64,000 nucleotides of DNA from Beroe forskalii (Eukaryota > Ctenophora > Nuda > Beroida > Beroidae), in NCBI GenBank assembly GCA_011033025.1, contig WFMF01000535.1, positions 49,264 to 113,263 on the forward strand, given 5' to 3'. Within the stretch, counting starts at the first letter, position 1. Each line of letters begins with the position of its first letter. Below are positions 1 to 64,000 of the stretch, one piece after another. Made by a program: the position numbers and the translations under genes. The notes beneath the pieces are model-generated. The model searched no databases and was not told where the DNA came from. It was given only the letters and a program-made list of their open reading frames with translations.

Positions 1-766
1 CACTTGGGCAGTGCCCAGGAAGAGGAAACGACTGTTTGGGTTAGCGGAGACGAATTACAAGCAAGCACTTTCTTACTTCAAGGGGAAGGTAAATGCGATA
101 TTTTCATGGGGTAACTGAAGACATTATCCAAACGCAAGCATATGTCAGATGTCTTGTTATGATTGATATCAGCCCCTTTTTTCACTCCTTAACTTGTCCT
201 ATGCCTTATGGCGATGATTAACCTTCCAATTTCTAAAATTCTGAAAATTCCTAGGGTTTGGAGTGCATTACACCCTGTGCAATGTACACTCAACACTGAT
301 GTATTTCTAGGGTTTGGAGTTGGAGTATATCCAAGCAGCGATGGAGTACGTGGGGTTGTTGCAGTACCTCTCCCCCACCCCCAACTCAGCCTTAGCCACC
401 TGCTGCAGCGTTCTCAGCAGTCTTAGACCCTTCCTACTGACCTATCACGAGCTAGCGTCAAGGTCACGTGATCACAGCGAGAAACAAGTGAAGATGTTAA
501 CTTTGCTGAAGGATCAAGTGCTCTCCTTGCTCAAGACCATCGTGATGTTGGCAAAGCAAGGAAAGCAAGTCAATGGGTTCCTCTGCGACACTAAGTCAGA
601 CAAACCCGAGGCCAGCAAGTCGCAGACTTCCAAACCACAGGATTTGGAGTTGCGCGATGCTAAGACGATGTACGCTCAAGCCCTGAGGGTCTTTCAGAAG
701 TTCGAGGTTGAGGATGGTATTCAGAACTTGCTTGATAGAGTGGTCGAAGTTTTATCTGTTCTGTGA
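1..766 (+). CDS. 3' end of an unrecognised helical protein (last two exons)
   Basis: The gene enters from the left edge. One exon ends at 88 (frame from base 2, reading ...LAETNYKQALSYFKGK) at a GTAAAT donor. The last exon runs 311-766, entered at phase 0 after TTTCTAG, and ends in TGA. The two parts join in frame to give about 180 residues that look entirely alpha-helical: ETNYKQALSYFKGKGLELEY near the start, and DAKTMYAQALRVFQKFEVED near the end. Both ends have the spacing of a three-helix bundle such as a MIT or TPR-like helical hairpin, but I cannot assign a family. No signal peptide or membrane segment is visible in this part. The 5' end lies outside the window, so the function stays unknown. 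Confidence 0.7.
250..321 (+). repeat. Duplicated splice acceptor (CTAGGGTTTGGAGT twice)
   Basis: The 14-mer CTAGGGTTTGGAGT occurs at 251-264 and again at 308-321. The second copy is the acceptor and first bases of the last exon of the leftmost gene. The upstream copy is therefore a second, decoy acceptor of identical sequence inside the intron. Confidence 0.75.
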
Positions 767-1398
767 GGGCATTGCTTTCGGTTCACTGCTGGTTTTATGA
801 ATGTTTTTAAGATCTTTAAAGTATTTATTTTAAGATAGACGTGATTTTGTGTACATTTAAATTTCCATTTATCCGTTATTTCACTATTTTGGCCTTTTGA
901 AAACCGTAATTTAAGGAGGACTGAAAAAGGTTACAAAAATTTAAAAACGGGGTCGATGGATAATTTAATTCACCATAATTGAGTGATAAAGGAATGACAT
1001 ACAAAATGTGAAATGATTACTCATAAAACCTCCTGGACAGGCTCCTAGAGGCTCAACACTTTAATCCATTCAATAAATTTTATTTACCAAAACATTATTT
1101 TCTGTGCCAAAACGTAACTTTTGTACCAAATTTGAATGTTTTTGTGTTGTTTACGTGACGCGCGCGGTCTGGAAGATGTTGAACAGCATCGTGCACGTGA
1201 ACGCAATTGCGCGCACTTGTAGAAATTAGGAGAATTTACCAGCATGTTCCACAATGATTGATTTTCCGGTGTCATGGTATGCCCTATGATCGCACGAGCA
1301 CTTTTCGGTGAAACATGGTGGAATAACGAATTAACTGTGAACATTGCGAGATTCGAACACTAGTCCTCGGAGTGAAAGTTTTACCATAACGGATTAAG
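767..1398. other. 3' flank and intergenic DNA
   Basis: AT-rich DNA after the stop of the first gene. It includes 3' UTR-like sequence but I see no canonical AATAAA close to the stop (AATAAA-like text occurs near 1072). No convincing gene is present; open frames here are short and lack codon structure. Confidence 0.5.
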
Positions 1399-1404
1399 CC
1401 TCTA

Positions 1405-1500
1405 AGCCTTAGCGTCGGTGGCTCAGAGCGGTAATCACCGTTGGTTACAAATAAAAAGTTTATCGGAAGATCCCTGGTTCAAACGACGATGGGTCGACTG
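1405..1500 (+). mobile_element. Possible tRNA-derived SINE head
   Basis: The segment has an A-box-like GGTGGCTCAGAGCGGTAA near 1420 and, about 60 bases on, a B-box-like GGTTCAAACGACG near 1477. That is the arrangement of an RNA polymerase III internal promoter. I do not see a foldable cloverleaf with a clear anticodon, so a SINE head is more likely than a tRNA gene. Weak call. Confidence 0.25.
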
Positions 1501-1598
1501 TTAATTACTTAAGATAAACACACCTTTTATTCGTGTATTTCAACTCTGGAGTCAGCAGATTTCAAGTCATTGATAATTCTTAATATTGGTATAACGCG

Positions 1599-2083
1599 TA
1601 TGTGTGCACATGGATCGATCGAAAGAGCACTTACACTTTTAAAGGAAGTAGTAGGGATTAACACAGCCGTTGGTCCACCCGAGAGCCACTGGATTGGTTA
1701 GTCCAATCTATAATACTGTTTCTGTTCCGCGTAGCGTATCCTGTCACCGGGGGCTGATCGGGAAATTGTCTTAGGAAGCTCCCAAGGTGTATTTTGAAGG
1801 AGTCCAGGTCGTGTATGATGTTAACAGTAGTTCTGGGTAGTTTATTCCACAGTTTTGCAGAGCGTGTACAGCAAATGAACTGTCAAGAAGGGTCTGGGCA
1901 GCTATTGTTGCAGTCTTGTGGAGAAATGGGATCTTGACTTTAATACCAAGTCTATTCTCGTAGAGCGCGCAAATATGAAATAACAGCGCGCGCGCAAAGG
2001 TGTAAATTTGCTTTTCATTGAAATTTGCACATTTTTTTTGACGAATCTTTCGATCGATCCATGTGCATTGTACACACATACGG
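1599..2083. mobile_element. Inverted-repeat bounded segment
   Basis: The left edge (TATGTGTGCACATGGATCGA, 1599-1618, continuing TCGAAAG) is repeated in reverse complement at 2046-2083 with a small gap. The ends enclose about 480 bp. A 166-codon open frame on the minus strand (1771-2271) crosses the right end and shows no recognisable domain, so I do not call it a gene. Confidence 0.4.
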
Positions 2084-2158
2084 GTAACAGCTAGGATTAT
2101 CGATAAGGTTAGATCATTTGAATTTTGTAACAAATACAATATCAAGTTATCTGCTAAC

Positions 2159-2383
2159 TCACCAGGCCACCCCCTTCCCTGGTATGTTGTTCCCCTATAG
2201 CTGTTCTTTGTAACCCTAAGCAAAAGGGGTAATATTATAAGCAAAAGTAATATCATAATCAAAACGAACATAAAACATAAGAAAATGATTGAAATCTCGG
2301 TAAGAATTGCTACGGCGGTGTTACATGTTACAAAGAACAGCTATAGGGGAACAACATACCAGGGAAGGGGTGGCATGGTGAGT
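2159..2383. mobile_element. Foldback element with 55-bp arms
   Basis: Bases 2159-2215 (CACCAGGCCACCCCCTTCCC...) recur as the reverse complement at 2327-2383, with about 110 bp between. Arm identity is high, as expected of a young non-autonomous inverted-repeat transposon. Confidence 0.6.
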
Positions 2384-2387
2384 TAGC

Positions 2388-2563
2388 GGGTGGGTGACAT
2401 CTCATCTCAGGTCATTTCATCTCAGGACACTTCATCTCCCTGTCCTGACCCTAACCATAACCGGAACTCTAACTCTAACCCAAACCCTAACCCAGACCCT
2501 AACCTTTGCGTAGAGTTGAAATATTGCGAGATAAAGTATCGTGAGATGAAATTTCCGTTCCCC
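2388..2563. mobile_element. hAT-like MITE with telomere-like core (copy 1)
   Basis: Ends are GGGTGGGTGACATCTCATCT and, inverted, GGGGAACGGAAATTTCATCT. Inside the ends are repeated ATTTCATCTCAGGAC blocks on both sides, and the core holds degenerate CCCTAA repeats. A second copy (15080-15258) is flanked by a perfect 8-bp target duplication, which defines the element ends and points to the hAT superfamily. No clear target duplication is visible around this copy. Confidence 0.65.
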
Positions 2564-3313
2564 ACACGGACAGCCTTTACCAGTGACAACTTATCCTAAA
2601 TATCCAGTCATGCAGTACCACAGAGGCTGAAGATTACGGGTCGTTTTGGGAAGTTCTGGGCCCCAATATGGCCCAAGAAGGCCGAAAAATAAAATTGATC
2701 AAATTTGATTTCCATCGACTGGAAAGTAATTATAATAGACATCCTAGGAAACATTCTGCGTGGTTTTTGCGTGAACTTGAAGTGTATCAGTATGCTAGTT
2801 ACGTTACGACTCTGCCTGATGTGTACTTGTGGAGTAGGCTAATCCAGTAATTGCTTGTAGTCCAGTAATTGCTTGTACTCCTCATTGTATACTCTCCTCG
2901 TTACTCCTTTACCTCGCAACCACCCCTCATCGTAGGTACGTTCCACCCTGTGTAAGAGTGCGTACTGTGTTCCATTCCACGCATTCTTGTGATTTTCTGG
3001 GGGTGGGGGAGGCCCCCTATCCCACCTACCCCCGGCCCTGTTATAGAGTTGTAGTATGCGCGGAATGCGCTCGGAAATGCATTTTAATCTACAAACCAGT
3101 ATAACGGATTTTTATGATCTTATGTATCGCAGTGTATTTTTATATAGACTACATTCACCTACATTTCGTTGCGTTTTTATCTCTCTGTGCAGTTAACTGA
3201 TAAGCGCATGTCACACACCATTAACAACTACAAGTCTTGCAAGTGACATATACTTGGAGTACAACTAGTAACTACATTGTAATACAAGTGTACATTGGAA
3301 AGCCTCTTCTGGA
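2564..3313. other. Intergenic DNA, no gene supported
   Basis: A 60-codon open frame at 2668-2850 has no recognisable motif or splice context. I see nothing else to report before the LINE fragment. Confidence 0.5.
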
Positions 3314-4803
3314 ATGGATCACTACTCTCTAGATAGAACACAGGACCTCTTGTTCGATGTGTCTACGATGCTGCATGAGTTTTCCCTCGAAACACAGTGT
3401 AAAGATATCAGTACAGTAGCGTCCGAAAGATTTGCGAGTGCAAAGTACAACAAAGAGGTATTATCAGTGTGGCTGGCAGAAACTTTGAAGCAACTAAAAC
3501 TGCTACGATGGATTGAAAGTGTCCACAGGAAAGATAGACGAGCTAAAAGAGGAAGTCATCAGCCTGCAGAAGCTGAAATTCAGAAACAAAGAAATTCAGA
3601 ACTAAGATGAGAAGTACGTACGGTACGTACTTTTAAATGAACCGTACTAGTACGTACTTTTTAAATCCTGGTGAAAAGTAAGTATAGGAAAATTCATGAA
3701 TTATATTGCTAAACGCGGGAAAAGACGGAGCATGCGGAACAAAGAATAAATGAGGCAAATTCTAGAACTCTGCTGAAGCGTTTTAGGGCGTGATTCACGT
3801 ACAAATGTGTGTAACAATAAGTATCGAACCTCCACAATAAATTTTGATTTTCAAGAAATATTGTTCAATCGTACGCCTGGTACGGGTACGTACTTTTCAA
3901 ATGGTCCGTACTAGTACGTACTTGTGGCCCGGTATCATACGTACTTCTCATCTTAGCTTCAGAAACAAAGAAAACAATTCGATGATGCTCAGAGTGAGAC
4001 GGTGGGAAAACTTCAGACTGCGCTTAAATCAGAGTTAAAGAACTACAGCGACGCTGTTACATCCAGTCTCAGTACTCAGGCCCCTAAAGTTTCAGCTAAG
4101 GAAATTGCTAGTGTCGTGAAGGATGTTGTGGCGACGGAGGACAGAAGCAGGAGCATTATCCTCTACGGTGTGAAGGAAGAGGAAAGTGAGGAGGTGGAAA
4201 AGACTGTGAGTGATGTGTTCACCAAGATGGGAGAGAAGCCCAGACATATATTTGGAATATATATTTAATGAATATAACTATTTATATTAATGTATAACCT
4301 TTTATAGGGTTTTCCTTTATGACCAAACTTGGAGTTTCTCTGGCTACTTACTTCAAGATCTCAGCTTATTTAACTAGCCCCGTATCGGGTTCTGTGGGAG
4401 ATTAGGCAAGACGACGGCAGACAGGCCCCGCCACATAAAGGTCTGCCTTACGAGCAGTGATGCAGCTACAAGACTCAGGAAAAGTGGGAAAAAGTTGAGA
4501 GATGTCCCAGCAACTCGAAACGTGTTCGTGGCACCGGACATGACCCCGGAGGAGAGAATGGAGCGGAAGAAGCTGGTGGAGCAGATGAAAGATAAGAAGA
4601 GTGCGACACCAGAGAAGCATTTCTACATCTACAAAGGCAGTATCAGGTGCAGTGACACAACCGCAACCCGCACAAAGACTGTACCCTCGACTGCTGCTCA
4701 TCCTGAAGGTGTCCTGTCAACATACTTCAAGTCGTTACTGAAAGAGGAGGAGAAAAATAAGAACTGTAGGTTGAGGACTCAAGCAAATGGCGTGAAATCT
4801 TGA
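3314..4803 (+). pseudogene. Broken LINE (non-LTR) ORF1-like sequence
   Basis: Open pieces on the plus strand line up as one decayed ORF1-type protein. First comes an N-terminal helical part at 3314-3530. Next is a coiled-coil stretch (IDELKEEVISLQKLKFRNKE) in another frame near 3531-3600, so there is a frameshift around 3510-3530. Downstream of a MITE the frame resumes with LQKQRKQFDDAQSETVGKLQ (from 3957), then RSRSIILYGVKEEE near 4150. After about 130 bp of unrelated AT-rich insert (4255-4388) it continues with LGKTTADRPRHIKVCL, LRDVPATRNVFV and PDMTPEERMERKKLVEQ up to 4803. The DRPRHIKV and DMTPEERMERKKL blocks are typical of ORF1 and RRM-like proteins of LINEs. The family name is inference. 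Confidence 0.75.
3602..3956. mobile_element. MITE inserted in the LINE ORF1
   Basis: The element has terminal inverted repeats CTAAGATGAGAAGTACGTA at 3602 and its complement at 3938-3956. Both ends also carry repeated GTACGTACTT blocks. TTCAGAA flanks it on both sides (3595-3601 and 3958-3964), so a 7-8 bp target duplication is likely. Removing the element rejoins the coiled-coil frame of the LINE protein, which shows that it landed after the LINE. Confidence 0.8.
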
Positions 4804-4982
4804 GCACGTTTCGCAGCCACGCATTTGTAGCGTTTTGAGTGTGTTTTCAAGTCAGACCGTTGTGCGACAACTTTGCTTACCAGGAACATTTTTATTTATG
4901 ATTATTCTATGTTTATATGTCTGACATTACGTTATATTGTAATTTGACATTGTATATTATATTTCTATTTCTATTTCTATAG
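4804..4982 (+). mobile_element. LINE 3' end with ATTTCT tail
   Basis: Downstream of the ORF1-like remnant the sequence TTTATATGTCTGACATTACG leads into a short ATTTCT tandem tail ending near 4982. The same 3' sequence and tail occur at 37378-37452, so this is the 3' terminus of a non-LTR family that ends in a microsatellite rather than poly(A). Confidence 0.65.
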
Positions 4983-5042
4983 CAATCATATAAGTCAAAG
5001 GAATGCTCATTTTTCCTTTTATCTTAGCCTCATTTGTTAGGC

Positions 5043-5128
5043 GGTTGATGACGTCATTATCTTAGCTTAGAGTGGAGAATTGATGACGTCATTATCATAG
5101 CTTAGAGTGGAAAATTGATGACGTCATC
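5043..5128 (+). repeat. CRE-like tandem repeat (TTGATGACGTCATTATC)
   Basis: Three copies of a roughly 36-bp unit, each with a perfect TGACGTCA palindrome, lie directly after the LINE tail. Related arrays occur at 63140-63335 and 63905-63970 at the other end of the window. Confidence 0.8.
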
Positions 5129-6089
5129 ATCACAGTTCCTCCTGGTGTGTTAACACGCCGCCTGGGTCTCTTGGTGTGTGGAATGTAGTACATTGCTATT
5201 GTTGCCCGATCTAATTACCGCACATAATAACAGTCTCCTGTTCCCGTGTGTGTTGGAACTCTGCCAAACTCTCCCCCTTTCTATGAGAACATAGCCCTTT
5301 CTTTTGTACATTTTCTGTTTCATTTTCCGAGATTTGTCATTGCTGAGTGCCTATGACTCTATGAGTATGATTTATGAACGCTGTGATTTTAAAACCCTAT
5401 TATTAAGAGATTTGATATGATTGCTTCATGCTCATAGCTTCATGCTATCATAGCTTATCCCTGGTTTAAATTTAAAAGATCTCCTGTATAATGAGATACA
5501 CTGCGTGTATAGCATTACAATAGAAGGATTTAGGATTGGTTAGTAGGGGCAGCCTCTCTCTCTAGGAGCTCTAGGCGGGATTAGGTTCTGTTAAAGTGAG
5601 AAGGGCCGTATTTGAATATGTACAATTAAAGGGCTCGTGAGAATATCATATTTATTGGTTGAACTAGTCGTTTTTCCGTTAAACTTTAGAACTATCTCTG
5701 AATCAAATTTTGTGATTGATAAGGGTTCTTTTTCTTTGTCTTCTTAATTCGATCATTCAATCTTGCTTCATCATTTTTCCCTCTTCAAGTTCATACTCAT
5801 AGCTTCATAGAGTGTGCTTTAACTGCTTTATCTTGGGTCCTGGATCCCACCATTGTGTGAAATGTCTGAATGCTGTAATTGAAGTATCTATTGCTCTACT
5901 GCTCATTTTAAAGCTTTCTGATCGCAGTAGGACAATGGTGCAGGCAAGATTGGGAACATGAATTGGACACTGAGTAACACTGATCCACACTGAGTAGTTA
6001 CAAGGAGACAAGGGTTAGGGATTGAACTGCACTGTACAGTAAGCACTGAACAGTGAGCACTGAACACTGGGCACTAACAGTGAGCAGAA
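5129..6089 (+). other. Upstream region of the death-domain gene
   Basis: No gene is seen. From 6025 to 6088 there is a degenerate run of CACTGAACAGTGAGCACTGA-like units ending just before the ATG at 6090, so the 5' UTR itself is repeat-like. The same type of CAGTG repeat is found at 63395-63645. Confidence 0.5.
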
Positions 6090-9000
6090 ATGAGTGAACT
6101 GAAGAGTTCCGGATCTCGGGATGATATCAACACTCTCCTAAACCAGATAAGAGGTAGGAGCACTTCTGTTGTCATGGTAACAGTGTAACCTTGGTAATAT
6201 GTGGTGATCTGTTATTATGGATACTATAGGGTGAAGTCTATGAATACTATTTGAATGAAGTCTGTGAGTTAAATGCACCTTCCCTGTTCACACATGTCAC
6301 CATTCTCTTTCCTAAAGCACACCCTTCCTTTTAGACATTGCAGATGAGAACAGGAAGACGTTGGATAATATAAAAGCAATTAAGCTGCGGAACGACGAAC
6401 TGGCGGCCATTTCAAAGGAGCTGCCGCCTCCAGACACTTCTTCACCGGAAATGTGAGAAATTTTATGTCTTATCTATTAACTGATAAACTGCTAAAAACG
6501 ATAACCTACAGCTTGATAAAAGATAGATGTCGATTTAGTTACCATGGCAATGTCGTTACTTTACTTCAGTTGCCATGGCAATGCCTGACGTCTGTACACT
6601 TCATTCATTAACCATGGCAATGCCTGTACACTTCATTTCAGTAACGAGATAAACATTCCTTACCACACGGCGCCTGCACCGGGGTTGACATCGGCTGAAA
6701 TCGAACTCAGAAGGAGCAAAGATGATCCCATCGAGATACCAGGTGATTGAAGTGGTGTCAGAGTAGAATGGTGTCAGAGCAAAGTGGTGCCAAAGCAAAA
6801 TGGTGTCAGAGCAAAGTGGAGACAGGATAGAGTGGTGTCAGTGTAGAGTGGTGTCAGAGCAAAGTGGTTTCAGAGTAGAGTGGTGTCAGAGCAGAGTGGT
6901 GTCAAAGTAGGATGGTGTCAGGGCGAAGTAGTGTCTGAGTATAGCGGTGTCAGAGAATCAGAGTAGATTGGTGTCAGAGCGAAGTGTTGTCAGAGTAGAG
7001 TATACTTATAGCGGTGTCAGAGTAGAGTTGTGTCAGATTAAGAAGCTTCGAGTCGACTTCGACTGGTGTCAGACCTTAGTGGTTTGGGTATCAGAGTATG
7101 GTGTCACAGTAGAAGTAGAACAGTTTTAGATTAAAGTGGTGTCAATGTAGAGAAGTCTCGCAATTAAAGTTTATCAAAGGTTAATGATTTCTGAATGGAA
7201 TTGTGTCCATAGCGTCTAAGCTAAATAGCTTTATTTATCACTTTTAGAACTAAAAACATATAATTTTAATCTTTAAACCAACTCTCCCCGGCTACTAGAT
7301 ACTGAGGCTGAGACTCCCAAAACAGAGAAAGCGGGGGGAGACGGGGAGGATCCTAGGAGTCCCACTGAGAGTGGTGAAAGTGAGATGGACCCAACCCACT
7401 CGAATGGTGAGGAGTGTGAGATGGACTCAACCCACTCTACTGGTGAGGAGTGTGAGATGGACTCAACCCACTCGAATGGTGAGGAAAGTGAGGAGGACTC
7501 TGATTCACCACTCCACACTTTTGAGGATGATGCGGCTTCTGATTCGTCACTGGAAGTTAATCTGCCTTCAGAACCACCGCTGCTTGCTCCTGATTATGAC
7601 GACAACCAATCAAACAACTCTACCAGAGGTGGGGACCAATCAGAGTGCGAGATGATTGATGACGAACAACCAATAGAAAGACAGGATGAGGAGGATTTTG
7701 GAGACAAGCCAGGGAAGGAACCTGGTGGTGTCGTACTCCCCTCTGAACCAGGCGATGTTTCCCCTCTGGAGGAGGAAGAAGCGCCCTCTGAAAGTGAGGA
7801 CTTCACTCCCCTGGAGGTGGTTCCACTGAGTGAGGCTGAAGAGGAAGACAGAGCAATGGCATCCTCTGAGGAAGAAGACAGAGCAATGGCATCCTCTGAG
7901 GAAGAAGACAGAGCAATGGCATCCTCTGAGAAAGCACCTGCAGGAGAGTTGAACTGTGAGCCAGAGGGGCAAATTCCGAGAGGGAGGAACAGGGGAAGGA
8001 AGAAGGGTGGAACTCCAGTCAGTGAGGGAAAGGAATCTGATACAGCACAGCAGCGCGGAGATGGCGAGGAGCCCATTCCAAAGGAAATTCCAGGAAATGG
8101 CCCTCACTCAAGGAACAGACGAGACCCAGCCGCAAAAGGAACCGAACTAGGCAAGGATGAGTCTCGTAAAGAACCAGGGTCTAGCAAGGATGAGCCTCGT
8201 AAAGTGCCAGGGTCTAGCAATGATGAGTCTCGTAAAGAACCAGGGTCTAGCAATGATGGGAAGGTTTCAGCACATGGCAATGATGGGTCTCGTAAAGGGG
8301 TCTTGATATCCCTGAAGATGTTTGTTTCTATGGAATCTGCATGTAACTCTATCTGTGATGTATGTTTCTATAGAATCTGTAACTATGGCAACATGATATT
8401 GTTACTACGGTAACTTGTGTAACCATGGTAACATGTGTAACCATGATAACATGTTTTCTAATGAGGAATGACTGCTACTCTACCCAAACAGTCTTTCTCT
8501 TCAGATCAATGATAATTCACTGATTCTTGTAGTTGTACGTTGTATTTTGGTGATGAAACTCATTAAGATGAAATTTCTTTCTGTGTCTTCAATCTACAGT
8601 CTATGAATTCTATATAGTTCTTTCATGATTATTTTAAATTTACATAATCATTAATCATGATATTTCCTGAACCACGAATAATTCTTTTCTTATAATTGTC
8701 CAACTCAAAACCCAATCCATATCATTTAACAATGCATGGTTCTTTCAGCGGGTTATACGGGAAACCTAGTCTTACACGAAAGTACAGAGTATACTTTTCA
8801 GAACTGATGATAACTGTTTATCTATACTTTTATCTTTATTTTCAACTCCTATTTCAGTAAAATATAGCGGGGTTGAAATTTGAATTGAACTCCGACAAAC
8901 GTCTCAATTCTCACTTTTCTGTAAATAACTGCACGGAGAAAACTCCAATTCCTCCAATAAATGTCCTTTCAGCTCTATATCAAGTGAGTCACCGCCTGTA

Positions 9001-12000
9001 TATTTGCAGATATCCCTGATGACGCCCCCGACCAATCAGCAGAGGAGATGCCTACAGTAGCAACGTGTGAAGTTGGGCCTCTGGAGTCTGCCTTGGAACC
9101 AGAAACCAGGAAAGAGAGGAGTGAGGAAGAAGGGACCATGGAACCAAAAACCAGGAAAGAGAGGAGTGAGGAAGAAGGGACCATGGAACCCACCATCCAG
9201 GGAGGAGATTAGAGAGAAAAGGAGGGAAAAGAGTGTGGAGAGAAAACGTTTGTCTTTTTGATATTTGGTATTTCTGTATTTTTACCCTAACCGGAACCCC
9301 ACCGCTCATGTAAACCTACGTTAACAAGGCTTCATTTACTCACGCCCTGATCGTCACCAGTGGGATGATAACAGTGTTCAATTTGCAGGGAAGCTGGAAG
9401 AAATGCGGAGGCGCAGGAGCGAGAGACGAAGTAAGAAGGATGAGACAGTGCCAACTGGCACAGTGCCAACTGGCACAGTGCCAACTGGCCCGGTGGATAC
9501 GCATTCCATCCAGCAGGAGACGCCTGATTACTCCGTGGAATACAGTAGGCAACTTCTCAATGATCTGAACTTCATTTTGTCATGAAATGTCACACGGAGC
9601 TGTAAAACATGGAAATTATTTCTCATGATGAAATATTTCTCATGAATCTACTGCCTAGAATGTGCAGCTCATGTTTCACTTGAGATAAAACATGTTCCTC
9701 GATGAGTGTGTTGCTGGTTTGAATAACTTCCACTTTAGGTGTTTCCTGTGTTGATACTCTATACAGAGACTTTATAAAGGAGTACTCTCTGGAGACCGAG
9801 TTCCTACCCCCTCCCTCCCCCTCCTCCTCCTCTTCCTTTTCTCCATCTCAATCTGCACAATCTCAGCCTGCAGAGCTGTTCCCACCTGAAGCATCCTACC
9901 ACCAGGGTAAATTTTAATCAGTTGCACTCATCCCTCGTCAGTATTTGGATTGACAATGTGTACCATTTCCCGTGCAATCAGTATCATTGGATTCTTCACA
10001 TTCCTAACTATGAATTCCTCCAGGAGCTCCTTTGCTGCGACAGAGCGCCCCTCAAAAGAGGGAAGATACTCCCAAACATCACATGCCGCAAACCGAGGAA
10101 CTCAGGAACTCGTTACCTAGCAACCAAGAACTCCGTAACCTCATACCCAGCAACGGGAAACGGCGCATTATTGTGGAAAAATGTCCTGATTGCGAGGGAA
10201 GAGGTGAATAGATGCTTCAGAAGTTGCATTACATTTCATTGACACCACGCCACTTACACCACTCAATTGACACCACTCATTTGAGCTTGGCACCGTATCA
10301 ATATGACAACACTCACTACTCTGACACCACATCTCTCTGAGACCATGTGTTACCATGGTAACGCAGGTCGCAGTTCACTTGGTCCGATTCTCCCAATTAC
10401 CATGGTAACACAGTTCACTTCGATTCTCCCAATTACCATGGTAACACAGTTCACTTTGTCAGACTGTCCCTGTTTCCATGGTAAAACAGTTCACTTTGTC
10501 AGACTTTCCCTGTTACCATGGTAACACAGTTCACTTTGTCAGATTCTCCCCCGGAGATTGAGATTCGAATAACTCGCCGGTCAAGGAGCTGCAGAAGATT
10601 CCGACCAGACTTGCACAAGGCCTCAGAAGATGCTCCGGATTTGAAGTCTGACAGCATGCTCAACACTCCAGGTAAATAAAGATGATGGGAATGTGTGCCT
10701 ATCTTAAACCTTTCCGCCAAGTTTCAATTTGAAGATCATAACATCATAAGGATTAGATGGAGAAATTCCAACATTTAGTATTTCCCATTCCTTAGTGAGA
10801 CCACTCTTTTGACTATTTACGAATTAACTCAGATGTGCCGGAGAGATCCAAATCCCCCTCTGAGATGGAGATTGAGCGACTGACCCTCAGACTGCAGGAG
10901 CTGAAGCAGGAAGTAAAGAGAGTCCTGAAGGTCCAGGAAACGAGCTACGAGTGAGTTATAGCTTTATAGGGTTTAATTTCATCATGAAATGAATATTAGT
11001 GAAATTCCTAGAAGTTTAACTCATGCAAGCTGTCATGTCATCATAAAGTCCCTTCCCAGACGTTGTCTGGCGATCGCGCGAAGGAGGCCAGGCACTGGCA
11101 ATGTCTGGCAAAGAGTACCCTGTTCCTTTAACAGTTGAATAGAGGTGTAAATCATATCTTATTCTTATAAGCAGTTTTCTGAAGTCACCTGTTCCTTTTA
11201 ACAGCAATTCTTCTCAGGAGGGACGGCAACATGTCCTCATCCCACCCTGAGTCTGAGTGTGGGAGAGTGTACCACCCCCAACTGGCAGAACAGCGCCCCC
11301 TCACCCTCTCCACCCACTCCCTCACCTCCTCCTCATCGGAGGAGAGTGAGGAGGAGGAGGAGGAGGAGGAGGAGGAGGAGGAGGATGGGCAAGTCACCAT
11401 GGAGGTGGAATCCCTCCCTGAGCATTACCAAGCTCCCCAGCCTGTCTACTCAATGGCTCTCAAACAGGTGCAATCTGCTCCTAACCTCCCGCCCCGCGAC
11501 CAATACGATCCTGAGTGTGATTCTGCTTACCATGGCTACCATGACCCCGGTTACCATGGTAACCATGGTTACCATGACAAGAAAAGGGAGGAGGAGCTGC
11601 TGACGCCGCCTCCCCGGGACATAACCCTGAGAAATGATTGCTTGTACGACCCTTTCCACATCGGCACTACCTACGTCGTGTTGTCCAGGCAGAACCACGG
11701 GAGGTTTAATTACGATGTGCCTGCGGACCCTGACAGAAAGTCACCAGCTCGCTCTTCTGCAGACCTGCCCTCTGAAAACTCACACTTCAAACCCCTCTCC
11801 TCCGCCCCACCCACTCCTTCTCTCAGCCCTGGGTCCCGCAGGAACTTATACCAGCCCAAGTCTCTCAACTCCAGCAGTCTCAGCTTGAGGGCTGATGTTT
11901 CCAGGGAAGACGAGAACATCAAAATGCCACCTTCACCAGCGCTGACATCTGCATCCTCTCCAACCCGTCCATCCCCTCTCCCGTCCACTCCTGTCCCATC

Positions 12001-12598
12001 TACACCTCCCCCTGTCCCATCCCCTCCCAGCAGTCTCGCACCTCCTCCTCTCCCATCTCCTCCCAGCAGTCTCAGAACCCCACCTTCCAGCCTCCCACCT
12101 AGGACCCCTCCCAGCAGTCTCAGGACCCCTCCCTCTAACTCCCCTCCACCCCTCCCCCCTCGCTCCAGGGTGGCTGATCACCCCACTCCGCCCCCTCACC
12201 CCACTCCGCCCCCTCTCCCGCCTCGCAATAAGCCCCTCCAGACAGTGATGGCTGTGGGGACGCCCCCTCCCCTCGACACTTCCTCAGGGGCGCCTCCCCC
12301 GGGGCTGCTGCCGCGCGCCTCCAGCGTCAGGTCCTCTTCCAACTCCTTGCGGAGTAGCATCCCCCACATCCGGTTGCTAGGCGACGAGTGGAAGGAGCTC
12401 GCGCAGAGTCTGGGCTATGAGAACTCTCAGATCGCCAGTTTCTCTCGAGACTTCCCTGACCCGGGAGCCGCTCTACTGGACCACTGGTGCAGACTACCTG
12501 ACTCAAGGCTAGACACTCTCATGGCAAACCTCAAGAGGTTAAACTTGTGGAAGACCGCCGAGACTTTAGACAAGACTTTCGATAAAACAAACGTTTGA
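6090..12598 (+). CDS. Death-domain protein with acidic repeat and proline-rich regions (11 exons)
   Basis: Exons: 6090-6153, 6335-6452, 6642-6742, 7299-8291, 9010-9165 (or -9120), 9389-9544, 9769-9906, 10024-10203, 10543-10671, 10833-10950, 11218-12598. Phases match at every junction and the sum is 3534 nt (1177 residues). Residues 1-60 are helical (INTLLNQIRDIADENRKTLD). The fourth exon gives about 330 residues rich in E, D and S, with coding tandem repeats. A coiled coil (MEIERLTLRLQELKQEVKRV) precedes the last exon. That exon holds a long poly-Glu run, a histidine/glycine stretch, proline-rich PPLPPR-type SH3 ligands, and a C-terminal death domain of about 75 residues (LGDEWKELAQSLGYENSQIA ... 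LLDHWCRLPDSRLDTLMANL). Death domains act by homotypic binding in apoptosis and innate signalling. That this protein is a cytoplasmic adaptor is inference. The closest named family is not recognised. Confidence 0.88.
6750..7165 (+). repeat. GTGTCAGAGTAGAGTG minisatellite in intron 3 of the death-domain gene
   Basis: About 25 degenerate copies of a roughly 16-bp unit begin within 10 bp of the donor at 6743. The same family fills the intron of the minus-strand gene at 59530-60690 and appears inverted at 10245-10340, 36540-36640 and 57470-57570. Confidence 0.85.
7384..7490 (+). repeat. Coding tandem repeat EMDSTHS(N/T)GEEC
   Basis: Three in-frame units of 36 bp (ATGGACTCAACCCACTC core) encode E-M-D-P/S-T-H-S-N/T-G-E-E-C/S in the fourth exon of the death-domain gene. 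Confidence 0.85.
7846..7934 (+). repeat. Coding tandem repeat EEEDRAMASS
   Basis: Three nearly identical 30-bp units (GAGGAAGAAGACAGAGCAAT...) encode EEEDRAMASS. The lack of silent differences suggests very recent expansion. Confidence 0.9.
8146..8310 (+). repeat. Coding repeat SRKEPGSSNDE that carries a splice donor in each unit
   Basis: Four or so 33-bp units each contain TCTCGTAAAG or CCTCGTAAAG. The best exon end is 8291, where C|GTAAAG has the phase needed to enter the exon at 9010. The upstream units offer the same GTAAAG donor at the same phase, so exon length may vary by whole units. Confidence 0.65.
9106..9186 (+). repeat. Coding repeat with two alternative GTGAGG donors
   Basis: A 45-bp unit (ACCAGGAAAGAGAGGAGTGA...) occurs twice. 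Each copy contains AGGA|GTGAGG. Donor use at 9121 or 9166 leaves the same phase and avoids the in-frame TAG at 9208. Each unit is thus a removable 15-residue cassette. Confidence 0.65.
10345..10540 (+). repeat. GTTACCATGGTAAC-bearing repeats in intron 8
   Basis: Four to five copies of a unit of about 40 bp (ATTACCATGGTAACACAGTTCACTT) fill the intron and end at the acceptor of the exon at 10543 (TTTGTCAG). The core is a 14-bp perfect palindrome that recurs across the window. Confidence 0.75.
11054..11114. mobile_element. Small hairpin of the CAGACGTTGTCTG family in intron 10
   Basis: CCCAGACGTTGTCTGGC at 11054 is followed by an inverted, imperfect partner (GGCAATGTCTGGC) ending near 11111, with a GCGATCGCGCG spacer. 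Related hairpins occur at 20862, 34634 and 52978. Confidence 0.5.
11343..11392 (+). repeat. GGA trinucleotide run coding poly-Glu
   Basis: About 14 consecutive GAG/GAA codons in the last exon of the death-domain gene. A slippage-prone tract expected to vary in length. Confidence 0.9.
11527..11580 (+). repeat. Exonised GTTACCATGGTAAC repeats coding GYHGNHGYHD
   Basis: Five copies of TACCATGG/TACCATGA occur in frame in the last exon, including one perfect GTTACCATGGTAAC palindrome (about 11551-11564). They encode an unusual Tyr-His-Gly/Asp stretch. This is the dispersed intron repeat in coding form. Confidence 0.8.
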
Positions 12599-12667
12599 AA
12601 TTATAGTTGCAATTCTCCATAGTTGTTACTCTTTAAGGTTTTGGTTCAGGGTTCTGCAAAGTTGATG

Positions 12668-12673
12668 AATAAA
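12668..12673 (+). terminator. AATAAA polyadenylation signal of the death-domain gene
   Basis: AATAAA lies 70 bases after the stop codon. It is inside the left end of the giant palindrome, so the signal is duplicated in inverted form near 33983. Confidence 0.6.
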
Positions 12674-13337
12674 ATTAGAATGGAATAACTGGGGGGTTAT
12701 AGTGAAAGCAAAATACCTGATGCACGTTTCGATAAAAGCCAGTCATAAACTTCTCAGAACCAGATTTCCAAGTGCCAAAGCATGACGAAAAGAATACTGT
12801 ATATGGTGAAATGATGGGCAGTATACGCACTTTTTCAGTGAATTAATTTTTAAGCTTTTAAGGGTTTAAAACATTGCCCTGTCAGGCAGCAACTATGGAA
12901 AACTGTTCAGGTAACAGGTTCACCATCTGACACAGGACACATTGACACAACCGAAATATAGATCTCGATATAGAGATATAGATCACTGCTTCAAAAGGAT
13001 TGTCAACTTCAAGTTTAAAATGCCCAGCGTGAGGGAATGAAATGATAGACGAGCTAGACTGTGACGCGAAACAGCACAAATGAAACAAAGTTGTTTCCAT
13101 TTCAATAGATTTAAATGTTAAATTATGATACTTTGGTAATGAGAGTCAAGTACTGTTTAATTATTTCCTCAATTTTTAATTTCTTAAATATTCTGTTGTT
13201 TCTATGTTTCCACTTCATTACATTTTAATTGAATTAGCTCACACGCCTTTAATTCAGTGTTTCAGTGGCCCTATTTATCTTTGTGTCATGGCGTCAGTGT
13301 GTCTGGTTGTTTACCGAGGTAGAGCAGTCTCATAGCG

Positions 13338-13340
<3 letters not shown>

Positions 13341-13372
<32 letters not shown>
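13341..13372 (+). repeat. CT dinucleotide microsatellite
   Basis: About 15 CT units just upstream of the left-arm promoter. It is absent from the matching place in the right arm (near 28040), so it expanded after the arms separated. Confidence 0.9.
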
Positions 13373-13377
<5 letters not shown>

Positions 13378-13379
13378 CT

Positions 13380-13727
13380 TGTGTTGAAGGTGACGCTCTC
13401 ATTGGTCAGCTCGGTGTCACGTGAACTGAATACGCGCTCCTATTGGTTGAACTACAACTCCATGGTACAATTATCTCTAACCAATGGGAGTCGCGGATTC
13501 AAGTCACGTATTCAAGCTGCAGCCAATCAGCGCGCGGCTCTGTTGAGCTGACCCATGAGAGAGCGTCACGTGACCGCACAAGAAGCAGGTCACGTGCGTG
13601 ACACAGAGAGTAGCTTACACAGAGCACTCATTTCATTGTCACGATCGTTTCCTTGTGTTGCTCTGAGCTGCTCTGCCTCGTGTTGCGTGTTGATCCGTTC
13701 AACATCAGAGCTCCTGAACAGTGCAGG
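13380..13727 (+). promoter_or_regulatory. Promoter and first exon of the left-arm gene copy
   Basis: A GC-richer block with several E-box palindromes CACGTG (in GTCACGTGAACTG, GTCACGTGACC and GGTCACGTGCGTGAC) and CCAAT boxes in both orientations (ATTGGTTG, ACCAATGGG, GCCAATCAG). It ends with an exon whose donor is CAGTGCAG|GTAATG at 13727. The matching region at 27740-28050 of the right arm keeps the CCAAT boxes and one CACGTG. Confidence 0.55.
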
Positions 13728-15079
13728 TAATGTTTTTAATTAACTTTAAATAATTAATTATTCATAACTTCAATTAATTAATAATGATTATGACTACAAT
13801 TTCATAATTATAACTTTGCTCATAATCAAAATTCAAGCTTTATCATGATATAATCTTCACCTCTTTATCTATTCCAATCTATAGTATCGATTCTAATCTA
13901 TAGTACATCGTCTGATCATATACTTATGATTTATGGCTGTATTGCGCCTCTCATTTTACATTCCATTTCCCAACTGTTGAACTACGCATATTTCATTCTA
14001 ACTGTTACACTTCGACGCATTCCTTCCGATGACTTGACTTCATTAGTGTACAGTATTTTAAATTATTTGCTCGGATTTCTTTTCATTCTTGCTTCTTTTG
14101 AACTTGTTAACTTAACGATGGATGTATACCGGAGCATTTGTGCGACCAAAGTAACTTTTTAACTTTATTTCGTGACTCTTGTCTGGGCACCAGCCACCAA
14201 CCACATCTAGCCAATCCATCACGATGCACGTAGCAACACCATTCTATTCTTTGCCGTGCAATATTCTTACATTTAAATTCCCTTTTTTACTTCATTTTGA
14301 ATCTCGTTTTATTCACTATTTGCTCAAGCCATTCTCACCCAGGGACCTGTATCGAGATCCTCCCTGACTGTCAAGAGAACCCTCTCAGAGAGTCAGAGGG
14401 TTGCTGATGTGGTCCTGGATTCTGTTGCTGTCTCTGTTTTGTGCTGCCACTCACTGCTTCTGGATGATATCAGAGAGGAGTCTCTCATGCTTCTTCAGAA
14501 ACAAAGCTAAGTATTTTCAGTGTTATTCTCATTCTATTTGTAACTTTTATTGGGTGGGGTTGGGTAGGGAATACGGATTGGAGACTGAAAGGAAGGTTGA
14601 GAGAGTTGGGAGGGAGGGCAGGGTTTCAAGATGGGGACCTCAGTGCCCTCAGCCCAACCCAGCTGTGCATTGTACTTGGTGAGTCAGCCCTGGACAATGT
14701 ATCATTCCCACCCACTCACTGACTGACTTTCTGACTGACTTACAAATTCACTCCTTCATCACTCATACCACATTCACTCAATCTCGTTCGTTCACTCGCA
14801 CGGATTTTGATCGTACGTTTTTCGCACGTATTTTGAACGTACGTTACGCACGGATTTTGAACGTATTTCGAACGTATTTCGAACGTATTTCGAACGCACG
14901 CTGAAGAAGAGAGGGAGAAGAGAAGGAAGGACTTAGGAGGTGAGAGGGGGAAGGGGCTGGGGATCAGGGGTGGAAGTATTGAATTGAACCTTGTTTCATT
15001 CGCTGCAAACTTTATTCTTTCATAGCTTTCCTTTCAGGAGAACATGGGACCAAAGCAAAGAAGGCTGAGAAGATGGAGG

Positions 15080-15258
15080 GGGTGGGCGACATCTCATCTC
15101 ACGACATTTCATCTCAGGACACTTCATCTCCCTGTCCTGACCCTAACCATAACCCTAACCCAAACCCTGACCCCGACCCTTACCTTTGCGTAGAGCTGAC
15201 ATATTGCGAGATAAAGTGTCCTGAGATGAAGTGTCGTGAGATGAAATGTCCGTTCCCC
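15080..15258. mobile_element. hAT-like MITE with 8-bp target duplication (copy 2)
   Basis: Flanked by perfect GATGGAGG at 15072-15079 and 15259-15266. It is 179 bp, with ends GGGTGGGCGACATC / GGGGAACGGACATTTC and a degenerate CCCTAA core. It sits inside exon X1 of the left-arm gene. The right-arm exon and the duplicated exon X2 both show the empty site. Confidence 0.9.
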
Positions 15259-15690
15259 GATGGAGGCAGGAGGCTGGCGTTTTACAGAAAAATCTGCTGC
15301 TGCATTCCAGTTGCGAGGTGAGTAATTCGAGTTGTTTTGGACTTATTTTGTATCATTGGACTCCAGGACTCATGAATACCGATTAGTTCTTAAATCATTT
15401 GTTATAATATACGTACGAACTTCCACTTTAAGATGTCAATAACACTTCCCCCTCAGAAACTCGGCTCTCTTTTCAGTCTTTTGAAGAGATTGAAATGAAG
15501 TGAGTCTTGGAGAAGTTATCGACTTAAATCAGCGGCCTCGAAACTTGCTGTGAGTAGCATGATTGAATATTTGTTTCTTTTGAAATGGTAAATTGCATTC
15601 ACACCGATATTTCTATGTTCCTAAATTTCGTTTCAAGTTATCACCAGAGTTTGCAATAATTCTTAAAAAAGCTTACAATTAATTTTTCAG

Positions 15691-17014
15691 GAGCTGTATC
15701 AAGAAATCAGAGATGGTGAACTCTCGTTCGAGGAGGGAGCGGAGTTACGAGCTATCCTGGATTCCGCTGTGAGTATTGAAACTTTTAGCAATCGAATTGA
15801 GCTCTCTGGTGCATTTAGCTTAGCCTTAATTTGAACAGTAGGATTTTTAGTACTTCGGAGGTGGGTGTTTAGAATTGCTTGTGGTAGTGTTGATTTTAAC
15901 CTTATTTCAATATTTCATTAACCCAAGACTGCTATTTCTTTACAGCATTCCTTTCAGCTTTTCAGGAGACGATGGGACTAAAGCAAACAGAATAACAATG
16001 GAGACAGGAGACTCAGGAATCCACGAAGAATCTTCTACCGCTGCATTCCAGTTACGAGGTGAGTAATTGAGGTTATTTTGGATCATTGCATCATTAGACT
16101 CCAGGACTCGCATGATTTCATTTTTAAATTTTAAAGTTCGATATGTTAAACTTTCACTACCCCGTATCGTTAACACTTTCCCTATCAGGAACTCGGCTCT
16201 CTTTTAGAAAGTAGAAAGAGAGTGCAGGGCTGAGAGAGAACAGATCAACAGCCACGGAACTATGAGTAGGATAATTTTATTCATTTGATATTTGTTCCTT
16301 TTGAAAAGTGCAAAACATTCACACCGATGGAGCTAAATTTCATTGAGGAAATCAATTTTAGTTAAGAACTTATTACCAGAGTTTGCAATGATTCTTAAAG
16401 AAGCTTACAATGAATTTCTCAGGAGTTGTACCAAGAAATCAGAGCTGGTGAACTCTCATTCGAGGAGGGAGCGGAGTTACGAGCTATCCTGGATTCCGCT
16501 GTGAGTATTTTAACTTTCATATTTTCATAGTTCAGACAAGAATTGCGGTCTCTGGTGCATTTTTGGCCTTAATTTTCAACTCTGATTTTCCTCAATTTGA
16601 TTTTGAAATTCCTTTATCGTTCTACAGGGTGGACATCACTTCATAATAGATATCTCCATTAGAAGCTAACAATAAATTTCTCAGGAGCTGTACCAAGAAA
16701 TCAGAGCTGGTGAACTCTCATTCGAGGAGGGAGCGGAGTTACGAGCTATCCTGGATTCCGCTGTGAGTATTTCAACTTTTGGTTGAAACAAGAATTGCGC
16801 TCTCTGTTGCATTTTTGGCCTTAATTTTCAACTCTCATAATCCTCAATTTCATCGGGAAATTCCTTTATCGTTTTATAGGGTCGACATCACTTCATAATA
16901 GATATCTTCATTAGAAGCTAACAATAAATTTCTCAGGAGCTGTACCAAGAAATCAGAGCTGGTGAACTCTCATTCGAGGAGGGAGCGGAGTTACGAGCTA
17001 TCCTGGATTCCGCT
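15691..17014 (+). repeat. Tandem 78-bp exons A1-A4 (left arm)
   Basis: Four copies of a 78-nt exon (GAGCTGTACCAAGAAATCAG...) at 15691, 16423, 16685 and 16937. Each has a CTCAG or TTCAG acceptor and a GTGAGTATT donor, and is flanked by similar intron sequence. The spacing of A3 to A4 is 252 bp. Two reading frames are open through all copies: ELYQEIRAGELSFEEGAELR and SCTKKSELVNSHSRRERSYE. Confidence 0.9.
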
Positions 17015-17544
17015 GTGAGTATTTTATTTTAGTTCAAACAAGAATTAATTGGGAAATGAATTTTGTTTGTTGCATTTAAATTGGCCTCTTTAAATTGTAG
17101 GATTTTTAATACATCGGGAAGGGGGTGTTTAGGATTGATTTTAGGATATCAGCTTGTTTGTTTGGGTTGCTGCAACTAATGTGCATGATGGTTTCTTATT
17201 TTTTGATTATTCGGTTCTGATATTATTGCTTTTATTTAAGAAATAGTTTTATGAATATGAGGAGGGAGTGAGGGAAGAGTGTTAGTTTAATAGGTTTCCT
17301 AGTCTCTTTATTTAGATTTCTTTTTCGTTACTCATCCATTTACCTTTATTTATTAGCCCAAATTGATGATTTTTATTTTTAATAATCCATATCAAATTAT
17401 TACTTTTATTACTCAATAAACTATTTAATGGAAATCAAATTTCTTATTCTTATTAGTTCACCCTGTTTAAAACTGTGGATTTTTCGGGAAACGTTTTTGA
17501 TAACCTAAATACTTTGAAGAGGTGTGACTTGAGATATAAAATTT

Positions 17545-18130
17545 TAATGCTTAAACTCTAAACTCAAACTGTTAAAACTTAAAACTGATCAAACCTCAAA
17601 ACCAAGTTTAATTAAACTCAAAATAATTTAAACTTAAAACTAATCAAAACTTCAAACCAATAAAAAGATAAATTAGTTAAAACTTAAAACTAAAAAAACT
17701 TAAAAAACTTAAACCAAAACTTCAAAAATAAAAAAGATAAATTAATTAAAACTAACAAAAAACTCAAAACTTAAAACTTCAAAATAATTAAAACTCAAAA
17801 CTTATAATTGAATTTAAAACTAAGAAAGAATTAAAGCATGAATATAAAACGTAAAACGAAAGTTGAAAGTTTGGAAATTTTGTGAAAATTTGGAAATTTT
17901 GTGAAAAATTTGGAAATTTTGTGAAAATTTGGAAAATTTGTGAAAATTTGGAAATTTTGTGAAAATTTGGAAATTTTGTGAAAATTTGGAAATTTTGTGA
18001 AAATTTGGAAATTTTGTGAAAATTTGGAAATTTTGTGAAAATTGGAAAATTTTGAAAATTCTAAAATTTGGAAATTTTGTGAAAATTTGGAAATTTTGTA
18101 AAACTTTTAAAAATTTGGAAATTTTATAAA
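17545..18130. repeat. AT-rich tandem repeats (left arm)
   Basis: A TTAAAACTTAAAACT-like run is followed at 17870-18120 by about 13 copies of an 18-bp unit, GGAAATTTTGTGAAAATTT. The inverted partner with about 11 copies is at 22896-23105. Open frames across the repeat are not coding. Confidence 0.85.
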
Positions 18131-19264
18131 ACTCACATCAAAAGAAAACTAAAAACACGACTTCATTTTGGAAAATTAAATAATTGTAAAACTCAAATTC
18201 AATCAAAATTTAACTGACGGACTGAAAAATTAATTTAATTTTATTCATTCATCATGGAACCTTTTTATGTATATTCATTTTAGTATCATTTTAACCATTT
18301 TTATTTTACTTTTAATTCAAATTTCTTTATTACTGCTTTCAGATCGTTTTATTATTTAATAACTTTCTTTAAAGTTTTAAGTTGAGCGGGTAAGAGTGAG
18401 CTGTTGGAGTGCTAGAGACTAGGTTGAAATTAAATGTAGATTTAGTCATGTTTTGTTTACAGTTTTTGTTTCATGGGTGTTAAATGACGTGGATTAGATA
18501 GTCGTTTTGGGTTAGATAGTCGTTAGATAGTCGTTGTGGGTTTTAAATGGGTGGGCTTTGAATTAGAAAATTGGGATATTTTTCAATAAACTTAAACTTG
18601 ATAATCAATGATACTGCCAAGCTTATCTCTTCAGGTCGAGGGAGATGCAGGAGAGTGCTCTGAACGAGACGGCTTATCTCCAGCTCAAGTCTTCAGAGGA
18701 TGGCTTTGTGGAGACGGCTAAGAAAGGCCGCTCAGAATAGACAGTTTTAGTAATTGCTAATTGTTGGACTGTTCACTGACACTGTTTCCAAACGATTAAA
18801 TTTGTTGTTAATTGACGATTTTTTAAAATTTCAATTTACAATTAATTCTCAGATATTTAGATATTACTTAAATTCAAAATTTGGGCTGATTTTGATGCCC
18901 TTAGCGTTTTTAAAGATTATTGATTGAAGATTATTGATTGAAGATTATTGATTGAAGATTGTTGATTGAAGATTATTTCTCAGATATTTTAATTTTACTT
19001 AAGTTTAGAATTTGGAATGATTTTGATGTCCTTTAGCTTTTTTAATTTTAAAGATTTTAATTCATGATTATTTCTCACTATATTTCAATTTTCCTTGAAT
19101 TTAGAATTTAGACTGATTTTGAATTTAATACCGCTTCAGCTTTTTTTAAAGATTTTAATTTAAGATCGTTTCTCAGATATTCCAATTTAACTTGAATTTG
19201 GACTGATTTTGATGCCTTTTTGCTTTTAGCTTTTACAGATTGTCATTAAGTATAAATAAATCCC

Positions 19265-19412
19265 CTTGTTTCCTTTGACCCGACATCCAGCTCCACTGTT
19301 AGCTCAATCAAAGCGATTTGAACCGAAAAACTTGATTAGCTGAAGCTGATAGATTTGTTTTGGTGAACTTCTAAAAATTAAACCGACACCGTTTATCTTA
19401 GAGCTGGATGTC
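19265..19412. repeat. Small inverted repeat (GACATCCAGCTC / GAGCTGGATGTC)
   Basis: CCGACATCCAGCTCCACTG near 19281 and its inverse TAGAGCTGGATGTCTGGG near 19399 bound about 130 bp. The same pair occurs in the right arm at 21530-21700, so the element predates the palindrome. Confidence 0.6.
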
Positions 19413-19459
19413 TGGGCCCGGAATATATTAGCAACTATTTTGAGTAGTTTTCAGTTTTA

Positions 19460-19548
19460 CAGTTCGATCTGCAGTTTGCGCGTCTTTTGTGTGCGCGGCG
19501 TAACTTAAGCCGCGCACACAAAAGACGCGCAAACTGCAGATCGAACTG
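19460..19548. mobile_element. Near-perfect hairpin H1 (40-bp arms)
   Basis: CAGTTCGATCTGCAGTTTGC... pairs with ...GCAAACTGCAGATCGAACTG across a 9-base loop, with arms of 40 bp and no mismatch that I can see. It contains GCGCGTCTTTTGTGTGCGCG. The right arm lacks it. Confidence 0.85.
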
Positions 19549-19728
19549 ATTCTGCGAGTCTTTAGTGTGCTCGGCTTAAATTTGCGCGGCGTCTGGAATG
19601 GAATTGAACAAGTCTGTAGGCAGCGCATACTTAAGCCTTTAGTATGCGCTGCATACAGACTTGTTTGATTCTGTTCTATACGCCGCGCAGATTTAAGCCG
19701 AGCGGAGCACACAAAAGACTCGCAGAAT
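19549..19728. mobile_element. Hairpin H2 with nested inner hairpin
   Basis: ATTCTGCGAGTCTTTAGTGT... pairs with ...CACAAAAGACTCGCAGAAT, and an inner pair (CAAGTCTGTA..GCAGCGCATACTTAA / TAGTATGCGCTGCATACAGA) closes the loop. It abuts H1 directly. The right arm has no counterpart. Confidence 0.8.
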
Positions 19729-19870
19729 GCAGTTTGAACTTACCCTTTAAGTGTTATTGTTTGACCAGCTTGATTTTTTACTATTTTTGGAGCTGCCTAT
19801 TATTTTGAAGCTGTGTATTTATTTGCAATCTCATTTTTTCTGCGTTTTCGTGTGAAAGACTGTACCGGTG

Positions 19871-19999
19871 GCGAACTCATATATGCGCGGCTTTTCAATG
19901 CGCGGCGTAATCGTGCGCGGCTTACTGCCTGTAATTAACAGGCAGCGAGCCGCGCACGATTACGCCGCGCATGGAAAAGCCGCGCACATATGAGTTCGA
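19871..19999. mobile_element. Hairpin H3 (about 60-bp arms)
   Basis: GAACTCATATATGCGCGGCT... pairs with ...AGCCGCGCACATATGAGTTC. The tip is CTGCCTGTAATTAACAGGCAG. It separates two stretches of arm sequence that are adjacent in the right arm (near 21390), so it behaves as an insertion. Confidence 0.8.
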
Positions 20000-20094
20000 C
20001 ACGCCCCTTAACTTCAACATGAAACTCGCCCAAGCTTAATCGTGCGCAGCTCACTGCCTGTTAGTGTTAATGACACTGACCTGCAGTGGGCAGC

Positions 20095-20284
20095 TGCGCA
20101 CGGAAAAGCCGCGCACGTAGGAGTTGGACACACCGTAAGAAATGGTGCAATTTTGACAATAAGCCAGCACGATCATGTATGTGCCGGTACGGCCTGACGG
20201 CCACGGCACACATGATCGAATGCTGGTTTATTGTCAAAATTGGTGGTATGTCCAACTCCTACTTGCGCGGATTTTCCGTGCGCG
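20095..20284. mobile_element. Hairpin H4 (about 85-bp arms)
   Basis: CGCACGGAAAAGCCGCGCAC... pairs with ...TGCGCGGATTTTCCGTGCG. The inner arm holds TTTTGACAATAAGCCAGCA paired with TGCTGGTTTATTGTCAAAA. The tip is GGCCTGACGGCC. Several mismatches mark it as older than H1 and H3. Overlapping open frames on both strands are palindrome artefacts. Confidence 0.75.
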
Positions 20285-20289
20285 GCTCA

Positions 20290-21185
20290 CTGCCTGTCAT
20301 TGTATGACCCCTTCGGCGGGCGCGATCGCATGGAAAAGCCGCGCATTTATAGAGTCGACGGGCGGTGTCTGTCCCTTTCTTCTGACTTGTTGCTGGACGT
20401 CCAAATGTGGAACGTTGCGCCGCGCGCGCGAGGGTATGGTAACATCCTACGAATATAGAGCCCCTGTTAATGTAATAAGCCCATACGTGGCATGTCGTTC
20501 GCGTTGCGCGGCGAGCGCGTAACCTTCTAAGCCCGCAACACGAACAGGGATATACGTGATATTGCAGCTCACTTGCTAACATGGCGCGTGCAAGCTTATC
20601 TTATTTTTAAATAAATTTGAAATAATGGATTGGACAAAGTCATGTCAGAAGCGCGGTGGACGCGCGGGCCCCGAAGTCGAAGGGTTGAGACAACGCCTGA
20701 TAACGTTTTCTGACCCCTTTGCCTTCGTCTGGTGCACGCGCAAAGACCCCGTTACTCTAACCAGTGCAAGTGCCGCCGCCGAAGGGTCAAACAACGTTAT
20801 CTGGTTAGGTGAAGAGATACCGACCATTGACATTGCATGAACGGCCGACAACTAAGTACAAATGAATTTGTCAGACGTTGTCTGACCCCTTCGCCCGCGC
20901 CGGGCGCGACGAGTAATTTCAACAACAACGCCGCGCATTAATTCTATTACAAATTTTGAGAAATGAAATTATCGCGTTGGATAAAGGCCCCAATTTTAAA
21001 AACAGGGACCTTAATCCCTTGCGATCAACATAGCACGAAAATGTCCTTGACATGGCTTTGATGTGCGATCAGCAACAAGTAAGACACTGCTGCTGACCGC
21101 ACATCAAGGACATTTTGGTGCAGTGTTTAACGACTGAACCATGGCCGAACTTTGCCAGACGTTGCCTGCCCCATATTTTTTTCAA
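20290..21185. other. Palindrome centre, CG-rich hairpin debris
   Basis: Contains more GCGCGG/CCGCGC fragments, a GCGCGGCGAGCGCG palindrome near 20507, CAGACGTTGTCTGACCCC near 20869, and an 89-bp imperfect hairpin at 21033-21121 (GAAAATGTCCTTGA with TCAAGGACATTTT). No coding frame stands up in this stretch. Confidence 0.6.
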
Positions 21186-21195
21186 AAATCCTGAC

Positions 21196-21360
21196 CATGT
21201 GCTAGGAGTGATCGAATGTTAGGCAGCTGGGTCGTGGTCAGAATAAAACCATTTCTAATTAGCTGATGAGACGAACCTTCTCTGTCTCATCAGCTAATTA
21301 GAAATGGTTTAATTCTGACCACGACCCAGCAGCCTAACATTCGATCACTCCTAGCACATG
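21196..21360. mobile_element. Hairpin H5 (about 75-bp arms)
   Basis: CATGTGCTAGGAGTGATCGA... pairs with ...TCGATCACTCCTAGCACATG almost perfectly, around a tip near 21278 (GAGACGAACCTTCTCTGTCTC). It marks the inner end of the right arm. It differs in sequence from H1-H4 but has the same architecture. Confidence 0.85.
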
Positions 21361-22220
21361 TGAGTTTCATGTGGAGGTTCATTTCACATGAAAACGCAAA
21401 ACAAATAGAAGATTACGAATAAATACACAGTTTTCAACAATACAAAACTCCCAAAATAAAATGAAAGTCAAACAATCAAACCAAAATATACGCAAAATAT
21501 TTGCTAATATTTTCCGGGCCCGACATCCAGCTCTAAGTTAAATAGTGACGAGGCAAAGTTTAGCAACTCATTGATCATTGAAAATGGATCTAGTGTGAAT
21601 TGATTAATAGTTCAACAAAACAAATAAGCTTCACTTAAACAAGCTTTTTGGGTCAAATTGCTCAGATTGATCTAACAGTGGAGCTGGATGTCAAAAGAAA
21701 CTAAGTGATTTATTTATACTTAATGACAATCTGTAAAAGCTCAAACTAAAAAGCATCAAAATCAGTCAAATTCTAAATTTAAGTTCAATTGAAATATCTG
21801 AGAAATAATCTTTAAAAATCGAAAAAGCTTAAGGGCATCAAAATCAGTCCAAATTCGTAACTTCTAAATTTAGATAAAATATTGAAATATAGTGAGAAAT
21901 AATCATGAATTAAAATCTTTAAAATTAAAAAAGCTAAAGGACATCAAAATCATTCCAAATTCTAAACTTAAGTAAAATTAAAATATCTGAGAAATAATCT
22001 TCAATCAACAATCTTCAATCAACAATCTTCAATCAATAATCTTCAATCAATAATCTTTAAAATAAAATCAGCCCAAATAAAATCAACCCAAAGTAAAATC
22101 GAAATATCTGAGAATTAATGGTAAATTGAAATTTAAAAAAAAATCTTCAATTAACAACAAATTTAATCTTTGGAAACAGTGTCAGTGAACAGTCCAACAA
22201 TTAGCAATTACTAAAACTGT

Positions 22221-25200
22221 CTATTCTGAGCGGCCTTTCTTAGCCGTCTCCACAAAGCCATCCTCTGAAGACTTGAGCTGGAGATAAGCCGTCTCGTTCA
22301 GAGCACTCTCCTGCATCTCCCTCGACCTGAAGAGATAAGCTTGGCAGTATCATTGATTATCAAGTTTAAGTTTACACACGTCTACAAATATAATTCAAAT
22401 CAAAAATTATCCCAGTTTTCTAATTCAAAGCCCACCCAAATGATTAAGTTATCACCCACAACGACTATCTAACGACTATCTAATCCACAACGACTATCTA
22501 ATCCACGTCATTAAACACCGATCGAACAAAAAACTGTAAAAAACATCATTACTCATCATTACTGATCATCATACATAATGGCTAAAGTTAAAAACGTATC
22601 AGTCAACACCACAAGCCGACATCAATATCCAGCCTAGTCTCTTCCACTCCAACAACTCACTCTCACCCACTCAACTAAAAATAAATAATAAAAAGAAATA
22701 ATAAAAAGAAATAATGAAATTTGAATTTAAGGTAAAATAAAAATGATAAATAATATTAAATAGAAATGCCTAAATAATGAATGAATATGAATAAATTATT
22801 TTTTCAGTTTGTCAGTTCAAAATCTCCGCAATTTAGTTTTGTTTTCTACTTTTCTAGTTCTATTTTTGATATTTGGATTTTCAAAATTTCTAAGTTTCCA
22901 AAATTTTCACAAAATTTCCAAATTTTCACAAAATTTCCAAATTTTCACAAAATTTCCAAATTTTCACAAAATTTCCAAATTTTCACAAAATTTCCAAATT
23001 TTCACAAAATTTCCAAATTTTCACAAAATTTCCAAATTTTCACAAAATTTCCAAATTTTCACAAAATTTCCAAATTTTCACAAAATTTCCAAATTTTCAC
23101 AAAATTTGAATTTTCAACTTTCGTTTTACGTTTTATATTCATGCTTTAATTCTTTCTTAGTTTTAATTCAATAAGTTTTGAGTTTTAATTATTTAGAGTT
23201 AAGTTTCAATTAATTGTGAATTTCAATTAGTTTTGAGTTTTAATTAGGTTTAAGTTTGAAGTTTTTGTTAGTTTTAAGTTTTAACTAATTTATCTTTTTA
23301 TTGGTTTGAAGTTTTGATTAGTTTTAAGTTTAAATTAGTTTTTGAGTTTCAATTGGTTTTGAGGTTTGATCAGTTTTAAGTTTTAACAGTTTGAGTTTTA
23401 AGAGTTTAAGCATTAAGTTTTATATCTCGGTCAAAGTATTTAGGTTATCAAAAGTAATCAAGGTAAAAGTTATTAATTAGGGTGAACTAATAAGAATAAG
23501 AAATTTGAGGTATTAAGTAAAAGTATTGGTAAAGAGTAAGTAATAATTTGATATGGATTATTAAAAATACGTAATTTGGGCTAATAAATAAAGGTAAATG
23601 GATAAGTAATGAAAAGTAAAAGATAAAGTAAGCAGTAACCTACTCAGAACTCACACCTCTTCCCTCACTCCCCTAAATACCCTAAAACTATAACAATAAA
23701 AGCAACCAATATCAGGAACCGTCAATCAAAAAATAAGAAACCATCATGCACATTAGTTGCAGCAACCCAAACAAACAAGCGATATCCTAAAATCAATCCT
23801 AAACGCCCCCTTCCCGATGTACTAAAAATCCTACAGTTAAAAGAGAGGCCAATCTAAATGCAACAGAGAGCGCAATTCTTGTTTCAACCAAAAGTTGAAA
23901 TACTCACAGCGGAATCCAGGATAGCTCGTAACTCCGCTCCCTCCTCGAATGAGAGTTCACCAGCTCTGATTTCTTGGTACAACTCCTGAGAAATTTATTG
24001 TTAGCTTCTAATGAAGATATCTATTATGAAGTGATGTCGACCCTGTAGAACGGTAAGGAATTTCACAATCAAAGTGAGGAAAATCAAAGTTGAAAATGTT
24101 GTTATTTTCATAGAAACAAATATAAAATCAATGAAATTATGCTACAATTAAGACAAAGGCCAATCTAAATGCAACAGAGACTAGAAAGCGCAATTCTTGT
24201 TTCAACTGAAAGTTAAAATACTCACAGCGGAATCCAGGATAGCTCGTAACTCCGCTCCCTCCTCGAATGAGAGTTCACCAGCTGTGATTTCTTGGTACAG
24301 CTCCTGAAAAAATTATTGTTAGCTTCTAATAGAAATACCTATCTGTTATGAAGTTATGAAGTGATTTTGACCCAATCAAACAAGAATTTCCCAATTAAAT
24401 TAAGGAATATCAGAGTTGAAAATTTAAGCCAACCTAAATGCAATAGAGAGCGCAATTCTTATTTCAACTAAAAGTTAAAATAACGGGTGATGACTAATTA
24501 TCTGGAATTATTTCAATGTATTCTTGTGGGCAAATCGAAATCATGTTAGAGCTCAAATATGATTATTCTGGATCCAAAAAGTCTGCTGATTCAGAATAAC
24601 ATCATGAGAAAATTTGAAAACCCTGTTTCCCCATGCTACTGGCCGATTTGTTTGAGAAGGTACAAAAAAAATCTTGCACAAAATCTAAATGACAATAATT
24701 ATCTCCAAAGTGTTATTTAAGCCTTACTATGGGATGATTCTGAGCAGGAGGGTCTCAAGAGTGACTGCAGTAAGTAGCATTACTAACTTATCCAGTGGTG
24801 ACCCTATGGAACCTAAAACGTGTTTGAAATCGTCAATTTTAGGATAATGTCACTTTCATAAAACTGCGATTTTTGAAAATTGTTAATCCACAATTCTGCA
24901 TACCAATGAATGGAAGTGGTCCAAAGACATGAGTTATGTTTAATGAGGTCCCTGCCATCAAATCTGAGTGTTCAGACCACCTAGGTCCTGTTCTAAGACT
25001 TTCTTAAGGCCTGGTGTAGCAAAAAAACACACACCTTTTTCCAGAAATTTGGCGTGATTTTAGCTCTAAAATCCAAGAATTTTCTTGATATTCAACGAAA
25101 TATGCATGTAGAGGTCTTCATTAGTGTCTCAGCTGACGAAGTTCATGAATAAACCTAGATGGCAACTGATGGGAACGCTCCTGTATGCAATTTTCCGATC

Positions 25201-26462
25201 ATATGTCAGGAAGTCAATCTTTGAATTTGTGCAAGATTTTTTTGTACCTTCTCAAACCAATCGGCCAGCAGCATGGGAAAACAGGGTTTTTAAATTTTCT
25301 CATGATGTTATTCTGAATCAGCAGACTTTTTAGGTCCAGAATAAGCACATCTGAGCTCCAACATGATCTCGATTTGCCCACAAGAATACATTGAAATAAT
25401 TCCAGATAAATAGTCATCACCCGTTACTCACAGCGGAATCCAGGATAGCTCGTAACTCCGCTCCCTCCTCGAATGAGAGTTCACCAGCTGTGATTTCTTG
25501 GTACAACTCCTGAGAAATTTATTGTTAGCTTCTAATGAAGATATCTATTATGAAGTGATGTCGACCCTGTAGAACAGTAAAGGAATTTCACAATCAAATT
25601 GAGGAAAATCAGAGTTGAAAATTAAGGCCAAAAATGCACCAGAGACTGCAATTCTTGTCTGAAAAGTTGAAACTTGTAATACTCACAGCGGAATCCAGGA
25701 TAGCTCGTAACTCCGCTCCCTCCTCGAATGAGAGTTCACCAGCTCTGATTTCTTGGTACAGCTCCTGAGAAATTTATTGTTAGCTTCTAATGAAGATATC
25801 TATTATGAAGTGATGTCGACCCTGTAGAACAGTAAAGGAATTTCACAATCAAATTGAGAAAATCAGAGTTGAAACTTAAGGCCAAAAATGCACCAGAAAC
25901 CGCAATTCTTGTCTGAACTATGAAAATATGAAAGTTAAAATACTCACAGCGGAATCCAGGATAGCTCGTAACTCCGCTCCCTCCTCGAATGAGAGTTCAC
26001 CAGCTCTGATTTCTTGGTACAGCTCCTGAGAAATTTATTGTTAGCTTCTAATAGAAATATCTGTTATGAAGTGATGTCGAACCTATGAAATAAGAATTTA
26101 CCAATTAAAGTAAGGAAAATCAAAAAAAAAAATGAAAAGAAATGAAATTATGGTAGTTCTACTCACAGCAAGTTCCGTGGCTGTTGATTGGTTCTCTCAG
26201 CCCATCTCTCTTCCAAAAGAGAACCGAGTTCCTCGTAACTAAAAGGTTATTGATATGAAACCGGGAAGTATAACAAATTGAACTTAGAAATTTAATCAGT
26301 TATCTATAATCATGAGTCCTGCAGTCCAATGAAACAAAAATAAGTTCAAAATAAGTCAAAATAACCTGAATAACTCACCTCGTAACTAAAAAGCAGCAGT
26401 AGAAGATTCTTCTGGGATACCCCAGTCTCCTCCCTCCATTTTGCTTCCTTTGGTCCCTGCAT
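22221..26462 (-). CDS. Right-arm copy of the 78-bp-repeat-exon gene (open end to end)
   Basis: Minus-strand exons: ATG at 26462 to 26379; 26231-26167; five A exons 26025-25948, 25764-25687, 25509-25432, 24303-24226 and 23985-23908; last exon 22326-22221. The sum is 645 nt (214 residues) with matching phases. N-terminus MQGPKEAKWREETGVSQKNL, then FSYEELGSLLEERWAERTNQ, then five near-identical 26-residue repeats in the frame SCTKKSELVNSHSRRERSYE, then SREMQESALNETAYLQLKSS and a basic end. The alternative frame of the A exons (ELYQEIRAGELSFEEGAELR) is also open. Most differences between A exons are silent in that second frame, so which frame is translated is not settled. No family recognised. 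The left arm has four A exons, this arm five. Confidence 0.6.
22896..23105. repeat. 18-bp AT-rich tandem repeat (right arm)
   Basis: About 11 copies of TTTCACAAAATTTCCAAAT, the inverted partner of 17870-18120. Two open frames of about 120 codons lie across it only because the unit length is a multiple of three. Confidence 0.9.
23908..26025 (-). repeat. Tandem 78-bp exons (right arm, five copies)
   Basis: Copies at 23908-23985, 24226-24303, 25432-25509, 25687-25764 and 25948-26025. Each has a GTGAGTA donor and a TCAG acceptor on the minus strand. The gap between the second and third is enlarged by a 942-bp transposon. Confidence 0.9.
24483..25424. mobile_element. Tc1/mariner-type MITE, TA duplication, at a splice donor
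   Basis: Ends ACGGGTGATGACTAATTATC / ...GTCATCACCCGT, with inverted repeats of about 210 bp (still matching at GAGAAGGTACAAAAAAAATC). It is flanked by TA at 24481-24482 and 25425-25426. The empty site AAAATACTCAC is present at the other A exons. The insertion lies 5 bases inside the intron and keeps GTGAGTA, so the donor survives. Confidence 0.9.
26232..26391 (-). repeat. Exon-end direct repeat around an intron (TTTTAGTTACGAG)
   Basis: On the minus strand the exon ending at 26379 closes with TTTTAGTTACGAG|GTGAG. The intron that follows closes with the same 13-mer TTTTAGTTACGAG (26244-26232), directly before the next exon. The left arm has TCCCTATCAG there instead. Confidence 0.85.
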
Positions 26463-26468
26463 CGTTTC

Positions 26469-28060
26469 CTGAAAAGAATTTCATGACAGAATAGCAGTTT
26501 AAGGTGAATGAAATAAGGTTCAAATTCAGCACTTCCGCCCCTATCCCCCCTTCCCCCTCCCCACTCCTTCTCTCCTCCTTCCTTCTCTGCTCCCTCTCTT
26601 CTTCAGCGTGCGATATACGTGCGTAATACGTGCGATAAACGTGCGTACTGCGTAACGTAATTACGAAATCCGTGCGAGTGAACGAACGAGATTGAGTGAA
26701 TGTGGTATGAGCGATGAAAGAGTGACGTGTAAGTCAGTCAGTCAGTCAGTCAGTGAGTGGGTGGGAATGATACATTGTCCATGGCTGACTCACCAAGTAC
26801 AATGCACAGCTGGGTTGGGCTGAGGGCACTGAGGTCCCCATCTTGAAACCCTGCCCTCCCTCCCAACTCTCTCAACCTTCCTCTCAGTCTCCAATCCGTA
26901 TTCCCTACCCAACCCCACCCAATAAAAGTTACAAATAGAATGAGAATAACACTGAAAATACTTAGCTTTGTTTCTGAAGAAGCATGAGAGACTCCTCTCT
27001 GAAATCATCCAGAAGCAGAGAGTGGCACCACAAATTAGAGGCAGCAACAGAATCCAGGACCACATCAGCAACCCTCTGAGAGGGTTCTCTTGACAGTCAG
27101 GGAGGATCTCGAAACAGGTCCCTGGGTGAGAATGGCTTGAGCAAATAGTGAATAAATCAATAAAACGAGATTCAAAATGAAGTAAAAAAGGGAATTTAAA
27201 TGTAAGAATATTGCACGGCAAAGAATAGAATGGTGTTGCTACGTGCATCGTGATGGATTGGCTAGATGTGGTTGGTGGCTGGTGCCCAGACAGGAGTCAC
27301 GAAATAAAGTTAAAAAGTTATTTTGGTCGCACAAATGCTCCGGTATACATCAAGCGTTAAGTTAACAAGTTCAAAAGAAGCAAGAATGAACAGAAATCCG
27401 AGCAAATAATTTAAAATACTGTACACTAATGAAGTCAAGTCATCGGAAGGAATGCATCGAAGTGTAACAGTTATAATGAAATATGCGTAGTTCAACAGTT
27501 GGGAAATACATCCATAAATCATAATACATCCATAAATCATAAGTATATGATCAGACGATGTACTATAGATTAGAATCGATACTATAGATTGGAATAGATA
27601 AAAGGATAAAGATTGTATCATGATAAAGCTTGAATTTTGATTATGAGCAAAGTTATAATTATGAAATTGTAGTCATAATCATTATTAATTAATTGAAGTT
27701 ATGAGTAATTAATTATTTAAAGTTAATTAAAAACATTACCTGCACTGTTCAGGAGCTCTGATGTTGAACGGATCAACACGCAACACGAGGCAGAGCAGCT
27801 CAGAGCAAATCAAAGAAACGATCGTGGCAATGAAGTGAGTGCTCTGTGGTAGCTACATCTGGCCTGAATACACCTGGCCGCGCGCTGATTGGCTGCAGCT
27901 TGAATACGTGACCTGAATCCGCGACTCCCATTGGTTAGAGATAATTGTACCATGGAGTTGTAGTTCAACCAATAGGAGCGCGCAATTCAGTTCACGTGAC
28001 ACGCCAACCAATCAGCGCGCAGCCAGCTGTCGAGCTGACCAATGAGAGCGTCAATTAAGG
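26469..28060 (-). promoter_or_regulatory. 5' region and promoter of the right-arm gene copy
   Basis: Mirrors 13380-15040. It holds the donor of the 5' exon at about 27738 (minus strand CTGAACAGTGCAG|GTAATG), CCAAT boxes, one CACGTG near 27993, and an upstream exon-like segment near 27010-27128. Small indels distinguish it from the left arm; TATGATTTATGGATGTAT is duplicated near 27510-27545. Confidence 0.5.
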
Positions 28061-29039
28061 CGTGTGAGCTAATTCAATTAAAATGTAATGAAGTGGAAAC
28101 ATAAAAACAACAGAATATTTAAGAAATTAAAAATTGAGGAAATAATTAAACAGTACTTGACTCTCATAACCAAAGTATCATAATTTAACAGTGAAATCTA
28201 TTGAAATGGAAACAACTTTGTTTCATTTGTGCTGTTTCGCGTCACAGACCACAGTCTTAGCTCGTCTATCATTTCATTTTCTCACGATAGGCATTTTAAA
28301 CTTGAAGTTGACAATCCTTTTCAACCCCGGAACGCGAGGTAGCGCTGCTGCTAGTTGTTTGTGCGCAGTTTTGCGAAACGCAGCAATTCTGCAACAATAT
28401 TGCCCGATTTCATAGGGCTAAACTTCCAGATAGAGTAATTTTGAAGTGGCCATTCGATAGAGCACAGCATAGGGAGTTCAGTGGTGAAAGAGATCATTTG
28501 AATACACCTCATGTCAGAAGTTATGATCAATAACACCTCGCGGCAGAAAACGGGGTTTCCAGTAGTGGCGTGTTCAACGATTCATTGTGAAGCTCAGGAA
28601 CATGTTTATCGAAAAATCTATGATCAACTAACAATGTAGAATTTTATCCTCTATATCGATTCTCGAAGGTCCCAAGTCTCTATCTTCAAAAATGTGATTT
28701 CTATAAAAAGAAACCATGAGATGGTGTAAAAAAGTACATTACTGTCTACGAATGAGGTACCGCTGCTCTGTAGGTACCCGCTTTGCTCCATTGCGCGCGT
28801 GATTCGACAGCGCAAATCAAGTTCCAGTGTATTTCTGTATACTTGATCGTGCGTGTGTTTGGCCCGTTACCAATTTTGCATGGTTTCTCGCTATTCCTCT
28901 CCGGTTTAAGGAGGCCTGTTAGCCAGTTTTGAGAAAAATTTATAAAGGTATGAAATTTTGGGATTTTTATAAAATATCCCCATATTTTCATTCCCACAAA
29001 GTTTTGAAATGACGTCATCATCATACGTTAACATGCGTA

Positions 29040-30135
29040 ATATTCCCCAAAGACTCACCTCATTGCCGGGCTTACCATACCCGGCTCCACCCCTAACGTT
29101 GGGCTTCACCAATGCGCCGGGATAACCCCGATACAGGGGCCAACCCGGACCAGACTCACCTCATTGCAGGGCTTCACCACCAGGCTCCACCAGACAGGCT
29201 TCACCAATGCCTTGGGATAACCCCGATACAGGGGCTCACCCTCACCAGACTCACCCTTACCTTGGGCTTCATCATACCACGCTCCACCGAACCTCGGGCT
29301 TCACTGATGTTCTGGCTCACCCTCCAAACATGGCATCACCCATACCAGGCTCCCCCTTAGCTTGGGCTTCCCTCACATAACATGAGCTCCCCATGTTACT
29401 AACGTGGGCTCCCCCGTACTAATTTAGGCTCCCCCAAATCCTCCACTATTTGAGATCTCCATACAATTACAAACTTGGGGCCCATACAAACTCGGGCCTC
29501 TACAAACTCAGGCTCCACCACATTCTTGGGCTCCAAATTAGGACAGACTGGGAAAACACCGATTTTCAAAACATGGAAGCATAAGGAAACACTATTCCGA
29601 ATCATAACCATCGACCAAACCTAACCGTTTATGGTTAGGATAAGGTTTAACCACGAATGTTAGGGTTGCAGTTGGGATGTAAGACAGAAAATAAAGCTTC
29701 CACTTCTGTTACCACTTTTTGAAAATCGATGTTCTTCAATTTGACCAATTTAGTATGGGGAATCAATATGGGGGGGAATTAATATGGGAGATTGGGGGAG
29801 CCCAATACGGGGGATTAGAGCCCAATTTATAGTATTGCATTGGGGATCCGAAGTTTTGTATGGGAGCCCAAATTAGTGGGGAGCCCAAATTAGTGGGTGA
29901 GCCAAAATTAAAACGGCTGAGCTCAAGTCATGGGGGACACTGGGGAGCCCAAGTTATGTGGAGCCCAAATTAGTTGCATGGAGGACCCCAAATTAGTATG
30001 GGGAAAATTAGTATGGCGAGCCCCGAGTTTATATATGGGAAATGGGAGCCAAGTTAATATGGGGGAGCATGAGTTAATACGGGGGGGAGCCATACAGGGA
30101 GGATTATATATAGGTGGGCGGGCATGGTGAACTGT
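29040..30135. repeat. Degenerate GGCTCC/GGAGCC repeats inside the 4.5-kb element
   Basis: Units like CAGGCTCCACCAGACAGGCT and GGCTTCACCAATGC run to about 29540. From 29750 the same theme appears inverted as TATGGGGGAGCCCAAATTAG. The halves are partly complementary, so this block may form a loose foldback. No coding signal. Confidence 0.6.
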
Positions 30136-30412
30136 AAGCCTGCCAATGAGAGTCTAGTTTGGGCTGGGCAAATGTATACTGTATAATAGAGGTGAGCCCC
30201 GGAAAATTAGGGCAATACTAAGATTTAGGGAAGCGCTGTTTTGGGAAGCTCTTGTAAGAGGTAATCCCATGTGTAAGGGAAGCTTGGGTAATGGGTATGA
30301 TATGGGTGTCGCTGTTAAGATCATATACGTGTTACCAGTCGATGTTATTCCTTGGCTTCCATAACAACTAACTCCCCTATTTGAATGGGCTTCCATATTG
30401 TACACTGCATTG

Positions 30413-30870
30413 AGGGTGCGCCAAAAGTATAACCCCTTGCTTTTTTGATCATTCGAAAAATACAGCAGATATTTCGATTCTGTAAAAAGTTTCTTTAAAT
30501 ATAACCAAAGAATGGCGGATTCTGAGATTTTTAGGTTGCTATGACAACAATAGCAACCACACGAGTCCCATAGCAACCGACCTAAACATTGAAGATTTTT
30601 GGCGTTTTGACATATGAATCCGGAGTAATCAAAACAGAAATTTGGTCTACAGTAGATCCAAATGTGTCAAAAAATGCCAAAAATCTTCAATTTTAAGTCG
30701 ATTGCTATGGACACCCGTGTGGTTGTTATGGTTGTCATAGCAAATTAAAAATCTTCAGAATCCGCCATTTTTGGTTTAAATTTAGAGAAACTTTTTACAG
30801 AATCGAAATATTCAAGCCGTATTTTTCGAATGATCAAAAAAGTAAAAGGGGTCAAGACTTGGCACACCCT
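30413..30870. mobile_element. Hairpin MITE (AGGGTGCGCCAAAAGTATAA ends)
   Basis: The left half (30413-30610) is the reverse complement of 30665-30870 almost throughout, including TTTTTTGATCATTCGAAAAA and TTCTGTAAAAAGTTTC. It is nested in the 4.5-kb element. Confidence 0.8.
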
Positions 30871-31380
30871 GTAAGATTAAGTTAATGTACCAAAATGCCA
30901 TATGTAGAATTAATTGATAAATTGACATTGAATTTGGTGTCAATAAATAAATACATTGTCAACAATACTTGCTGTAAATTACGATACTTGGTAGTTGGTG
31001 TCAATCATACTTGGCGTCAACTATACTTGGTGTCAACTTATTATACTTTGTGTCAACTATAGTTCAAGTAAACATTGAACATTTATTCTGGTGTCAACCA
31101 CACTTTTCGCTGTTGTCAAATATGCTTACCCAATTAGTACTGGCTTACCAAACTTTTACTTTTTTATTTCTTCCGATAGATCTGAACTGTATTATCGTAG
31201 CCTTGGTAATCTCGATATACCCATAATCATGTACCCCTTCACACGTGCCCAATTACAAAACACACAAAAAGATGCGAATCCTATACACACAATGACACAG
31301 CGCCCATAAACACATTTAAAGCATTTCTAGATTGTAATCAAAATATTGAATGAATACTCAAGCTTCAGCCTTCTTCATTT

Positions 31381-32118
31381 ACTCTAGTTAGTCACTATAG
31401 TTTAGTCAAAATGTTATTTTGCAAAGTCTGCTCTGGACCAGCTGCAGAGGAATTAGCCCAGCTGCCGTTTTTCGACCCCATCATTGAAGACGAGCAGCAC
31501 TTCCTAGTCAGCTGCCCTGCCTACCACCCACAAAGGCTTGATTTGGAAGAGATTCCTAAGTCTGCATTACTGTCCTGGGAACCCAGTCGACTTCAGGGGT
31601 TATTCCAAAAACCATGCATGGTACCTTTTGGGAAATTTGTGCACAGACTGATGAGCATCCGCTTCCCTCGACCTTCCTCTGATGGACAAGGCGCTAAAGA
31701 ACTGACAGCAAAAGGAACTTAAAGATTTCCCAGAATCTCGGCATCAGCATTTTCAGACCTAGGCAACATAGACACTCTCATATTAGCATGAACATTATAG
31801 TTTTCAAATTAACCCTCCGTGATTTTATAAAGATTTTTCCTAATAGGTTTCCATGAGATCATTTTATCATATTTTTTGCACTGGTTTCAATTTATACTTT
31901 GGCCTTAAGCGTTTTAGCTTACCTTTTTAACGCTTTTTCCGTTTTAACTATGCATACATTTGTCCTTTTGGGGTTTTAAGGGTGTTTTCTTAACATTTAA
32001 TCTTCTTCCGTAGATATATCTTTTTTTTTTAAATATTTTTGTTCGGTCTGACGTCGCAATATTTAAGTTTTTGAAGTGACAAGACTGTAAATATTATTCT
32101 TATTCTTATTCTTTTGCA
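31381..32118 (+). mobile_element. 3' end of a non-LTR retrotransposon (RT C-terminus)
   Basis: The frame 31411-31722 encodes CKVC ... DEQHFLVSCPAYHPQR, matching the C-terminal zinc-knuckle motif (C-x2-C ... E-D-E-x-H-F-L-x-x-C-P-x-Y) seen at the end of LINE reverse transcriptases. The 3' UTR ends in a TTATTCTTATTC tail near 32110. The 5' part of the RT is absent, as in 5'-truncated copies. It differs from the ATTTCT-tailed family. Confidence 0.8.
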
Positions 32119-32911
32119 GGTACCAAAATAGTACATCAGTTAAATGTCTATACTATACAGGGATTACTGAACTAGTACACAGCATGATTTAATCAAAAAA
32201 GTCACGTGTAAAAGTTGAAAGGAAGGCGAAAGCTATGCAAAATAGGTAACGGGAAAAGCTCACGCACGAGCTAGTACACAGAAATAAACTGAACTTGATT
32301 TGCGCTGTCGAATCACGCGCGCAATGGAGCAGCGGTACCTACAGAGCAGCGGTACCTCATTCGTAGACAGTAATGTACTTTTTACACCATCTCATGGTTT
32401 CTTTTTATAGAAATCCACATTTTTGAAGATAGAGACTTGGGACCTTCGAGAATCGATAGAGGATAAAATTCTACAATGTTAGTTGATCATAGATTTTCGA
32501 TATCATGTTCCTGAGCTTCACAATGAATCGTTGAACACGCCACTACTGGAAAACCTCGTTTTCTGCCGCGAGGTGTTATTGATCATAACTTCTGACATGA
32601 AAGGTGTATTCAAATGATCTCTTCACCACTGAACTCCCTATGCTGTGCTCTATCGAATGGCCACCTTCAAAATTACTCTATCTGAAGTTCAGCCTATGAA
32701 ATCGGGCAATATTGTTGCAGAATTGCTGCGTTTCGCAAAACTGCGCACAAACAACTAGCAGCAGCGCTACCTCGCGTTCCGGGGTTGCTTTTGAAGCAGT
32801 GATCTATATCGAGATCCAGTACTTCGGTTGTGTCAATGTGTCCTGTGTCAGATGGTGAACCTGTTACCGGAACAGTTTCCCATATTTGCTGCCTGACAGG
32901 GCAATGTTTTA

Positions 32912-33791
32912 CCTTAGTACATGAAATTAAGTAAGCAGAAAATTAAGCACTCCAGCCGCCAAAAATGCTTAATTTGATGTAACTTAGTAATGTGCTTTCT
33001 TAATTAAATGGTCCGACATTATATGCGTTCTTAATTTATTTCAGAATCAAATCAAAACGAGCACCGCCCATATTTAACCATGTCATGAGATAATCAGACA
33101 AAGAAATGTGATGCAGTCAGCAGTAGTGATACGCCAGTTATCCATTAAGGATAGTCAGCTGACTTCATCACTTAATATCGTGATAGTCGAAATCACAAAG
33201 AATTTCACTCTAGATCTCACTGTGAACAAATCTTTGAAGTTTTTTTGAGCAAAAGGAATTTTCGACATATTTTTCAAGTTCTCTTGCAGAAATCGTTGCC
33301 AATATTCCTACCAGTACCATGGATATTGCAGATACTAAAGTAGATATACTCTGATTAAGTAAGCTCAAGCCCTTATACGCACGAGCAATCTCCAAGTCTT
33401 ATGGTTTCTTTAAAACATAAGAAGCAAGGAAGATAATAATCAATGGGTGAAAGGGAGCTGGTATTCTCAGAGCGATTCAGGAGTGTAGGAATCCATCAGT
33501 AGACTAGCTACTAGATCCGTTCTCAAACATTCAAATTTGTGATTAAGAACTTAAGAAGCCCAATGGATCATTAATATGTACTTAATAACAAAATTTTGTT
33601 ACTTATTAAATGAAAATGATCTCATTCTTGCTGCCGAAATTTAACTCGAATTAATTACGTGCAGGAAATTAAGAAAGCATTAAATTAAGTAGCATAAAAT
33701 TAAGCACTGAGGTCACAAAAAATGCTTAATTTGGTGCTGCGTAATATTGTGCCTTCTTAATTTTCGGAGTTCTTAATTTCCTGTACTAAGG
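32912..33791. mobile_element. 880-bp TA-flanked element (CCTTAGTAC ends)
   Basis: Ends CCTTAGTACATGAAATTAAG / CTTAATTTCCTGTACTAAGG, with further inverted AAATTAAGCACT...AATGCTTAATTT blocks. TA lies on both sides (32910-32911 and 33792-33793). The left palindrome arm shows the empty site (TTTTAAACCC, near 12865 inverted). A 61-codon minus-strand frame inside has no recognisable domain. Tc1/mariner-like by target site. Confidence 0.9.
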
Positions 33792-34146
33792 TAAACCCTT
33801 AAAAATTAATTCACTGAAAAAGTGCGTATACTGCCCATCATTTCACCATAAACAGTATTCTTTTCGTCATGCTTTGGCACTTGGAAATCTGGTTCTGAGA
33901 AGTTTATGACTGGCTTTTATCGAAACGTGTATCAGGTATTTTGCTTGCACTATAACCCCCCAGTTATTCCATTCTAATTTTATTCATCAACTTTGCAGAA
34001 CCCTGAACCAAAACCTTAAAGAGTAACAGCTATGGAGAATTGCAACTATAATTTCAAACGTTTGTTTTATCGAAAAACTCGAAAAGCCAAAACTGACCAA
34101 CAGATATACATATTCATATGTTGAATGTTCCGAAAGCCAAATCCTG

Positions 34147-34375
34147 GGCAATCTGGACTTTCCTTAGGCGGACCTTAAAGCGGACTCACCCTAACCCTAA
34201 CCATAGCTCTATTTGCTGCCCCAACTAGAACCCCAACCCTAACCCAGTAACCCTTATCATCATCCCAATCGGCAATCCTAATCCTTCCCCGATTAGGTTC
34301 TCAATAGGTCTGATAGTGATAAAGTGAGTCCGCCTTAGGTCCGCCGAAAGAAAGTCGGCGTTCCTCCAGATTGCC
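34147..34375. mobile_element. Second hAT-like MITE with CCCTAA core
   Basis: Ends GGCAATCTGGA / TCCAGATTGCC, with inner inverted GCGGACTCAC/GTGAGTCCGC. It is flanked by a perfect 8-bp duplication AAATCCTG (34139-34146 and 34376-34383). The core contains CCCTAACCCTAACC. Its ends are unrelated to the 15080 element. Confidence 0.9.
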
Positions 34376-34633
34376 AAATCCTGGATGTCACTTAACATAA
34401 ACACTTAACCTAAACATAGCCACCAATTTTAACGAATCAAAGTGTGAAGGAGCTCGAAAGTATCGAAAACATCCGAAATACCGCCAAAAAAGAGCCAAAA
34501 CCATCTGAAATTCTGAAAAGCTGAAGCCACTCGAAACAAGCTAGAATTTTCTCCCGTAAAGTTACTCTAATACTCTAAAACACGAAGAAAAAGTGATGAT
34601 TTCAAAATTCTGACGTCACTTATCTCTCATTTT

Positions 34634-34690
34634 CAGACGTTGTCTAAGCCGACTTCGCGCGCACCAAGTCGGGTTAGACAACATCTGAAA
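34634..34690. mobile_element. Hairpin of the CAGACGTTGTCTG family
   Basis: TTCAGACGTTGTCTAAGCCG pairs with CGGGTTAGACAACATCTGAA across a CGCGCGCACC loop. Arms are about 23 bp. Confidence 0.8.
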
Positions 34691-34870
34691 AAGTGACACT
34701 TTGACTTAGGTCTTGCAGGAATAGCGTAGAAGGATTCAGTATGATTGGACAAACTTTAAATTTCATGCAGTTTTGAGTCTATTCTCGATGCCTGAGAAAT
34801 GAATCCATAGGCAAATGAATGATAACGATGATTTAATCACCCCTATAACGATATAACGATTACAGTCACA

Positions 34871-34964
34871 ACTTCAGCGTGCGCGTCTTAGCTGACATGC
34901 GCGGCGTGCAGACAATAGACATGTCTATACGCCGCGCACACTGCAGTTCGAACTGTCCCCGTTA
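34871..34964. mobile_element. Hairpin of the CAGTTCGAACTG family
   Basis: Carries GCGTGCGCGTC, GCGCGGCGT, and the inverted GCCGCGCACACTGCAGTTCG ending in AACTGTCCCCGTTA. Matches the ends of H1 and of the elements at 53833 and 58178. Confidence 0.7.
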
Positions 34965-36050
34965 GGAACAAGATATGGTTTATTGAATTTCGGAAATGGA
35001 GGAATATATCGAAAACTGAAGAATTTGATTGCTGCAGTTTTGTTAGTCGCCTGGCTAACTATTTCTAAGGAGGGGGGCCTGGGGTAAGTATCCATTAACA
35101 TGCCACCTGGTAATTTGGTATCGTCACAATAGCACCAGAAGAATTCATATTCCAAATGAAGTAGTAACTGAAAAACTAACCCTTGTCACGCTTCTTGAAT
35201 CTTGAATGGGAAAGTGTCATCTTTCCGGTTGTAGTGTTTGTCCAAAGCTGCACCTTTCATTTCGAACTGCCAAACTGATGCGTCCTCCTGGGATGGGGAT
35301 ACATCCCGTCACCCCCGCTGTAGAATGACAGAGCGTTAATTGATAATTCATGAATCATGAAAAATGATGCAAATACCGAGAAACATAATTAAGATTCTGA
35401 GAAATTTGAGAAAATTCTGATTCAATAAAACGCCTCCGGCAGTAACTTTGTACTGTGTTTTGTAGATTAAACAAAGACTTGCTGCAGGAAATCGCTGCAA
35501 ATAAAGCCGTAAATTATGCAATTTTATGCATAGATAACCGCATAATCAATGAAAATAATGATTTGGCAATTGAATTACTCTAAAAATAAAATGACTGATA
35601 AATGGTAATGGATTGAGACGCCTGACATTTAGGTAGTATCCAGTAGGTACCTAGTACCCTAGTAGTAACCTCAAAGTGTCGTGTTTTCGCTGCTTCATAC
35701 TTTCGATTCATAGTACCTATCATTGCTAAATATTATGACAGACATCAACTTGCATGTATTTTCATGTACAAACCACAGTACAGAAAGACAGAGGTGTATG
35801 AGATGCATCATTTTCCTTCAACTATGCACACACTGAAATTCAAATTCATCTTTTTCACACCGCAATCTGGCACTATTCCTGAATTTTAGGATTTAAATTC
35901 AATTATTCCTCATAATGTCACACAAGACAGTCCGACAATGTTTTAAAAGCGAAAAGAATAAATTGCAGCAAATTGTGCAACTTTGCAAAGTTATTATATT
36001 TCATGTCATGAAATGACCAGGTAAACGTATTAATTCATTTACTTTTATAG
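34965..36050. other. Intergenic DNA
   Basis: AT-rich. The open frame on the minus strand at 34925-35155 overlaps the hairpin and has no domain. I see no gene or repeat of note here. Confidence 0.5.
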
Positions 36051-36299
36051 AAATACAAACAGAAAAGGAAGGAAATCGAATCACCGATTCCTGACTCTCC
36101 ATTGAATATTCGGGGCGACGGTAAATGCGATTGTAGCTCTGTCCGCACCTCCCCCAATCCCACACAGTCTCAGAGGCACCACTTTGTCACACCGCGATCC
36201 TTCCACTGTGACTGTGCAGGAATGTGCAGTGGCGCCGTCTACAGGGTCATTGTCATGCGTTGCAGTAGTGGGTTGGTGAGGTGGCAGGAACTATTTTAA
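36051..36299 (+). CDS. Possible terminal exon of an unknown gene (Cys-rich, basic start)
   Basis: Follows a plausible acceptor (TTACTTTTATAG) and stays open for 82 codons to TAA: KYKQKRKEIESPIPDSPLNI, then a Cys-containing stretch (CDCSS, HCDCAGMCSGAVYRVIVM) and VRWQELF. The basic KYKQKRKE start resembles a juxtamembrane stop-transfer sequence, but no upstream exon is identified. Could be a chance open frame. Confidence 0.3.
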   Translation, partial: KYKQKRKEIESPIPDSPLNIRGDGKCDCSSVRTSPNPTQSQRHHFVTPRSFHCDCAGMCSGAVYRVIVMRCSSGLVRWQELF

Positions 36300-36639
36300 T
36301 GCGAAGCCTCCGGGAGCACGAGGCATAAAAACATCTGCGTGAAACAGATTGCTTTTTGAGTTTTTGGTGGAAAAGAGTTTCGTTTACAGTTACTCCGTAT
36401 TTTATTTTCCACTTCATAGTTATTTATTTAACGATTTGGTGTTTACTTGTATGACAGCGGTTAATTGGGACTACAACCGTTTTTCTTGAAACCAGTTCAA
36501 GGTTACCATAACAACCAGTTCAGTCTGAGGTCTCACACCTCAATGAAGTTATGACACCAACTAACTCTGACACCACCTTCTGTCCTAATGACACCACTTC
36601 GATAACATTACTTCATTGACACCATTTAACTCTGACACC

Positions 36640-36992
36640 ATTTCGAAAACCTTGTAACCTTGTAAACCTTGTAAACCTTGTAAACCTTGTAAACCTTGTA
36701 AAACCTTTTAAAACCTTGTAAACGTTTAAAACCTTGTAAACCTTTTGGAAACCTGACACTTGTAACTTACAGCCGTCTTGGAAACCTTGTAAACCTTGTA
36801 ACCTTGGAAACCTTGTAAACCTTGTAAACCTTGTTAACCTTGTTAACCTTGGGATGTAAAAACCTTGTAAACCTTTTTGGTTTGTAAACTTTTTAAATAA
36901 CCTTGGAAAATGAAGTAACCAAAATTTATAACCTTGTAATTTGTAACTTGTAAAACCTTGTAACCTTGTAAACCTGTAAACCTTGTACCTAA
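36640..36992 (+). repeat. CCTTGTAAA tandem repeat
   Basis: Degenerate 9-bp units (AACCTTGTAAACCTTGTAAA) over about 350 bp, bordered on both sides by ACTCTGACACCACTT units of the GTGTCAGAG family. Confidence 0.85.
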
Positions 36993-37256
36993 ATAACTAT
37001 GGAATAACTCTGACACCACTTACAGCCGTCAGACGGTTAAATTATTGGCCTTTTTCAACCAGTACTGGGGACGAAAATTTCCCAGTCGGTTTTGTTCTTG
37101 AGCGCCGGTTAAATAAAGGAAAATGAAGTACCAAAATTGATATCCTATTTCACTGTCAATTGCCAGGTTTCACAACACTTTAATGAGACAGAAGATCTGA
37201 ATGTTAAATAGCTAAGTACTTTCAGACATCTTCAGTGCGCGCATTACCTCGTAAGT

Positions 37257-37314
37257 TAGTATGTTAGTATGTTAGTATGTTAGTATGTTAGTATGTTAGT
37301 ATGTTAGTATGTTA
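37257..37314 (+). repeat. TTAGTATG octamer repeat
   Basis: About seven perfect copies of TTAGTATG. Confidence 0.9.
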
Positions 37315-37335
37315 TCTGAAAGTATATAGAAAAGT

Positions 37336-37500
37336 TAATTCGAAGTAACCTGCTCAGGAAGTATATATGAATATCCTATGTTTATAAGTCTGACGTTACT
37401 GCTCTGTAACTTGGCTTTGTATGTACATTTCTATTTCTATTTCTATTTCTATAAACCTGTAAGAAGTTAATTCGGAAGTAACCTGTTGAGGAAGGATATT
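37336..37500 (+). mobile_element. 5'-truncated LINE 3' end with about 30-bp target duplication, just upstream of the VWD gene
   Basis: The LINE tail (TTTATAAGTCTGACGTTACT ... ATTTCT repeats, 37378-37452) is flanked by imperfect copies of AGTTAATTCGAAGTAACCTG at about 37336-37364 and 37466-37495. It sits immediately 5' of the start codon at 37503, so it is within the promoter or 5' UTR of that gene. Confidence 0.75.
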
Positions 37501-37539
37501 CCATGGCACTCTTCACTCTGGCCCTAATCGCTGTGTTCA

Positions 37540-38452
37540 TCGCGGGCAGGTAGCAGCATTCAAAGTATGATATCACCCTCCCGTGGTTATAATTCGGGCG
37601 TGATAATTATACAGCCCTTTAAAAGTACTGTATAGTGACGTATAGAATAATTGATACTGTAATTGGTAATGCTCCTTGATTTGATTCTCCTCAATGCGAG
37701 TACTCACCCCATTTAAATAGTACCAGCGTGGTCAAGTGGCAGCTTGGTCAAGTGGTAGCTAGGTCAAGTGGCAGCTTGGTCAAGTGGTAGCTTGGTCAAG
37801 TGGTAGCTAGGTCAAGTGGCAGCTTGGTCAAGTGGTAGCTTGGTCAAGTGGCAGCTTGGTCAAGTGGTAGCTTGGTCAAGTGGCAGCTTGGTCAAGTGGT
37901 AGCTTGGTCAAGTGGCAGCTTGGTCAAGTGGTAGCTTGGTTAAGTGGTAGCTTGGTCAAGTGGTAGCTAGGTCAAGTGGCAGCTTGGTCAAGTGGTAGCT
38001 TGGTCAAGTGGCAGCTTGGTCAAGTGGTAGCTTGGTCAAGTGGCAGCTTGGTCAAGTGGTAGCTTGGTTAAGTGGTAGCTTGGTCAAGTGGCAGCTTGGT
38101 CAAGTGGCAGCTTGGTCAAGTGGTAGCTTGGTCAAGTGGTAGCTAGGTCAAGTGGCAGCTTGGTCAAGTGGTAGCTTGGTCAAGTGGCAGCTTGGTCAAG
38201 TGGCAGCTAGGTCAAGTGGCAGCTTGGTCAAGTGGCAGCTAGGTCAAGTGGCAGCTTGGTCAAGTGGCAGCTTGGTCAAGTGGCAGCTTGGTCAAGAGCC
38301 AGTTTGGACAAGTGGCAGCTTGGTAAAGAGCCAGTTTGGACAAGTGGCAGCTTGGTAAAGAGCCAGTTTGGACAAGTGACCCAAAACTTTGTTCTGACCT
38401 GGGCAATATCTGTAAAACCTCTCCAATATTGAAGCAATCCCCTCGCGGGCAG
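37540..38452 (+). repeat. 10-bp direct repeat TCGCGGGCAG bounding intron 1
   Basis: TCGCGGGCAG is the end of exon 1 (37540-37549, then GTAGCA) and also the end of the intron (38443-38452, then TGACGCGG of exon 2). The two splice sites therefore look like the two copies of a target duplication. Confidence 0.85.
37725..38378 (+). repeat. GGTCAAGTGGCAGCTT minisatellite filling intron 1
   Basis: About 40 copies of a 16-bp unit. The last few are variants (AAGAGCCAGTTTGGACAAGT). Overlapping 60-130 codon frames are artefacts of the array. Confidence 0.9.
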
Positions 38453-38761
38453 TGACGCGGCGGAGTACACGTACGAGCCCACTACGGGCGCGTGCAGAGG
38501 CGGGGCAAACCCGAAATACAACGCCGGCCTGACGTTCCACTCGGACTTGTTGTGCGAGGACCGGTGTAACAGAGACGAGAGGTGCTCCGGCTACTCGATG
38601 GGCCCCTCCTGGTGTGAGACCTACTACTCTGAGGGGGCTGTGGGGGACGGCAGATCCCAGTACACCTGCATGGTAAAGAGAGGTGAGGAACGCTGAAATG
38701 GGCACTGGTGCATCTAGAAATGAGTACTGATGGATCTAGAAATGGACACTGGTGCATCTAG

Positions 38762-38835
38762 AAATCTATATTTTGTTACCATGACAACGGGTTACCATGA
38801 CAACGGGTTACCATGACAACGCGTTATCATGACGA
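38762..38835 (+). repeat. GTTACCATGACAAC repeats in intron 2
   Basis: Four copies of GTTACCATGACAACG, degenerate versions of the dispersed GTTACCATGGTAAC palindrome, next to the acceptor of the exon at 38862. Confidence 0.8.
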
Positions 38836-39041
38836 CATGAATGCTAACTTCCTCCCCACAGAGGTGCTGGTAGCTCCCCCCATAATCTGCCCTGCTGGAC
38901 TCTACACCTTTGAACTAAGCTGCGCGGAGTGCGAGCCTGGGACTTACAGCGAGGAGGGCGCGGACTCCTGCACACCCTGCCCGGACTCTAAGTTCAGTGC
39001 TGCAGGGGCTGCCAGTGCTGAGGATTGCTTCCTGAGAACAG

Positions 39042-39960
39042 GTGAGGTGTATTCTATAACCCAAATCAAACCCAGGTGTTGCTAGGTGTGTTGCTAGGTG
39101 TAATGTGTATTGGTAGGTGTGTTGCGTGGTGTGTTGCTAGGCGTGTTGCTAGGTGTATTGCTAGGTGTATTGCTAGGTGTGTTCCTAGGTGTGTTCCTAG
39201 GTGTGTTCCTAGGTGTGTTCCTAGGTGTGTTGCTAGGTGTGTTGCTAGGTGTGTTGCTAGGTGTGTTGCTAGGTGTGTTGCTAGGTGTGTTGCTAGGTGT
39301 GTTGCTAGGTGTAATGTGTATTGCTAGGTGTGTTGCTAGGTGTGTTGCTAGGTGTGTTGCTAGGTGTATTGCTAGGTGTGTTGCTAGGTGTGTTACTAGG
39401 TGTGTTACTAGGTGTGTTGCTAGGTGTGTTGCCAGGTGTGTTGCTAGGTGTGGTGCGTGGTGTGTTGCTAGGTGTGTTGCTAGGTGTGTTGCTAGGTGTG
39501 TTACTAGGTGTGTTGCTAGGTGTGTTGCCAGGTGTGTTGCTAGGTGTATTGCTAGGTGTGTTGCTAGGTGTGTTGCTAGGTGTGTTGCTGGGTGTGTTGC
39601 GTGGTGTGTTGCTAGGTGTGTTGCTAGGTGTAATGTGTATTGCTAGGTGTATTGCTAGGTGTGTTGCTAGGTGTGTTGCTAGGTGTGTTGCTAGGTGTGT
39701 TGCTAGGTGTGTTGCTAGGTGTGTCGCTGGGTGTGTTGCCAGGTGTGTTGCTAGGTGTGTTGCTAGGTGTGTTACTAGGTGTGTTGCTAGGTGTGTTGCT
39801 AGGTGTGTTGCTAGGTGTGTTGCTAGGTGTGTTGCTGGGTGTGTTGCGTGGTGTGTTGCTAGGTGTGTTGCTAGGTGTGTTGCTAGGTGTGTTGCTAGGT
39901 GTGTTGCAACCAGTGCTTCCTCAGAATAGGTGAGCTGTATTCTATAACCCACATCAAACC
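39042..39960 (+). repeat. GGTGTGTTGCTA minisatellite framed by two copies of a splice donor
   Basis: About 70 copies of a 12-bp unit at 39072-39906. The array starts about 30 bp after the donor of the exon ending at 39041 (AGAACAG|GTGAGGTGTATTC). It ends at a second copy of that exon end and donor (TCCTCAGAATAGGTGAGCTG near 39916). Long open frames on both strands (up to 246 codons) are artefacts. Confidence 0.9.
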
Positions 39961-40431
39961 CATCATACCGATAATACCCATCATGTCCGCACTGAGCTGA
40001 ATTCATTGTGAAGTTTAAACCATGACAGTCCCTGCCATGTAACAATACGAAAACTTCAGCTAGAATAGACGTTTATGCATCCGGATCAATGTCTGCTGAA
40101 CTAACCTGTGTCGATGACGAAACAGGAGCTGAGATAGCAACTGCGTACTTTTCAAATGATGGTGCGACTACCGTAGTAAGTAGAAGAGGAGGCGACTTAA
40201 AATAACACTGCATCTTCTTAATAACACTACAGAAAAGTCTCAGATTTGTTATTTAAAATTTGGTATTTTAAAACTAAAACAGCACATTCCAGGAAGCCAG
40301 TGCAACTTATAAAGCCACGCTGTCTTGTGACGACCCGACCTGGGTCTGCAGTGCTGCAGGATACCATTCAGTTTCTGTTGATGTACCTGTTCCTGTGTTC
40401 ACCGGGGAGTTCGAGAGGAGCTCACAGCTTA

Positions 40432-40433
40432 TG
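40432..40433 (+). other. GC-AG intron donor (paralogue uses GT)
   Basis: The exon 40293-40432 ends CAGCTTAT|GCAAGT. The paralogue ends CAGCTTAT|GTAAGT at 53460. The exons are nearly identical, so a T-to-C change at +2 made a GC donor, which matches the known GC-AG consensus. Confidence 0.75.
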
Positions 40434-40444
40434 CAAGTTGCTTT

Positions 40445-40660
40445 ATGTTGCTATTGGTTGCTAGGATATGTTATGAGTTGCTAGGATATGTTATGGGTTG
40501 CTACTGCTAGGGTAAGCAATGGGTTGCCAGGATATATAGGATGGGTTACTAGACTATGGGTTGCTAGGATATGGGTTGCTAGGATATGGGTTGCTAGGAT
40601 ATGGGTTGCTAGGCTATGGGTTGCTAGGATATAGGATATGAGCTGCTAGAATATGAGTTG
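40445..40660 (+). repeat. GGGTTGCTAGGATAT repeats
   Basis: About 12 copies of a 15-bp unit. A shorter version is in the matching intron of the paralogue (53480-53640), so it predates the gene duplication and then expanded independently. Confidence 0.85.
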
Positions 40661-40869
40661 CGTGCCATCTTCCAATGTTTCTAACGTTTGTAACACACAG
40701 AGACGAGGGAGCTAGTGTCGTGTTGGACAGTGGAGTGAGGGATACTACGCTTCACGTGCAGTGGTACAAGGCCGCCAGAAGATCCGGCAGAAAGGCAGTC
40801 AAGCAGGTCACACCGTCACTATTCTTACTAGACACCGTAACTAGATACCATTACTTAAGTACTAAGTAT

Positions 40870-41045
40870 GTGTTGTTAGGTGTGTTGGCTGTTGCTAGAT
40901 ACCGTTACTAAGTGTGTGTTGCTAGGTGTGTTATTCAGTGTGCGTTGCTAGGTGTGTTGCTATGCGTGTGTTGCTTGGTGTGTTGCTAGATACCATAACT
41001 AAGTATGTGTTACTAAGTATGTGTTGCTATGCGTGTTGCTTAGTT
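40870..41045 (+). repeat. GTGTGTTGCTAG-type repeats in intron 6
   Basis: Degenerate units of TAAGTATGTGTTGCTAGGTG, related to the array at 39072-39906. Confidence 0.75.
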
Positions 41046-41280
41046 ACAGGTTAACACACCCTCTTGTTGATTGACGGATCGTCCTATCCTCAGGGTGTTT
41101 TCTCTATCGAAGTTACTGAGGCTGGGCGGTATGAAGCCAGTATTTCCCGTTGCCCTGACAACACAGACCACGCCAAAGTAAACAAGGCTTTCAATGTGGT
41201 GACGCGGGACCCTGACTTCCTCCCTCCTGCGGATAAGATGTGCTACGTGTTCGGAGATCCGCACGTCACCTCATTCGACG

Positions 41281-42350
41281 GTCAGCAACTAATCCCTGCT
41301 GCTACTTCCAAATAAGCAAATTATCCCTGCTGCTACTTCCAAATAAGCAAATTATCCCTGCTGCTACTTCCAAATAAGCAACTAATCCCTGCTGCTACTT
41401 CCAAATAAGCAACTAATCCCTGCTGCTACTTCCAAATAAGCAACTAATCCCACTTCCAAATAAAGCAAATTATCCCTGCTGCTACTTCCAAATAAGCAAG
41501 TTATCCCTGCTGCTACTTCCAAATAAGCAACTAATCCCTGCTGCTACTTCCAAATAAGCAACTAATCTCTGCTGCTACTTCCAAATAAGCAACTAATCTC
41601 TGCTGCTACTTCCAAATAAGCAACTAATCCCTGCTGCTACTTCCAAATAAGCAAATTATCCCTGCTGCTACTTCCAAATAAGCAAATTATCCCTGCTGCT
41701 ACTTCCAAATAAGCAAGTTATCCCTGCTGCTACTTCCAAATAAGCAAGTTATCCCTGCTGCTACTTCCAAATAAGCAACTAATCCCTGCTGCTACTTCCA
41801 AATAAGCAACTAATCTCTGCTGCTACTTCCAAATAAGCAAATTATCCCTGCTGCTACTTCCAAATAAGCAACTAATCTCTGCTGCTACTTCCAAATAAGC
41901 AACTAATCTAGTAATCCCTGCTGCTACTTCCAAATAAGCAAGTTATCCCTGCTGCTACTTCCAAATAAGCAAGTTATCCCTGCTGCTACTTCCAAATAAG
42001 CAACTAATCCCTGCTGCTACTTCCAAATAAGCAACTAATCTAGTAATCCCTGCTGCTACTTCCAAATAAGCAACTAATCTAGTAATCCCTGCTGCTACTT
42101 CCAAATAAGCAACTAATCTAGTAATCCCTGCTGCTACTTCCAAATAAGCAACTAATCTCTGCTGCTACTTCCAAATAAGCAACTAATCTAGTAATCCCTG
42201 CTGCTACTTCCAAATAAGCAACTAATCTAGTAATCCCTGCTGCTACTTCCAAATAAGCAACTAATCTCTGCTGCTACTTCCAAATAAGCAACTAATCTCT
42301 GCTGCTACTTCCAAATAAGCAACTAATCTCTGCTGCTACTTCCAAATATT
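41281..42350 (+). repeat. 30-bp minisatellite starting at the VWD exon donor
   Basis: About 34 copies of CCCTGCTGCTACTTCCAAAT + AAGCAACTAAT. The first unit begins at the donor itself (ACG|GTCAGCAACTAATCCCTGC), with no unique intron sequence between. Confidence 0.9.
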
Positions 42351-42359
42351 CCACTCTAT

Positions 42360-42826
42360 CACGCCATGCACGACCCTGTCATCCTAACCTGTGAATCACG
42401 CCAGATACAGTCATCCTAACCTGTGAATCACGCCAGATACAGTCATCCTAACCTGTGAATCACGCCAGATACAGTCATCCTAACCTATGAATCACGCCAG
42501 ATACAGTCATCCTAACCTGTGAATCACGCCAGATACAGTCATCCTAACCTGTGAATCACGCCAGATACAGTCATCCTAACCTGTGAATCACGCCAGATAC
42601 AGTCATCCTAACCTGTGAATCACGCCAGATACAGTCATCCTAACCTGTGAATTTAAGTCCTATTTGATTAAATCATCCTAACTAGTGAATCAATCCAGAT
42701 ACAGTCATCCCAACCTGTGAATCACGCCAGATACAGTCATCCTAACCTGTCAATCACGACAGATACAGCCATCTTAACTTGTGAATCACGCCAGATACAG
42801 TCATCCTAACCTGTGAATCACGCCAG
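42360..42826 (+). repeat. 32-bp minisatellite ending in a splice acceptor
   Basis: About 14 copies of AGTCATCCTAACCTGTGAAT + CACGCCAGATAC. The last unit ends CACGCCAG and that CAG is the acceptor of the exon at 42827. Every unit therefore contains a copy of the acceptor core. Confidence 0.9.
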
Positions 42827-42984
42827 GTCAGTACTACGACTTCCAAGGAGATTGCACGTATGTGCTAGCAATGGATTGCAGCCAATATCACTGGTACATC
42901 TACGGCAAGTTCACGAGCTGTGGAGACAGTGTGACGTGTCTAACTTCTCTGACAGTAGTGACCCGTGAGTTTATAACGCGTTAT

Positions 42985-43395
42985 GTGCCACTGCAGCGTC
43001 ACCATGACAACATGTTACCATGAAAACCTGTTACTACTTACTATGATATCGCGTTACCATGACAAAACGTTACTTTGATAACGCGTTGCCATGACAACAC
43101 AATACGATTGAAACGCGTTCTCATCACAAGCAATACAATACCATGGCAACGCGTTACCATGACAACTCGATACTATAACAGGTGACAACGCGTTACCATG
43201 ACAACACGCTACGATGAAGTGTTACCATGGCAACGCGTTGCGTGACAAAGCGTTGTCATGATAACGCGTTTTCCTGAAAGCGAATTGCCATGGTAACGCG
43301 TTGTCATTTCTATTTCTATTTGTATGTTCCCAGGATATCATGTTAATTGTACCTTTACCAGGACGTTACCATGGCAACCCCCAGGTCAGCCGCAA
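42985..43395 (+). repeat. Cluster of CCATGGCAACGCGTTACCATGAC units
   Basis: About 15 degenerate copies of GTTACCATGACAACGCGTT. Many are near-perfect X-box-like palindromes. A short ATTTCT run lies at 43308. Confidence 0.75.
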
Positions 43396-43612
43396 CCAGT
43401 CTACTCGGCGAGTGTTGGGAGCTTGTAGAGGAGGTGCTAACCCTGACGAAAAAGCGGGCAGGATCTACCACAGGGATTTGAAGTGCAAGGAGCGGTGTGA
43501 CGCGGACGTGGCCTGCTCCGGGTACCTCCACAGTCCACGAGGCTGGTGTGAGACCTACTTCTCAGCGGGGCGGTGGGAGACGGCAGAGCGGAGTACCAGT
43601 GCAACACCAAAG
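43385..43612 (+). pseudogene. Decayed PAN-like exon inside the VWD intron
   Basis: Homologous to the exon at 38453-38682: ACRGGANPDEKAGRIYHRDL, CKERCDADVACSGYLHSPRG and WCETYFS, then the homology shifts frame to GAVGDGRAEYQCNTK because one G is missing in the GGGG run at 43567-43570. The flanking VWD exons (42827-42964 and 43864-43971) join in phase without it, so it is a stray copy in the intron. It has a CCCCCAG acceptor and a GTGGGA donor. Confidence 0.8.
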
Positions 43613-44077
43613 GTGGGAAGTCTCTGCTTTAATAGAATATTCGGTGGGAAGTCTCTACTTTAATAGAATTATAGGCGGGAGTCTATTCCTGCTAGTCCTG
43701 GAATTATACGTGGAATTCTCTGCTATTTCAAGTAAACACGTGGAACTGTCTGCAACAGCTGTGCTACAAATCACCTCATTAAATGAGATAAGATAAAATT
43801 CAAATCTTCCCAATGAGGAAAGTATTCTATATTTTCTGCAAAGCTAAGAATGTTTTATCGCAGTGGGAATGCAGTACGGAGTTGCAATGTTTGAAGTGAA
43901 GCGAGGTTTTGGAATCAACGACAATGGCTTGATGAGAGGCGTGTCCCAAGGCGAAACCATGACAATCGGAGGTTTGAAAACTCCGCAAACTGCTGACATA
44001 TTCTGATGTTTCCAAGTTAATTTCCGGCAACTTATATCTCGCGTAATCAGTATTCTTCTGCTTAACTTGTTTCTCAA

Positions 44078-44160
44078 CTCTAGACCATTTCAGACGCGAC
44101 TATAACCTTACAAGGTTAACTCTAGACCGTTTCAGACGCGACTATAACCTTTGACGGGAT
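44078..44160 (+). repeat. Tandem duplication of a splice acceptor
   Basis: TCTAGACCATTTCAGACGCG (44080) and TCTAGACCGTTTCAGACGCG (44120) are two copies of the acceptor and first exon bases (ACGCGACTATAACCT). Only the second leads into the full VWD exon. Confidence 0.9.
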
Positions 44161-44569
44161 CCTGATGGAGGTCGACAACGGAGAAGTTCACTCTTCATTG
44201 GGACGGTCTGACCTTCGCTAAAGTAACGCTCGCTGAAGGGAGCAAGTCGTGCGGACTCTGCGGCGACAACGACGGTAAGCAGAATGACTGAAGAGTTCGA
44301 CCTTGTATCCAAACCTTGTCAGAGTAGCTACAGAGTTCTTCCTTGTAACGTATTGCTACTGTTTTCAAAGTAACACGCGTTGCCTTATCAACGCCATGTT
44401 GCCTTGGTAACCACATGTCGCTTTGGTAACTCTTAACGCAATGTTTCAGGAGATAAAAGCAACGATCTCGACCATTTCATGTACCCATCTAGCAACCCAG
44501 ACATGACATTCGCTGACACTTGGGCAGTAACACATACTTGTAAGTAACAGCTTCATTCGTTTCTCTTAA

Positions 44570-44985
44570 TCATAGCAACGCATTAGTTAGCACATAGCAA
44601 CGCATTAGTTAGCACATAGCAACGTATTAGTTAGCACATAGCAACACATTTTTTAGCACATAGCAACGCATTAGTTAGCACATAGCAACGTATTAATTAG
44701 CACATAGCAACGCATTAGCTAACACATAGCAACGCATTAGTTAGCACATAGCAACGCATTAGTTAGCACATAGCAACGCATTAGTTAGCACATAGCAACG
44801 TAATAGCTAACACATAGCAACGCATTAGCTAGCACATAGCAACGTATTAGCTAACACATAGCAACGCATTAGTTAGCACATAGCAACGCATTAGTTAGCA
44901 CATAGCAACGTAACGTATTAGCTAACACATAGCAACGCATTAGTTAGCACATAGCAACGTATTAGCTAACACATAGCAACGCATT
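44570..44985 (+). repeat. 22-bp minisatellite TAGTTAGCACATAGCAACGCAT
   Basis: About 19 copies fill the intron between exons 44450-44539 and 44996-45050, ending about 10 bp before the acceptor. Confidence 0.9.
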
Positions 44986-45454
44986 TTCACCCCAGATGGC
45001 GCGTGTGGAGTTAACCCATTGAATGGAATTGAAGTGACAGACGAAGCAAAGTGAGTTAAAGAAACTTTAAATTTAAACTCTTATGAAACGCAGTTCTTCC
45101 TTCTTATTTCTATTTTCTCGCATGCTTCCCCCACCGTTTGTCAATATGAAGTACTTGAGAAGTAACCAGCCCCCCTACAGAGCTAAGGTGACAGAGACTC
45201 TTGAGAGCAGTACATTGACCGGTCTGGTGGAGTTCTCTCCTGATTTCCTGCTGGCTGCAGCCCATGATCTGCAGAATGGGGCGGACTCCATCTTCATAGG
45301 CGACCGATACATGGGTAAATACATGGGTTCTTATTACCGAGTTAATGGGTTCATTACTTCCTCATCAAGTAGCATTTCATTCCAAAATTAGTAATCTTTA
45401 GTGAATGAGAATTATCAGGGTTTTGAGAAGTTTTTGAAAGAAATAAATACATGG

Positions 45455-45640
45455 AGTGTTCGTGCATGCGCGCCATGATGGCTCAGCTGAAGGACAATGC
45501 TGGGATTACATTCGATCGGTGGGACATCGACATGAAGTGCCCATCACCCAGAGATGTAAGCTATGAATTTAGATATGAGGGGGTTTTACATTCAGTGTGG
45601 AGAGGGGTTTCAAGGGGTTCAGAGTTTTATGATAGAACAA
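45455..45640 (+). other. Gene-conversion tract shared with 57903-58060
   Basis: The 101-bp exon is identical to the paralogous exon at 57903-58003, and the following 60 bp of intron are close. Neighbouring exons of the two genes are far more diverged. Here the acceptor is TACATGG|AGTGTT (no AG before the exon) instead of TTCCACAG|AGTGTT. Confidence 0.8.
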
Positions 45641-45794
45641 CCCTCAAACAATATAAAAACAATAAAACCATGAAAAGAAACAATTAAAACCTCTAAAAAC
45701 CTGGTCTGCTCCTCAGGTCCTAGTGGAAGGCGTGAGACTGGGATGTCCTTGGACGAAAGCCAACGCTCCGTACTACAACCCAGTCCTCAACTGA

Positions 45795-47191
45795 TTCAAG
45801 TCTCAACAGTCTCAGAGCTTTCAGCCGAGACAGCGTAGTGGGACTGTGCCTGAATTAGCATTCAAATAGCAAAAAAGACTAATTGATTTCAATTAATTCT
45901 TGTCGCGAAATCTTTATATTATAGCTTTATAGTTTTTTAAATCAAGCTTAGATATTAAACCGAGCTTTTTGATAGTTAACAGAAGTTTAAAACTTTTAAG
46001 ATATGGAATCCATATTTAACTTAAGATAATCTCTTAAACTTAACAATTGTTATAATTGTGTGAATAATCAGACAGAAGTCGGGAAAACTTGCAGATTCTG
46101 ATCTGTGTGATATTGGGATTAAAAATATCTTAGATTTTTGCGAGATTTCCTTCTGATATCGATATGTTATTATATTGTTTTATTTCATGTTTTCAATGAA
46201 TATATTATTACTACAGTTCTTTTGAACGAAAAATCATTAAATGAAATGTTCGTTTCAATTTGTTCTCTGACTTGAACGTTAAGTAATTGCTTGGGTGTTG
46301 GAAAGTTTATGGGAGGTTTGTGGCATGAAATAAAAGAGATGAAATCGAAAAGAAAAGGGTGAGGGGCCTCGAGTTTCCATTAAATTTATTTTATGCTTAA
46401 ATAAACAGCAATCCCAACGGGTAACTCCTGATTCGATTGGAGAATTAACTTCCTTTCCACATTACCTAATAACATCGCCTAATGAGAACATGACAAAGGC
46501 TGTAATGGCCAGTCTGGAGTCTGGTGGGGGATTAGATTACGTTTTGCAGGGATTTTGCACCCTGCAGATAATAGAATTTGTAATGAAATAATGCGCATTT
46601 TTATCAATACACTTTGATATTACAGCTCGAATATCAGCTGCGAAATAATGGTTTGACTTGCCGATAAACTAATTATTCTGACTATGTTGACGCTTGTGTT
46701 GATACAATCGTATTAGTTTTCTTGCTTCTAAATTTTTCTATATTTGGTCTCGTTATTTTGCTTGCTTTTCAGTTTATCACACTTTCCAAAAGTTAAGATT
46801 TCATAATTTATCCTTATTTCGAATAAACGAATTTCAAGTATAACAAGTGGTCATCTACTAATAGTAATATCATTACACTCTTAAATTGAATATTTCTCCA
46901 CAAAATTTTCTCAATTTGACGGTTCTCATCTGCTTGAACTATGACAGACTATTGGAGTTTGAACTATTGGAGTTTGAAGAACATCAACTTTTTTATTACG
47001 TGTCCGAAGAAACCTCCATTTCCGTCTTTTTCGAGCTCCTCGTCTCTTTTCTTGACTGCTTTCATCCACCTCGGTATGATGAAAATTGATAAGTTTCAAG
47101 AGAAATTTTATTTGTGAAGATTAATTGCTGCTTGGAAAACTTTGAATTGATTGATGATTATAAACTATATTTGTGATTTCTCCCAAAAGAA
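45795..47191. other. Spacer between the two VWD paralogues
   Basis: AT-rich, with no clear repeat array, which is unusual here. It should hold the 3' UTR of the first and the promoter of the second gene. A 67-codon frame at 46886-47089 has no domain. Confidence 0.5.
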
Positions 47192-50100
47192 ATGTTGGTG
47201 CTGCTAGTAACGACCTTTCTCTTTGCTTCGTTGCACACAGGTAAGGAGAAATTAAAAGAATTTCCGTAGATTAAAATTAGAAACGTTTATTTTCTTTATT
47301 TCGCCCATTAAAGGATCTGAGATTGCACTGATGACCTATAAAAATGAGAGTGATGACGGGATCAGAGACGTGCTGTTGTGATCAGTTTCTTGAAGACCCT
47401 CAGTAAATAACTCATGTTTTCAGGGAGTTCTCGGGAATGGATGCAAAGATAACGAGATAATCATGGAATATGGAGGTTTGTATTATTTTCTGAGTTGTGG
47501 GTCAGTGGAGACTGTCAGTGTCGAGAGTCATGCGTTCGAACCCCGTCAAGGGCAAAATTTCAATGTGGCACATTTAAATTTTGCCCTTGACGGGTCAGCC
47601 CATTGACAATGTGCTAACTAAAAGAAAAGATAAATAGAATAGGATAATGATGCTAAGTTGGTGACAATGATGATCGTGTTTAGACAACCATTTAATTCGC
47701 CAACAAAGCATTCTATCAACTCTTAACCATAACTCATTAAACAAAGCATTCCATTGTAGAATGTAGAGAGGATTCCATAATAACCGGGCTAAATCGCAGG
47801 GAAGCAAATCTGCATTGATTGCGGAGAGGGGTGGAAGCCTAACGCAGACAAAAGCAACTGTGTGCAAGGTAAGACAACAGGGACAAAAACAACTGGGTTA
47901 TCATGGCAATCACCATGGCAACAGATCATTAACAATTACTGTAACACATTAGTAGAACTTCCGTGGCTTATTTAAAGTTTCTTATCTCACTTCCACCAAC
48001 CACCTTGGTTACCATGCATATAATCAACCTGGTAACACACTTCCACTCTGGTTACCATGCATTTAATCGCCCTGGTAACACTACCAACATGATAACCATA
48101 CAATCAATCCCCCTTGTAACACTACCACCATGGTAACCATGGTAACTTATCCCCTTGGTAACGCAGAGGAAGGCGAAGGGTGTCCCCCTGGTACCTACAT
48201 CGGAATAGCCGCTGACTCCATGTGCTCCCCGTGTGCGCTGGGCTCGTGGTCAGCGGGAGGTGACTTCGTGTGCACGACGTGTCCTGAGGGCTACACGACG
48301 CTGAGCACCAGGTCCACTTCCCCTGATGACTGTGTGGAGGAAGGAGACGAGGAGGTCACAGGTGAGAAGGAACTAGGAGTAACTAGTAGCAACCAGTTGT
48401 TGTAACCAGTAGTAACTAGTAGCAACCAGTTATTGTAACCAGTAGTAACTGGTATCAACTATTTGTAAGCAACTATAATCTGTAAGTTCTAGTAACAGGT
48501 AACTTGTAGTCTAGTAGTAACAAGAAGTGACCAGGATGTGACCAAGACCTGAAGAGACCTTGGGTAACAAATGGTAAATATTAGTAACTTGTGGTTACAC
48601 TAATAGTCATTTCATCACCATAGTAACGTTGTGATATTTCAGAATTCTGTGCTGCTGGAACGCGGTATGACACTAACACAAGAGACTGTGTCTTCTGCGA
48701 ACCTAACACTTACAGCGTGGTATGTACTCACTAACTCTTTACTTTACTTTGACTTACATTCACCATGGTAACCTTGATCATCATGGTAACTCTGTTCAGG
48801 GTGGTATAGCAGTAACCATGGTAGCCCCCTTCGGGGTGTTATATCAATCACCATGGTAATCCTAGTCAGGGTTGTATACCAGTCGCCACGGATACCCTGG
48901 CTAGGTTGGTATAGGTACCAGTAACCATGGTAACTCTGTTCAGGGTGGTATACTAGTCGCCATGGTAACCCTGGCTAGGTTGGTATACCAGTAACCATGG
49001 TAACTCTGTTCAGGGTGGTATACCAGTCGCAATGGTAACCCTGACTAGGTTGGTATACCAGTAACCATGGTAACTCTGTTCAGGGCGTTATACCAGTCGC
49101 CATGGTAACCCTGGCTAGGTTGGTATAGGTACCAGTAACCATGGTAACTATGTTCAGGGTGGTGATAGAGTGCTCTCCTGCACACCATGCCCAAAAGGCT
49201 TCATCTCTGACGAGGGAGCAGTGAGCGTTGACGACTGCGTTCTAGGTACGATGTCCCCGATATCTGCAAATTTCATAATTTATCTCTGGATAAAGCTGAA
49301 ACTAGTTTGGTACAATTTAAACAAGCGCAGAAATCCAAGCTTCGCCATTTGTCGTAGGTACCAATTTAATAAATATCTTTTCAACGCAGGTCCCTGCGGT
49401 GCCGGAAACTTCGCAAAGGACGATGCTTGCGAAGTCTGCCCTCCCAACACCTTCAATCCGCTGGAGGATGCCACATCTTGCAGAAACTGCCCAGTGGGCA
49501 TGGTATCCCCTGAAGGATCCACCAGCGAATCAGACTGCTCCTTCGGTAATGTGTTCCCATGGTAACCACCATGACAACCCTTCAGTTTAATGTCTTCATC
49601 TTTATATGAGCTGATTAATCCAATCCTAGCTAGGGTAGAACAAGAAGTATTCCTGAGTTTCCCTGACCCCTCTCCCCCAGCTGCGTGCAGTGCTGGGGAC
49701 CACATGACTGAGTCCGGGTGTCAGCAGTGTCCGGCGGACTCCTACAGCGGGGCCGGGGCTGCTGCCTGCTCTCAGTGCCCTCGGGGAATGAAGTCAGCCC
49801 CGGGATCCACCTCTCAGGACGACTGCTACCACGGTAAGTACACTACTCAGAGTCCATCATGTGAAACACACTAATTCTTAGAAACCCTACAGTTTAAACT
49901 TATAAGCCAGATGGCTCCCAGACAAGCTCCCTCTTGAATGACCCTGCATTCGCAGAGGCAGTGCCCGGCAACTGGGGGGAGTGGGGGGAGTACAGCGAGT
50001 GCGCGGCGGAGTGCGGCGAGGCGGGGCTCCGCACCAGAACGCGGCAGTGCGACAACCCGGCCCCGGCTCACGGGGGAAATGCTTGCGCAGGGGAGGACAC

Positions 50101-53100
50101 CGAAACTGCGGAGTGCCAGGGAGAACCTTGCATAGGTGGGTAGAGTATACCTTATAAGGCATGTATACCTCAAGGCATGTATACCTTATAAGGCATGTAT
50201 ACCTTATAAGGCATGTATACCTTATAAGGCATGTATACCTTATAAGGCATGTAAAATTCTACCAGAGTGTAATATTTACTGATGAGATATTGCTCACTCT
50301 GCAGCAGGGATTAAGGAGGACTTGCAGAATTTTTTGATGCAAGATCTGGAATAGACAGTCAATTGGATGGCATTTGTTGAACAAGAAACACGTTATCATT
50401 CGCCCCTGTTTTCAAACACAAGGAAATGTCATTAATCATTTTATTGATGTCAATGTTGTAACGATATTACAGTTTGGGCAAATGATGAAATCCTATCACT
50501 AATCGATACCTCCGATTAGAGGTAAATGATTTATTAGGGTTAGGGCTGATGCCCCTTCCTTTCTCCAACAATCAAGAATAGAGATCTCTCTCATAAGCCG
50601 CGGCTTCACCGAGTACACTGTTCTGTGTACCGCGTGTAAGTACACCGAATACGATGTACACCGTGACACTGTGTGCTGGATAATGTCAGAACGTCCCAAG
50701 CTGTCACGGCAGGTTGAGACAGAGGACCATGGCGGACAAGCCTTCATTTTACACTCCACAAATCTAGCATGTATTAGAAGAAAGCCAAATTTCAGGATGA
50801 ATCGAACCAGTTTTGTGTCTTATAACTTTTTTACCTTTGTGTCTTATAACTCCTAACGTTCCCTCTGATTGCAGTGCCCGGCAACTGGGGGGAGTGGGGG
50901 GAGTACAGCGAGTGCGCAGCGGAGTGCGGCGAGGCGGGGCTCCGCACCAGAACGCGGCAGTGCGACAACCCGGCCCCGGCTCACGGGGGAAATGCTTGCG
51001 CAGGGGAGGACACCGAAACTGCGGAGCGCCAGGGAGAACCTTGCTCAGGTGGGTGGAAGTTAACATTTTGGAAATTCAGGGCATTTATTACAGGTTTGAG
51101 CAACCAATGGTAGCCTATTGTGACCAGTTGTAACTAGTTATGGCCAGTAATAACCTGTAGAAACACATATAGTTCGTCACCATGGTAACATCACGATATT
51201 TCAGATTTCTGTCCGGCTGGTAAACGGTATGACACTAACACAAGAGACTGCGTCTTCTGCGAAGCTAACACTTACAGTATGGTAAGTTCTCACTGACTCA
51301 CTTCAATAACCATGTTTAGGCACGCATACCAGTCACCATGGCAACTCTGGTCGGGGTGGTATACCAGTAACCATGGTAACCCTTCATGTTGGTAGACCAG
51401 TCACCATGGTAATTGTGCTCAGGGTGGTATACCAGTCAACCATGGAAACAATGTTCAGGGTGGTACACCAGTAACCATGGTAACAATGTTCAGGGTGGTA
51501 TACTAGTCACCATGGAAACAATGTTCAGGGTGGTATACCAGTTACCATGGTAACCCTTGTCAGGGTGGTATACCAGTAACCATGGTAACTCTGTTCAGGG
51601 TGGTGATGGAGTTCTCTCCTGTAAACCATGCCCAAAAGGCTTCATCTCTGACAGAGGAGCAGTGAGCTTTTACGACTGTATTCTAGGTATGATGTTCCAT
51701 CTGTTCTCAATATCTGCAAGTTTCATAATGTATCTGGATAAAGCTCAAACTAGTGTCCTAACTACTACAGAGTCAGAAGTGAAAGAGCAGAAATCCAAGC
51801 TCCGCCGTTTGTCGTATCTATTCAATACCATCCCAACGCAGGTCCCTGCGGTGCCGGAAACTTCGCAGAGGACTATGCTTGCGAAGTCTGCCCTCCGAAC
51901 ACCTTCAATCCGCTGGAGGATGCCACATCTTGCAGAAACTGCCCAGTGGGCATGGTATCCCCTGAAGGATCCACCAGCGAATCAGACTGCTCCTTCGGTA
52001 ATGTGTTCCCATGGTAACCACCATGACAACCCTTCAGTTTAATGTGTTCATCTTTATATAAGCTGATTGTTCCAATCCTAGCTAGGGTAGAGCTATAATT
52101 ACTGATCCCAGTTTCCCTGACCCCTCTCCCCCAGCTGCGTGCGGTGCTGGGGACCACATGACTGAGTCCGGGTGTCAGCAGTGTCCGGCGGACTCCTACA
52201 GCGGGGCCGGGGCTGCTGCCTGCTCACAGTGCCCTCAGGGAATGAAGTCAGCCCCGGGATCCACCTCTCAGGACGACTGCTACCACGGTAAGTACACTAC
52301 TCAGAGTCCATCATGTGAACACACTAATTCTTAGAGGCCTTACAGTTTAAACAGCCAGATGGCTCCCAGACAAGCTCCCTCTTGAATGACCCTGTGTTCG
52401 CAGAGGCAGTGCCCGGCAACTGGGGGGAGTGGGGGGAGTACAGCGAGTGCGCCGCGGAGTGCGGCGAGGCGGGGCTCCGCACCAGAACGCGGCAGTGCGA
52501 CAACCCGGCCCCGGCTCACGGGGGAGATGCTTGCGCAGGGGAAGACACCGAAACTGCGGAGTGCCAGGGAGAACCTTGCATAGTTGTCTGTGAAGGTTTG
52601 AATGCTGCTTGAGACATGAAGGCGGGATGAGATGGTTCGACTGGAGGTTGAAAGTTGGCAACTTGACAAAAGTCTAGAGACCCCAGCATCTGCTACTCTT
52701 CTAGTTAACCCACTAACGAATGAACATCGCAGTTGTCTGTGAAGCGGGTTCCTACAGGGGAGAAGACAACACCTGTTTGACCTGTGAGGAAAGCACATAC
52801 AGTCTGGGAGGGGCTGACTTCTGTACGCCCTGCCCTGACGCTAAGTTCAGCTATGCAGGAGCTGCCAGCCCTGACGAGTGCTACCTTAAAATAGGTGAGT
52901 TCGATCGACTCTAGAACCCCAATCATTCCCGCCCAGACTTGAATCCATTTTGAAGTATAAACCATGTCATTCCTTGCCAGACGTTGTCTGGCCCATATTG
53001 TAAATCAACGGGTCGTGCAGAGGGCCAGCCATTCCTGCCATTCCATTGGTAACAATGCGAAAACTGCAGCTAGAATAGAGGTTTATGTATCCGGATCAAT

Positions 53101-56100
53101 GTCTGCTGAACTAACCTGTGTCGATGACGAAACAGGAGCTGAGATAGCAACTGCGTACTTTTCAAATGATGGTGCGACTACCGTAGTAAGTAGAAGAGGA
53201 GGCGACTTATAATACACTGCAACTTTTGAATAACACCCTTGAAGTTGAATGACACTGCAGAAAAGTGTCAGATTTGTTATTTAAAATTTGTTATTTTAAA
53301 ACTAAAACAGCACATTCCAGGAAGCCAGTGCAACTTATAAAGCCACGCTGTCTTGTGACGACCCAACCTGGGTCTGCAGTGCTGCAGGATACCATTCAGT
53401 TTCTGTTGATGTACCTGTTCCTGTTTTCACCGGAGAGTTCGAGAGGAGCTCACAGCTTATGTAAGTTTCTAAGGGCTGCTTCGGGTTGCAAGTATAAAGG
53501 TTGTTAGGATATTGGTTGCTAGGGTATGGGTTGCAAGGATATTTTATTGGTTGCTAGGGTATATTATGCTATGGGTTGCTAGGATATAGGTTACCAGGCT
53601 ATGGGTTGCTAGAATATATGCTAAGGGTTGCTAAGATATTATTCGTTGTCATGGTAACCATGTTCCTGTTTCAGTGAAGAAGGAGTTGAGGTTGCCACGC
53701 TGGACAGTGAGATAACAGACAGCACTCTGAACGTACAGTGGTACAAAGCAGGACGGACACATGGCCGAGTGGCGCTGGACACTGTGAGTTATTCCAGTAT
53801 TAAGCTTACCAGCCTTTTATCTGTGTGCAACAGGGACAGTTCGAACTTTACGCGTCTTTTGTGTGCGCGGCACATTGACATATGAATAACACCTCGCGCA
53901 AAAGACGCGCACACAAAAGACGCGCACACAAAAGACACACACACAAAAGACGCGCACACAAATGACAAAAGACGCGCACATTACAGTTCGAACTGTCACC
54001 GTAACCTTACCAGGGTGTAAGATCTATCACAGTAACAGAAGCTGGTAGAGGGTTACCATGACAACCTATTTCAGGGTGTAAGATCTATCACAGTATCAGA
54101 AGCTGGAAGAGGGTTACCATGACAACCTATTTCACAGTATCAGAAGCTGGTAGAGGGTTACCATGACAACCTATTTCAGGGTGTAAGATCTATCACAGTA
54201 TCAGAAGCTGGTAGAGGGTTACCATGACAACCTATTTCAGGGTGTAAGATCTATCACAGTATCAGAAGCTGGTAGAGGGTTACCATGACAACCTATTTCA
54301 GGGTGTAAGATCTATCACAGTATCAGAAGCTGGTAGAGGGTTACCATGACAACCTATTTCAGGGTGTAAGATCTATCACAGTATCAGAAGCTGGTAGAGG
54401 GTTACCATGACAACCTATTTCAGGGTGTAAGATCTATCACAGTATCAGAAGCTGGGTTACCATGAGGGTTACCATGACAACCTATTTCAGGGTGTAAGAT
54501 CTATCACAGTATCAGAAGCTGGTAGAGGGTTACCATGACAACCTATTTCAGGGTGTAAGATCTATCACAGTATCAGAAGCTGGTAGAGGGTTACCATGAC
54601 AACCTATTTCAGGGTGTAAGATCTATATCAGAAGCTGGTAGAGGTTACCATGACAACCCTATTTCAGGGGTGTTAGATCTATCACTGTATCAGAAGCTGG
54701 TAGGAGGGTTACCATGACAACCTATTTCAGGGTGTAAGATCTATCACAGTATCAGAAGCGAGGGTTACCATGACAACCTATTTCAGGGTGTAAGATCTAT
54801 CACAGTATCAGAAGCTGGTAGAGGGTTACCATGACAACCTATTTCAGGGTGTAAGATCTATCACAGTATCAGAAGCTGGTAGAGGGTTACCATGACAACC
54901 TATTTCAGGGTGTAAGATCTATCACAGTATCAGAAGCTGGTAGAGGTTACCATGACAACCTATTTCAGGGTGTAAGATCTATCACAGTATCAGAAGCTGG
55001 TAGAGGGTTACCATGACAACCTATTTCAGGGTGTAAGATCTATCACAGTATCAGAAGCTGGTAGAGGGTTACCATGACAACCTATTTCAGGGTGTTAGAT
55101 CTATCACAGTATCGGAAGCTGGTAGAGGGTTACCATGACAACCTATTTCAGGGTGTAAGATCTATCACAGTATCAGAAGCTGGGAGGTACACAGCCCAGA
55201 TATCCAGGTGTCCCCAACACAGCGCAGTGTACAAGGCATATAACGTGGTTACCAAGGTAACAGACTTCACTACTGATGACAAAGTGTGTTCTGTCTACGG
55301 AGATCCCCACGTCAGGACATTCGACGGTAAAATTACTGAAAAATACACCGAAATGATCAGCGAAATGATTTTACAATTTATCATCACGGCTTACTGTAAC
55401 TTAAATAACTTGAGAATCCTCCATATCATCTCCCACTTTTGAACCCATTGAACCCCAAATCTCCCTTTTCAACCCACTTTTTGAACCAAATCCCCAGGAG
55501 CCCCCTTTCATTCCCCAAACCCATTAAACCCCAAACCTACTTTGTTTTTTGAACCCATCAACTGGTATATTTACGGGAGGTCTGAGTCTCTTACCAAGGG
55601 CAGTGCACCTACGTGCTGGCGATCAGCGTGCTCAACAGAGCAGGTAGGTTTTCAACAAGCTGGGGGTAACATGTATCAACTTCCATAGAATTTTATCCCC
55701 CCCGGGGGGAGGTTATAGAATGTTACGAAATGAGTTGAAATCATAAGTAATCACTGACCTGTCATTTTCTAGAACAGTAAATTAAGGAATTACCAAATAT
55801 TATTTCCCTGTAGGCCCAGGCAACAACTTGAAGATGTTCGAAGTTAAGCGAGGCTTTGGAATAAACGACTCTGGAGTAATGAAAGGCGTGGCTGAGGGAG
55901 CAGAACTTTACATAGGAGGTAGACCTATTTGTTAGCTTCATACCCCCAAGGGGGGGGGGGGGAGGCAAACCTTTGTTAATCCTAGTTTACAATATTATTA
56001 TTAATTTGCACTGTAAAATGAATAGTGGAAACATTTGGAAGCATTGGGAGAAAGATACGAAAGAAAATCTAAAACTCTAAGAGGGAGTATGGACGTAATT

Positions 56101-58364
56101 GATATAATTAAGGCAATAAATAAACTGAAACAATAATTGAAAAGTAAATTCGATATGAAACTAAAACAACAAGCTATTACAAAAGCACACATGATACACG
56201 GGAACAGAACACACAACCTGAAACAGCAATGAAAATAATTCAATGTACAATATACAAATCAATGTATAATGTACAATTACAATGTACAATACATTACATA
56301 AAGTACAATACATTGTATAATTCATGAATTACAAGGTACCATGTACAAAGTACATTACACAAAGTACAATACATCACATTGTACATAACACTGATGTTCC
56401 AGGAACTAAGATAACGTTTGACGGCATCTACCTGGTGTCAGACCTCGGAGAAAGTGGTGTCAAGGTCTTCTGGGACGGCCTTTCTTTCGCACAAATCACC
56501 GTTCCCGAGGGAACCCGGTCTTGCGGAGTGTGCTCCGATAACGACGGTTAGTTTATAACTCAGTCATTTTACAGGATATGTACTTATGATAGGTACTTAT
56601 GATAGGTAACTGTATGAAATGCTACTAACAATCATTTTATTGAGACAATCAGTATGGAAAGTGCTGACTTAGCCCTTATGTCAATCTTTGAATTAGGAAA
56701 TCGATATTCAGTATTTTGTTATGTTTGTAGTATACCCATACACCTCGATAGATAAGACATTGGATTGTTATCTATTTCATGTCTCAAAGTAGTTTGTTCC
56801 AGGAAACACGGGTAATGACCTCCAACACTACCTCTTCACTAACATGCTGGGACTGTCGTTTGTAGATACCTGGGCAGTGACTGCACACAGTGAGTTGTTA
56901 CCATGGTAACCATCAGGTTACCAGGGTTACCATGCTATAAATGCCGTGATATCAGTGAAAACTACCTTCTATCTTCCTATGAAGACTTTAGTCAATGTCA
57001 TGGCTTGGCTTAATATTAACATTCTAATTCTTCATTGATAATTGTTATTCCTGATTCTAATCCCTAATTTACAGAAGGGGGATGTGGACAAAACAGCGTA
57101 ACACAGAGTAACGAGGTCGAGAACAGCATGAAGTGAGTCACAACCCTACTTAACTCAGTGACAACAGTATCTACCCTACTTTAAACTCAGTGACAACAGT
57201 ATCTACCCTACTTAACTCAGTGACAACAGTATCTACCCTAATTAACTCAGTGACAACAATATCTACCCTACATAACTAAGTGACAACAGTATCTACCCTA
57301 CTTAACTCAGTGACAACAGTATCTACCCTACTTAACTCAGTGACAACAGTATCTACCCTACTTAACTCAGTGACAACAGTATCTACCCTACTTAACTCAG
57401 TGACAACAGCATCTACCATACTTAACTCATTGACAACAGAGCTGTTCCCATTTGATGTGTGAAACCACTTAACACTGCGAATCTGACACCATCATGTTAC
57501 TCTGACACCAGATATTAACACTGACACCAATTCTTCACTCTCACAAATTATTTACGCCGACACCACTTCACTCAGGATCAAAGAGACTTTGAACAACGTT
57601 TTCGACTCCAACGACGTGTGGTTGGACGGCTTTATCAACGATGCTGCCTTCGACAGAGAGTCGTCTAATAAATTCATGGGTAAATCGCGACTCTCAAAGT
57701 CAAATATTCGAAATATGCGAATACCAGCAAATTCCGCTGTGATCATATTGTTTGGTAAACCGAAAGGAAGGATTTTAAGATTGCTAAATTCTGGTCCAAT
57801 CCCTTTGGCATGAATGAAGCCAAACAATGCCAAAGATTTCTCTAGTAAATAATAAGTTACAACGCATACTATTTGGAATGCCATCATTGACATGTTCCAC
57901 AGAGTGTTCGTGCATGCGCGCCATGATGGCTCAGCTGAAGGACAATGCTGGGATTACATTCGATCGGTGGGACATCGACATGAAGTGCCCATCACCCAGA
58001 GATGTAAGCTATAATTTAGAGATAAGGGGGTTTTACAATTCAGTGTGGAGAGGGATTTCAATACAACGACATGAACTGTCCCACACCGAAAATGGTTGCA
58101 TTTGGAATTAGAGGCAAAGCGTTGGAGGCATGGGGAGCAGAAAAAATCAGTGGCAGCTTTGTGTAAGTGGCAGTCTGTACGCCGCGCAAACATACGCCGC
58201 GCAAACAAAACTGCAGTTCGAACTGTCACCGTTACAGTTTTATCGTTGATTACGTGCATTGTTAACAATCTCTAAAACAAATCTCTTTCCAGATGCTGGT
58301 TGAAGGAGTCAGACTGGGATGCCCTTGGACGAAAGCCAACGCCCCATTCTACTTAATCAAATAG
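47192..58364 (+). CDS. Secreted protein with Cys-rich repeats, three TSP1 domains and a VWD domain (28 exons)
   Basis: Exons: 47192-47240, 47428-47475, 47800-47868, 48167-48361, 48643-48719, 49158-49245, 49390-49545, 49681-49833, 49956-50135, 50875-51048, 51205-51281, 51599-51686, 51842-51997, 52135-52287, 52404-52595, 52733-52894, 53070-53185, 53321-53460, 53675-53783, 55152-55326, 55587-55643, 55814-55918, 56403-56546, 56813-56889, 57075-57132, 57575-57679, 57903-58003, 58293-58364. Sum 3276 nt, 1091 residues, all phases consistent. Signal peptide MLVLLVTTFLFASLHT; EGF/ephrin-receptor-like repeats (CPPGTY, CPEGY, CPKGFISDEGAVS); TSP1 three times (NWGEWGEYSECAAECG ... RTRQC); beta-rich region; VWD (CSVYGDPHVRTFDG ... 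FEVKRGFGINDSG ... SCGVCSDNDG ... WAVT); C-terminus GCPWTKANAP. Extracellular adhesive or matrix role is inferred from the domains. Confidence 0.9.
47495..47605 (+). mobile_element. tRNA-like SINE fragment with perfect 19-bp inverted repeat
   Basis: GTGGGTCAGTGGAGACTG resembles an A box, and GCGTTCGAACCCCGTC is a near-perfect B box. This is followed by CCCGTCAAGGGCAAAATTT (47542-47560) and its exact inverse (47576-47594). It lies in intron 2 of the TSP1/VWD gene. No anticodon stem is evident. Confidence 0.4.
47885..48165 (+). repeat. X-box-like palindrome cluster in intron 3
   Basis: Repeated GGTTACCATGCATTTAATC and ACCATGGTAACCATGGTAAC units. The last one ends at the acceptor of the exon at 48167. 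Confidence 0.75.
48643..50135 (+). repeat. Internal exon block, copy 1 (five exons incl. TSP1)
   Basis: Exons 48643, 49158, 49390, 49681 and 49956 are each matched one to one by exons 51205, 51599, 51842, 52135 and 52404, intron sequence included. A block of about 1.5-2.5 kb was duplicated within the gene. The extra TSP1 exon at 50875 is a third copy of the last exon. Confidence 0.9.
48765..49157 (+). repeat. Minisatellite that copies the acceptor TGTTCAGGGTGGT
   Basis: Units of about 80-90 bp (CCATGGTAACTCTGTTCAGGGTGGTATACCAGTCGC...). TGTTCAG|GGTGGT is exactly the acceptor and first exon bases of the exon at 49158, so each unit carries a decoy acceptor. The homologous intron (51300-51598) shows the same. 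Confidence 0.9.
50135..50255 (+). repeat. 18-bp repeat TATACCTTATAAGGCATG at a donor
   Basis: About six copies start 12 bp after the donor of the TSP1 exon ending at 50135 (CATAG|GTGGGTAGAGTATACC). Confidence 0.85.
51029..51031 (+). other. TSP1 repeat 2 lacks a conserved cysteine (Cys to Arg)
   Basis: In the exon 50875-51048 the codon in GAG-CGC-CAG (AERQGEPC) is CGC, whereas the two sister exons have TGC (AECQGEPC). TSP1 domains have six cysteines in three disulphides, so one bridge is lost in this repeat. Confidence 0.8.
51205..52595 (+). repeat. Internal exon block, copy 2
   Basis: Partner of 48643-50135. The exons for GPCGAGNFA..., AACSAGDHMTESG... and TSP1 are almost identical to copy 1, so the duplication is recent or the copies are being homogenised. 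Confidence 0.9.
51300..51598 (+). repeat. Minisatellite copying the acceptor (second copy)
   Basis: Units of about 45 bp, CAGGGTGGTATACCAGTAACCATGGTAAC. The final CTGTTCAG is the real acceptor at 51598. Confidence 0.9.
52584..52744 (+). repeat. 12-bp direct repeat TTGTCTGTGAAG bounding an intron
   Basis: TTGTCTGTGAAG closes the TSP1 exon (52584-52595, then GTTTGA) and also opens the next exon (52733-52744, after CGCAG). The genomic DNA upstream thus contains the exon-exon junction as if already spliced. Both sister TSP1 exons end at CATAG or CTCAG followed by GTGGGT instead. Confidence 0.85.
52978..53032. mobile_element. CAGACGTTGTCTG-family fragment
   Basis: CCAGACGTTGTCTGGCCC followed by a weakly paired tail ending AGGGCCAGCC, in the intron before the exon at 53070. 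The paralogous intron (near 40030) lacks it. Confidence 0.5.
53833..54000. mobile_element. CAGTTCGAACTG-family element with internal ACACAAAAGACGCGC repeats
   Basis: Left end GGGACAGTTCGAACTTTACGCG and right end inverted GGTGACAGTTCGAACTG (to 54000). One arm has tandem CGCGCACACAAAAGA units. It lies in intron 19, just before the 62-bp array. Confidence 0.8.
54012..55151 (+). repeat. 62-bp minisatellite made from an acceptor and the exon start
   Basis: About 18 copies of a unit with GGGTGTAAGATCTATCACAG, TATCAGAAGCTGGTAGAGGG and TTACCATGACAACCTATTTC. The last copy runs straight into the VWD exon at 55152, whose first 33 bases (GVRSITVSEAG) are the repeat. Each unit carries CTATTTCAG|GGTGTAAGATC, an acceptor followed at 4 bases by a GTAAGA donor-like site. 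Confidence 0.95.
55559..55643 (+). other. Shortened and reordered VWD segment
   Basis: The paralogue has one 138-bp exon (CTYVLAMDC ... HWYIYGKFTSCGDSVTCLTS). Here only 57 bp (SYQGQCTYVLAISVLNRAG) fits as an exon (55587-55643). The matching HWYIYG piece (AACTGGTATATTTACGGGAG) lies upstream in the intron, i.e. in swapped order. About 27 residues with three cysteines are missing from this VWD. Confidence 0.6.
56300..56398 (+). repeat. AAAGTACAATACATTGTACA repeats
   Basis: Degenerate TACAATGTACA units between 56250 and 56395, just before the acceptor of the exon at 56403. Confidence 0.7.
57133..57440 (+). repeat. 30-bp minisatellite starting at a donor
   Basis: About 10 copies of CTACTTAACTCAGTGACAAC + AGTATCTACC. 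The first copy is CATGAA|GTGAGTCACAACCCTACTTA, so it begins at the donor, and each unit holds a CAGTGACAACA echo of it. Confidence 0.85.
58178..58236. mobile_element. CAGTTCGAACTG-family fragment in the last intron
   Basis: TACGCCGCGCAAACATACGC and GCAGTTCGAACTGTCACCGTTA, the same right end as at 53985-54004 and 34950. Confidence 0.65.
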
Positions 58365-59147
58365 ACTGGTGAATCAAGAGGACAAGGGTCAATTGATATC
58401 AGTGCTAAATAAGTGAATTGAAGTGGATTTTCATTCGTTAATCAGAGACGAAATTTCCTCTTTCTTTGAATTTATATTTCACCTTCTACTTTGCCTGTTT
58501 CATGATTGAAATTAGATTCTTGCATTGGGTAGTTAATGTCAGTTGCTATTGTCAGTTTTAGACAAAAGTTCTAATAAATGCAATGATATAATAGTGCCAA
58601 ATCATTGTTAATATCAATCAAATGCATTTAATAGTAATTCTTAAAAGTTATGCTTTAAATTGGTTATTTAAAATAACTCTGTATAGACTTCAAGTTCAAG
58701 TTAAAAGGGGTGAATAAAATAAAATCCACATAACTGTTCCTGCAATGAACATTTTACCAGTAGTAACTGCTAATATTTTACTATTCTTAGAATGAGGAAT
58801 TGATAAAATAAACAAAAATAAGGTCAGATTGGGATGGTTTAAGCAACCAAGGTTTTTGCGAAATAATATCGAAAGCTCGATGCAAAACCGACTCTTTGTG
58901 CGCTCCAAAGTCCTTCTTCACCATCATTTCACTACTATTTGAAGAATAAACCATACAATACAGCTCTTGGAGCTATCTCATCTATCAATGTCCAACGTGA
59001 AATGATAAAATAATGATATTCTAAACAGTTTCCAATCTGTGATCGCATCTTTTGAAGTCATCTAACTCTGAGTAACTTCCTGACACTCCATGACTCCCCC
59101 AGATATTCTGTTGCTCCTTTACAATATTAACCAAGGAATTTAAACCA
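58365..59147. other. 3' UTR and convergent intergenic spacer
   Basis: Lies between the stop of the TSP1/VWD gene (plus) and the stop of the next gene (minus), so the genes converge. AATAAA-like text is at 58571. No gene or tandem array seen. Confidence 0.5.
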
Positions 59148-60891
59148 CTAAACAGCTTGATCGCTCTCGTCTGAGGCTTTCCTCGCCAGCTGCTTCGCTA
59201 TTTGGGGGTTCGCAGCCCGTGACCTCCTGAAACTCCGCATGGTGTCGATAAGGTTACTGCTGCTCACTGAGTTAATGTAAATCACGGCGATAAAGGCGCC
59301 CACGGCGACCACCACCATCGCAAAGCCCACGTACTTGAAGTTGTCCGACTTCTTCTCTGACTTGGCGTGGTACCCGAGCACCAGGAACACCACGGCCAGG
59401 ATGGTGGCTACCACGCAGGCCACCTGGCAGTACGGCATGAGGAACACATAGCTCGGCTCCTTCTGATGTTTTACTGGCTTCACTTTCCGAGCATTCTCGA
59501 AGTTACCGATGTTTATTAGATCCTTCACCTGTCGAGAGGTGCTGTCAGAGTGGAGTGGTGTCAGAGTGGAGTTGTGTCAGAGTGGAGTGGTGTCAGAGAG
59601 GGGTGTCAGGGTGGAGTACTGGAGTTGTGTCAGAGTGGAGTGGTGTCAGAGAGGAGTGGTGTCAGAGTGGAGTGGTATCAGAGTGGAGTGGTGTCAGGAT
59701 AGAGTTGTGTCAGAGAGGAGTGGTTACAGAGTGGAGTGGTGTCAGAGTAGAGTGGTGTCAAGGTGGAGTGGTGTCAGAGTGGAGGGGTGTCAGAGAGAAG
59801 TGGTGTCAGAGTGGAGTGGTGTCAGGGTGGAGTGGTGTCAGGATAGAGTTGTGTCAGAGTGGAGTGGTGTCAGGGTGGAGTGGTGTCAGGGTGGAGTGGT
59901 GTCAGGGTGGAGTTGTGTCAGAGTGGAGTGGTGTCAGGGAGGAGTGGTGTCAGAGTGGAGTGGTGTCAGGATGGAGTTGTGTCAGAGTGGATTGGTATCG
60001 GAGTGGAGTGGTGACGTGGTGTCAGGGTGGAGTGGTGTCAGAGTGGAGTGGTGTCAGGGTGGAGTGGTGTCAGAGTGGAAGAGTGTCAGAGAGGAGTGGT
60101 GCCAGAGTGGAGTTGTGTCAGAGTGGAGTGGTGTCAGAGAGAGTTGTGTCAGAGTGGAGTGGTGTCAGAGTGGAGTGGTGTCAGAGTGGATTGGTGTCAG
60201 GGCTGAGTGGTGTCAGATTGGAGTTGTGTCAGAGTGGAGTGGTGTCAGAGACTTCAGAGAGGACTAGAGGAGTGGTGTCAGAGTGGAGTGGTGTCAGAGT
60301 GGAGTTGGGTCAGAGTGGAGTGGTGTCAGGGCGGAGTTGTGTTAGAGTGGAGTGGTGTCAGGATAGAGTTGTGTCAGGATGGAGTGGTCAGGATAGAGGA
60401 GTGGTGCCAGAGTGGAGTTGGCGTCAGAGTGGAGTGGTCATGGTGTCAGGATAGAGTTGTGTCAGAGTGGAGTGGTGTCAGAGTGGAGTTGTGTCAGAGC
60501 AGAGTGGTGTCAGACTAGAGTGGAGGGTGTCAGAGTGGAGTGGTGTCAGGAAGGAGTGGTGTTAGAGTGGAGAGGTTTCAGGGTGGAGTGGTGTCAAGGT
60601 GATGTGGTTTCAGAGTGATAAAAAGTGTCAGAGAAGTGAGTGGTATCAGATTAAACTGGTGTCAGAGAAACTGGTGTCAGAGAAATTGGTGGTACTAATA
60701 GTGTTGTGAGATGTTTCACATCGCATACTCACATCCACAGTAAGCTCATCAGCGTTTATGTTACAGTTCGCTGCAGGAACGCGCCCTGCGCTCGTAGGCT
60801 CTTCAACAGTTGCCAGCCCCAACCCGTTACCCTGGTCACCCATCACACCATAGTTACCATGGTTACCATCACCTATGTAAGATGGGATCAT
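59148..60891 (-). CDS. Small protein with two membrane segments (2 exons)
   Basis: Exon 1 is complement 60733-60891 (ATG at 60891; MIPSYIGDGNHGNYGVMGDQ ... CNINADELTVD), with donor GTGAGT. Exon 2 is complement 59148-59528 (acceptor CGACAG; VKDLINIGNFENARKVKPVK ...). Phase 0, total 540 nt, 179 residues. Two hydrophobic helices lie in exon 2: FLMPYCQVACVVATILAVVF and YVGFAMVVVAVGAFIAVIYI, joined by a short charged loop (HAKSEKKSDNFK). A basic tail (RSFRRSRAANPQIAKQLARK) follows. Topology resembles CD225/dispanin (IFITM-like) proteins, but the family signature is not clear, so function is not assigned. The glycine-rich N-terminus is coded by GTTACCATGG repeats. Confidence 0.8.
59535..60690 (+). 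repeat. GTGTCAGAGTGGAGTG minisatellite filling an intron
   Basis: About 70 copies of a 16-bp unit occupy nearly all of the 1204-bp intron of the minus-strand gene, starting within about 10 bp of the acceptor. Open frames of 250-300 codons on the plus strand are artefacts of the array. Confidence 0.95.
60735..60880 (-). repeat. Exonised GTTACCATGG repeats in exon 1 of the two-TM gene
   Basis: GGTAACCATGGTAACTATGG and neighbours encode GDGNHGNYGVMGDQGNGLG. This is the second case, after 11527-11580, of the dispersed palindrome inside coding sequence. Confidence 0.75.
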
Positions 60892-61830
60892 AACGAGGGA
60901 TAGATTGGAATACAACTCTCCTGATAGACAGTGGATGATTCTACAAATTATAAGGAACAGTGAGGAGCAGAAACACGGTTCTTGCCAGCTCCTGAAATCC
61001 TAAAGGCGGTCCTGGCAATAAACTGGCAATAAACTGAACAGTTAGCACTGCACAGAATGATAACACAGTAAACAGAACAGTAAAAGTAAGTATTAAGCAC
61101 TATCCAGGAAGAACAAGAGAAGTGTGGAAGGAGTGTAAAGCAAAGAAGGGAAAGCACTTTACAATGCTGAGTGTTAATGTGACACAGTGTAGAATACAGC
61201 TAACAGAATACAGTGTAGAGTACTGCTAACAGAATACACCAGAATTCCTATCAGAATATATAACGATACGAGCTGCCAGCTGCCTTCGAAAACACATTTC
61301 ATCATCTCTGTTATAAGCCCTGACAATGACGTCATCAATTCACCATAACTCATAAGAGACACAGTGAACATTGGAAAAGGGAGGCACCTAACGAACGGCA
61401 CTGTTCAGGTTTCCTTCAAAAAGGAAGGTTAAATGACAGTTAACTCTTTAGTCCCCAACAGACACCTGTAATCACCCTTGTAATGGGTCGCCCTTTCTAC
61501 TCTTTCCTAATCTAGGGCAGATAAGGGAGGGTGCGGTAAGATACAATCAGGATTCCTATAAAGTAAACACTGCCTATACAATATGCAATATATTAGGTAT
61601 ACATTGCGGCATCATAAACAATCTCACACTGTCATTCTTCAGGTTTATTCGTGCCAAAGGAACTGTTACACTTGCCTATTGACATTTTTAGCCCCTGCTC
61701 ACAGGTCAACTTGGAGCAAATATTCATTTTGTGATGTTTTATGAATGAGCACAAAACAAAATTATGCACCTTCCAGGCATGTTTTTGCTATGTATTCAAA
61801 AACCCTATAGGCACCAGAGTACCGTGCGCA
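60892..61830. other. Intergenic, upstream of the two-TM gene
   Basis: Holds degenerate AACAGTAAGCACTG and GAATACAGTGTAGA units (61010-61230). No gene. Confidence 0.5.
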
Positions 61831-61930
61831 ATAAATTATTACGCACTGAAGTGCCAAAATCAGGATTTATTACGCACTGTAGGTCATAATAATTTATTAT
61901 GGTGTGCGTAATAATTTATTTCGCACAGTG
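61828..61930. repeat. GTGCGCAATAAATTATTACG inverted repeats
   Basis: GTGCGCAATAAATTATTACG, TTATTACGCACTG and the inverse GTGTGCGTAATAATTTATT form a cluster of short inverted repeats about 100 bp long. Confidence 0.6.
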
Positions 61931-62010
61931 AACCCAATTGTACCTTCATATCATAAATTAAAACATTTCCTTGTGTTTGAAATTATCCCCTTTTTAACGA
62001 GTAATTACGG

Positions 62011-62175
62011 TGCATAATGAGAGGTTTTGTAACTAGCAAAAGTTGCAAACCGCGATATTATGCACCGAGCGCGAAGCGCGAGGGCATAATAACACATTAA
62101 GACCGAGGCCGAAGGCCGAGGTTTTAATGGAAGGTTTGCAGTTTTTGCGAGTTACAAAACCGAATTATGCAACGA
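62011..62175. mobile_element. Foldback element F1 with GAA-capped hairpins
   Basis: Arms GGTTTTGTAACTAGCAAAAG / CTTTTTGCGAGTTACAAAACC-like, enclosing two snap-back stems GAGCGCGAAGCGCGAG and CCGAGGCCGAAGGCCGAGG. Confidence 0.75.
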
Positions 62176-62514
62176 CAATACATGTAGGCATATATTACGT
62201 AATTATGCATAATCAAGCAAGAATATGAGAATATGTAGTGTTATTGGCTTGTCTATATAATATTTGAGCTATTGTGATAAGAGCAGCTACTGTATCTTTC
62301 AGTGTGAAATCTGCGGTCTGTCACCCCAGTGTTCATTTTAACACCTCTCCCCGCTATAGTAAGGTCACGTTTTGAAAAACACTGGGGAACAATGCCAAAA
62401 TGGTTTTATTATCAACTGTAGTTCCACTTTTTTGGCACTGTAGTTACACTTTTTCAAAACTGTAACTGTTTTAGCGTGCATAATGGGTATAAAGGAGCAC
62501 TGCGTAAACCTCCT

Positions 62515-62690
62515 TAGAAGTTGCATAATTCAGTTTAATAACTCGTAAAAAGTGCAAACCTCTGCAATAAAAACCTCGGCCTTCGGCCTCGGTTCTTAAT
62601 GCGATATAACAAACTCGGGCCTTCGGCCCTCGTGTGTTATGTCCCGGTTAGCAATTTTTACTCGTTACTAAACCCTTCAGCAGCCTATGT
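62515..62690. mobile_element. Foldback element F2, relative of F1
   Basis: GTTGCATAATTCAGTTTAAT and AACTCGTAAAAAGTGCAAAC at the left, inverted TTTTTACTCGTTACTAAACC at the right. Two stems CCTCGGCCTTCGGCCTCGG and CTCGGGCCTTCGGCCCTCG lie within. Same plan as F1 with different stem bases. Confidence 0.75.
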
Positions 62691-63139
62691 TGCAAAAGTC
62701 TCCCTTATGCCCTAAACCACTGTGAGCAGCAGAGTGAGCAGAAAAGTGAGCAGCAAAGTGTAAGTTGTAAAGTTACAGTGGCCGTTCACTTATTCAGCTT
62801 TAGAATATGCACTGGTCCGTAAGAAGGCATTAAGACAATGCAATTCAGAACACAAAGGGCTAATGAGAGGCATTTGTTCGCACTGAACATTACACCACGT
62901 GCAGTAATGAAGAAATAACAACAGGAGTAACTGCAAATGATAGCCATCAAATGTCTAAGGTGGAGATATACCTGCGTGAAAAAGAGCCATTAGAATTAAT
63001 AAAATTATTTTACGTTTTCTATTTTAATTACTGCTTAGCGTGGAAGTGTTGGAGCAGTTGTTTAAATGCGGGTACATGAGTACATGCGAACAGCAAGCAG
63101 ATGGTACAGTGTAGTGTAGCTTTCAGATGGCACTTGCAC
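62691..63139. other. Intergenic DNA
   Basis: Short GTGAGCAGAAAAGTGAGCAG repeats near 62720-62770. Nothing else supported. Confidence 0.5.
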
Positions 63140-63335
63140 ACATGACGTCATTATCAGGGGTTAGAGTGGTGTGTTGATGACATCATTATCACGGCTTATA
63201 ATGGTGTGTTGATGACGTCATTATCAGGGCTTATAATGGTGTGTTGATGACGTCATTATCAGGGCTTATAATGGTGTGTTGATGACGTCATTATCAGGGC
63301 TTATAATGGTGTGTTGATGACATCATTATCACGGC
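63140..63335 (+). repeat. CRE-like minisatellite TTGATGACGTCATTATCAGG
   Basis: Five to six copies of a 38-39 bp unit, each with TGACGTCA or TGACATCA. A further pair lies at 63905-63970. Confidence 0.9.
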
Positions 63336-63394
63336 TTTCAGCTGGCATTTGTTGTACACATGAGTCAAAGCTCCAGAGACAAATACTGTACTGT

Positions 63395-63650
63395 GCAGTG
63401 AGGCACAGTACAGTGTGAAGTGCAGTGAGGCACAGTGAGGTACAGTGCAGTGTGAAGTGCAGTGTAGTGTAGTGAGGTACAGTGCACTGTGAAGTGTAGT
63501 GCAGTGAGGTACAGTGAGGCACAGTGAGACAGTGTAGTGCAGTCAGCACTGTGTAGTGCACTGTAGTGAGGTACAGTGCAGTGCAGTGTGGTACAGTGAA
63601 GTGCAGTGAAGTGTAGTGCAGTGCAGTGAGGTACAGTGAGTTGAAAGCCA
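63395..63650 (+). repeat. CAGTGAGGTACAGTG repeats
   Basis: Degenerate 5- and 10-bp units (GTGCA/GTGAG). A 125-codon minus-strand frame across it is an artefact. Confidence 0.85.
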
Positions 63651-64000
63651 CTGAGGCCCTTTCATCAGCGCGCATCATTTATTATGTAGGTACATAAAAC
63701 AGTTGTCAGGTATTCATAATTCATGGAAATCTTAATATTTGCTATCTCAAACTATAGAAAGTTGGCAATGGAAAGCGAAGCAGGAGGAAGGAAACACAAT
63801 TCCCACCCCGCCAACATTAGAGTGATTACACCATTACATAATGACCCTGCCGATTGGCGTTTAAACACTTCATCAGCAATGTAGCCCTGAAACTGCAGGG
63901 TCATGGATTGGTGACGTCATTATCAGGGTATTACATGGTGTGTTGATAACGTCATTATCAGGGCTTATTATGGTGAAGCAGCTGCCAGCTTTACATTAGA
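63651..64000. other. Intergenic edge with two more CRE-like units
   Basis: TGGTGACGTCATTATCAGGG at 63911 and TTGATAACGTCATTATCAGG at 63943. No gene. Confidence 0.6.

Follow-up and report, generated by a model that had tools for sequence, protein, structure and literature searches.

Random tandem duplication as the probable origin of minisatellites that copy splice sites in genes of the ctenophore Beroe forskalii

Two predicted genes for VWD proteins, here called gene A and gene B, lie on the forward strand of a 64,000-nucleotide stretch of the Beroe forskalii genome (hereafter the window), and minisatellite arrays in their introns touch or include the predicted splice sites. The features considered are listed below, with array limits and copy numbers as given by Tandem Repeats Finder (TRF).

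247..320, + strand: 18-base duplication at a putative acceptor at 310
37503..45794, + strand: gene A, VWD protein, about 16 exons
39076..39907, + strand: 12-bp array, 70.6 copies, in intron A3, between two copies of the exon-3 end plus donor
41284..42348, + strand: 31-bp array, 33 copies, beginning 3 bases past the end of exon A7
42378..42826, + strand: 32-bp array, 13.8 copies, whose TRF end coincides with the CAG acceptor of exon A8
44076..44151, + strand: two-copy duplication of the acceptor at 44135 with 16 exon bases
47192..58364, + strand: gene B, 1090-aa open frame in 28 exons, with Ephrin_rec_like, TSP_1 and VWD
48782..49163, + strand: 35/70-bp array straddling the acceptor of exon B6, with 6 exon bases inside the array
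51326..51604, + strand: 35-bp array, 8 copies, straddling the acceptor of exon B12, with 6 exon bases inside
54011..55183, + strand: 61-bp array, 17.3 copies, straddling the acceptor of exon B20 and extending 32 bases into the exon
57143..57439, + strand: 30-bp array, 9.8 copies, its TRF start 10 bases inside the intron that follows exon B25

The exon borders are predictions, reconstructed from the sequence by means of the reading frame and of protein relatives. Most exon joins can be taken as established: the frame of gene B is unbroken across 28 exons, the gene is matched by two ctenophore proteins with a coverage of 97-100%, and from exon 16 onward most joins align with two long-ORF relatives from the same genome, comparison with which revealed no coding copies of the repeats at these joins. 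The 21/22 join does not align with the two relatives because a stretch present in both is missing from gene B. Gene A contains in-frame stops in its 3' part, one poor acceptor and, as judged by eye, single-base length differences from its relatives; the stops and length differences may reflect either decay or assembly error. A comparison with C403 and C308 placed one gene A exon, initially guessed at 43334, at 43376-43612. It is very unlikely, in our judgement, that wrong borders or assembly errors produced the apparent location of the arrays at splice sites. The borders were set from sequence, the splice scores were trained on introns of the window itself, gene A carries the stops and the poor acceptor just described, and one dynein border (C489, overhang 55, unit 37) may be one unit off; on the other side, the joins of gene B are supported by the 28-exon frame together with four relatives, and what we read as strongly conserved sequence surrounds the dynein borders next to the P-loop (C441, C277).

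In gene A, a 49-base stretch made up of the exon-3 end, the donor and the intron start (39026-39074) recurs at 39914-39962 with 45 of 49 bases identical, which bears out the claim of the first-pass annotation that the array at 39042-39960 lies between two copies of the same exon end and donor. Its proposals that the CAG of the last unit at 42826 is the acceptor, and that the acceptor at 44135 is duplicated in tandem, also stood: the TRF array ends exactly on the former, and the latter has a copy 42 bp upstream (33/34 bases identical, including 16 exon bases; two copies in total). At two donors, 41281 and 57133, where the first unit had been equated with the donor itself, we found adjacency and no demonstrable copy. 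At the former, the units resemble the first stretch from 41284 onward only, and the donor GTCAGC is not repeated; at the latter, the array starts 10 bases inside the intron, and the exon B25 donor and the next unit share 8 of 9 bases, too few for a call.

Three arrays of gene B had been described as consisting of units that each copy the acceptor plus the first exon bases. This description fits the array of exon B20 (54012-55151), in which 17 upstream AGs fall no more than 3 bits short of the real acceptor's score, and most of these decoys match it exactly, at 10.0 bits; three of the upstream acceptor copies were tested and each led to a stop, while the last copy led to none. At exon B12 (51300-51598) it applies to most of the 8.0 copies, with five upstream AGs scoring within 3 bits of that exon's acceptor. 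At exon B6 (48765-49157), where again five upstream AGs reach this level, it applies to part of the units and not to every one, as 35-bp types alternate (the best TRF period is 70) and one type only reads TTCAG/GGTGGT. The array of exon B12, arranged as at exons B5-B6, is probably a segmental copy. The duplication reported for the acceptor at 310 was recovered as well (18 bases, 56 bp upstream, 17/18 identical), with the acceptor itself only putative; the gene at this site matched no Pfam family at E 0.001.

Dynein and myosin genes also carry arrays that copy splice sites, at donors and acceptors. Over the window and the other genes, 12 arrays straddle a splice site, four at donors and eight at acceptors, and they reach between 6 and 79 bases into the exon (6 bases in three of them). 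The unit length is a multiple of 3 in one of the 12, and the other 11 would shift the frame. AG/GT splice signals were found within the units, by splice scores in the three straddling arrays of the window and by strict motif counts in eight arrays; C441 reaches up to 24 strict copies of the junction motif, the exon's own included. Two segmental copies of a C441 donor array in one assembly differ, with one TRF block of 3.0 copies in one versus two neighbouring blocks of 3.5 and 3.6 copies in the other. We paired 12 introns of gene A with their counterparts in gene B: 11 pairs carry an array in one gene or both, three of them in both, and only A5/B18 has a similar unit. A palindrome, GTTACCATGGTAAC (up to 2 mismatches), was considered as a splice-site anchor and rejected, since at sites not inside arrays its placement is near chance: of nine such sites, three fall no more than 20 bp from a donor, where chance would give 1.8, and two no more than 30 bp from an acceptor, where it would give 2.1.

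To the first-pass annotation the arrays of the two genes were not randomly placed. We counted arrays that straddle a splice site or lie within 12 bp of one, after dropping those with a period below 9 or a TRF score below 50, and compared the counts with a collapsed-unit null that allows straddling. Once short introns were allowed for in this manner, the claim did not hold: 10 of 29 window arrays are so placed versus 12.1 expected, counting both the B5 and B11 arrays, which are apparent segmental copies of each other. Straddling arrays are fewer than expected in the window (3/29 versus 7.8, P 0.018 for so few) and number 12 of 81 in all 175 introns (13.6 expected). The chance expectation in the window is high because the introns are short; about half of the intron bases of genes A and B lie in arrays, whose units measure 12 to 75 bases in the window. 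Under a confined null, in which each array is kept inside its intron, exact contact is seen in 4/29 window arrays versus 0.61 expected (P 0.003), and 8/13 arrays with a score of at least 150 lie within 12 bp versus 4.2 (P 0.013); this null was set aside for the collapsed-unit one, as it forbids straddling.

A modest excess at splice sites was observed outside the window, which leaves room for a bias towards them. In 133 introns of other genes 52 arrays were counted, and 15 of them straddle a splice site (nine arrays) or lie within 12 bp, versus 8.3 expected (P 0.005). C441 was sampled first and picked after its array was noticed; without it the count is 12/45 versus 7.1 (P 0.02), and without both C441 and C790 it is 6/36 versus 3.6 (P 0.13). 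Counts were made at several thresholds of score and of distance. At a score of at least 100, 13 of 30 outside arrays are at splice sites (6.4 expected, P 0.001), and at a score of at least 200, 11 of 20 (4.9 expected, P 0.001), or 8/16 versus 4.0 when C441 is omitted (P 0.013). Window and outside taken together at the latter score yield 18/29 versus 10.0 (P 0.0002), and 15/25 versus 9.1 without C441 (P 0.005). With the confined null, non-straddling arrays within 12 bp number 7/43 versus 1.9 outside (P 0.0005) and 14/69 versus 8.2 overall (P 0.012), both counts including segmental copies of C441. For the first outside batch the same null gave edges within 12 bp in 12/30 arrays versus 2.25, with 0 of 3000 shuffles as high, in a count that includes the C441 segmental copies and lacks three low-scoring dynein introns. 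These three were readmitted to the collapsed-unit counts via a profile chain, and a dynein HMM supplied 20 further candidate introns. The collapsed-unit counts do not include four segmental-copy introns of C441. Three items of C214 were also left out: an array of period 303 that consists of exons duplicated together with their introns, the incomplete first exon, and an exon for which no donor was found.

We consider it probable that these arrays are mirage-type minisatellites that arose as random tandem duplications in a genome rich in repeats and were tolerated as the exon-proximal splice site still works. Short segments duplicated in tandem abound in genes A and B, and would often include a splice junction by chance; because the introns are short and the units 12 to 75 bases long, many duplicated segments would span a junction. 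Duplication across an acceptor would place the extra copies upstream, within the intron, and duplication across a donor would place them downstream. The copy joined to the exon body would keep the correct frame, and splicing at this exon-proximal copy, presumably chosen by exon definition, would give an intact protein, after which the array would be tolerated and free to expand. Random duplication agrees with the low number of straddling arrays in the window, the varied overhangs and the finding that paired A and B introns mostly lack common arrays; the excess at splice sites outside the window, especially of higher-scoring arrays, speaks against it.

This excess, seen with both nulls (15/52 and 7/43), would be expected if splice junctions were hot spots that start tandem duplication, for example through R-loop breaks or stalled transcription near bound splicing factors, as would the array edges found 7-12 bp from a splice site even in introns longer than 1,500 bp (C441, C321, C790). 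We nevertheless hold this origin to be unlikely: the window shows no excess, the outside excess shrinks when C441 and C790 are removed, and more than one threshold was tried. A process that starts at exon borders, as had been suggested, predicts unit edges at the border, but the overhangs of the 12 straddling arrays are spread over 6-79 bases. It is likewise improbable that splice junctions are the birth places of minisatellites through transcription- or splicing-linked breaks, an idea that draws on the strong arrays (score at least 200), which touch or cross junctions nearly twice as often as random duplication would allow.

Selection might instead maintain the copies because, as decoys or alternative splice sites, they tune splicing, a proposal favoured by the fact that most exon B20 decoys score the same as the real acceptor. 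The unit of the human IFI6 (G1P3) minisatellite is 12 bp, a length that preserves the reading frame, and a multiple of 3 is found here in only one of the 12 straddling arrays. According to PMC4526556, which cites Turri 1995, the IFI6 minisatellite has multiple splice donors and its repeat units serve as alternative donors; units carry a splice site in both systems, but downstream IFI6 units serve as donors whereas 11 of the 12 straddling units here would shift the frame. The parts of the units derived from the exon are not consistently better preserved than those derived from the intron among four arrays compared by a crude ungapped count (differences per site 0.039 v 0.007, 0.075 v 0.121, 0.058 v 0.038 and 0.048 v 0.056). 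Unit lengths, per-site differences and the pairing of A and B introns all fail to support selection for decoys, which we regard as very unlikely.

Arrays of this kind have a close precedent. PMC3087553 and PMC3902484 describe mirage minisatellites in the amphioxus genes Adh3, globins BflGb6 and BflGb9, TnC and PGBD5, and RT-PCR results in the former suggest regular splicing. The anatomy is the same: the units in Beroe also span the exon-intron boundary (3/29 window and 9/52 outside arrays), both 5' and 3' borders are duplicated (four donors and eight acceptors) and the units contain AG/GT signals. The differences are the ctenophore host, the genes concerned (VWD, dynein and myosin) and the copy number of a junction motif, which reaches 24 strict copies in C441. 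Tandem duplication across an intron-exon boundary is also shared with intron gain in potato RdRp (PMC4974935) and with human repeats at exon-intron boundaries (PMC2812944); in contrast to the intron-gain cases, no new intron was seen at gene B joins from exon 16 onward in comparison with the long-ORF relatives. Among ctenophores, the Hormiphora genome has 13% TRF repeats according to PMC8527503, and no report of splice-site-copying arrays in this group was found among the literature matches listed, which does not prove their absence. The kind of array thus appears to be already known from the amphioxus mirages, with the host group being new.

These data indicate that intron length has to be taken into account before any mechanism is put forward for arrays near splice sites. 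If junctions are birth places of minisatellites, the exon would have to be chosen correctly among about 18 similar acceptors. Provided that the exon borders are right, gene B would be a natural test of how the spliceosome chooses one acceptor among about 18 similar copies, and a peculiarity of amphioxus would extend to a very distant animal group.

In the window (C620:49264-113263, within the 216-Mb eukaryotic assembly G000), tandem arrays covered 49% of the bases in introns, 1.7% of those in exons and 16% of everything else, as counted on 41 introns. In the later counts, which used 42 introns, 21 of these carried arrays, 29 in total. Four arrays met acceptors as follows:

48782-49163, array crossing an acceptor
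51326-51604, array crossing an acceptor
54011-55183, array crossing an acceptor, the largest of the three
42826, acceptor on which an array ends exactly, without crossing it

The first-pass annotation had described arrays holding an acceptor at 48765-49157, 51300-51598 and 54012-55151, and one finishing on the acceptor at 42826, and at all four places an array does cross or end on the acceptor. Its proposal that the donor itself is the first unit at 41281 and 57133 comes down to adjacency of array and donor at both sites.

Gene B (47192-58364), the second of two neighbouring VWD-protein genes, has GT-AG borders and 28 exons that form a 1090-residue frame without break, with matches to seven Pfam families, among them Ephrin_rec_like, TSP_1 and VWD. 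Its top full-length relatives are ctenophore proteins, from Mnemiopsis (P0002, 38% identity, 97% of the query covered) and Bolinopsis (P0004, 34% identity, 100% covered). Relatives in the same genome, on contigs C403 (open frame of 1714 aa) and C308 (675 aa), align from exon 16 almost to the end of gene B, a region that includes the array-bearing exon 20 acceptor. A few residues are missing from gene B at join 20/21 by this comparison, and join 21/22 has no support from these relatives because gene B lacks a whole stretch present in both. The corresponding loci (L022, C403:558001-564000; L023, C308:32001-34500) show long unbroken frames, though their relative gene B is split into 28 exons.

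The first eight exons of gene A (37503-45794) read without problem. Exons 43376-43612 and 44136-44274 differ from C403/C308 by single-base lengths, as judged by eye; from there onward the frames are broken, with a poor acceptor at 45457. The 3' part of this gene may be decaying or misassembled. In addition, about 160 bases are 97% identical between genes A (45454-45613) and B (57902-58061), the remaining matches being 67-88%, a pattern in the sequence that suggests gene conversion.

Array placement was compared with two null models. In the preferred one, chosen because straddling of splice sites does occur, a single unit stood in for each array and was placed at random, straddling permitted; in the confined null the array was placed only within the intron. 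Under the confined null, contact in the window was in excess (4/29 arrays against 0.61 expected, P 0.003), as was proximity among arrays scoring at least 150 (8/13 within 12 bp against 4.2, P 0.013). The collapsed-unit null gave 3 straddlers against 7.8 expected, and 7/9 arrays scoring at least 200 straddling or within 12 bp against 5.1 (P 0.15). The non-random placement claimed for the two VWD genes was not recovered under this null, by which 10/29 arrays straddled or lay within 12 bp of a splice site against 12.1 expected. Under this null the apparent anchoring is a product of short introns (median 218 bp) and units of 12-75 bp.

The outside sample comprised 133 introns: 13 dynein contigs supplied 86, a myosin gene on C225 another 5 and an ephrin-like gene on C214 the remaining 42. 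Their exon borders were set solely from homology, reading frame and splice scores. Arrays made up 2% of intron bases in C214 (almost none), 23% in the other outside introns and 50% in the window. Across the 501 residues searched, the dynein on C1024 shares 90% identity with a Mnemiopsis protein; together with the gene B hits, this match points to a ctenophore genome. The tblastn matches suggested that the dynein heavy chain genes on C1024, C194, C790 and C321 have many introns in the 5' half and few in the 3' half. Examples of arrays at outside splice sites are:

C441, dynein exon acceptor, 62-bp unit, 25.6 copies
C441, donor, 86-bp unit
C790, donor, 26-bp basic unit
C277, donor, 40-bp unit, 5.8 copies
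C225 (myosin), acceptor, 34-bp unit, 7.9 copies

Under the collapsed-unit null, 9 of the 52 outside arrays straddled a splice site against 5.8 expected (P 0.10), and 15 straddled or lay within 12 bp against 8.3 (P 0.005). Contig C441 is ascertained, because it was fetched first after a profile search revealed its array; without it the counts were 7/45 (4.8) and 12/45 (7.1, P 0.02), and without C441 and C790 they were 4/36 (2.5) and 6/36 (3.6, P 0.13). Over all 175 introns the combined count was 25/81 against 20.4 (P 0.11), rising among arrays scoring at least 200 to 18/29 against 10.0 (P 0.0002), or 15/25 against 9.1 without C441 (P 0.005). For non-straddling arrays within 12 bp, the confined null gave 7/43 outside (1.9 expected, P 0.0005), 7/26 in the window (6.3) and 14/69 overall (8.2, P 0.012), counts that take in segmental copies on C441. 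Under the collapsed-unit null, the predicted closeness of array edges to splice sites showed no excess in the window over all scores, and an outside excess that shrank without C441 and C790. With several thresholds tried and genes differing among themselves, a modest bias of arrays towards splice sites is possible and not established.

The palindrome GTTACCATGGTAAC (at most 2 mismatches) occurred 52 times in 37503-58364, 41 of them within arrays; the 43 kb that make up the rest of the window held 14, and other loci totalling 288.6 kb held 5. It is a local motif common to arrays with otherwise different units. Similar GTGGTGTCAG-type units recurred at distant places (window 6751-7001 and 59539-60617; C441:65699-66347), so some arrays may, from their sequence, belong to a dispersed family. 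Repeats of ACGCGCACA type adjoin a CAGTTCGAACTG palindrome twice in gene B introns (53832-54000, 58178-58235), perhaps as a small element. Elsewhere, 15657-26090 forms a large nested inverted-repeat structure with 37 arm pairs of at least 100 bases, 85-99% complementary among the 25 pairs listed, and may represent a fold-back region or a mobile element.

In anatomy, at both borders, these arrays resemble the amphioxus mirages, minisatellites whose units copy exon-intron borders (PMC3087553, PMC3902484). The amphioxus authors' RT-PCR suggested regular splicing (PMC3087553), and in human IFI6 such copies act as alternative donors (PMC4526556). We found no ctenophore report of such arrays in the literature searched.

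The 12 straddlers reached 6-79 bases into the exon (three of them 6) and involved 8 acceptors and 4 donors; this spread and the occurrence of both junction types fit the prediction of random duplication. Selection for decoy splice sites, which had been proposed, was not favoured: across the four arrays compared, exon-derived unit parts showed no consistent advantage in conservation over intron-derived ones, and among 12 corresponding A/B introns, by our pairing, arrays were present in one or both genes for 11 and in both for 3, with a similar unit in a single pair (A5/B18). On these two comparisons the arrays look young, with no sign of retention as decoys. In the array at 54011-55183, 17 upstream AGs score at most 3 bits below the real acceptor, or higher. 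By frame reading, use of the copy after 54074, 54908 or 55090 would lead to an early stop, and the frame stays open only with the last of the four copies examined, 55151. Judging from reading frames, the exon-proximal copy would be the one used in splicing.
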